Shown here piece by piece: positions 1 through 32,786 of a DNA stretch of 32,786 bases. The stretch comes from a virus. The notes below the pieces were generated by a model. The model was not told the origin of the DNA. It searched no databases and worked only from the letters and a program-made list of their open reading frames with translations. Numbering within the stretch: position 1 is the first letter of the stretch; each line of letters opens with the position of its first letter. The position numbers and the translations under genes were made by a program. The stretch is from the IMG/VR virus record IMGVR_UViG_3300012005_000032, positions 1 through 32,786 of that record; one strand, 5' to 3'.

Positions 1-1
1 G

Positions 2-310
2 TACGAACAGTCATTCATCGAGAATTTTGATCTATGGAACGATCTTTTAGAACATGTCAATAATCTGATCAGGACTAATTTTGGAAATATTGCCATGTTG
101 TGTTCAATAGCTGATGAAAAATATGAAATTCCAGACCAGCCAGAAACAATGGACTATGATTCATTCTGTAAATATTTCATCATCGCAGAACAGAACTACA
201 AAGGAGCTTCCAAAGATACTAAACTTGCAGAGGAGCTGTTAATTGAAATATGTGGTATGTTCTTTCGAGACTACGTCAAAAAGTTTAATATTGATGTCAA
301 ACCTATCTAG
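2..310 (+). CDS. Hypothetical protein, 5'-truncated by the window edge
   Basis: An open frame enters from the left edge and ends at a TAG, giving at least 102 residues. The first in-frame ATG is at 95, but coding-like sequence continues upstream of it, so the true start lies outside the window. The visible part is acidic and predicted helical, with no motif I recognise. A second short frame overlaps its end and continues to 428. That could be a separate overlapping gene or the continuation of this one after a frameshift. The codon pattern fits the neighbouring phage genes. Function unknown. Confidence 0.55.
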   Translation, partial: YEQSFIENFDLWNDLLEHVNNLIRTNFGNIAMLCSIADEKYEIPDQPETMDYDSFCKYFIIAEQNYKGASKDTKLAEELLIEICGMFFRDYVKKFNIDVKPI

Positions 311-428
311 AAATGATCTTCCGTTTATATCTAAATTAGATTTTGCTGGTATTGGCTCCAGGAGATTATTGGCTCAAGGCAGGGATGCAATCATAGATCT
401 TATCAATAATTCAATCATTCAAGAGTAA
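294..428 (+). CDS. Small overlapping hypothetical ORF, or frameshifted tail of the preceding gene
   Basis: The frame opens at an ATG at 294 inside the end of the preceding gene (17-base overlap) and gives 44 residues. It contains a plausible protein-like stretch around L-D-F-A-G-I-G-S-R-R and ends in acidic helix. An earlier in-frame ATG at 243 adds residues that look like out-of-frame translation of the upstream gene. There is no clear ribosome binding site. If the base count near 295-310 is wrong, the upstream protein would simply extend to 428. Not recognised. Confidence 0.35.
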   Translation: MSNLSRNDLPFISKLDFAGIGSRRLLAQGRDAIIDLINNSIIQE

Positions 429-518
429 AAGCTCTTTAAATTCAACCTTATTGATTATTTTTAGCCATTAAACTAAATCAAGCTTTCTGAATAAAATCAT
501 CAAATATATTTTTTCACA

Positions 519-866
519 ATGTTAAGAACCAAAAAACCTTTGAATGATTCTGTAGAATCTCTGAAGAAATGTTTGAACCATTTCAGGAGTTTGAAATCAA
601 ATAAGTCGAGAATAGTCTTTGCTGGAACTCTGAACATAGAAGATGATGAATGGCAGGACGAATTGAAATTCATCGTACAGGACTGTTCAGCCAAAAATAA
701 ACAGGAAAGAGAAACTATCAAACATCTATCAGATCTTTCACCTGTGTTAGCTAACATATATGAAGCAAAAACAACAATCAGAGTAGAGAGAAAACAAGGT
801 CAAAAATGGATGGATGTTTCCAGAGATTTTGTAGCTTTGATGAAGAAAAAAGGAATCATGAAATAA
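519..866 (+). CDS. Hypothetical protein (115 aa)
   Basis: This is a basic protein of 115 residues starting at ATG, 12 bases before the Thg1-like gene. The N-terminal third is lysine-rich and helical. The middle has an acidic segment (I-E-D-D-E-W-Q-D-E), and the C-terminus is basic (ends K-K-K-G-I-M-K). No catalytic motif is visible. The tight spacing to the next gene suggests cotranscription with the nucleic-acid genes that follow. An 85-residue open frame on the opposite strand here is a shadow. Function unknown. Confidence 0.6.
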   Translation: MLRTKKPLNDSVESLKKCLNHFRSLKSNKSRIVFAGTLNIEDDEWQDELKFIVQDCSAKNKQERETIKHLSDLSPVLANIYEAKTTIRVERKQGQKWMDVSRDFVALMKKKGIMK

Positions 867-878
867 CAGAACAAAATA

Positions 879-1709
879 ATGATGAAACAAGATACTTTAG
901 GAGATTGGTGTAAATGGCTTGAAAAGAATTTTTCGCCTGAAATCATGATACCGACTTTACCAGTAATCATCCGTTTGGATGGTAATAATTTTCATAATTG
1001 GACCAAAGGATTAAAAAGACCTTTCGATGAAAGATTGACTCAGTTGATGACTGATACTGCTCAATTTCTTTTAGAAGAGACTAATGCTAAAGTCGTGTTT
1101 TCTCAATCCGATGAGATCACACTTATACTTTATTCTGATGATCGAAAATCTTCTATTTATAACGATGGCAAGAAACAGAAGATCTTATCAAAACTGACAG
1201 CAAAATGTACCACATTCTTCAATGAAAGAAGAAAATTATATTTACCAGAACATAATAAGAATGCTATTTTTGATTGCAGAATTTATCAAACTCCTACTTT
1301 GCATGATGTATGTATTCAATTGCTTTGGAGAGAAAATGATGCAACAAAGAATAGCATTGCAATGCTGTCTCAAAGTTTATTCTCTCATAAAATGTTACAA
1401 GGATTAAACGGAAATCAGATGCAGGATTTGATGATGATAGAGAAAGTCGTAAATTGGAATGATCTTGAAACCAGATTTAAAAGAGGAACTTATATAAAGA
1501 GAATTAAGACTTCTAAACCATTTACTAAAACTGAATTGGAATCATTGCCTGCTAAACATAAAGCTCATCAAGATCCAAATCTTATCATAGAAAGAAGTTA
1601 TGCTAAAGTTGTAGAATATCCTATTTTTAACAAGATCACTAACAAAGTCGATGTTATTTTTCATGATATGGAACCAATCCTTTCAATAGAAGAAAATATT
1701 AATGTTTAA
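879..1709 (+). CDS. Thg1-like tRNA 3'-5' nucleotidyltransferase
   Basis: This is a 276-residue member of the tRNA-His guanylyltransferase (Thg1/TLP) family, which adds nucleotides to RNA 5' ends in the 3'-5' direction. The first metal-binding motif is I-I-R-L-D-G-N-N-F at about residues 30-38 (D34). The second carboxylate pair is in F-S-Q-S-D-E at about 74-79 (D78, E79). The family motif W-R-E-N-D-A-T-K-N-S-I follows near residue 150 and then an S-H-K segment. Length matches full-size family members. Either of two adjacent ATGs (879 or 882) could start it. In the TLP branch the usual role is 5'-end repair of tRNAs, which fits a phage that also carries a tRNA and a tRNA synthetase. Family assignment is firm; the substrate is inferred. 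Confidence 0.9.
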   Translation: MMKQDTLGDWCKWLEKNFSPEIMIPTLPVIIRLDGNNFHNWTKGLKRPFDERLTQLMTDTAQFLLEETNAKVVFSQSDEITLILYSDDRKSSIYNDGKKQKILSKLTAKCTTFFNERRKLYLPEHNKNAIFDCRIYQTPTLHDVCIQLLWRENDATKNSIAMLSQSLFSHKMLQGLNGNQMQDLMMIEKVVNWNDLETRFKRGTYIKRIKTSKPFTKTELESLPAKHKAHQDPNLIIERSYAKVVEYPIFNKITNKVDVIFHDMEPILSIEENINV

Positions 1710-1720
1710 AATATAAAAAT

Positions 1721-2536
1721 ATGCTTCACGACGAATCATTAGAAATAATACCATTCATGCCTGAAAAATGCCCTTCTTGCATGGGTCCTGTCAACATAGT
1801 TGATGAAATACACTTGATGTGTGAAAACGAATTATGCCCAGGAGTGGCAATCAAGAAGTTGTCAAAAGCTTTAGAGATCTTGGATATAGATGGTTTGGGA
1901 CCAAAAATAGCAGAAAAATTATTCAATACTGGATATTTTACAATTTTAGAAGTTTTGGATCCAGAAGTTTTCAATGCTGATAAGCTTTTGGAAAGAGAGA
2001 CTTTCAAACCAGGAAAGATGTTGGATAATGCTGTTAGGAATGTTGCTGATTTAACTAAAATTGATTTGGCAAAATTGATCCAGGCTTTACAGATAAGAGA
2101 TATAGGAAGTACAGCATCCAAGCAAGTTGCTTTATATTATTCTGATATGCCTTATGATTTCTTTGGATTGAATAAAGAAGCTATCAGAACTGTCACTGAT
2201 AAAGAATCAAACAGTTGTAAGAAAGTTCTTCAGGCAATAGAACTGATGAAGAAACGAAATACTGTAATAGAAACCAAGAACATCAAAGCTGATACTGCTG
2301 ATTTGATTACAGTTGAATTTACTGGTGAACCTACTCCATTTATGAGAGTTAAGAAAGAATTCGCTTTGGCAATCAAACCTTTTGGATATATTCATACTTC
2401 GCTCACAAAGGACACAAAACTGTTAGTTACTGATGATCTTACATCCAATACTGGAAAGATGCAGAAAGCTAAGAAGATGGGTATCGAAATAAAGACATAT
2501 GAACAACTGTTGAAAGAGTTGAATCTGTTGAAATGA
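1721..2536 (+). CDS. C-terminal half of NAD-dependent DNA ligase (zinc finger, HhH, BRCT), no adenylation domain
   Basis: 271 residues match the C-terminal portion of a LigA-type DNA ligase. A four-cysteine zinc site (C17-x2-C20 and C34-x4-C39, the latter in C-P-G) is followed by helix-hairpin-helix segments at about 51-71 (I-D-G-L-G-P-K-I-A) and 120-140 (R-D-I-G-S-T-A). The last 75 residues look like a BRCT domain (V-E-F-T-G-E-P at the start, T-K-L-L-V-T-D-D in the middle). The nucleotidyltransferase and OB domains are absent, and there is no sign of decay upstream: the gene has its own ATG 11 bases after the Thg1-like gene. Phage T5 is known to encode its NAD ligase as two polypeptides. I infer either a similar split, with the other subunit outside this window, or a stand-alone DNA-nick-binding factor. 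Confidence 0.85.
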   Translation: MLHDESLEIIPFMPEKCPSCMGPVNIVDEIHLMCENELCPGVAIKKLSKALEILDIDGLGPKIAEKLFNTGYFTILEVLDPEVFNADKLLERETFKPGKMLDNAVRNVADLTKIDLAKLIQALQIRDIGSTASKQVALYYSDMPYDFFGLNKEAIRTVTDKESNSCKKVLQAIELMKKRNTVIETKNIKADTADLITVEFTGEPTPFMRVKKEFALAIKPFGYIHTSLTKDTKLLVTDDLTSNTGKMQKAKKMGIEIKTYEQLLKELNLLK

Positions 2537-2537
2537 T
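2498..2537 (+). repeat. Left copy of a 40-bp imperfect direct repeat (3' end of the ligase gene)
   Basis: The last 40 bases of the ligase-like gene, encoding Y-E-Q-L-L-K-E-L-N-L-L-K and the stop, recur at 3057-3096 with 36 of 40 bases identical. The repeat brackets about 520 bp that contain one opposite-strand gene. Confidence 0.85.
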
Positions 2538-2547
2538 GATTCAATTT

Positions 2548-2871
2548 TTAAATTAATAAATCCTTAAATTTAACTAAAACAAAGCAACCTCTTCCAATGC
2601 TATAAGAATATCTTTTTTTACCAATGATAATTCTTGTAGTCCATGCATAATGTTGATTATTTTCACCGAAAAATGATTTTGCATAATATGCATCATCTAT
2701 TTTAATTTGAACAAGTTTATCATGAACTGAAATATGATCCCATAACATATTACCGCTTTTATTCATTGACATAATATGTCCTGGATTAATACCAATTAAT
2801 GCATTTTTTCCAGGCAATCCATTTGGATATTCAGATATATTACATTTTTGTATAGTGTTAAGTGTTTTCAT
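2548..2871 (-). CDS. Hypothetical protein (107 aa), lone minus-strand gene between direct repeats
   Basis: A 107-residue frame begins at ATG on the minus strand and converges on the ligase-like gene, with 11 bases between the stops. It is predicted mostly beta (V-Q-I-K-I-D-D-A-Y-Y-A and T-R-I-I-I-G-K-K-R-Y segments), basic, with no recognised motif. It is the only minus-strand gene in this part of the genome and lies exactly between two copies of the ligase 3' end, which suggests it arrived as a cassette. It could be a small DNA-binding or inhibitor protein, but nothing visible decides this. Confidence 0.6.
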   Translation of the reverse strand: MKTLNTIQKCNISEYPNGLPGKNALIGINPGHIMSMNKSGNMLWDHISVHDKLVQIKIDDAYYAKSFFGENNQHYAWTTRIIIGKKRYSYSIGRGCFVLVKFKDLLI

Positions 2872-3056
2872 ATATTAGATTTAATACTACAAATATACAA
2901 ACTATTTTTTAGAGTGAAAAAAAAATTAGAATAAAAAGTTATTAACATTAATAGAGTATAATGATAGTCATTGTTTAATAAAAATAATTATATTTATATG
3001 ATTAAAATCAAACATTAGAAATATACATAAATCTAAAAAAAGGTTATAGAAACAAA

Positions 3057-3096
3057 TACGAACAATTGTTGAAAGAGTTAAATATGTTGAAATGAT
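3057..3096 (+). repeat. Right copy of the direct repeat: relic of a ligase-gene 3' end
   Basis: Read in frame this stretch encodes Y-E-Q-L-L-K-E-L-N-M-L-K and a TGA stop, matching the true end of the ligase-like gene 560 bp upstream. Its stop overlaps the ATG of the next gene as ATGA. No ligase reading frame precedes it beyond a few codons, so it is a remnant left by a duplication, insertion or recombination event. Confidence 0.85.
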
Positions 3097-3643
3097 AAAA
3101 AGAGCTTTATTTATATTTTTAATTTTATCAGATTTTATTCTGATGTCACAAAATTTAAAAGATTCTGTCAAGATTCAAAGTTCTTGGTATAGTAGAATAA
3201 CCCCTTATTCATTATACACAGGATATGGAACAATGAACAATAGAATTAACCAAAATGTAGAATTTGGAAGATCTATAGGAGTTATTGATATAGGATTGGC
3301 AGTTGGAAGACTTAGTCTGAAATCAGACTCTAGTTACTTTTCAGAATTCAAAGTGACAATGGATGCATGTCAATATGGTATTTTCAGTAATGAATTCACT
3401 ATTGGAGCAGGATATGTCTTTAATTCTAGAACTCCTATTTTATTTGATATTTCTTCTACAATTTTAGCTCAAGTAAATACTAAGATAGGAGTAGGTATAA
3501 TTACAGGTTATTACGATATCAGTGGCGAAAAATACAGTTTTAGTAAAAATTATTTTGGAGTGTTTATAAGATTTGGACTGTTAAGAAGTGAAGGAGGAAT
3601 ATTGTTAAATAAAAGAGTTCATCATATACATCACCACCATTGA
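3092..3643 (+). CDS. Secreted outer-membrane-like beta protein with a natural His-rich tail
   Basis: 183 residues. The first 20 or so residues form a signal peptide (M-I-K-R-A-L then hydrophobic, cleavage likely near S-Q-N). The mature part has alternating polar/hydrophobic strands with aromatic and glycine residues (Y-S-L-Y-T-G-Y-G-T-M, F-T-I-G-A-G-Y-V-F) like a small outer-membrane or porin-like beta-barrel. The chain ends R-V-H-H-I-H-H-H-H, a histidine cluster that could bind metal. It starts on an ATGA overlap with the duplicated ligase end, so it was probably once coupled to a ligase-type gene. A phage gene for an envelope protein suggests modification of the host surface, but that role is inferred. 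Confidence 0.7.
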   Translation: MIKRALFIFLILSDFILMSQNLKDSVKIQSSWYSRITPYSLYTGYGTMNNRINQNVEFGRSIGVIDIGLAVGRLSLKSDSSYFSEFKVTMDACQYGIFSNEFTIGAGYVFNSRTPILFDISSTILAQVNTKIGVGIITGYYDISGEKYSFSKNYFGVFIRFGLLRSEGGILLNKRVHHIHHHH

Positions 3644-3666
3644 TAAATGTTAATAACTTTATTGTG

Positions 3667-3695
3667 TTGTATATTAAAAATTATTTGTATATTTG
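3667..3695 (+). promoter_or_regulatory. Bacteroidota-type promoter for the tRNA gene
   Basis: TTG at 3667-3669, an 18-base spacer and TATATTTG at 3688-3695 match the Bacteroidota consensus (-33 TTG, -7 TAnnTTTG). Predicted transcription starts a few bases downstream, just ahead of the tRNA at 3717. This is one of the sequence clues to the host. Confidence 0.6.
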
Positions 3696-3716
3696 TGATA
3701 TAAAAATAACAACAAT

Positions 3717-3789
3717 GCTCCTATAAATCAGCTGGTAGATTATCACGCTCATAACGTGGAGGTCATAGGTTCGAATCCTATTGGGAGCA
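3717..3789 (+). tRNA. tRNA with anticodon CAU (elongator Met or lysidine-modified Ile)
   Basis: A full cloverleaf can be drawn. The acceptor stem GCTCCTA pairs with TGGGAGC, with A73 as discriminator. The D stem is AATC/GATT, the anticodon stem TCACG/CGTGG with loop CTCATAA (CAT at 3750-3752), and the T arm ATAGG-TTCGAAT-CCTAT. The 3' CCA is not encoded (bases after A73 are CAT). The G1-C72 pair argues against a bacterial initiator tRNA. Sequence alone does not separate elongator Met from Ile2 with lysidine at C34. It stands alone, behind a host-type promoter. Confidence 0.93.
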
Positions 3790-3848
3790 CATTTTTAATT
3801 ATTTCTTAAAAAACATTTATAAATTTATGAAACAAAAAGATCTAAAAA

Positions 3849-4478
3849 ATGAAAACATACATATACACAACCATACAATTAATAGATGATGAAGTAAAAT
3901 ATATTTGTAATAAATTAAAAGAACCTAAACTAAATGATTATATAAATCATTGGGAATGGGATGCGGCTTATCTTTACTGGAAAGAAAACCACAAAATATT
4001 TGAGTTTGATAATCAAGAAGAAATCGATAAAGTATTTTACCACTTCACTAAAAAATTAGGTTTTAAAGAATATGAAAAACAATTAATTAATGGCATTCAA
4101 ATAACATGTATCGAAATTAAAGATGGTAAAGTGTGGTTTAAAAGTGAGGATGTGACTATAAATGAATTTATACTATGTGCTGCTAATTACTATAATGATG
4201 GTTTAAAAGAAACTCATAGTGTTTCTAATATAGATACTGGATTTGTTATTTGTGGAAGAAGACATCATAACTGTATTTCTATTTTTGCTAAAATGTATGG
4301 ATTTCCTTATTCAGATAAAGTTCATAAAATACAACAAACTGAGGTTCAAGGATTCATTACCAATACTAATAGATTTGTAACCCGTTTAGAAGCTTTAGAA
4401 ATAGCAAAAAAATCAAAACAAATAACAACAGGTGAAGGTAATTCAAAATTAGGATTATTTAGTGAAGATTTATATTAA
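3849..4478 (+). CDS. Conserved phage protein with H-H-x-C and S-E-D-L-Y motifs
   Basis: 209 residues starting at ATG. The C-terminal half has the ordered motifs I recall from a widespread uncharacterised phage family: G-R-R-H-H-N-C-I near residue 135, then Q-G-F-I-T-N-T-N-R-F-V-T-R near 170, then an E-A-L-E-I-A-K-K helix, and L-F-S-E-D-L-Y at the very end. The conserved His/Cys group could be a metal or nucleotide site. The N-terminal half is variable, with aromatic residues and an E-W-D-W-like patch. Local composition is even richer in A and T than in the Thg1/ligase genes. Function unknown; family recognition is from memory of the motif. Confidence 0.75.
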   Translation: MKTYIYTTIQLIDDEVKYICNKLKEPKLNDYINHWEWDAAYLYWKENHKIFEFDNQEEIDKVFYHFTKKLGFKEYEKQLINGIQITCIEIKDGKVWFKSEDVTINEFILCAANYYNDGLKETHSVSNIDTGFVICGRRHHNCISIFAKMYGFPYSDKVHKIQQTEVQGFITNTNRFVTRLEALEIAKKSKQITTGEGNSKLGLFSEDLY

Positions 4479-4507
4479 TTAAAAACCACTATATCGTAAC
4501 TTATAAT

Positions 4508-4660
4508 ATGAGCCATAAAGGTATATTCGAAGCTATGGAGCAATATAAAAATCAATAAACTCTCGAACTTGAACAGTCTAATTATAAATTTAAAACACTC
4601 GAATCACTATTTACTGATGAAGAATTGTTAGAATTACAAAAGCTGTTACCAATAGACTAA
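4508..4660 (+). pseudogene. Small gene broken by an in-frame TAA
   Basis: From the ATG at 4508 the frame reads M-S-H-K-G-I-F-E-A-M-E-Q-Y-K-N-Q, then TAA at 4556-4558. It continues open in the same frame for 33 more codons (T-L-E-L-E-Q ... E-E-L-L-E-L-Q-K-L-L-P-I-D) to a TAA at 4660. The two parts read as one acidic helical protein of about 50 residues. A single base change from CAA, GAA or AAA explains the stop. A sequencing error or readthrough are alternatives. This is the only coding signal between 4479 and 4720. Confidence 0.45.
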
Positions 4661-4720
4661 TTAAAATTAAACCTAAAAAAAACATTAATAAAATTAAAAT
4701 AATAAAATCAGAATACAATA

Positions 4721-4957
4721 ATGGAATTTTTAACACTTAAACAACAATTTACTAAGAAATTAGCTGATCATATTACAGTTAGTGTGGAAGATTTAAGTTC
4801 TACTGAACTAGCTATTATTGATAAAGCTTTTGATATTTTAAAAGATAATATTGATGAAGTTAAGACACAGATTGATGAAGTAAAACGACTATCACTTGAA
4901 TTAGCTAATCTTAAATCAATGCAAGATGATAACAATTATAATGGTGATGAAGAATAG
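4721..4957 (+). CDS. Small acidic coiled-coil protein (78 aa)
   Basis: 78 residues, strongly predicted helical, with heptad-like spacing through I-D-K-A-F-D-I-L-K and V-K-T-Q-I-D-E-V-K-R-L. The acidic tail is D-D-N-N-Y-N-G-D-E-E. It starts at ATG and is followed after 24 bases by the next gene on the same strand, so the two are probably cotranscribed. No family is recognised; it could be a small oligomeric regulator or structural accessory. Confidence 0.6.
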   Translation: MEFLTLKQQFTKKLADHITVSVEDLSSTELAIIDKAFDILKDNIDEVKTQIDEVKRLSLELANLKSMQDDNNYNGDEE

Positions 4958-4981
4958 AAAAATAAATCATATATTTACAAA

Positions 4982-5566
4982 ATGAAAACATATAAATCAG
5001 CTGACATGCCAAGTGATAGTGTTTGGAATAGAAAATCAATTCGCCTATATATACCAAATTGGTTATTAGAAATAACTGATGGTATTAAAAACATCTTTGT
5101 TTGGATGCCAATTATATACAAAGATAAACATTGGGATAACTACTATATCTTTGAAATACTTAAAAAGAAGATTGAATTACAGCGTAATTACTTAGTATCA
5201 CATAATCGTCATTTAGATGTACCAAGAGATAATTATTTTATGACAGTATGTCTGAACCTTATTGAACGTATTCAAGAGGAGACATATTCGTTAGAGTATA
5301 TGGATTATAACACTACTAAATTTGATTTTACACCATGTGAGGATAATCCAAAACACTCAACACTTGATACTACTTTATTAACTGAAAATTTTGATGATTT
5401 TTTAAAAAAATATCCATTAGTGGTTAAACATTTAATTAAAGAAAAACCTAGCTTGGCTGATGATAAACAATCACTTTGTTTTTACGTGTCTCATCATAAT
5501 CAAAAAAGATGTAAAGACTTATTATTTAAAATTTTAAACCATCATATAGAAAGATGGTGGGATTAA
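4982..5566 (+). CDS. Hypothetical phage protein ending in E-R-W-W-D
   Basis: 194 residues starting at ATG, rich in aromatic residues. A basic helical middle (E-I-L-K-K-K-I-E-L-Q-R-N-Y-L) is followed by an acidic loop. The C-terminal block is H-H-N-Q-K-R-C-K-D-L-L-F-K-I-L and then I-E-R-W-W-D. I associate this terminal arrangement with conserved phage proteins of unknown function, but this is recall, not a search. It forms a unit with the coiled-coil gene upstream. No catalytic motif is evident. Confidence 0.65.
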   Translation: MKTYKSADMPSDSVWNRKSIRLYIPNWLLEITDGIKNIFVWMPIIYKDKHWDNYYIFEILKKKIELQRNYLVSHNRHLDVPRDNYFMTVCLNLIERIQEETYSLEYMDYNTTKFDFTPCEDNPKHSTLDTTLLTENFDDFLKKYPLVVKHLIKEKPSLADDKQSLCFYVSHHNQKRCKDLLFKILNHHIERWWD

Positions 5567-5647
5567 AAAAAAAATAATAACATATATTGAAACATATTCC
5601 ATATTCTATTTGTATAAAATATATCTATGAATTCTCACAGCAATTTA

Positions 5648-5678
5648 TTGTCGTGTTAATTTATATATGATAATTTTG
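5648..5678 (+). promoter_or_regulatory. Bacteroidota-type promoter upstream of the secreted OB-like gene
   Basis: TTG at 5648-5650, a 20-base spacer and TAATTTTG at 5671-5678 resemble the host consensus. The predicted start of transcription is near 5685. That lies downstream of the ATG at 5667 and so supports translation from 5712 instead. Confidence 0.45.
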
Positions 5679-5711
5679 TATATAATTTTAAGTTCATCTA
5701 AAAAAATAAAC

Positions 5712-6281
5712 ATGAAAAAAACAATATCAATTTTGGCATTATTGCTATCTATTAACATTTTAGCACAATCTTCAAAACCCTGCCCAATTACAGGCGAAAG
5801 TAAAAATTACGAAAAAAGATTCAATGACTCTTTGAAAAATAGAAATTTTTCATCTGATAGCATTATTCAACTACCAGCATCTGCTTTTTTAGCTCCTGGT
5901 AATGATATATCCAGATTTAAGTATTCTGAATTTGTCAGAGTGAGAGGAAAAATAACAGATGTTAAACATGGTGGAGCTGAACTTTGCAATTGTCACTCTT
6001 CTGAAAAAACGGATCTTGATATACATATAGTGTTATCAGATTCTTTAGGGAATGGTAAAATCATATGCGAAGTGAACAGGTATACACAAGCTACAGATAC
6101 TACACTTAATTATAAAAATGTACACAGTATGATAGGAAAACAAGTAAATATCACTGGATGGATCTTTTTTGATGGAGAACATAAACAGAATGCTACTAAT
6201 ACATGTGTAAATTGTTCCAATGTCTGGAGAACAACTTGCGTTGAGGTTCACCCTGTGATGAAAATAGAAATCGTCAAATAA
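5712..6281 (+). CDS. Secreted OB-fold-like protein
   Basis: The chosen start at 5712 gives 189 residues beginning with a classical signal peptide (M-K-K-T-I-S-I-L-A-L-L-L ... I-L-A, cleavage before Q-S-S). An ATG 45 bases upstream would spoil the signal peptide and overlaps the promoter. The mature part carries strand-rich segments: Y-S-E-F-V-R-V-R-G-K-I-T-D-V, L-D-I-H-I-V-L-S-D, and G-K-Q-V-N-I-T-G-W-I-F-F-D. It ends V-E-V-H-P-V-M-K-I-E-I. This order resembles OB-like periplasmic proteins that end in an E-x-H-P-x-x-x-I-E motif. Six cysteines (C-N-C, C-V-N-C and others) may form disulfides or bind metal. Probably acquired from a host; role in infection unknown. Confidence 0.65.
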   Translation: MKKTISILALLLSINILAQSSKPCPITGESKNYEKRFNDSLKNRNFSSDSIIQLPASAFLAPGNDISRFKYSEFVRVRGKITDVKHGGAELCNCHSSEKTDLDIHIVLSDSLGNGKIICEVNRYTQATDTTLNYKNVHSMIGKQVNITGWIFFDGEHKQNATNTCVNCSNVWRTTCVEVHPVMKIEIVK

Positions 6282-6308
6282 ACAAACAGATGGATAAAAA
6301 TTTAAAAA

Positions 6309-6494
6309 ATGAAAAATTTTATACTATTTACTAAAATACTGTCCCTATTTTTAGGAGGTATACTCATAGGCTATGCTGTACATCTACAGATATGTTATCC
6401 TCCTAGATATTTTGGAGAATCTATCTGGTTGATTATACATGTAATTTGTGGCATCTTATTGATAATATATGGTAAAAAACCTATTAAAAAATAA
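6309..6494 (+). CDS. Small membrane protein with two TM helices
   Basis: 61 residues with two hydrophobic helices (roughly 4-24 and 38-54) joined by a short loop containing Y-P-P-R-Y-F-G-E. It ends in a positive tail, K-K-P-I-K-K. The positive tail and hairpin layout suggest both ends face the cytoplasm. It starts 27 bases after the secreted gene and is followed within 8 bases by another membrane gene. Small two-helix phage proteins can act in lysis, superinfection exclusion or membrane remodelling; nothing here selects among these. Confidence 0.6.
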   Translation: MKNFILFTKILSLFLGGILIGYAVHLQICYPPRYFGESIWLIIHVICGILLIIYGKKPIKK

Positions 6495-6501
6495 AAAAAA
6501 A

Positions 6502-6714
6502 ATGATAACAATAATAATTTTAACAATAGTAGCAATTTTGATAAATACCATCTCGGCATTAGAAATGGTACAAAATAAAAATCTTAAATTCATGCAATAT
6601 AAATCAGTGAGAGTATTATTAATATTGATAGTTCCTCTAGCATTTATCATATACATTCTTAATGCTATGTTTTATATTTCTATATATATTCGTGATAATT
6701 ATATCAATTATTAA
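6502..6714 (+). CDS. Small membrane protein (70 aa)
   Basis: The start is taken at the ATG at 6502 after a run of A. A possible earlier start at 6469 overlaps the preceding gene and adds only a basic peptide. The 70 residues include two hydrophobic helices (I-T-I-I-I-L-T-I-V-A-I-L-I near the N-terminus and V-L-L-I-L-I-V-P-L-A-F-I-I-Y-I-L in the middle) separated by a polar stretch. It is adjacent to another two-helix protein, so the pair may work together. Unrecognised. Confidence 0.55.
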   Translation: MITIIILTIVAILINTISALEMVQNKNLKFMQYKSVRVLLILIVPLAFIIYILNAMFYISIYIRDNYINY

Positions 6715-6718
6715 AAAT

Positions 6719-6949
6719 ATGACAACTTTTGAAATCGTAAAAAAGCTAATCGGCCCAATAAATCCAGTAGGAGATTCTTCTAGAGATGAAGAAAGATTTG
6801 AAAATCTGAAACATATGATAGAGTTGATGGACCAGATTCATTCTGAAATAGATGATGTCGCATATAGGAACAGAGAAAGTAAAGAATATTCCGTTAAAAG
6901 ATCTGTTGACTATATCAATGTTTATTTGGACAAATTAGGGATCATATAA
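6719..6949 (+). CDS. Small conserved T4-like phage protein (76 aa)
   Basis: The start is the ATG at 6719, just after the stop of the membrane gene. The ATG at 6662 would run through the previous coding region. The N-terminus T-F-E-I-V-K-K-L-I-G-P-I-N-P-V-G is followed by E-R-F-E-N-L-K-H-M-I-E-L. This is a pattern I recall in small conserved proteins of T4-like phages (I-G-x-I-x-P-V-G ... R-x-E-N-L-K). The rest is helical (I-D-D-V-A-Y-R ... R-S-V-D-Y-I-N). Function unknown in that family. Confidence 0.65.
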   Translation: MTTFEIVKKLIGPINPVGDSSRDEERFENLKHMIELMDQIHSEIDDVAYRNRESKEYSVKRSVDYINVYLDKLGII

Positions 6950-6983
6950 TAAGCTTTATCAAATTTCTTTAAAATAAAAAAAA

Positions 6984-7115
6984 ATGACACAATTAATAGA
7001 TTTTGTAAAATGGTGTTTCAGAGATGAAACATCTGGAGTTGTAACCTTTTTATTCCTTGTTGGCTCAGGAACTTTTATCATCAATTTGGTAAAAGCATAT
7101 AGAAAAAATAACTAA
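6984..7115 (+). CDS. Very small single-TM protein (43 aa)
   Basis: A 43-residue frame begins at ATG after a run of A. It has an amphipathic N-terminus (M-T-Q-L-I-D-F-V-K-W-C-F), a D-E-T-S-G turn, one hydrophobic helix (V-V-T-F-L-F-L-V-G-S-G-T-F-I-I) and a basic end (K-A-Y-R-K-N-N). It is the last gene of the plus-strand run and converges with the next, minus-strand gene 9 bases later. A membrane-anchored micropeptide is the natural reading; no homologue is recognised. Confidence 0.5.
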   Translation: MTQLIDFVKWCFRDETSGVVTFLFLVGSGTFIINLVKAYRKNN

Positions 7116-7124
7116 AGTTAATTC

Positions 7125-7382
7125 TTACCAACATACATGAGTACATTGATAAAGATCATAATCATGAACTCTGTGTATGCATGGGTATATATCATTCGTA
7201 TGTAAAGATCTTAAAGTTCCCCATGAATCGAAATATGTATGCTCGCAAGGGCCAAGATCTCCTAATGAGTGTAGCACGTGTATACAAGGGCCAAGATCTC
7301 CATTCTGATGACATGGATAATTAACATTCGATTTAAAGGATGAAAATAGTATAATTATAGATATTATGATAAACTTGTTCAT
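7125..7382 (-). CDS. Secreted Cys/His repeat protein
   Basis: 85 residues on the minus strand starting at ATG. A hydrophobic signal peptide (M-N-K-F-I-I-I-S-I-I-I-L-F) is followed by a compact repeat region in which P-C-x-H recurs: Y-P-C-H, G-P-C-I-H, G-P-C-E-H, Y-P-C-I-H and Y-Q-C-T-H. The blocks are joined by G-D-L or D-L-Y turns. The first units repeat every 13 residues and are visible in the DNA as 17-bp direct repeats. The regular Cys/His spacing suggests metal binding or a disulfide ladder outside the cytoplasm. It has its own AATATATAGA box 15 bases upstream. Function unknown. Confidence 0.6.
   Translation of the reverse strand: MNKFIIISIIILFSSFKSNVNYPCHQNGDLGPCIHVLHSLGDLGPCEHTYFDSWGTLRSLHTNDIYPCIHRVHDYDLYQCTHVCW
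7246..7301 (-). repeat. 17-bp direct repeats inside the Cys/His gene
   Basis: CAAGGGCCAAGATCTCC occurs at 7246-7262 and again at 7285-7301, a 39-base period equal to 13 codons. Each copy encodes the G-D-L-G-P-C unit on the minus strand, so the repeat protein has probably grown by tandem duplication. Confidence 0.9.
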
Positions 7383-7397
7383 TTATGCTCATTTATT

Positions 7398-7407
7398 TCT
7401 ATATATT
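7398..7407 (-). promoter_or_regulatory. AATATATAGA box (putative phage promoter)
   Basis: On the minus strand AATATATAGA lies 15 bases before the ATG of the Cys/His repeat gene. It is one of at least ten similar boxes close to start codons in this window. Confidence 0.45.
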
Positions 7408-7453
7408 GGAGTAAAAGCTGTCACCTTAGCATATAAAAACTTATATTTATCAC

Positions 7454-8131
7454 ATGAAAAAGAACTTACTTGTTTCCAGCATACAGACTCCTGATGGAAC
7501 AATATTGCATAGCAAACATAAGCATGATTATGCATTACATAAAGATAAAAATGGAGAAACTTATTTTTTGGATGGCGGAACTACAATTATTCGTACATCA
7601 TTAAACAAGAATAAAGCAAAGGATCTATCAGTTTACGATACTGACAAGATTGAGAAAATTAGAGAAAGTTTTTCATGGGGTTCTAAAGGTAAATCTGGTT
7701 TTGAAAATATTGATTATATCAAACTGAAAGATATGACCAATACTCATATCCATGCGGTATTGGATACACAATTAATGATATCTGATGAGCTGAGATCTGT
7801 ATTTCAAAGAGAGCTTGAATTTAGAAAAAAGAGTAACATCGTGATTCATGAAGATAATACTCTTCATAAAATAGATAACAGACTTAAACATTTGGAATCT
7901 TTGGGTATAAGTATTTCAATATCTTATGGAAGAGGTGTTTATTTTACATTGAAAGATGTAAGAGTGTTTACAATGACATGTTCTGGTAAAGATGATTTTA
8001 ATCAGGTGCTGGATAGTGCTGCAAAAATACTAATACAAATGATTCATTTTGATAGCGATGTAATTAAAATGAATCAAAAGGGTAAAATTACAAAAATAGA
8101 AGATTATGGAAAAGAAAAATATAAAAAATAA
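7454..8131 (+). CDS. Conserved phage protein of unknown function (225 aa)
   Basis: The N-terminal 100 residues have a pattern I recall from a widespread phage family: S-S-I-Q-T-P-D-G-T-I-L-H-S near residue 8, H-K-H-D-Y, then F-L-D-G-G, L-S-V-Y-D-T-D and F-S-W-G-S. A conserved-looking block Y-I-K-L-K-D-M-T-N-T-H-I follows. The remaining 110 residues are helical plus a beta segment (S-I-S-I-S-Y-G-R-G-V-Y-F-T-L) and look like an added domain. The stop overlaps the glutamyl-tRNA synthetase start by 26 bases, so the two genes are probably translationally coupled. Function unknown. Confidence 0.75.
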   Translation: MKKNLLVSSIQTPDGTILHSKHKHDYALHKDKNGETYFLDGGTTIIRTSLNKNKAKDLSVYDTDKIEKIRESFSWGSKGKSGFENIDYIKLKDMTNTHIHAVLDTQLMISDELRSVFQRELEFRKKSNIVIHEDNTLHKIDNRLKHLESLGISISISYGRGVYFTLKDVRVFTMTCSGKDDFNQVLDSAAKILIQMIHFDSDVIKMNQKGKITKIEDYGKEKYKK

Positions 8132-9689
8132 AGTAGTAACACGTTTTGCGCCTTCTAGTACGGGTTTACTCCATTTTGGAGGATGCCGTACAGCTCTCTA
8201 TAATTATATCTTTGCAAAACAGAATGGTGGAGAATTTCATCTTCGTATTGAAGATACAGATCAAAAAAGATATGTTCCTAAATCAGAAGATTATATCATA
8301 AATTCTTTGAAGGCTCTTGATATTATGCCAGATAAAGGAATCAATTATAGCTGGTCTGATAATAGTTCTCAATCAACATGTGCAATTTATCGCCAATCTG
8401 AACAAACGCATTATCAGAAGTATGTTGACCAATTATTATCAGAAGGAAAAGCATATTATGCTTTTGATACTTCTGAAGAACTAGATATTATCAGAAAAAG
8501 ATATTCAGTAATGCATAAAGTTTTCTCATATTCTCATTCAACACGAATGAGCACGAAAAACTCTTTATCTTTGTCTGCTGATGAAGTTGAGAGATTATTA
8601 AAAGAAGTTCCTTATGTGATTCGTTTCAAAGTTCCATCTGGTGTTGATGTAGTGTTCGAAGATCTGATCAGAGGAAATATCAAAATTTCATCAGATACTT
8701 TAGATGACAAAGTTCTTTTCAAGAGTGATGGACTTCCAGCATATCATTTGGCTAACATAGTCGATGATCATATCATTGGAACTACTCACGTGATTAGAGG
8801 TGAAGAATGGATTTCAAGTTGTCCACTCCATATACTTCTGCATGAAGCTCTTGGTTTTGAAGTTCCAACTTATGCACATCTTCCACTGATCCTGAAACCA
8901 GATGGCAAAGGTAAATTATCAAAACGTGATGCTATAGACCTTGGAATTCCTATCGGTATGTTCGATTGGGCTGATTCAGATAAGAGAACTTATATCAAAG
9001 GATTGACAGAGCTTGAATACGAACCAGAAGCAGTATTGAACATGTTGGCTTTCTTGGGTTGGACTGGTAAAAATGGACAAGAAGTTTACTCTATTGATGA
9101 AATGATCAGAGATTTCGATCTAAAGGATGTTCACAAGAACGGAGCTAGATTCAGCATGGATAAGCTTCGTTGGTTCAACAAACAGTGGCTGGACAAGTTG
9201 AGCGATGCTGAATATACAGAAAGATTGAAAATATCCATATCTAAACATCTTGGTATAGATATAAATCTTTATGATCCTAAAGTGATAGAGAGCTTAGTTT
9301 CTTTAAGAAAGGATTATTTCTTTGTTGAAGATCTTGTTAAGGAGAATGATCATTTTCTTACTGAGCCTGTTAAACTGAACTCCGAAGTTGATTTTGATAA
9401 AATGGTAACAAATGTTGGAGAAGATAATATCAAGAATTTCATCAATTTGTTCATTGGGCATATTAACAAAAATACAATGTTGGATGATGCTCAAGCATAT
9501 TTAGATATTTATTCTTCAACTTGTAAAGAGATTGAAAATTTCAAAGCTGGTCCATTCAAAGCTGTATTGAGAGTTTTGTTAACTCATAAGACGAGAGGCT
9601 TGGATATATTCGAAACCATGTTCATGCTTGGAAAATATGCAACTTGTCACAGATTGGAAAATAATTTTGTAAAATATTTAAACATATGA
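8106..9689 (+). CDS. gltX: Glutamyl-tRNA synthetase
   Basis: 527 residues, full length for a class I glutamyl-tRNA synthetase, which charges tRNA-Glu with glutamate using ATP. The ATP-binding signature is at residues 14-26 (F-A-P-S-S-T-G-L-L-H-F-G-G), with F replacing the usual I of H-I-G-G. R-I-E-D-T-D lies at 47-52, R-G-E-E-W at 231-235, and the second signature G-K-L-S-K-R at 269-274. The stretch A-F-D-T-S-E-E-L and R-M-S-T-K-N-S-L match Bacteroidota enzymes as I remember them, pointing to acquisition from such a host. The C-terminal 230 residues are more divergent and form the anticodon-binding part. Overlap with the upstream gene suggests coupled translation. A complete synthetase is unusual in phages. 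Confidence 0.95.
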   Translation: MEKKNIKNKVVTRFAPSSTGLLHFGGCRTALYNYIFAKQNGGEFHLRIEDTDQKRYVPKSEDYIINSLKALDIMPDKGINYSWSDNSSQSTCAIYRQSEQTHYQKYVDQLLSEGKAYYAFDTSEELDIIRKRYSVMHKVFSYSHSTRMSTKNSLSLSADEVERLLKEVPYVIRFKVPSGVDVVFEDLIRGNIKISSDTLDDKVLFKSDGLPAYHLANIVDDHIIGTTHVIRGEEWISSCPLHILLHEALGFEVPTYAHLPLILKPDGKGKLSKRDAIDLGIPIGMFDWADSDKRTYIKGLTELEYEPEAVLNMLAFLGWTGKNGQEVYSIDEMIRDFDLKDVHKNGARFSMDKLRWFNKQWLDKLSDAEYTERLKISISKHLGIDINLYDPKVIESLVSLRKDYFFVEDLVKENDHFLTEPVKLNSEVDFDKMVTNVGEDNIKNFINLFIGHINKNTMLDDAQAYLDIYSSTCKEIENFKAGPFKAVLRVLLTHKTRGLDIFETMFMLGKYATCHRLENNFVKYLNI

Positions 9690-9690
9690 T

Positions 9691-9837
9691 TTAAAATAAG
9701 TATACAAATGTATACATTATTAATTTAATACCAGCATCTGGATCAAAATGTCCACTAGCTGTATGTTGAATGACATCAAATTTTTCTTTAGCTTCGTTTA
9801 TAAATTGAGCAAAATTTTTAATGTGTTGTTTTTTCAT
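9691..9837 (-). CDS. Small protein with capsid-targeting-like N-terminus (48 aa)
   Basis: A 48-residue minus-strand frame starts M-K-K-Q-H-I-K-N-F-A-Q-F-I-N-E-A. This nearly duplicates the start of the 282-residue protein at 18616-19464 (M-K-T-Q-Q-I-K-N-F-D-Q-F-M-N-E-A) and belongs to the K-x-F-x-x-F-h-N-E set. After the leader only about 33 residues remain, ending in a hydrophobic stretch (L-I-M-Y-T-F-V-Y-L-F). It may therefore be a truncated member or a small cargo peptide. It ends one base from the synthetase stop (convergent). A long hairpin abuts its ATG. Confidence 0.5.
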   Translation of the reverse strand: MKKQHIKNFAQFINEAKEKFDVIQHTASGHFDPDAGIKLIMYTFVYLF

Positions 9838-9883
9838 GAGCTTATTTATTTTTATATATAAATTTATAAAAATAAATAAGCTC
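9838..9883 (-). terminator. 19-bp perfect stem-loop next to a start codon
   Basis: GAGCTTATTTATTTTTATA (9838-9856) is the exact inverse of 9865-9883, with an 8-base loop. On the minus strand it follows the stop of the 79-residue gene and ends directly at the ATG of the 48-residue gene. It may terminate the former, or control translation of the latter. On the plus strand it is followed by a T run, so it may also terminate gltX transcription. Confidence 0.55.
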
Positions 9884-9909
9884 CTTTTTATAATTTTTAA
9901 AAACTGTGA

Positions 9910-10149
9910 TTAACCAATTTTATCAGGCGCACCTTTTAATGAAGATATATAAATTGGATATTCTTCTTTAAATTTTAAATAATCTGTTAATGTTATACCA
10001 TCATCGGCTAATGATTTTATTGTAGCATTATCAAGATCTCCATTTATTCTCATTTGTTGAAGTTTTTTAACAAGTTTAGGATCAAGTTCATCATTATCAT
10101 TTTTTGAATTTGATTCATTAGCTGTTAGCCATTGTTTGAAATTTTTCAT
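9910..10149 (-). CDS. Small protein with a capsid-targeting-like N-terminus (79 aa)
   Basis: Starts M-K-N-F-K-Q-W-L-T-A-N-E-S, a variant of the shared leader with W for the second aromatic and candidate processing after N-E. The rest is acidic and helical (D-E-L-D-P-K-L-V-K-K-L-Q-Q-M, then I-K-S-L-A-D-D-G-I-T-L-T-D-Y) with no enzymatic motif. It has its own AATATATAGA box 25 bases upstream and a strong hairpin after the stop, so it forms a one-gene unit. Proposed to be packaged in the virion; what the mature peptide does is unknown. Confidence 0.6.
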   Translation of the reverse strand: MKNFKQWLTANESNSKNDNDELDPKLVKKLQQMRINGDLDNATIKSLADDGITLTDYLKFKEEYPIYISSLKGAPDKIG

Positions 10150-10174
10150 AACGTAAATGTATGTTTTTATCTGA

Positions 10175-10185
10175 TCTATATATTA
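10175..10185 (-). promoter_or_regulatory. TAATATATAGA box (putative phage promoter)
   Basis: TAATATATAGA on the minus strand, 25 bases upstream of the ATG at 10149. Same box as at other virion and leader-peptide genes. Confidence 0.5.
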
Positions 10186-10235
10186 AAAATAATAAACTTA
10201 TGGAGTGTAAATGTTTATAATTTGATAAATTTGTC

Positions 10236-10243
10236 TATATTTG
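10236..10243 (+). promoter_or_regulatory. Host-type -7 box TATATTTG
   Basis: TATATTTG fits the Bacteroidota -7 consensus TAnnTTTG and lies 4 bases before the ATG at 10248. Transcripts from it would be leaderless or nearly so. The -33 element is not convincing. Confidence 0.35.
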
Positions 10244-10247
10244 AAAC

Positions 10248-10808
10248 ATGACAAAAACTGATAAACAAATAGGAACCAGAACTAAAATAGACTTCTCCAA
10301 TCATGAATTAACTATAATCGATCATGGAGATACCAAAATATACCATTTGAAGAAACCAGATACCAATTATGACAATATCAAATATATCAATTCTGGAGGA
10401 ATTCTGGCTGTTACTGGAGACTATGGAAATTGGATTTTTTGTAGAGAGTTTCACCCAGATATCAATGACAAAGTTGATGATCATTACTGGGCATCAAAGC
10501 TGAAGAATTCATCATGTCAGGAGCCTTACGAGTTTGATTCAGAATCTACAATAAAAGAGCTCAAGAAAGCATTAAAAGAATACAAGTCTGAGAATGGAAA
10601 TGCTGCAAGTTTTGAGGTGATAGAATATTACCAGGATTGCATAGAAAAAGCCAATTATGGAGAATTTGATTATACAGCCTTTGCCTATAGAGAATATCCT
10701 TCGAACTTTGGTCCTGAAGATGTGATCATGAGGAAGGATATCAAATATTGGTTGAAGGCGGTATTTGATGGTTTTGATGTGATGCATGATAGATTAAAAA
10801 CAAAATAA
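10248..10808 (+). CDS. Conserved phage protein with G-D-Y-G-N-W-I-F-C-R-E-F-H-P motif
   Basis: 186 residues. A strand-rich N-terminus leads to I-L-A-V-T-G-D-Y-G-N-W-I-F-C-R-E-F-H-P near residues 52-70. I remember this signature from an uncharacterised protein family common in phages of Gram-negative hosts. It is followed by an acidic region with Y-W-A-S-K-L, a lysine-rich helix (E-L-K-K-A-L-K-E-Y-K) and a tyrosine-rich C-terminal part. This starts a divergent plus-strand run of small genes. No enzymatic role can be assigned. Confidence 0.75.
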   Translation: MTKTDKQIGTRTKIDFSNHELTIIDHGDTKIYHLKKPDTNYDNIKYINSGGILAVTGDYGNWIFCREFHPDINDKVDDHYWASKLKNSSCQEPYEFDSESTIKELKKALKEYKSENGNAASFEVIEYYQDCIEKANYGEFDYTAFAYREYPSNFGPEDVIMRKDIKYWLKAVFDGFDVMHDRLKTK

Positions 10809-10818
10809 AATTTAGAAC

Positions 10819-11019
10819 ATGACACCAGAAGAAAAAACAAACTACAATCGAATGCATGCAATGTTAGTCAAGATAGAGTCTGACTATCAAACTCCAGAAG
10901 AGATCAGAGAATCATATGAAGACATGGGATTAGATTTCGACGAAGCATTGGAAATGGCCTATGAAAACATCCAAAGCGAAGCATTGAACACTGTTAAAAA
11001 TATCAAAAGAATAAACTAA
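10819..11019 (+). CDS. Small acidic phage protein (66 aa)
   Basis: 66 residues starting at ATG, 10 bases after the previous stop. It is highly acidic and helical: Y-Q-T-P-E-E-I-R-E-S-Y-E-D-M-G is followed by D-F-D-E-A-L-E-M-A-Y-E-N-I-Q. The repeated E-A-L-E-M-A-Y-E-N-I type helix occurs in small proteins of other large phages as far as I recall. No function known. Part of a run with overlaps of only a few bases up to 12496. Confidence 0.6.
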   Translation: MTPEEKTNYNRMHAMLVKIESDYQTPEEIRESYEDMGLDFDEALEMAYENIQSEALNTVKNIKRIN

Positions 11020-11027
11020 AAAAAAAT

Positions 11028-11306
11028 ATGAAAACAAAATACACATTAGAAGAAATTTACGAAAGTATGTATAAACACAAGCTTCAGAACGAAACATTCG
11101 AAGATGGTTTGGCATCATTGGTAAAAATTAGCAAACCTGAAAAAGATAAAAGCCCTGTATCAAAAGATGCTGCTCCTATGATAGGATTAAATCCTTTCAA
11201 AGGCAATAAGACTAAAAAATCTGAGAAATCTCAAAGGCCTGATAGGTTCAATGAGGTGCTGAACCATAGAGTTTCCAAATATAACGAAAACAAACAAGGT
11301 GAATAA
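11028..11306 (+). CDS. Hypothetical basic protein (92 aa)
   Basis: 92 residues starting at ATG. The N-terminal 35 residues are helical (L-E-E-I-Y-E-S-M-Y-K-H-K). The rest is lysine-rich and probably disordered (K-G-N-K-T-K-K-S-E-K-S-Q-R). An N-terminal helix followed by a charged tail fits a small nucleic-acid or protein-binding factor, but no motif identifies it. Its last codons overlap the start of the next gene, so translation is likely coupled. Confidence 0.55.
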   Translation: MKTKYTLEEIYESMYKHKLQNETFEDGLASLVKISKPEKDKSPVSKDAAPMIGLNPFKGNKTKKSEKSQRPDRFNEVLNHRVSKYNENKQGE

Positions 11307-11637
11307 ACCCAAATGGCATATTTCTTTTAGACTATTGAAGAACAGTCAGTTCAGTTTCAAATTGAAGAGTTTGATCTGTAATGAACTTCTATGGAAGGAT
11401 AAATATAACTCTCCTAGAGTTGAGATCATTCCAAAATATCTGTTTAGTTGGTTGTGGTTTCAATTGGATATCATTCAAGGAAATGATGATGACTGGGAAT
11501 GGTATCTTTGGGTAGAAAAATACAGCAATGGCGATATCAACAAAGCAATAGAAACCTTTCCATGGATGAAAATGGTTGATGGAAAATATATTAAATATAA
11601 TCCGCATTTAACATATAACAAGAATAGAAATGATTAA
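11299..11637 (+). CDS. Hypothetical tryptophan-rich protein (112 aa), GTG start
   Basis: 112 residues beginning at GTG (11299) inside the G-G-T-G-A-A-T-A-A end of the previous gene, an 8-base overlap. The sequence is rich in tryptophan and basic residues (W-L-W-F-Q-L-D-I-I, D-D-W-E-W-Y-L-W-V-E-K-Y). The middle could be a compact helical domain. The next gene starts 8 bases before its stop. The chain of overlaps argues that these genes are translated as a unit. Not recognised. Confidence 0.6.
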   Translation: MNKPKWHISFRLLKNSQFSFKLKSLICNELLWKDKYNSPRVEIIPKYLFSWLWFQLDIIQGNDDDWEWYLWVEKYSNGDINKAIETFPWMKMVDGKYIKYNPHLTYNKNRND

Positions 11638-12496
11638 AAAAGGAGACATCATTTATACATTAGATATCGATCGACATCTTGTTGTTACGATTTCTAAAAT
11701 TTTTATCAAAGATCATGAAATTCGTGATAGTAAAGAATTCATATATTGGGATAATCTAGAAAATATTACTATCAGAGATTATGAACTTCCATTGAAAGAA
11801 GATGAAGATCGTAAATTGGCAGGCAACGTTATAAGTGGCGGTGGCTATATAGATGATTATTTATATGTGTTGCACAGTAGAGAATACGTAACAAAAGCTA
11901 TATTTAAAAAGAAAGCAGAATTAAGCTCTTTGAAGATAAAACAGGATATCAGAGATTCTAAATTCGTTTGTCCTCTGACTGGTAATAAACTGATCAAACA
12001 AAAATATCACAATATATTTATTCTTGGAGATTATGGACAATCGTATTCTGTTGAGAATTCAACAATAGTTTGGAAAACAATGGATAGAGTAAACCCTTAT
12101 GGTTTAATGTACACAAATTACAAAAACACTGATTACTATTTTCTATTTGATGAAAAAGAACTAACATGGAAACGATATCTAAAAATTGGAAATAGAGAAT
12201 TTTGCTATTATCCAGATAACATATTAGATTTAATTTCGATTTCATATAAGCATTTTAAATTTAGATTTAAAGAGTTTATAAATGATATCAAAAAATATTA
12301 TCCTAAAAAGAGTAATTTTACAACTTTAGGATTACAGCTCAATGCTGTAAAACCTATGTATAGTGCAATTAGCGGGTTTGATCTGGTTCCTGTTGTACCT
12401 ATGACGGCTCCTATTAGTCCGATATTTTATTTTGATGATATTGCATATGATAAAACTAAACCAATCAATAGAGAGATTTCAATCAAAGATCTTTAA
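11630..12496 (+). CDS. Hypothetical protein (288 aa)
   Basis: 288 residues. The first 30 look like an SH3-like strand set (K-K-G-D-I-I-Y-T-L-D, L-V-V-T-I-S-K-I). Later there is a C-P-L-T-G-N-K-L-I segment, an aromatic-rich middle (N-T-D-Y-Y-F-L-F-D-E) and a lysine-rich stretch near 220. The last 60 residues are proline/methionine-rich (P-V-V-P-M-T-A-P-I-S-P-I-F). The start overlaps the preceding gene. I do not recognise a family; a multi-domain virion or host-interaction protein is possible but unsupported. Confidence 0.6.
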   Translation: MIKKGDIIYTLDIDRHLVVTISKIFIKDHEIRDSKEFIYWDNLENITIRDYELPLKEDEDRKLAGNVISGGGYIDDYLYVLHSREYVTKAIFKKKAELSSLKIKQDIRDSKFVCPLTGNKLIKQKYHNIFILGDYGQSYSVENSTIVWKTMDRVNPYGLMYTNYKNTDYYFLFDEKELTWKRYLKIGNREFCYYPDNILDLISISYKHFKFRFKEFINDIKKYYPKKSNFTTLGLQLNAVKPMYSAISGFDLVPVVPMTAPISPIFYFDDIAYDKTKPINREISIKDL

Positions 12497-12503
12497 TTTT
12501 TAT

Positions 12504-12511
12504 TAAATTTG
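12504..12511 (+). promoter_or_regulatory. Host-type -7 box TAAATTTG
   Basis: TAAATTTG matches TAnnTTTG and lies 4 bases ahead of the ATG at 12516. There is no clear TTG box at the usual distance, so this is tentative. Confidence 0.3.
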
Positions 12512-12515
12512 TAGT

Positions 12516-12794
12516 ATGCATAAAAAATATTTTGATAAAGAAGATTTTATTGATGATTTCATCGAAGAATTTGAAAAGGATGTAAAGACCAATCCAATCT
12601 CTGATGAAAACAGAGCTTTGATTTTGAAATATTTTGATGAATACGGGACTATTAAATGGAACCAAGCTTGTAAGGCTCAGACTGAAAAATGCAGCGATAA
12701 AGTGTATGATCTTTTATCCACAGATTTCGATGCTGAAACTTGGCATGAAAAAATAAAATTAACCAAAAATGTAGAATACGATGAAGAATTTTAA
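12516..12794 (+). CDS. Hypothetical acidic protein (92 aa)
   Basis: 92 residues, acidic and helical. The N-terminus is D-K-E-D-F-I-D-D-F-I-E-E-F-E-K-D, followed by a Y-G-T-I-K-W-N-Q-A-C-K segment and an acidic end (V-E-Y-D-E-E-F). Strong negative charge is common among small phage proteins that bind host proteins or mimic DNA, but that is only a possibility here. The end overlaps the start of the next reading frame. Confidence 0.55.
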   Translation: MHKKYFDKEDFIDDFIEEFEKDVKTNPISDENRALILKYFDEYGTIKWNQACKAQTEKCSDKVYDLLSTDFDAETWHEKIKLTKNVEYDEEF

Positions 12795-13003
12795 AATTAT
12801 AATATTATTTTTATCTATAGCTCATGTTCTTATGTCGCAACGCGATGCTTATACAAAAACATGTAGTTTCAGTAGTTACTCCAAAAAGAGATACATTATA
12901 TTTATACGATGATCAAGTTGGACAATGTATTGCCGACTTTTGGTATAATCCTACAACAAAAGGTGAGAAACCTGTTATAGTGTTGACTAATAATAATCAC
13001 TAA
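12781..13003 (+). pseudogene. Small secreted protein gene split by a frameshift
   Basis: A frame from ATG 12781 starts with a typical signal peptide (M-K-N-F-K-I-I-I-L-F-L-S-I-A-H-V-L) and runs out of coding character after about residue 25. It stops at TGA near 12910. The frame one base further on then looks coding (H-V-V-S-V-V-T-P-K-R-D-T-L-Y-L-Y-D-D) and ends at TAA 13003. It has an open 59-codon stretch from an ATG at 12824. One inserted or deleted base near 12850 would join them into a secreted protein of about 73 residues. It may be a decayed gene, a sequence error, or two overlapping short genes. Confidence 0.4.
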
Positions 13004-13038
13004 AAATATATAAATATATTCCTAGCTTTGCAATTAAA

Positions 13039-13289
13039 AGAAATCATTCATGATTTCTAGAAACGTACTGGACCGATTATTGAGCCCACTATCATGTCAG
13101 ATTGCTCTTTCATGAATACATTTGTTACACAAATGATCTTTTACATTTGTTTTACGTATGAATTTGTAAATTTCACACAACCAATACCTCAATGAACATT
13201 TATCAATTAAAATATAGTTAAAGTGGCTTTTTATTTCCTACCAGACATAAATGTCGGTCCTATAAGTTGTCAATTGCAAGCAATTGACA
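13039..13289 (+). ncRNA. Hairpin-rich non-coding region, candidate structured RNA
   Basis: The 410 bases between 13004 and 13413 hold no credible gene but contain several perfect inverted repeats. These are AGAAATCA/TGATTTCT at 13039-13058, CATTTGT/ACAAATG at 13119-13135, and GACAT/ATGTC at 13244-13255. A 10-bp stem TGTCAATTGC/GCAATTGACA lies at 13268-13289. GGACCGA at 13070-13076 pairs with TCGGTCC at 13254-13260 and could close the inner hairpins into one domain. It could be a phage RNA, a regulatory leader for the gene at 13414, or a DNA site such as an operator. Strand is assigned only because both neighbours are on plus. Confidence 0.35.
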
Positions 13290-13413
13290 TAATTGATAGA
13301 GTATATATTAAATATAGTTGGTTTAGTTTAAATATTTTTATATAAATTAGTATAAATCTAGTTACTTAATATTATACAATTTCGATCAGAAAAAGGCTTT
13401 ATAAAAAATAACC

Positions 13414-13815
13414 ATGACAGTCTATATTACAAAAGGATCCAATAGCTATCGAGTTTTTGTATTTAAGAGAGGAAATGATTTCAATGGTCATAAACTGAAT
13501 GATGATGGTTCTATTATCTATGTTATAAATAAAGAAGGATTTATAGAGTCATTGGAACTAACTTTAGAAACTTTTTATGGTGGAGAATCAAATTCTGAAG
13601 CTTATAATTTAATGACAACAGTTTTTAATAATGGAGATGTTCTTCAAATAACATGCGAAATTGATAATGATGTAGTTTTCACTAAAAAGATTGAAAAGGT
13701 AATGAATAAAGATTTTTGTGAATGTACATTAAAATCTTGGAATTCTATCAAATCTAATTGGTTTCATCCTGATGCAGCAACAAAAAGATTAGAGGAACAT
13801 ATATCAAAACTTTAA
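13414..13815 (+). CDS. Hypothetical protein (133 aa)
   Basis: 133 residues starting at ATG after the hairpin-rich gap. The N-terminal 60 residues are strand-rich (V-Y-I-T-K-G-S-N-S-Y-R-V-F-V-F-K-R). The C-terminal part holds a C-E-C pair and helices (S-W-N-S-I-K-S-N-W, T-K-R-L-E-E-H-I). The untranslated leader may include the structured region just upstream, so expression could be regulated there. No known family seen. Confidence 0.6.
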   Translation: MTVYITKGSNSYRVFVFKRGNDFNGHKLNDDGSIIYVINKEGFIESLELTLETFYGGESNSEAYNLMTTVFNNGDVLQITCEIDNDVVFTKKIEKVMNKDFCECTLKSWNSIKSNWFHPDAATKRLEEHISKL

Positions 13816-13825
13816 ATAAAAACTA

Positions 13826-14179
13826 ATGAACCAAGAAATAAAAGAGCTTTGGATCAAAGCATTAAGATCTGGAAAATATAAACAGACGACTGGAAAGCTA
13901 AAAAGCATTGAATCAGCATATTGTTGCTTGGGTGTACTTTGTGACATTTATATTGAAAAAACTGGAATAGGAAAATGGAAAGAAAATACACACCATAACA
14001 GTTTTGATTTCGATGATAATAATTGTAATATAGAAGGACTTCTTCCAAAAAATGTTATGCTATGGGCAGAGTTAGATCGTAATGATCCAATATTAAAAAA
14101 TGGTAGATATATTTCACATATCAATGACAGAGGATCAACGTTCGAAGAAATATCAAATTTAATAGAAACAGATCTATAA
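13826..14179 (+). CDS. Conserved phage protein, C-C-L-G-V-L-C-D family
   Basis: 117 residues. The order of motifs matches an abundant family of short phage and prophage proteins as I remember it. E-L-W-I-K-A-L-R-S-G-K-Y-K-Q-T is followed by A-Y-C-C-L-G-V-L-C-D-I-Y near residues 31-42, L-L-P-K-N-V-M-L-W-A-E-L in the middle, and I-N-D-R-G-S-T-F-E-E-I-S at the end. The biochemical role of this family is not known to me. It follows the previous gene after 10 bases. Confidence 0.8.
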   Translation: MNQEIKELWIKALRSGKYKQTTGKLKSIESAYCCLGVLCDIYIEKTGIGKWKENTHHNSFDFDDNNCNIEGLLPKNVMLWAELDRNDPILKNGRYISHINDRGSTFEEISNLIETDL

Positions 14180-14206
14180 GAATAAAAAATATTACAAACA
14201 TATAGA

Positions 14207-14536
14207 ATGGGAAAACTGATAGTTCTGAATAGAAAAACCAAAGAATACGATTACTTTGTCAAGTATAAAAGAAATCGTAAAGAAGACATATATTCAGTAG
14301 AGTTGTTTCATTCTCATAATGGAGAATGGACCAATCCTGGATCTAAAATCATGACATTGAAAGAAGAAAATCTGATGTTAGATTTCAGATTTGAAGATAA
14401 AGTAGATCTTAAAAATACTCCATATCATACAAAGGATCATATAGAATTGGCTCTCTTGGCTCTTGATGCAATTTCTGATAATGATAAAGTGAAAAGAAAA
14501 TGTAAAAATAAAACTTTTAAACTTTTAAAATTTTAA
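14207..14536 (+). CDS. Hypothetical protein (109 aa)
   Basis: 109 residues starting at ATG. The N-terminal half is beta-rich (G-K-L-I-V-L-N-R-K-T, Y-S-V-E-L-F-H-S-H-N-G-E-W) and the rest is helical with a basic C-terminus (K-R-K-C-K-N-K-T-F-K-L-L-K). The arrangement resembles a small single-domain nucleic-acid or protein-binding factor. No identifiable motif. A CATATAGA stretch precedes the ATG, a weak version of the promoter-like box seen elsewhere. Confidence 0.55.
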   Translation: MGKLIVLNRKTKEYDYFVKYKRNRKEDIYSVELFHSHNGEWTNPGSKIMTLKEENLMLDFRFEDKVDLKNTPYHTKDHIELALLALDAISDNDKVKRKCKNKTFKLLKF

Positions 14537-14538
14537 AT

Positions 14539-14697
14539 ATGCATCAAACTATTAATTCTTACATAAAACAATTAAAAATAAGATTATTGAACAATCAAGA
14601 TCTTGGTTCATATTTCAGGAAGAAATTTCCAAATAATGATATAGCAGTTAAATTTCCAAATGATTTTGATTTAGGCAAATATCTACGTAACTCATAA
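14539..14697 (+). CDS. Small hypothetical protein (52 aa)
   Basis: 52 codons from ATG, 2 bases after the previous stop, so probably coupled to it. It is helical at the N-terminus (Y-I-K-Q-L-K-I-R-L-L-N-N) and then carries F-R-K-K-F-P-N-N-D-I-A-V. The A/T-biased third positions match the neighbours. A rho-independent terminator follows 26 bases after the stop, consistent with this being the last gene of the run. Function unknown. Confidence 0.5.
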   Translation: MHQTINSYIKQLKIRLLNNQDLGSYFRKKFPNNDIAVKFPNDFDLGKYLRNS

Positions 14698-14723
14698 ACA
14701 ACCTTAAACAATTAACAAAACTT

Positions 14724-14750
14724 AAAGCCCTTGATAATCAGGTGCTTTTT
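14724..14750 (+). terminator. Rho-independent terminator
   Basis: AAAGCCCTTGAT pairs with ATCAGGTGCTTT with one mismatch, followed by a T run. It ends the plus-strand run that reaches 14697. Confidence 0.75.
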
Positions 14751-14781
14751 ATTTTTCAGCAATCTGCTATTTGAAACTAGA

Positions 14782-14790
14782 AATATATAG
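14782..14790 (+). promoter_or_regulatory. AATATATAG box (putative phage promoter)
   Basis: AATATATAG lies 3 bases before the ATG of the W-x-N-G repeat gene and directly downstream of a terminator, as expected for a new transcription unit. Confidence 0.5.
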
Positions 14791-14793
14791 CTT

Positions 14794-15135
14794 ATGCAAC
14801 GATTTAAACACCTCATATACAAAGGAAAGAAGATAGAACTTGAACATCTTATCACAGAAATTCTGGTATCGACTGGTCATAACTGGTTACTGGATACAGA
14901 ATTCGAAGAAGCTGAAATAGAGATCAAGGACAAGATGTTCACATGGATAACAGGCAAGTGGTATAATGGTGTTTGGATGAATGGAGTTTGGCTGAACGGA
15001 GAATGGTTCGGAGGAGAATGGTTACAAGGAAGGTGGAAGAATGGCATTTGGCATGATGGGATATGGCACGATGGAGTATTCGAGGATGGAGAATTCAGGT
15101 TGGGTGAATTCATAAAAGGCATCAAACAAAATTAA
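14794..15135 (+). CDS. W-x-N-G pentapeptide-type repeat protein
   Basis: 113 residues. The first 50 are helical and acidic. Residues 54-108 are about ten tandem five-residue units of the form x-G-x-W-x (N-G-V-W-M, N-G-V-W-L, N-G-E-W-F, G-G-E-W-L, then W/F units ending D-G-E-F). Such repeats occur in structural or accessory proteins of large T4-like phages and probably form a regular beta stack with tryptophans along one face. Likely role: binding surface or stabilising element; not an enzyme. Long opposite-strand frames here are a by-product of the repeats. Confidence 0.75.
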   Translation: MQRFKHLIYKGKKIELEHLITEILVSTGHNWLLDTEFEEAEIEIKDKMFTWITGKWYNGVWMNGVWLNGEWFGGEWLQGRWKNGIWHDGIWHDGVFEDGEFRLGEFIKGIKQN

Positions 15136-15144
15136 AATTTAGTC

Positions 15145-15678
15145 ATGAAGGCGCGAAAAAATATTGTTAAAACAGATAGTAAAACTGAAAGTAAGAAGAT
15201 CACCAATAAACGCTCCAAACAGATAGATAATATACCTGGTAGTCAGGTTATTTACAGTTCAGATTTTTTGGATATTGCAGTCTATGATAAAAAATTATGT
15301 TTTCAGATCACGATTCATGAACTGAAAGAGCATATACAGACATTCGATGTGTTCGAAGCCGTTGCTGCTATCATATCGACTAGTAAGAAAATAGAAGATA
15401 TATGGTCTATCCCTTTACAACTTAAAGATTTTGAAGATATCAGACTAGGTAAAGCTTTATATTGGATGAGTGGAGGCAACAATGAATGGAACAGCTGTAT
15501 ATTTTACACAAAGCCATGGAACGAATGCGTTGATGTATTGGAAGATCATTTCACTTTAAAAATAACAAAAAACTTTAAAAAGTGTAGAACTTTGGAAGAT
15601 GTTAAAGATCTTTTATTGAAGAAGTGTTCTCTGCCACTGATATATGATTTTATGTTGAGCAAAGATCTTGTTAAATAG
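15145..15678 (+). CDS. Hypothetical protein (177 aa) with a basic N-terminus
   Basis: 177 residues beginning at ATG, 9 bases after the repeat gene. The first 28 residues are strongly basic and disordered (K-T-E-S-K-K-I-T-N-K-R-S-K). A folded part follows with W-S-I-P-L-Q-L-K-D-F, a W-M-S-G-G-N-N-E-W-N-S loop and a helical C-terminus with cysteines (F-K-K-C-R, L-L-K-K-C-S). The basic tail suggests contact with nucleic acid or membrane. No homologue recognised. Confidence 0.55.
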   Translation: MKARKNIVKTDSKTESKKITNKRSKQIDNIPGSQVIYSSDFLDIAVYDKKLCFQITIHELKEHIQTFDVFEAVAAIISTSKKIEDIWSIPLQLKDFEDIRLGKALYWMSGGNNEWNSCIFYTKPWNECVDVLEDHFTLKITKNFKKCRTLEDVKDLLLKKCSLPLIYDFMLSKDLVK

Positions 15679-15688
15679 AATATATAGA
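15679..15688 (+). promoter_or_regulatory. AATATATAGA box (putative phage promoter)
   Basis: AATATATAGA directly follows the previous stop and lies 2 bases ahead of the ATG at 15691, so any transcript from it would be leaderless. The box is the same as at the minus-strand late genes. Confidence 0.5.
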
Positions 15689-15690
15689 AT

Positions 15691-16278
15691 ATGAAAGATT
15701 TCAAGACATTCGTAAACGAAAACCTGTTGGTTCCACGTAACCTGGAAGGCCGCAAGGAGAAATTAAAACAAATGAACATCAAGTTGCTTTCTCAGGAAGT
15801 GGTAGATGGAGATTTAATTTTGGATGAATCTTTCATGGACATAGATGCAAAGTTCGTGAAGCTCAAGAAAGTAAATGATTGTGTTATTTTAACAGGAGGA
15901 TTATGGACAGAAATACCAGAATGGTTGAAGAATGTTGAAGTGTTAGGTTACTTTAGTTGTGCAGGAAACAAATTAACTACAATGAAAAATTGTCCTGCTG
16001 TTATACACGGAAATATAAATTGCGCTGACAATAAACTAATAACTCTGGAAGGAAGTCCTGAAATCATAAACGGTAATTTTCACTGTTCTAGCAATATGCT
16101 TACATCGTTAAAAGGTTGTCCAAAAATCATAAATGGAAGTTTTTCATGTTCATATAACAAATTAACATCACTTGAAGGATGTCCTGAAACTATAAACGGT
16201 AATTTATACTGTATCACCAAGCCAACATTAGAACTTCCAGATTATGTTAAACTGAAAGGCGAATTCGTAAACAAATAA
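15691..16278 (+). CDS. Leucine-rich-like repeat protein with a capsid-targeting-like leader
   Basis: 195 residues. The N-terminus M-K-D-F-K-T-F-V-N-E-N fits the shared leader peptide, with candidate cleavage after E10. From about residue 95 there are four repeats of about 20 residues in the pattern C-x-x-N-K-L-T-S-L-E-G-C-P-x-x-I-N-G-N, the phage leucine-rich-like repeat. This region should form a solenoid binding surface. The pairing of leader and repeat suggests a protein packaged in the head and then acting on a partner in the host, or a structural head component. Leader and repeat are seen directly; packaging is inferred. Confidence 0.75.
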   Translation: MKDFKTFVNENLLVPRNLEGRKEKLKQMNIKLLSQEVVDGDLILDESFMDIDAKFVKLKKVNDCVILTGGLWTEIPEWLKNVEVLGYFSCAGNKLTTMKNCPAVIHGNINCADNKLITLEGSPEIINGNFHCSSNMLTSLKGCPKIINGSFSCSYNKLTSLEGCPETINGNLYCITKPTLELPDYVKLKGEFVNK

Positions 16279-16284
16279 TCTGTC

Positions 16285-16294
16285 AATATATAGA
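16285..16294 (+). promoter_or_regulatory. AATATATAGA box (putative phage promoter)
   Basis: AATATATAGA 3 bases before the ATG at 16298, between two short-spaced genes. Confidence 0.45.
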
Positions 16295-16297
16295 TCA

Positions 16298-17086
16298 ATG
16301 CAAATGCAAACTGTTTATATAGAACCAGAAGGTATGATTTATGATCTGGATGCAAGATTATGGATAGTCGATTACAAAGAACCAACCAAATGTTTATACA
16401 GATTATCCAAAGCTGAACATATCGGCGTTCTGACTAACCTTTATACAAAATCTGGGCTGCAAATAAACTACTGCAGTCAAGATTTCTTCATCAGTGAAGA
16501 AATATTAGAAAACGCTTCTAAATTTTCTAGAAGAAAACTGAATATCGACAAGATCAACATAAGCTGTTCAGAATTTTTCATGCCTAAAGAGATATCGACA
16601 AATGTCGATAACACTGCTTTTGATTTCAGCATCATGAATAATTTCACAAACAAAGAAATAGTAAATATATTCGATATATGTTATAGTCCAAAATTCGATC
16701 CGTTGATCAATAAGTTTTCAGGAACCAATATCTTTTTATCGATAGACAACTTTCCAATGAGAAAAAATTCATTCAAGAAACAAACCTTGATAGTAGAAAA
16801 GCTGATAGGTTTGAAGATAGATAAAACAACAAACAGGTTCACAGAATCAAAAGTTAAAGCCGAAAATTCAGTTTTGTATGTTTCTTCCAATAATGAAGTA
16901 TTTAATGCTCTGAATGAGCTCAATGATGTTTTCAACCATATGTATAATAATTCAAAGCCTGATATACAAGAGCTCATAAGGATTAGATTAAACAAGACTA
17001 ATCTAGTTCTGATTAATACTCTTTATACCAGTAACAATCTGAAACCATTTATCAAGAATAAACTTTTTTTGGGATTTTCTATTTAA
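16298..17086 (+). CDS. Hypothetical protein (262 aa)
   Basis: 262 residues; ATGs at 16298 and 16304 are both possible starts. The N-terminal 60 residues have mixed strands (V-Y-I-E-P-E-G-M-I-Y-D-L-D, L-W-I-V-D-Y). The middle has several N-I-x-F segments, and the C-terminal part is helical with L-N-E-L-N-D-V-F-N-H-M-Y. It contains no metal or nucleotide motif I can see. It is the last plus-strand gene before a strong bidirectional terminator and the facing late region. A phage-specific structural or regulatory protein is likely but unproven. Confidence 0.6.
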   Translation: MQMQTVYIEPEGMIYDLDARLWIVDYKEPTKCLYRLSKAEHIGVLTNLYTKSGLQINYCSQDFFISEEILENASKFSRRKLNIDKINISCSEFFMPKEISTNVDNTAFDFSIMNNFTNKEIVNIFDICYSPKFDPLINKFSGTNIFLSIDNFPMRKNSFKKQTLIVEKLIGLKIDKTTNRFTESKVKAENSVLYVSSNNEVFNALNELNDVFNHMYNNSKPDIQELIRIRLNKTNLVLINTLYTSNNLKPFIKNKLFLGFSI

Positions 17087-17108
17087 AAAATAAATCATTA
17101 AAAATTAA

Positions 17109-17138
17109 AAAGCCCTTGATATTTCTATCAAGGGCTTT
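17109..17138. terminator. Bidirectional rho-independent terminator
   Basis: AAAGCCCTTGATA (17109-17121) pairs perfectly with TATCAAGGGCTTT (17126-17138), flanked by A and T runs. It separates the convergent plus-strand genes from the minus-strand late region. Confidence 0.9.
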
Positions 17139-17301
17139 TGGTAAATTTTAAAAATAATCTACAGCCGATAACAAGCGTTTAATGATTTACCAGAACATCA
17201 TCACTTAAACTTAAACTGCAAATGTTTTCCATAAACATACAACATTTGTGATTATAAATTTAATAATTATTTTTTAAATATTTATAGGATTCTCTCTATT
17301 T

Positions 17302-17565
17302 TTATTTTTTCATCATTCCCTTAGCTTTGTTCAAATAAGAACTAGGATTCATCTTTGGTTGAGATTGAGCTTGTTTCTTATCCTGTGTATCTTGGTGTCT
17401 CTTTTTTGCTTCGTTCTTCTTATTCAAGATGGAAATAACTAATTCAAATTCATAGTAAGGCCATTCCGATATAGTCCGATCTCCTCCTATGCCAGATAAC
17501 TGGTCATAGAGCTCAACTTTATTTTCTATCAAGTTTTCTAAAGGGATCTGGAATAGCGAAAATAT
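17302..17565 (-). CDS. Small late protein downstream of the gp26-like gene; possible non-AUG start
   Basis: The frame is open from a GTG at 17622, but the first 19 residues from there shadow the zinc-finger end of the upstream gene. Protein-like sequence begins at I-F-S-L-F-Q-I-P-L-E-N-L-I-E-N-K (17565). The codon there is ATA, 6 bases after GGAGGAG, so an AUA start is possible. Without it the GTG would have to serve. The body has G-I-G-G-D-R-T-I-S-E-W-P-Y-Y-E-F-E, a pattern I link with a small baseplate-hub-associated gene of T4-like phages, and a disordered K/Q-rich tail. It overlaps the preceding gene and is probably its partner. About 87 residues from 17565, or 106 from 17622. Confidence 0.6.
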   Translation of the reverse strand: MFSLFQIPLENLIENKVELYDQLSGIGGDRTISEWPYYEFELVISILNKKNEAKKRHQDTQDKKQAQSQPKMNPSSYLNKAKGMMKK

Positions 17566-18511
17566 TTGAGGCTCCTCCGGGAAATCGCATTTCGGTGTGG
17601 ACCTCCTCGCCACACTCAGCACATTGTTTTTTTAATTCCTTCACTCCGAATTTCAATTTATCAGTGGCATAATTAAGGAACTGGAATTGCATCATTTCCA
17701 TGTTTGCATACTCTTTCTCTTTGGCATCACATCCTTCTGGCGTTATACCAGTTCTGTCAGACATGGTATATGGCACAACTTTCATAAAAGACACATTAGG
17801 ATCTTTCTTTTCTGCAACTTGTTTCTTGATGTGATCATAGAAAGATTTCTGCAGACCTATAGTAGGTGGGCCCAATTTAACATTATGGTCTGTAAAAACA
17901 TATTTCTTTTCAATATTATCGAAGAATGGTTCTATGTCTTCATCTGGTGTATAGTTTACAAAGAATGTCGGAAATTGTTTGTTGATGTTCGTATCCATAT
18001 CTATGGTACATTCTACACCACATTTGCACTTCTGAGATAAATATAAGCTAGGCCCTTTTGCAAAGGTCATAGATCTGATAGACAATATCAGATATAATCT
18101 ATCACCATCTTTTACATCTAGGTATGAACCAAGTTTTCCATCTGAGTGTGTAAATCTGACACAATTTCTTAACAAGTCGTTCATTTTTTCAGTAACATCA
18201 TAGATATTTCTATTATCCACAACAGAGTAAGCTTGAACTTCAGAAACTTTAGCAGCTCTGATCTGTATTCTTGTTCCTTCTGGATAATATCTTCCACAAG
18301 GAAGATCATTGAAATCCATATTCAGATAATCTAATCCTCTAGGTTGTTCTGGCGGTGGATTATTATTTCCTGATGATGGATTATTAAAACTGAGTGATGG
18401 TGTTTGTTCTTGTTTAATATTGACACCTTTTTCAGATTCTTGTTGTTGGATAAATTTCTTTAAAAGATCATCAGCATTCTGATCGTTTGGATTATTGATA
18501 TTGTCGTTCAT
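17519..18511 (-). CDS. Baseplate hub assembly protein, T4 gp26-like
   Basis: 330 residues. A disordered, N/P/Q-rich N-terminus (about 1-60) is followed by L-P-C-G-R-Y-Y-P-E-G-T-R-I-Q-I-R-A-A-K-V-S-E. Next come a D-G-D-R-L-Y-L-I-L-S-I-R segment and T-F-A-K-G-P. These fit the gp26-like baseplate hub family of large T4-like phages as I remember it. Two cysteine pairs (C-K-C near 175 and C-A-E-C near 305) probably bind zinc. The gene starts at ATG and its end overlaps the next frame by about 100 bases if that gene starts at the GTG. Placement next to the tail tube supports a tail or baseplate role. Family call is moderate. Confidence 0.65.
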   Translation of the reverse strand: MNDNINNPNDQNADDLLKKFIQQQESEKGVNIKQEQTPSLSFNNPSSGNNNPPPEQPRGLDYLNMDFNDLPCGRYYPEGTRIQIRAAKVSEVQAYSVVDNRNIYDVTEKMNDLLRNCVRFTHSDGKLGSYLDVKDGDRLYLILSIRSMTFAKGPSLYLSQKCKCGVECTIDMDTNINKQFPTFFVNYTPDEDIEPFFDNIEKKYVFTDHNVKLGPPTIGLQKSFYDHIKKQVAEKKDPNVSFMKVVPYTMSDRTGITPEGCDAKEKEYANMEMMQFQFLNYATDKLKFGVKELKKQCAECGEEVHTEMRFPGGASNIFAIPDPFRKLDRK

Positions 18512-18564
18512 TTGATATAAACCTATGTGATTTGGATTATATATGATTCGATTGCTGGTTCGCT

Positions 18565-18591
18565 AAAAAAGCTCCAATTTGGAGCTTTTTT
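18565..18591 (-). terminator. Rho-independent terminator after a leader-peptide gene
   Basis: AAAAAAGCTCCAA and TTGGAGCTTTTTT form a perfect stem with A/T tracts, 25 bases after the stop at 18616 on the minus strand. Confidence 0.9.
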
Positions 18592-18615
18592 ATCTGTTTT
18601 TCTTTAAGTTTATTT

Positions 18616-19464
18616 TTAATTACCAGCGACTTGACCGTATACGTCAGCAAATCTATCATAATCAAAACCATAATGTTTAATAATATCTAGAATTTCATCA
18701 GGAAATTCCATGTCTTCATCTCTGTCACTTTCTGGTAAACCAGTAACTGCAGTGTAATTATCCCAACAAAAATGAACGACATGTCTTACTGATGAGTTAT
18801 CACCTAATTGTTTAACAATTTCATCTAATGTTAATATAGGTTTAACAACACGTACCTTTTTAAATTTTTGTTTGATATCTTCTAAAGAAATTCCAGATTT
18901 CTTTAACGAATCTTTATTTATTTCAATTCTACCATTGAACTCATTAGGCTCGGAAAAAATGATTTCATTTTCTTTTAAATAATCTCTAACAGCATTTCTT
19001 TCTGATGTGAGACTTAGATTATCTATGCTGATAATAACTATTCTAGAATCTTTAGATTCGTTTATCTGCATTTGCTTTGCTTCATTTGTTTGAATGTCGA
19101 TAAAATTCATCAATTGTGTCAAACTATCAAAAGTACCTTGGTCTTTTGAATATTTTGATTCTTCAGGGTCTCCTATTTCAATAGTAATAATAGGTGCATC
19201 TGACATATTACCAAACATAGATTTTTTAACTGTAAAATATATTTTATGTCCTACACCACCAACATAAGCCCAATTTGCATCCGTTTTAAATTGGCCATTT
19301 CCATTAATGGTAAGTTTCTTTTTTAATATTCCGGTTAAAAGCTTACCGTCATTTTCTTCTATCCAATCATGTTTGATCTTTGCTTTTTGAAATTCTTTAT
19401 CAGATTTTTCAATTTTAGCTTCGTTCATAAATTGATCGAAATTTTTAATTTGCTGTGTTTTCAT
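18616..19464 (-). CDS. Candidate packaged protein with capsid-targeting-like leader (282 aa)
   Basis: Begins M-K-T-Q-Q-I-K-N-F-D-Q-F-M-N-E-A-K, the longest form of the shared leader, almost identical to the 48-residue gene at 9691-9837. Two further N-E sites (Q-T-N-E-A-K and I-N-E-S-K) fall near residues 128-137. Processing could therefore release two domains: residues 16-128 (strand-rich, with W-A-Y-V-G-G-V-G-H-K-I-Y-F) and 138-282 (helical, with H-F-C-W-D-N-Y). No enzymatic motif is evident. It is a one-gene unit with its own TATATA box and terminator, placed between the tube and baseplate genes. Packaging is inferred from the leader. Confidence 0.7.
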   Translation of the reverse strand: MKTQQIKNFDQFMNEAKIEKSDKEFQKAKIKHDWIEENDGKLLTGILKKKLTINGNGQFKTDANWAYVGGVGHKIYFTVKKSMFGNMSDAPIITIEIGDPEESKYSKDQGTFDSLTQLMNFIDIQTNEAKQMQINESKDSRIVIISIDNLSLTSERNAVRDYLKENEIIFSEPNEFNGRIEINKDSLKKSGISLEDIKQKFKKVRVVKPILTLDEIVKQLGDNSSVRHVVHFCWDNYTAVTGLPESDRDEDMEFPDEILDIIKHYGFDYDRFADVYGQVAGN

Positions 19465-19482
19465 ATTGTTTTTTTTTGTTAA

Positions 19483-19493
19483 TGTATATATTA
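19483..19493 (-). promoter_or_regulatory. TAATATATACA box (putative phage promoter)
   Basis: TAATATATACA on the minus strand, 18 bases upstream of the ATG at 19464. Confidence 0.5.
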
Positions 19494-19571
19494 ATAATTT
19501 ATTTGATTACATTGTAAAATTACTAAAATTATTTATGGCTGGACAAATTATTTTCAAATTGTTAATAACTA

Positions 19572-20135
19572 TTAAACATTATCAATGTAAACATCTTCCC
19601 AGAAATCAGAAATCCATTTAGCGTTTCTAGGCTCAACGATACCAGTTGTGCCCCAATCTAAATCGAAACCTTCAACTCCTAATAATTGACAGTTATTGTA
19701 AGTAACGCGGCGGTTAACAATACCTTTCTTGTCATGATGTAAAACTATGATTGTTCCTACTAGATCTCTCTTATAGAAAGTTTCACCAGTTTGAGAATTC
19801 CATGCTAAGTCATACCATCTTTTCAAAGTGTTCCAGATGAATACTGCATTCTTTGTATCTTGATTTAAATTAAACTTGATCTCAACTTCTATAGAAGTCT
19901 TCTCAGGAGTTAATACAAATTCACGATCTGAGAACTTGAATTTTTGACTTGCAGTCGTTAAATCTGGAGTTAATGGTAAACTTACCGAAGTTGCATTTTC
20001 CATCATCAAAACAGGGTCACGATTTTCAGCCTGTAAGATAGCAGGCAGAATGAAGTTTATCTCGAATAGATTTGTGTATATCGGTTCGAATAGCTCATAA
20101 TGTGAACGTACGTTACTAAAGTGTGCTAAAGGCAT
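19572..20135 (-). CDS. Tail tube protein, T4 gp19-like
   Basis: 187 residues, close to the 163 of T4 gp19. The N-terminal region Y-E-L-F-E-P-I-Y-T-N-L-F-E-I-N-F-I-L-P has the arrangement typical of gp19-type tube proteins. It is followed by the strand-rich core of the fold (F-K-F-S-D-R-E-F-V-L-T, I-E-V-E-I-K-F-N) and F-I-W-N-T-L-K-R-W-Y-D-L-A-W. The C-terminal part has N-C-Q-L-L-G-V-E-G-F-D-L-D-W. It builds the inner tube through which DNA passes. It lies downstream of the sheath on the same strand, as in T4, with intervening genes, and has its own promoter-like box. Confidence 0.85.
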   Translation of the reverse strand: MPLAHFSNVRSHYELFEPIYTNLFEINFILPAILQAENRDPVLMMENATSVSLPLTPDLTTASQKFKFSDREFVLTPEKTSIEVEIKFNLNQDTKNAVFIWNTLKRWYDLAWNSQTGETFYKRDLVGTIIVLHHDKKGIVNRRVTYNNCQLLGVEGFDLDWGTTGIVEPRNAKWISDFWEDVYIDNV

Positions 20136-20158
20136 TTTTATTGAATTGTTTTTCTAAC

Positions 20159-20169
20159 TGTATATATTA
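20159..20169 (-). promoter_or_regulatory. TAATATATACA box (putative phage promoter)
   Basis: TAATATATACA 23 bases upstream of the tail tube ATG on the minus strand. Confidence 0.5.
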
Positions 20170-20190
20170 TGATTTTTAATCCCTCTCTGG

Positions 20191-21444
20191 CTAAATAAGT
20201 CCTCTTGAAACCATGTAATCGTTTATTGCTTTATTGAGTATGGATTGATTTATAGAACCAGCTCCAGCATATACTAATGATATAGTTCTAGATGAAAAAT
20301 ATTCTGCTACACCATCTCCATTCACAGCCAATAAATACATATTATAATTTGGTATAATGGTAGTGGCAGCAGATGCTGATTCTAAAAGTATACCATTTTT
20401 ATAGCCTTGTATTTCCATTGAACCAGTTCTAACCGATGAATGTAAACCTAAAGAGTTTATATTTTCAACTGTATGTGTAAGACCTCGTATACTTTGATTT
20501 ATGTGATAATCAAAATAACTAAAACATCTAGATTTTACATGAATTGAAGAATCTGAGACTTTGTCAAAGATTCCAATATCGTATGAATTTTCATTAAAAT
20601 CTGTCATGCTGTATACACCCAACGATGCATCATTAATAGTATAATTGACACCATTAATAGATGGATTCCATTTCAAATCTACATAACCTCCTGCACTTGT
20701 TGCTCCACTAACAGAAAGATTGACAATTCCTGATACTAGAAATGGAGAAACGCCTGTTGTTATAATAGGCTTAAGTCTTTGTTCATCAGTCTCCATGCCT
20801 CCTATAGGATGAAACATATCCAATTTAGAAAGTTGTCCTTGTGAGTCAAGTGACATTATAAGAGTATTGAGATCATTAGCCAAACTAGCAGAAGGTTTTA
20901 CTGTTAAAAGATCATACCATGTTTTAAAAATAGGATGAAAGCCATTATTGAAATCTACCAAAACTGCCTTTCTTGTTATAGCCACTGTTGCAATATGATA
21001 AGTTCTAGAATTTGTAAAATCATTAAAATGCATTGATCCTATATCTACCAAAGACATTTTTGATAAAGCTGATAGTTCATATCTGCTGTTCATTAAAGTA
21101 GAAACTTCATATCTGAAAAGATTATAGAAATTTGTCAATTTTGTTATATCGTCTACTGTTTTATCCTTTTTGGCAAATATTGTATTAAAAGTTTCTATAA
21201 AGGTCGCATTTGTGATAATATCAGGATAGAACGATACATTGAATATCTGTATTAATAACTTCGTGATGGTAGGAATTTCATCCAGATTGATCTTTGTAGT
21301 ATCTACGCAGTATCTGATGATATCCAAGAAAGCCTTTTTATCATCACAGTAGTAATCGTAATCTACAAAAGATAAACTTAACACTTGGTCCATTGTCAGC
21401 GGTTGTATTACAAGATCTGAGCATTTTTCTTTGATTGTTATCAT
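20191..21444 (-). CDS. Virion structural protein, probable (417 aa)
   Basis: 417 residues between sheath and tube genes. The N-terminal 200 residues are mostly helical (L-L-I-Q-I-F-N-V-S-F-Y-P ...). From about 230 the sequence becomes rich in G, S, N and T with short strands (I-V-N-L-S-V-S-G-A-T-S-A-G-G-Y-V-D-L-K-W). The end (Y-A-G-A-G-S-I-N-Q-S-I-L-N-K-A-I-N-D-Y) resembles the C-terminal edge of lectin/glucanase-type jelly-roll domains found in phage tail and fibre proteins. I infer a decorated tail or fibre component with possible glycan binding. Start at ATG with an AATATATAG box 3 bases ahead. It is not present between sheath and tube in T4. Confidence 0.6.
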   Translation of the reverse strand: MITIKEKCSDLVIQPLTMDQVLSLSFVDYDYYCDDKKAFLDIIRYCVDTTKINLDEIPTITKLLIQIFNVSFYPDIITNATFIETFNTIFAKKDKTVDDITKLTNFYNLFRYEVSTLMNSRYELSALSKMSLVDIGSMHFNDFTNSRTYHIATVAITRKAVLVDFNNGFHPIFKTWYDLLTVKPSASLANDLNTLIMSLDSQGQLSKLDMFHPIGGMETDEQRLKPIITTGVSPFLVSGIVNLSVSGATSAGGYVDLKWNPSINGVNYTINDASLGVYSMTDFNENSYDIGIFDKVSDSSIHVKSRCFSYFDYHINQSIRGLTHTVENINSLGLHSSVRTGSMEIQGYKNGILLESASAATTIIPNYNMYLLAVNGDGVAEYFSSRTISLVYAGAGSINQSILNKAINDYMVSRGLI

Positions 21445-21447
21445 GAA

Positions 21448-21456
21448 CTATATATT
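21448..21456 (-). promoter_or_regulatory. AATATATAG box (putative phage promoter)
   Basis: AATATATAG on the minus strand, 3 bases before the ATG of the 417-residue structural gene, just past a terminator. Confidence 0.45.
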
Positions 21457-21463
21457 CAAAATA

Positions 21464-21492
21464 AAAAAGGCTCTATTTTGTAGAGCCTTTTT
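21464..21492 (-). terminator. Rho-independent terminator
   Basis: AAAAAGGCTCTA and TAGAGCCTTTTT form a perfect 12-bp stem with a TTTTG loop. It ends the two-gene leader-peptide unit at 21541-22569. Confidence 0.9.
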
Positions 21493-21540
21493 CCGTAGAA
21501 ACAGTAGCGAATTGTTTCAAACGGTCCTAATGGAAATCGT

Positions 21541-21819
21541 TTAAATATTTTTTAAAATTTCTATAGCTTCTTTAGAAATAGCTTCACTAAAATCTTTAGG
21601 TCTGATACTGTAATGTTGTACTAATTTTTGTATAGCGTTTCTTATTTCTGATGCCACATTTGAATTATAATGTTCATCTTTATTATCAAGATCCTCTATA
21701 TTATCAAACAAACTATCATCACCGTATAGATTGTACAATTCTTTCAAAATGTCGAACTTGTAGGGCCTTTGTTCATTTTCTAATTCATCTAAAAGCTTTT
21801 TTAATTTTTTCAGCTTTTT
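21541..21819 (-). pseudogene. 3' part of a leader-peptide gene, out of frame with its 5' part
   Basis: A 92-codon frame (K-K-L-K-K-L-L-D-E-L-E-N-E-Q-R-P-Y ... E-A-I-E-I-L-K-N-I) overlaps the end of the 107-residue gene at 21785. It has no ATG; the only usual alternative start is a TTG at 21747. The overlap contains two A6 runs (21797-21802 and 21805-21810, minus strand). Removing one A would fuse the upstream protein directly to this one as E-K-I-K-K-L-L-D-E-L. So this is most simply the C-terminal half of one protein of about 195 residues. Alternatives are real translation from TTG, a +1 frameshift, or a homopolymer sequencing error. Confidence 0.5.
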
Positions 21820-22108
21820 CTACAGAGTCTGGTATCGACCATGTACATTCATTCAATTTTGATTCATAGTGTGATAAAACATCTTTCAATGCTTTTTTAA
21901 GTTCTGCCTGAGATTCTTTATCTGCATGATCTTCATCGTTGTTTTGTAAATATTCCAAAATAGAAGCATCATTATTGATATATTCTACACCATATTTTAC
22001 TAAAAAAGCCAAAACATGAACATCAAGTTGTTTCTTTGTAAATATATTTTTATCAGATTTCTCATTTAAGAACTGTTCGAATAATTTGATGTGTTTCATG
22101 TGTGCCAT
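21785..22108 (-). CDS. Candidate packaged protein with capsid-targeting-like leader, possibly frameshifted
   Basis: 107 residues beginning M-A-H-M-K-H-I-K-L-F-E-Q-F-L-N-E-K. The second methionine may be the true start, which would place the leader at the N-terminus as in the other members. The body is helical and acidic (V-H-V-L-A-F-L-V-K-Y-G-V-E-Y-I, H-A-D-K-E-S-Q-A-E-L-K-K-A). The frame stops at TGA within a run of A codons where another open frame takes over. It starts 8 bases after the stop of another leader-bearing gene, so both share the promoter box at 22592. Packaging is inferred. Confidence 0.6.
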   Translation of the reverse strand: MAHMKHIKLFEQFLNEKSDKNIFTKKQLDVHVLAFLVKYGVEYINNDASILEYLQNNDEDHADKESQAELKKALKDVLSHYESKLNECTWSIPDSVEKAEKIKKAFR

Positions 22109-22116
22109 ATTAGTTT

Positions 22117-22569
22117 TTAAGATAATTGTGCTCCCAAAAGTTCGGCAAGTTCTTCACCTTCGATCTTTTCAGTTTTTACAATCTTGATATAGAAATCGTA
22201 AGTACATGCAAATAGATTGATTTCACCAGCTTCAAATTCTTTATAAAGATCAGATTTAGCATCAACTTCATTTCCATTTTCATCTTCTAATGTGGAACAC
22301 ATTATTCTATTATCTAATACAGACCATTTGTTATAGTCAGCAGAAAGATCGGCAGTTTTTGCAAGTTCATCAATACTGTAGAACATTTTCCCTTTGATAT
22401 CATATGAAAGATCCATATGCGTAGACTTTCCTATTTCTCCATTTTCAAAATTATCTTCATTACATATCTTTTCTACTGAAGCTACGATGAATTTAATATC
22501 TACTGGCAACTTTTTGAATTTCTTTTCTGAATTGTTTTCGTTTAAGAAATCGCTATATTTTTTGATCAT
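22117..22569 (-). CDS. Candidate packaged protein with capsid-targeting-like leader (150 aa)
   Basis: Starts M-I-K-K-Y-S-D-F-L-N-E-N-N-S-E-K-K. Y-x-x-F-L-N-E fits the shared leader, with candidate cleavage after E11. The rest (about 138 residues) is acidic with a strand/helix mix (I-K-F-I-V-A-S-V-E-K-I-C, K-M-F-Y-S-I-D-E-L) and ends in a helix (G-E-E-L-A-E-L-L-G). No known fold is apparent. First gene of a two-gene unit with its own TAATATATAGA box, between the sheath and the 417-residue structural gene. Confidence 0.7.
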   Translation of the reverse strand: MIKKYSDFLNENNSEKKFKKLPVDIKFIVASVEKICNEDNFENGEIGKSTHMDLSYDIKGKMFYSIDELAKTADLSADYNKWSVLDNRIMCSTLEDENGNEVDAKSDLYKEFEAGEINLFACTYDFYIKIVKTEKIEGEELAELLGAQLS

Positions 22570-22591
22570 GGTTTTATATCGTTTTTATTGA

Positions 22592-22602
22592 TCTATATAT
22601 TA
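22592..22602 (-). promoter_or_regulatory. TAATATATAGA box (putative phage promoter)
   Basis: TAATATATAGA on the minus strand, 22 bases upstream of the ATG at 22569 and just downstream of the sheath terminator. Confidence 0.5.
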
Positions 22603-22622
22603 AAGAAATACTGACAAAATTA

Positions 22623-22657
22623 AAAAACCCTAACAAAAATAAATTGTTAGGGTTTTT
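22623..22657 (-). terminator. Rho-independent terminator after the sheath gene
   Basis: AAAAACCCTAACAA (22623-22636) pairs perfectly with TTGTTAGGGTTTTT (22644-22657). It lies 22 bases after the sheath stop. Confidence 0.9.
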
Positions 22658-22678
22658 ATTAAAAAATTTAGTATAAAA

Positions 22679-25600
22679 TTAAGCTTCTGCGAAACCTGTA
22701 GATAATAATCCACCAGTCTTGAGAACATTAATTCTGTTTAAGATAGATTGTAAAGCCTTGATTGGTTCTACATACGTATCTAATACACCTAATTGGTTAT
22801 CGATCAATGTAGATGTGTTGTTTGAATCATCACAAACATTCTTGAAGCCGTATAAACCTTTTCTGTCTACGAAACGTTGACATATTGCATCAGCACGAAG
22901 CTTGATCTCAGCACGAACTTCTGATGTGTTGAATTTCCATTGGAACACTCTTAACATTTCTGATAATTCAGTCTCTAGTTCGATCAACACTTCTCTTACA
23001 TGTATGTAAGATAATGCAGATTTAACAGTCTGCTGAGCAGTGTATTCAGTCTCAATTCTGAAACGTCCTTTAGAATCTTTGATGATAGGATTACCGCCTA
23101 TAGAACCTAAAGAAACTATATCGTCGTTTTCGAAATCATGTTCAATATTTGTGATAGATTCAATTCTACCATCTGTTATACCAGCACAAACAGTCCAAGG
23201 TCTTAAACCTGCAACCTTGCTGACAAACTTACGCATGTAAGTCGTTGCAACGAACATTGCTGGTGGAACACTGATAGGACGTCCTGAGTCATTGATTGTA
23301 ACATAAGGGCAGAAGTAACCGACAGTAGATTGGCCATTTCCTTTACCGAATGAATAAAGGAATGCAGGATTCGAAGTAGGATTCGCTCCTTGAGCTATGT
23401 AGTCAACTACCAAGTTACCTTCAGGATCTGTAAAAGATGGTGAAGAAGATTCTTTGAACGCTTTCATAGAAGGCATGCTCAAGAATCCAAATACACTTAC
23501 TCTTTCTCCACATATATCAACTAATTGCTGTTTTGAATCTTCTTGTAAACCTAAACCGAATGAATCTACCATATATCTCCAGTATAACTTATTCTTGTTG
23601 ACCAAAGATTTAGCTAATGGTGTTCCTTTTGCTATGATATCCAAGATCTCATTCTGTCTAGTTTCAGTACCATCAGGCATACTTGCAGCTCTGACTTTGA
23701 AACCACCCAATGTTATAGCTTTGTATGTCAAAGCATAATCTTCCATATTAGTATATCGAGTTGTTTGGTAATCGGTACCTCCGAATAATGTTAAACTGAT
23801 CTGAGAATCACAAGTCAATTCAACCAATGTTGGATCAGCAGCATAGATTCTCTTGTTGATAATGCGAGTTAAATTCTTTGGTTGTTCACCAGTATTCAAT
23901 GCTGAAATATCAACATAAGCAGCTAAATAATCTCCAACTTTAACTTCAGAGTAACGAGCAGCATTAACCAAAACCTTATTAGGAGTCTGAACATAACCAG
24001 TAGGCTGTTCGATTTCTAAAGTCTCTTTGTAGTTGTTGATATCAGAATATATCTTGATACCATTGTTAAAAGTTGAAGTGTTTGATAATGTAATCTCTGT
24101 CAAAAATGCAGCATCACTAAAGTTTACATTCAATACATCGTTAGCTAAGAAGAATTCTAAATAGATTTTTCTGTTAGCATTGAAGATATCGATAGTTCCT
24201 AAATTAGCAATAGTTTCAGCAACAGTATTTTCGTTCACCTGGAATGCCGTTTGATTAGCATTGGTGATTCCGATAGTAGATGGTGCGATAACGTTAACAA
24301 TTGTAAAAGTTATATTATTGTATATAGAACCATTAACCAAGAATTTATCACCTGTTGAACCAAATCCAGAAAGTGTCATTGCAGAATAATCTGTTGTGTT
24401 CATAACAACATAATCGTTACCTGCAACATCTAAGAATTTGATAGGATCTGCAGTAGTAGATGTAGCAATAGCTAATTTCTCATAGAAGTAATCAGAAGTT
24501 CCAATCTTACCATTTACGTAATCTTGATACATGCTTGAGTATTTAGCAACAACTCCTGTAGTTCCAGTAGCTACAGTATTTTTTGTAACCATTGCATAAT
24601 TAGAACCAGCGCCAGAGCCGGTTATAAATTCATTATCAACATTGTATAATGTAAATATTCTACCAGGAGCCACAAATGCAGTTCTGATATCAACAGTTGT
24701 ATCAGCCAAAGAAACAGTGATTGTCTTATCAGCAGTAGTATCAACTATGACAGTTGCACCAACTAATGAAGTTTTAGCTCCAGATCCTGTAATAAAAACA
24801 GCTTTGTCCTTGTTTGGACCATCTAATATAGCAATTAATCGGTTGAATTCTTTAACTCTACGATATGCTTCGTAGTTATTTGTAGGTATACTTCCAGAAG
24901 TACCATTGAATATAAATTCTATATCATAGATATTTGTAGAAACTTGAGCTGCTAAATCAGTAGCTGATAAATATACATATCCAGCACTATTTACTGTTAC
25001 GTAAGTGAAAGTTGGAGCAATATTTAAATTTCCTGTAGCAGCTTTCTCTAAAAGAACATAGGCTAATACTATATCAGTTGCATTCACGGCTGGATTAGCA
25101 GCAGTAGGAGAAACTCCAGTTGTGACAGTACCCTCTTTAACTTGAATTCCTGTAGAGTTTAAATAAATAGTATCAACACGTCTAGCTAATAAACCAGGTC
25201 CTGGTGTTGGCAAAGATGTATGTGTGATAGTTCCTGTAACAGGAGCATTATATCTAACTCCGGCTATGTTATAGAATGCAGAACCTCCATTTGTATAGGT
25301 CGTTGTTGCAATGTTTGTAGCAACTAACGTTGCACTGATTGTAAAATTACTAACATATTCATCGAAATAGTCATTAGCTCTAGAACTTATAATAGTTCCG
25401 TTAGCAATAACATTACCTGCTGCATTTAAGTCTTTATTGGTATAAGATATTGCTTCAGATATAGTTTCTTTATATGATAAGAAATTGATAGTTGTTGCAT
25501 CAGTTCCAACTAACGTGTTACCGATCAAATCTACTGCACTGTTTGGAAAATCAGTCTCTATCAAATCGTAGTTGTATGCACAGTATAAACCTGTACGATC

Positions 25601-26437
25601 TGTATCAATGTTGATCATATTCTCTATGAACATGTCTGCTCCACTAGAATTTCTAAAGTAAGGAATCAATGAACAATCATAATCTGCTAACAATGTCACA
25701 GTCTGATCGTTGATAAAGTTTTGAACTTGATCTTTTCTGATACCAGAAGTATTGAAGTATTTTGAATACTGAGCATCTACTGCTAATTGTGCATAATTAG
25801 ACCAATCTCCAGCTACCACTACAACTCTCACTAAATAATCAGTGATCAAATCTGTAGGACGTAGAAATGCAGGAACTTCATCTGCAGGAACTCCAGCATA
25901 CCAGTTCTGAACAGTCGTATCGAAACCTTTTATCTGACTCTTGAATGCAAATACAGAAATCTTGCGATCTGCAAAATTTGTAAAATGTAACAGAGAACTG
26001 TAAGTTGCAAAGTTCATGAATGAATCAGTGCTTCGTTTCCAGAATCCAGCAGTATCAAAAAATCTTCTGTAAGATTGAGATCTTTTTATATCGTTTGCTA
26101 ATACAGCATTCGTGGAAATATTCTGATACTCCATTGTATCCAATGTATCATCTGCTGCTAGCAAGTTGATAGCATAAACAGGTCCAGATTGTAACATCTT
26201 TAAACACGTTAAGTGGAACCATGATTCTTTTTTCTCTAAATTTCTATCTCTAGGTCCAAAGATCTGAGTTAAATCAGAAGATCTTTTTAATAGAACGTTT
26301 CTGTTGAAAGGTCCTTTTTTGGAAAAACCGGGTACCAAATTGATAATACCTTCAGTGACGATTTGTTCTAACACTGAATTATCGATCTCTTCGATGTATA
26401 TATCCGGTCTTTGATAATTTGCGACGTTGATGCTCAT
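22679..26437 (-). CDS. Tail sheath protein, T4 gp18-like, greatly enlarged
   Basis: 1252 residues, about twice T4 gp18 (659). The N-terminus has the sheath signature Y-Q-R-P-D-I-Y-I-E-E-I-D, then I-N-L-V-P-G-F-S-K-K-G-P-F-N and I-F-G-P-R. The C-terminal 250 residues (Y-I-H-V-R-E-V-L-I-E-L-E, F-N-T-S-E-V-R-A-E-I-K-L-R) match the conserved sheath core that contacts the tube. The middle, about 310-850, is rich in T, A, V, N and G with short strands, typical of outward-facing beta domains. It forms the contractile outer tail. Opposite-strand frames inside it are shadows. It is a single-gene unit between two terminators, with an AATATATAATA stretch about 30 bases before its ATG. Confidence 0.93.
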   Translation of the reverse strand: MSINVANYQRPDIYIEEIDNSVLEQIVTEGIINLVPGFSKKGPFNRNVLLKRSSDLTQIFGPRDRNLEKKESWFHLTCLKMLQSGPVYAINLLAADDTLDTMEYQNISTNAVLANDIKRSQSYRRFFDTAGFWKRSTDSFMNFATYSSLLHFTNFADRKISVFAFKSQIKGFDTTVQNWYAGVPADEVPAFLRPTDLITDYLVRVVVVAGDWSNYAQLAVDAQYSKYFNTSGIRKDQVQNFINDQTVTLLADYDCSLIPYFRNSSGADMFIENMINIDTDRTGLYCAYNYDLIETDFPNSAVDLIGNTLVGTDATTINFLSYKETISEAISYTNKDLNAAGNVIANGTIISSRANDYFDEYVSNFTISATLVATNIATTTYTNGGSAFYNIAGVRYNAPVTGTITHTSLPTPGPGLLARRVDTIYLNSTGIQVKEGTVTTGVSPTAANPAVNATDIVLAYVLLEKAATGNLNIAPTFTYVTVNSAGYVYLSATDLAAQVSTNIYDIEFIFNGTSGSIPTNNYEAYRRVKEFNRLIAILDGPNKDKAVFITGSGAKTSLVGATVIVDTTADKTITVSLADTTVDIRTAFVAPGRIFTLYNVDNEFITGSGAGSNYAMVTKNTVATGTTGVVAKYSSMYQDYVNGKIGTSDYFYEKLAIATSTTADPIKFLDVAGNDYVVMNTTDYSAMTLSGFGSTGDKFLVNGSIYNNITFTIVNVIAPSTIGITNANQTAFQVNENTVAETIANLGTIDIFNANRKIYLEFFLANDVLNVNFSDAAFLTEITLSNTSTFNNGIKIYSDINNYKETLEIEQPTGYVQTPNKVLVNAARYSEVKVGDYLAAYVDISALNTGEQPKNLTRIINKRIYAADPTLVELTCDSQISLTLFGGTDYQTTRYTNMEDYALTYKAITLGGFKVRAASMPDGTETRQNEILDIIAKGTPLAKSLVNKNKLYWRYMVDSFGLGLQEDSKQQLVDICGERVSVFGFLSMPSMKAFKESSSPSFTDPEGNLVVDYIAQGANPTSNPAFLYSFGKGNGQSTVGYFCPYVTINDSGRPISVPPAMFVATTYMRKFVSKVAGLRPWTVCAGITDGRIESITNIEHDFENDDIVSLGSIGGNPIIKDSKGRFRIETEYTAQQTVKSALSYIHVREVLIELETELSEMLRVFQWKFNTSEVRAEIKLRADAICQRFVDRKGLYGFKNVCDDSNNTSTLIDNQLGVLDTYVEPIKALQSILNRINVLKTGGLLSTGFAEA

Positions 26438-26486
26438 CTACGTATGTTTTATTTTTATTGTATGTATTATATATTGTTCTTTGAAA

Positions 26487-26520
26487 ATGAAAAAAGCTCC
26501 AAATCAGGAGCTTTTTTCAT
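26487..26520 (-). terminator. Rho-independent terminator
   Basis: ATGAAAAAAGCTCC (26487-26500) pairs perfectly with GGAGCTTTTTTCAT (26507-26520). It follows the stop at 26538 on the minus strand. Confidence 0.9.
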
Positions 26521-26537
26521 TTAAATATTTTATGAAT

Positions 26538-27530
26538 TTATTTAACTTTTAAAACATTCATTATATCATTAGAATATTTATTAACCCCTTCAACATTTGC
26601 CATATTACCTGCATAGTTTTTAGAAGTCCAGAATATATGTGCTATCTTAGCAATCTTTTTTAAGATATCCTTTTGTTTATCCTTAAGTGCAATTGCTTCT
26701 TTTTCAGAAGTATAGTGTGCAAAAATTGCACTTTCATCATACACATTTCCTTTTTCAATTCTGTCTTCAAGGGTATCTAATAAATTGTTAGTTATATCAA
26801 CATATTCAGTTTTTAAACTAGCAACTTTTTTCAATAGTTCTTCTTTATGAGATTCTAAAAGATTTTGAATTCTGCTTTTAAACTTATCATTTTCTGAATT
26901 ATCAGAAATATCTTTATAACGAGTATCAATTTTCGATCTAACTTCAGGATCTGTTGTTATTCCATAGATTTTATCAGAATATCCAGCAGCAGATTTACGT
27001 GTAAATTTTTCAGCTCTTCTTCCTCTGTTAACACTATTTATGTTAGTATCATATCCCCATGCGAAAGGTTTATCATTTTTGTCTACGAAAACATAAAATA
27101 AATCTGAATAAGCTTTCTTTGCAATGTTCTCTTTTGGAATTTCTATTACTTCAGAATTGGCAGTGATGCCAAAAGCTTTAGAAAAGTAATTTTTATCTCC
27201 AGAACTAAAATCTTTTAAAATTGCTGGATATGCTTCGTTTACGGCTTCTGTGTTTTATTCGTTTAAATATCCTTCTTCTGTTAACACCTGTTTTAATTTA
27301 GCAAATTTCTTGTTTGATATCCCTTGTAAAAATTCATCAATATCATCAGGTGGATCCATTGCAAAAGTTGGAAATCCTATTTTGGTCCATATTTCATCAT
27401 CTGGTTCTAATGGATCAAAATCCATATCATCACCTTCTATCATCGTTGTTAGAGTTTGAGAAATATCAAATATATCTTCTTCATTAGAAGAATTATCTTC
27501 ATTTAAAAATTGATTAAAATTTTTGATCAT
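26538..27530 (-). pseudogene. Leader-peptide protein gene interrupted by an in-frame TAA at a candidate protease site
   Basis: The gene starts M-I-K-N-F-N-Q-F-L-N-E-D-N (shared leader) and runs 91 residues to Y-L-N-E followed by TAA at 27255-27257. The same frame then stays open for 238 codons to 26538, beginning N-T-E-A-V-N-E-A-Y-P-A-I-L-K. For 140 codons after the stop there is no ATG, GTG or TTG, so the second part cannot start on its own at its N-terminus. The downstream part is clearly coding: F-A-W-G-Y-D-T, G-R-R-A-E-K-F and a long coiled helix near the end. Both sides of the stop have N-E sites like the leader cleavage site. Possibilities: nonsense mutation, readthrough of a polyprotein, or sequencing error. 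Confidence 0.65.
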
Positions 27531-27550
27531 AGTCTGTTTTTTTTTGTTAA

Positions 27551-27560
27551 TCTATATATT
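27551..27560 (-). promoter_or_regulatory. AATATATAGA box (putative phage promoter)
   Basis: AATATATAGA on the minus strand, 20 bases upstream of the ATG at 27530 and just after the terminase stop. Confidence 0.5.
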
Positions 27561-27566
27561 ATAAAA

Positions 27567-29813
27567 TTAACGGTTTCTTTTTGTAAATTTAGAAAAATCC
27601 CTTTTAGTAGGAAGATTTCCGCTTCTCATACCATTCAATGCTGAATAATCTGCAGATTTATTGAATTCACTCTTTCCAAGTTGAGAATCTATCATTTTGG
27701 ATGTTTCAGCAGGAAGATCGTGTTGCATCATGACTTCTATCATCGATCTGAATTCGCTCTTTTGGAAAACGGTACACATATTGACAACTGTCATCACTGT
27801 ATCATCGTGGCCAGATTCTGCATGGAATTTCAAAGTTCCTAACGAAGTCTCCTCTTTGATGAATGTTTTAACTTCGTATATGTTCGTTTGTTCATGTAAC
27901 ACAACATCAGTGTTCGACAATCTCTGTTGATAATCTTTAACTAGCATCTTTTTATTGTTGTTCACTTTCAAACCTATCTTTGGTTTATCAGCATCAGCTC
28001 TGTGGAAATACTTGAAGAACACGAAGGAACCATAATCATTTCTTCCAGAAAACACACCAGGCATTTTGCTCAATAAGCTTTCACCATATGTATTATACTC
28101 TAAAGTGATCTTACATTTTTCAGGATCTGCTAATTCGAAAACTATCATATAGAGCAGAGACGCAGCATAGTCCAGATTTGCTAGATTGTTCCTCCATATA
28201 CCTACTTGTTCCAATCTGAAGCAATCATATATGTCTGTGAATAGACCATTTTCTAGTTCATCCTGGCTTCTTGGGACAAGTCTGAATATGTTGATCACAG
28301 AATAATCTTGACCTAGTCCTTCTGCCAAATCTACACTTAATATCAGATGGTATTTCTTTATATCTGCTAGATCGAATAAAGCCGGTTTGTTCTGTATCCA
28401 TTCTAGCTCTTTGTAATCAGAATGCATTTTCATATCGAAAAGATCTATCTTAATAGGAGCAAAAGGGAGAGTATTGTTGACGATCTTGGACATAGTCTTC
28501 TCATCGAATAACATTCTTGAACCGTTGATGAATGCCAATGCATATTCTTGGTTAAATGCATCAACAGAACCAATATCTCGAATAGCATCCTCCTTCCAAG
28601 AAGAAATGATAGCCACTTTTGTGATTGGAACTTTTTCACCAAATCTATTCAATATTTCTATTCTTCTGACATCATCAGTATCAACTATTCCAGCTCTACT
28701 GAGAATATTTACAACTTCTATTCCTTTTTCAAAATCTGTGGTTCTTTCAACAAAAGGCATATTATTAGCATCTCTTTCATTATTTGGATCATATAGCCTT
28801 TTGCATTCTGCTAACACATCTTCGTAAGTTAAACCAAACTTCTCCAATTTGAATCTATTCATGCGCACATAGCTCATGAAACGACCAGGAACTTGATACC
28901 AATAAACTCTCATTGAATTAAAGTTGTTCTTCATTGAATCTCCTTCTTTTCTTTCAGAATCGATTAAAATCCTATGAAACAAATTAAGTCCATTAGGAGT
29001 TGATGTGATTATAATTTTTGAGTTCTTTACTGCTGATACAGTAGGATAAGCAGCTCTGTAGTAAGGCTCTATGATGTTACGAGGAATATGAGCAAACTCA
29101 TCCATGTATAATAAATCGATTGTAAATCCGATTGCAGGTTCTTTAGATCTAGCAGCAGTTCTGATACGACATCCTGTGTCACCAAAGATCATTGAACTTT
29201 GGTTTACATTTGTTACACCTGGCTGCATAAAAAATGGGAGTAACTTATAGATGTCTTTTATCTTATCAAGGATCTCCACAACAGTGGCTCCTTTGTTGGC
29301 TACAATCATCACAGTTTTATCATTGTTGAAAATGCAATAATGCAGAATCATGATGGCAGCAGAAACTGTATTATGTGATAAAATACCATTAGAATAGTAA
29401 GAATGAGTAGGTGAATCCACTGTACAGTCCATCATTGATAAACTTAGTGATGATTTGTTCATATGAACAACTTCCATAGGACCTTCATCAGTCAAAATAA
29501 TATCTCCTGGTTTCAGATCTGCAACAAATATTTGACTCATATCAGGCTTGAAGACTATGTGATTATCTGCGCATAGAAGTTTATAACCGTTAGATAATAA
29601 TAGTTCATGTATTTTGTAAGGTTGCGTTAAGTGTATATGCGTTAATGGAGACCAACCAGTTTCAGATGATATCGAGTATCTACCTTTTTCAAGTTCGATT
29701 GAATTTAAGATCTTCTTAGAAGCATCATTTTCATCTAACGATAAACCAGAAAACTCAAAAACTTCTAAGAATTTGATCAATAATAATATTATTTTACATA
29801 TAAATTTAATCAT
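27567..29813 (-). CDS. terL: Terminase large subunit, C-terminal part, preceded by a C-intein
   Basis: 748 residues: a C-intein (1-148) and then 600 residues of T4 gp17-like terminase. The first terminase residue is T149, which completes the Walker A motif G-K-T. Walker B is L-L-Y-M-D-E at about 234-239, and the coupling motif S-T-P-N-G at 271-275. The C-terminal nuclease domain has L-S-V-D-L-A-E-G (D495) and E-S-G-H-D-D near 660. The protein pumps DNA into the prohead and cuts it; it can only work once joined to the N-terminal part encoded at 30999-31568. The ATG overlaps the endonuclease stop by 8 bases. The first 40 residues, hydrophobic then acidic, precede the recognisable intein core. 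Confidence 0.93.
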   Translation of the reverse strand: MIKFICKIILLLIKFLEVFEFSGLSLDENDASKKILNSIELEKGRYSISSETGWSPLTHIHLTQPYKIHELLLSNGYKLLCADNHIVFKPDMSQIFVADLKPGDIILTDEGPMEVVHMNKSSLSLSMMDCTVDSPTHSYYSNGILSHNTVSAAIMILHYCIFNNDKTVMIVANKGATVVEILDKIKDIYKLLPFFMQPGVTNVNQSSMIFGDTGCRIRTAARSKEPAIGFTIDLLYMDEFAHIPRNIIEPYYRAAYPTVSAVKNSKIIITSTPNGLNLFHRILIDSERKEGDSMKNNFNSMRVYWYQVPGRFMSYVRMNRFKLEKFGLTYEDVLAECKRLYDPNNERDANNMPFVERTTDFEKGIEVVNILSRAGIVDTDDVRRIEILNRFGEKVPITKVAIISSWKEDAIRDIGSVDAFNQEYALAFINGSRMLFDEKTMSKIVNNTLPFAPIKIDLFDMKMHSDYKELEWIQNKPALFDLADIKKYHLILSVDLAEGLGQDYSVINIFRLVPRSQDELENGLFTDIYDCFRLEQVGIWRNNLANLDYAASLLYMIVFELADPEKCKITLEYNTYGESLLSKMPGVFSGRNDYGSFVFFKYFHRADADKPKIGLKVNNNKKMLVKDYQQRLSNTDVVLHEQTNIYEVKTFIKEETSLGTLKFHAESGHDDTVMTVVNMCTVFQKSEFRSMIEVMMQHDLPAETSKMIDSQLGKSEFNKSADYSALNGMRSGNLPTKRDFSKFTKRNR
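29370..29813 (-). other. C-intein (trans-splicing half)
   Basis: Residues 1-148 of the downstream terminase part. Block B is L-L-C-A-D-N-H-I-V-F at 79-88. The F/G region runs from about 127 and ends S-Y-Y-S-N-G-I-L-S-H-N, with terminal Asn148 followed by Thr as the +1 nucleophile. Unlike most split inteins, block B lies in the C-terminal piece, which makes the split site atypically early, as in the terminase intein AceL-TerL. Confidence 0.92.
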
Positions 29814-31002
29814 TTAAAAATTCTAAACATTTTTGTAATATTTCATCAGGATTATTTTTATAATCGTATTCACAAATAGTTAATAAATCATATTCTTGGG
29901 ATATTGTATTATTACGAATAGCATCTTTTTCCCATATATCTTTAGCAACTCTATTTGTTGTAGTATTTACCCAATTCTCATTGTATTTATTAGGATTTGC
30001 ATGCCAGTAATCGCCATTGAATTCTATGATCTTGTTATTGTATTTGAAATCAACTACAAAAGCATCACCGCTTTCCAATTCTAAATATATTTCTTTGTTA
30101 AATTCTTTGAAATACAGATCTTCTTTATTGGTGATATTATCATGTAAGCTCCAAAATAATTTCTGTGACACACCTGAATAATTTGAGCCTTCAGTGCTAT
30201 CTAGCCATTTCTTTTGTCTTTCTTGCCATCTTTTTAGTCCAGCTTCTTCACCATATTTTTTAATGCATATTTCTAAACTGAAAGTGGTTTGTCTTTCCGA
30301 TAATTTTTGCTTGGCTTCTATTTGAGAATATCCTTGGTTAAGGTAGTATTCAATGTTAGTATTATTAATTCTATCTTTAATATATTCTTTTGCTTTTTCA
30401 TTAGTTAATTGTTGAAGTTCTTCAGACATATTAGGATTATCTTTTCTGTAAAATTCTTTAGAAAAAGGAGAACGATCTTGTCTTTGTTCTAAAGTAGTTT
30501 TGCTTTTGTGATTTGGATTTTTATCTCCTTTTATTTGGTCAGAAGCCATTTTTCTATATTTATCTAATTTCATATGAACACCTCCACCATTATCTAGAAT
30601 AGCTTTTTTATAATTTATGGCCATAGTCAAGTGATTAGGAAATTCTTTTTTATAATCATTTAAAGTTTTCCCAGGACTACATCTATTAAAATGTATAAGA
30701 GATAAATTTTGTTGTATACTATTACACCACTGACATGTTATATAATCTTCATTTTCAACACCTTTTTTCAACAAATCTTGTCTATTTTGATCATATTTTA
30801 TTTCTTGGCATTCTATTGTGCAATATTTGGAATAAGAATTTCTAGGATAGAAATTAATATTGCATCCAGAACATTCTATTTTATCAATTAAATTATATTT
30901 AATTTCATATTCTTTTATTTTAATTCCATGAGATTTAAACACATGTTCTACTAAATATCTTCTACCTTTAAGTTCCTTTTCATATTCTAAACATTTTATC
31001 AT
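29806..31002 (-). CDS. Free-standing homing-endonuclease-like protein between split-intein halves
   Basis: 398 residues. The N-terminal part has a zinc-type cluster (C-S-G-C near 48-51, C-T-I-E-C near 66-70, C-Q-W-C further on). The middle is a basic linker with repeated N-P-N elements and I-K-K-Y-G-E-E-A-G-L-K-R-W-Q-E-R-Q, common in phage homing endonucleases. The C-terminal 100 residues look like a Vsr-type nuclease: V-V-D-F-K-Y-N-N-K-I-I-E-F-N-G-D-Y-W-H-A, then W-E-K-D-A-I-R. It starts on an ATGA overlap with the N-terminal terminase gene and ends inside the start of the C-terminal one. This layout matches the reported fractured-gene arrangement, where such a nuclease spreads the split locus. 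Target site is inferred to be intein-less terL. Confidence 0.82.
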   Translation of the reverse strand: MIKCLEYEKELKGRRYLVEHVFKSHGIKIKEYEIKYNLIDKIECSGCNINFYPRNSYSKYCTIECQEIKYDQNRQDLLKKGVENEDYITCQWCNSIQQNLSLIHFNRCSPGKTLNDYKKEFPNHLTMAINYKKAILDNGGGVHMKLDKYRKMASDQIKGDKNPNHKSKTTLEQRQDRSPFSKEFYRKDNPNMSEELQQLTNEKAKEYIKDRINNTNIEYYLNQGYSQIEAKQKLSERQTTFSLEICIKKYGEEAGLKRWQERQKKWLDSTEGSNYSGVSQKLFWSLHDNITNKEDLYFKEFNKEIYLELESGDAFVVDFKYNNKIIEFNGDYWHANPNKYNENWVNTTTNRVAKDIWEKDAIRNNTISQEYDLLTICEYDYKNNPDEILQKCLEFLND

Positions 31003-31568
31003 CTGGATTCTTTAATTTTATTTGCTATGAACGTGTTCTCTGCTTCTGTAAGTTTTGTATATAAGTTCATTAGTTTCCATTTTATTCTCTCAATTAACGT
31101 AAGTTTTCTCTTTTTAGAAAGCTCTTTATAATAAAAATCTCCATAAGAAATCAACATATATTTTTTAGAAATATTATCTTTTAAAATTACTAACGTATTG
31201 AAAATCAAACACTTACCAATTTGCCTGCTGGCGCACAACAAATTATAGCGGTTATTTACAAACAAATCCAATATATCTTTCTGATAATCCCTGAGCTTCA
31301 TCTGCCCCTTGCTACCATCTTCTAATTTGATCTTACAATAGTTTTCGGCAAAATAGTGTATATCAAGTTTACACTTCATATACTCCAATTGTTCTTCCTG
31401 AGTCATACCGAAAGACAATCCTGCTTTTCTGATTCCTATCTGGTTCTTCCACCAAGGGTTTTCATATCTCGGGATCTGATATCCTAAGTCAAGTTTCTCG
31501 GAGACTTCTTGCACTTTTTTAGTAGTGAACACGAACCTCTTCTCATTATTTCCTCCTAACTTACTCAA
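30999..31568 (-). CDS. terL: Terminase large subunit, N-terminal part, ending in an N-intein; TTG start
   Basis: 189 residues. Residues 1-119 are the N-terminus of a T4 gp17-like terminase, with an upstream adenine-contact-like region (M-K-L-R-D-Y-Q-K-D-I-L) and the beginning of Walker A, L-L-C-A-S-R-Q-I-G-K. At C120 the sequence changes to an N-intein. The start is a TTG at 31568; no ATG exists between it and the upstream stop. A GATATATACC box lies about 25 bases before. Spliced to the downstream part it gives S-R-Q-I-G-K-T and a 719-residue protein, longer than T4 gp17 (610). It is the first gene of the coupled three-gene set. Confidence 0.92.
   Translation of the reverse strand: MSKLGGNNEKRFVFTTKKVQEVSEKLDLGYQIPRYENPWWKNQIGIRKAGLSFGMTQEEQLEYMKCKLDIHYFAENYCKIKLEDGSKGQMKLRDYQKDILDLFVNNRYNLLCASRQIGKCLIFNTLVILKDNISKKYMLISYGDFYYKELSKKRKLTLIERIKWKLMNLYTKLTEAENTFIANKIKESR
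31002..31211 (-). other. N-intein (trans-splicing half)
   Basis: Residues 120-189 of the upstream terminase part. Cys120 is the first intein residue and L-I-F-N-T-L-V-I-L-K is block A. A basic, helical tail follows (K-K-R-K-L-T-L-I-E-R-I-K-W-K). There is no block B in this piece. The tail may dock with the acidic N-terminal extension of the C-intein. Confidence 0.9.
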
Positions 31569-31612
31569 ATTGAACTGTTTAATTATTTATGGTATATATC
31601 AAAACGTAATGT

Positions 31613-32026
31613 TTACCATACCTTGATGGCATATATCACATTTTTGTGTACATAGAATTCGAAATGTAGAATCATCATCTTGTCAAATTTTACAGTGTTG
31701 TAAGATATTAAATAAGTGTTCTCTTCTTCTGAATATGAAATCGAATATCCCAACATCAGAAATTCAGATCTCAATCTGATCAACAAGCCTGAAGCTTTGC
31801 TTTTGTCGACTTTGTAAAACTTATCATCCAGTATCACATAGACAGAATCTGTCATTGTTTCAAATATAGGATAGACATCCTTTTCTTCTGTGAAATTCTG
31901 GATGCATCTCAGTATATGTAAATTTTCTTTAACTCTATATCTTACATTGCTTGTATCTTTTGGAACAAAAGCATGAATGCAACCAAACATAAAGAACATC
32001 AATGATATAGAGTAAAACATTTTCAT
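31613..32026 (-). CDS. Secreted or lipoprotein-like protein (137 aa)
   Basis: 137 residues starting at ATG. The N-terminal segment M-K-M-F-Y-S-I-S-L-M-F-F-M-F-G-C is a signal sequence ending in Cys16, a weak lipobox. The mature part has alternating strands and acidic loops (V-Y-V-I-L-D-D-K-F-Y-K-V, Y-S-I-S-Y-S-E-E-E-N-T-Y-L-I-S) and ends V-H-K-N-V-I-Y-A-I-K-V-W. It sits upstream of the terminase unit on the same strand but is separated from it by a promoter-like box. Envelope location is predicted from the signal; function unknown. Confidence 0.6.
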   Translation of the reverse strand: MKMFYSISLMFFMFGCIHAFVPKDTSNVRYRVKENLHILRCIQNFTEEKDVYPIFETMTDSVYVILDDKFYKVDKSKASGLLIRLRSEFLMLGYSISYSEEENTYLISYNTVKFDKMMILHFEFYVHKNVIYAIKVW

Positions 32027-32072
32027 ATCTTATTTATTTTAATTAGGTTTGTCTCATTAAAAAATAAAACAT

Positions 32073-32573
32073 ATGAACAATAAACCAATGAAAACTATAG
32101 TAGAATTTATCCTTTTCAAGGGTAGTAAACTATTTTTATACCCATTCTACTTGGGTTTATTAGTGGCGATGGCCATATATGCAACAAAGTATTTTGAAGC
32201 AATACTGCATTTGATTAGAGAGTCTAGTTCTCTCAATGGAGAAAGCGTTATGATGATCATACTAGAACTGGTTGATATTGTCATGATAGCAAATTTGATC
32301 AAGATGATCATCACTGGATCTTATACATCTTTCATCACGAAAGAGCATGACGAAAAGAGCGAAAAAGCAAGTTCCGGAATGTTAAAAGTCAAGATGAGCA
32401 CTTCGTTAGTAGGAGTTTCTTCTATCCATTTATTGCAGACTTTCATCAATGCTGAAAATGTATCATGGGACATCATTTATAAACAGTTGCTCATTCATGC
32501 ATCGTTCATGTTAGGATCTCTGATTTTAATGTTGATAGAATATCTACATGTCAAATCTGAAAATAATCATTAG
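32073..32573 (+). CDS. UPF0114/YqhA-family membrane protein
   Basis: 166 residues. Motifs of the bacterial YqhA (UPF0114) family are clear: F-L-Y-P-F-Y-L-G-L-L-V-A near residue 21, then E-L-V-D-I-V-M-I-A-N-L-I, then G-S-Y-T-S-F-I, and S-L-V-G-V-S-S-I-H-L-L-Q-T-F near 110. The C-terminal helix ends with H-V-K-S-E-N-N-H. Three or four membrane helices are predicted. The family's function is not established. A phage copy is unusual and suggests alteration of the host inner membrane. It starts at ATG, diverges from the signal-peptide gene and precedes a conserved phage gene by 12 bases. Confidence 0.85.
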   Translation: MNNKPMKTIVEFILFKGSKLFLYPFYLGLLVAMAIYATKYFEAILHLIRESSSLNGESVMMIILELVDIVMIANLIKMIITGSYTSFITKEHDEKSEKASSGMLKVKMSTSLVGVSSIHLLQTFINAENVSWDIIYKQLLIHASFMLGSLILMLIEYLHVKSENNH

Positions 32574-32585
32574 AATTTTAAAAAC

Positions 32586-32786
32586 ATGGCAGGAAGTTAT
32601 TCGCATATCGTAGACAAAAATAATAAATTCAAAGGCATCGAGTTAATTGGAGACTTAGGAGATGCTTACGAAGCTTTGGAAGAATGCTGGCATATGATAG
32701 ACATTTTATCAAATTCTGATAAGGATAAAATAAATGAAGCTCATTACGAATATTTAAAACGTGTTGGTGGAAATGTTGATTATGCC
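32586..32786 (+). CDS. Conserved phage protein, 3'-truncated by the window edge
   Basis: 67 codons from ATG to the edge without a stop. The start M-A-G-S-Y-S-H-I-V-D-K-N-N-K-F-K-G and the following G-D-L-G-D-A-Y-E-A-L-E-E-C-W-H-M-I match, from memory, a small protein family widespread in phages (M-A-G-S-Y-x-H, then G-D-x-Y-E-A-x-E-E). The role is not known. Probably cotranscribed with the UPF0114 gene 12 bases upstream. Confidence 0.7.
   Translation, partial: MAGSYSHIVDKNNKFKGIELIGDLGDAYEALEECWHMIDILSNSDKDKINEAHYEYLKRVGGNVDYA

Follow-up and report, generated by a model that had tools for sequence, protein, structure and literature searches.

Why should genes of a single virus whose products are otherwise unrelated begin with nearly the same short peptide? 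This question is raised by IMGVR_UViG_3300012005_000032, a stand-alone virus record of 32,786 bases that was analysed over its whole length (the window) and is a fragment of the genome of a very large bacteriophage. T4-type late genes occupy its minus strand, where the terminase is spread over three ORFs and a tail sheath of 1,252 aa and a tube-like protein are also encoded; its other genes lie mainly on the plus strand. The nearest named relatives, identified via the tail sheath, are five uncultured huge phages of 462-735 kb: W01 (LR745206, 635 kb), W02 (LR756502, 642 kb), W03 (LR756504, 636 kb), W04 (LR756501, 735 kb) and W05 (LR756500, 462 kb). An IMG/VR contig, L053, is a close relative, with a sheath protein 93% identical to that of the window. 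The terminase region (27567-31568, minus strand) consists of an N-terminal part with an intein-like end, a separate ORF of 398 aa that looks like a free-standing homing endonuclease, and a third ORF that combines an intein-like C-terminal part with the remaining terminase; in L053 the terminase is an uninterrupted protein of 665 aa. On the plus strand, a 271-aa protein (1721-2536) resembles, by eye, the C-terminal half of an NAD-dependent DNA ligase (zinc finger, HhH, BRCT) without the catalytic half, and the protein encoded at 14794-15135 contains W-x-x-G-x-W repeat units, MORN-like by eye. In W01-W03, TTTG-N19-TAnnTTTG (Bacteroidota-type promoters) occurred above control counts, an excess which suggests that their hosts may be Bacteroidota.

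The seven leaders listed in a preliminary description of this DNA were all found in place. The shared K-x-[F/Y]-x-x-F-h-N-E pattern proposed there held strictly for six of these genes, the seventh (10149) being a degenerate match. The strict motif, K.[FYW]..[FYW]h[NSTD]E, indeed matched six N-termini among 50 non-overlapping ORFs of the window, as compared with a mean and a maximum of zero in residue shuffles (first 15 residues, 50 ORFs, 200 rounds) and none of 540 interior 15-aa windows of the same ORFs. Synonymous codons differ from leader to leader, and conservation thus operates at the protein level. Aromatic residues occupy the positions equivalent to T4 residues 4 and 7 in all seven leaders, with W in that at 10149, and a cleavage-type end (I, L, V or M at P3, E at P1) is present in six of the seven, 10149 being out of register.

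The leaders head ORFs of various sizes (a slash marks the putative cleavage site). On the minus strand, a 48-aa ORF (9691-9837), which may be a truncated remnant, begins with MKKQHIKNFAQFINE/A (9837-9793); directly upstream of it, a perfect 19-bp hairpin (9838-9883, minus strand) has a folding energy of -21 kcal/mol. The 79-aa ORF at 9910-10149 (minus) carries the degenerate leader MKNFKQWLTANE/S, in which (KNFKQWLTANES) K-x-F-x-x-W is retained and E is displaced from the register. The only plus-strand member, of 195 aa (15691-16278), starts with MKDFKTFVNE/N and continues into leucine-rich-type repeats. On the minus strand again, a 282-aa protein (18616-19464; MKTQQIKNFDQFMNE/A) had no relatives in the phage collection or in IMG/VR, and AlphaFold2, run without relatives, gave no reliable model of it (pLDDT 44.5). 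The 107-aa protein at 21785-22108 (minus; MAHMKHIKLFEQFLNE/K) has a homologue in L053 (10740-10795) in which a stop codon falls within the leader (MKYIKLFK-stop-FLNEK). The adjacent 150-aa protein (22117-22569, minus; MIKKYSDFLNE/N) had no relatives of its body in the phage collection; its relative in L053 begins with MIQKFNDFLNE/N, with an F/Y interchange and a dN/dS of 0.145. A 91-aa protein (27255-27530, minus; MIKNFNQFLNE/D) contains a second LNE just before its stop. The parts downstream of the leaders had been described as unrelated, in line with the lack of any common family among the six bodies scanned (all but that of 9837).

The proposed likeness to the T4 capsid-targeting peptide was borne out by identical spacing. 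When the 15691 leader is laid on that of T4 IPIII (MKTYQEFIAE/A), in exact register, K2, the aromatics at 4 and 7, the aliphatic residue at 8 and E10 coincide. Suppressor analysis of T4 IPIII has assigned targeting mainly to residues 4 and 7 and processing to residues 8 and 10, and leaders of T4 internal proteins are cleaved after L/I-x-E (PMC9026906). The pattern is specific in T4 itself, where K.[FYW]..[FYW]h.E, scanned against all ORF starts of at least 30 aa, matched only ipII, ipIII and gene 61.1. The latter (NC_000866, 19130-18966) encodes 54 aa annotated as hypothetical, and its start, MKTFKEFIKED, is of the same leader type. The window phage thus resembles T4, with its IPI, IPII, IPIII and Alt propeptide, in having a short N-terminal K-x-aromatic-x-x-aromatic-h-x-E leader, and T4 internal proteins in the cleavage-type h-x-E end, the unrelated bodies and the exchangeable cassettes. 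It differs from T4 in that the leader is often shifted by 1-6 residues and that the bodies are not related to T4 internal proteins: homology to the bodies of IPI-IPIII, which would define that family, was not found, five bodies (that of 9837 left out) having no T4 internal protein homology and the 10149 protein giving a weak match (E=0.024) to PHROG 2667, 'internal head protein'. As a marker in the huge relatives, PHROG 2667 was uninformative.

The set had also been called modular, and comparison of the window with L053 revealed an exchange of this very kind. Beside the terminase of L053, the leader MIKNFNSFLNE leads into a protein of 249 aa; the window has this leader joined to another segment, of 80 codons to the second LNE and stop, a body absent from L053. 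The L053-type body is present in the window as an orphaned open frame (26538-27254, minus strand), in the same frame but without a leader or an ATG, and the window has TAA where L053 has CAA. The leader is kept while the body differs, with the junction exactly at F-L-N-E, through a change that may have run in either direction. The frame of the L053-type body is open, and its dN/dS between the two phages is 0.25 (0.09 for the sheath).

Leaders of this type were numerous in the huge relatives, in agreement with the earlier guess that the set would be large genome-wide. In its DNA form, the motif occurred at least 43 times in the five relatives, against 6 for a reversed control. In the three relatives whose genomes were covered completely, the strict motif was present at the N-terminus of 12, 4 and 7 proteins, as compared with 0.07-0.14 for shuffled sequences; the value of 12, out of 1,028 N-termini, belongs to the 735-kb phage W04, whose shuffles gave 0.14. 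A de novo search of the N-termini for three-residue patterns recovered the same core, with K.F..F, I..F..F, F.NE and Y..F..E among its highest-ranking results. The leaders differ in dialect from phage to phage: MIKxFxxFhNE in W04, MKYLKxF.. in W01 and MKYIKxYxxFINE in W05. Loose counts, by a profile fitted to each genome (posterior >0.5), gave 229, 195 and 103 matches in W04, W01 and W05, whose shuffles gave about 48, 31 and 22, and hence an estimated excess of roughly 180, 165 and 80 genes, at a false-positive rate estimated at 16-22%. The largest relatives thus seem to tag between dozens and well over a hundred of their proteins in this way, and this multitude of leader genes per genome, each phage with its own dialect, is unlike T4. 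Alignment of 67 tagged W04 proteins yielded the consensus MIKxFxxFxNE and little else. Most tagged W04 proteins had no family, and the rest include PPK2, dephospho-CoA kinase, methyltransferase, aldolase and radical-SAM proteins; in W01, a tRNA nucleotidyltransferase carries the leader ahead of its conserved GGSVRD motif. A second motif, DPYGEE-x-W, soon follows the leader in many tagged proteins of W04 (for example, those of the genes at 338419, 475399 and 475851). When an ATG-anchored leader pattern was applied to 16 IMG/VR records in each of which one leader had been recognised beforehand, all 16 gave hits, with a total of 42 sites; its reversed control gave none. The pattern was absent from the T4-superfamily phages Lak-A1, PTm1, phiM12 and Atu_ph07, and the leader is thus widespread, not universal.

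Within the 32.8-kb window, no gene for a prohead protease, a capsid protein or a scaffold was detected, and since this is a fragment, these genes are taken to lie outside it. The preliminary description had proposed a search for the protease, and a Peptidase_S77 (gp21-type) protein was detected in all five huge relatives, with best E-values per genome of 2e-12 to 1e-4 and one match that passed the curated cut-off; a gp23-type capsid protein was likewise found in all five. These capsid proteins share a conserved h-x-E/N near residue 45 (FHQINE/N, FHSINE/N, YHELYE/N, MHQMNE/N and YHQIHE/N), which, from its position relative to that of T4 gp23 (SFLTE/AEIGGD), may be the maturation site. Downstream of an aromatic-x-x-aromatic pair in N-termini, E was enriched exactly at +3, with a frequency of 0.32 against 0.08 in W04 and of 0.54 against 0.09 in W05. 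The P3 residue of these sites in the relatives is mostly I, L or V, as in the T4 protease rule.

The leader genes also share a putative regulatory signal. All but one of the seven are preceded, at a distance of 10-33 bases, by a TATATA box, the exception being 22108, which directly follows 22569. On the minus strand, the promoter-like box TAATATATAG stands upstream of the 27530 gene (27552-27561), of the 22569/22108 pair (22593-22602) and of the 10149 gene (10176-10185); on the plus strand, AATATATAG (15679-15687) precedes the 15691 gene. In the window, the box is also found ahead of the terminase, sheath, tube and 330-aa genes, and most plus-strand genes of the left half have none upstream. 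Among genes with free upstream DNA, it precedes 55 of 58 leader genes in W04 (95%), against 151 of 349 others (43%), and 56 of 62 in W01 (90%), against 170 of 356 others (48%). The association is weaker in W05. In W04 and W01 the capsid and protease genes, too, are preceded by it, and the W04 sheath gene has no such box upstream. The Bacteroidota-type TAnnTTTG box is rare before tagged W01 genes (1/62, against 74/356 for the others). The TATATA box is presumably a late promoter.

Proteins with such a leader have been detected in virions of the T4-like cyanophage S-CREM2, whose published virion proteome comprises 52 of 219 gene products (PMC10665884). All three proteins matching K.[FYW]..[FYW]h.E, a SAM hydrolase, an APH-like kinase and a cytidylyltransferase, are among them (p=0.013), as are five of the seven matching a relaxed motif (p=0.009); these are small counts, and the relaxed pattern was picked after inspection. 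In gp12, a Cas9-like virion protein, LRFASFMAE/A occurs slightly further in. The accessible part of the proteome paper does not mention the leader. The cytidylyltransferase family carries the leader in S-CREM2, S-SZBM1 and Syn9, and also in S-SCSM2R judging from a partly visible start; the phage 121Q cytidylyltransferase has none and starts at its domain. NMNAT-like proteins have been reported in S-SZBM1 and S-SCSM1 virions, and 14 virion proteins only are listed for S-CREM1. The S-CREM2 virion enzymes bear the same N-terminal leader as the window proteins; the cyanophages differ in having few leader proteins per genome. Another parallel is offered by the ejection or inner-body proteins of phiKZ, 201phi2-1 and SPN3US, which are numerous, are packaged in the head and are processed after glutamate by a protease related to gp21. 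Their propeptides are mostly much longer than those of T4, several exceeding 100 residues in SPN3US (PMC5694885), and the accessible portions of their descriptions mention no short leader shared throughout the set.

Other explanations of the leader were weighed against this evidence. The composition of an A+T-rich, K/F/N/E-rich genome favours the leader residues, but residue shuffles, interior windows and reversed-pattern controls yielded almost none, and the shuffles refute chance, which retains a negligible probability. That the proteins form one diverged paralogous family, best conserved at the N-terminus, would fit the body motif that many tagged W01 proteins appear to share; it is very improbable given that the window bodies have no shared families and that the 67 tagged W04 proteins, unrelated enzyme folds included, align well only at the leader. 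Hardly more probable is a conserved nucleic-acid element, such as a translation start context or a recombination hot spot, with the peptide incidental. The leader and the promoter box often occur together and body exchange takes place at the leader, as such an element would have it, yet the varying synonymous codons, the F/Y interchange in L053, the variable distance between start codon and core and the peptide dialect of each phage all speak against it.

The leader might otherwise serve as a tag that docks or sorts proteins to a different phage structure, be it the scaffold, the tail or an intracellular compartment, without being cut or delivered with the DNA. This alternative is unlikely, if the most serious of the four. 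The relatives carry the leader on very many genes, including enzymes able to act in the infected cell, as would be expected of such a tag. It is opposed by the glutamate at +3 with I, L or V at P3, which follows the T4 protease rule, by the presence of tagged proteins in S-CREM2 virions, and by the fact that the same motif picks out two proven head-packaged proteins in T4.

We therefore consider it probable that the leaders are modular capsid-targeting propeptides of the T4 kind. Head targeting, as first proposed, is supported by the register, the cleavage rule, the protease in the relatives and the shared promoter, and further by cassette exchange, the specificity of the motif in T4 and cyanophage mass spectrometry. 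From a mechanistic point of view, the tag would be a 10-16 residue N-terminal leader (10-19 under the T4-type criterion) whose K-x-aromatic-x-x-aromatic core would bind the assembling prohead core. The gp21-type prohead protease would then cut after the E of the following h-x-E site, and the mature body would remain inside the head and be delivered with the DNA, unrelated bodies being joined to the tag and exchanged at the cleavage-site junction. The function of the tag has been shown by others in T4, whose internal proteins are injected and counteract restriction (PMC12373910), and the presence of tagged proteins in virions has been shown by others in S-CREM2. Packaging, cleavage and injection in the window phage, as well as the roles of the bodies, are presumed. 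On the other hand, tRNA nucleotidyltransferase and PPK2 are tagged relatives that resemble normal intracellular enzymes, and 80-180 different tagged packaged proteins would be at or beyond measured virion totals, which amount to 86 proteins in SPN3US, 89 in 201phi2-1 and 131 in Atu_ph07 in the accessible parts of the reports.

The kind of system is known from T4; its scale and its enzyme cargo appear to be new, beyond the published descriptions consulted. We tentatively propose, at somewhat less than even probability, that huge phages load about 10% or more of their genes' products into the head via a short leader that is exchangeable between proteins and recognised by each phage's own scaffold and protease, the whole delivered set being predictable from N-termini alone, in phage-specific dialects. 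If the leader works as in T4, N-terminal sequence can single out, among hundreds of huge-phage genes of unknown role, those that act on the host at the very start of infection, and tRNA nucleotidyltransferase, among other enzymes, may enter the cell ready-made.
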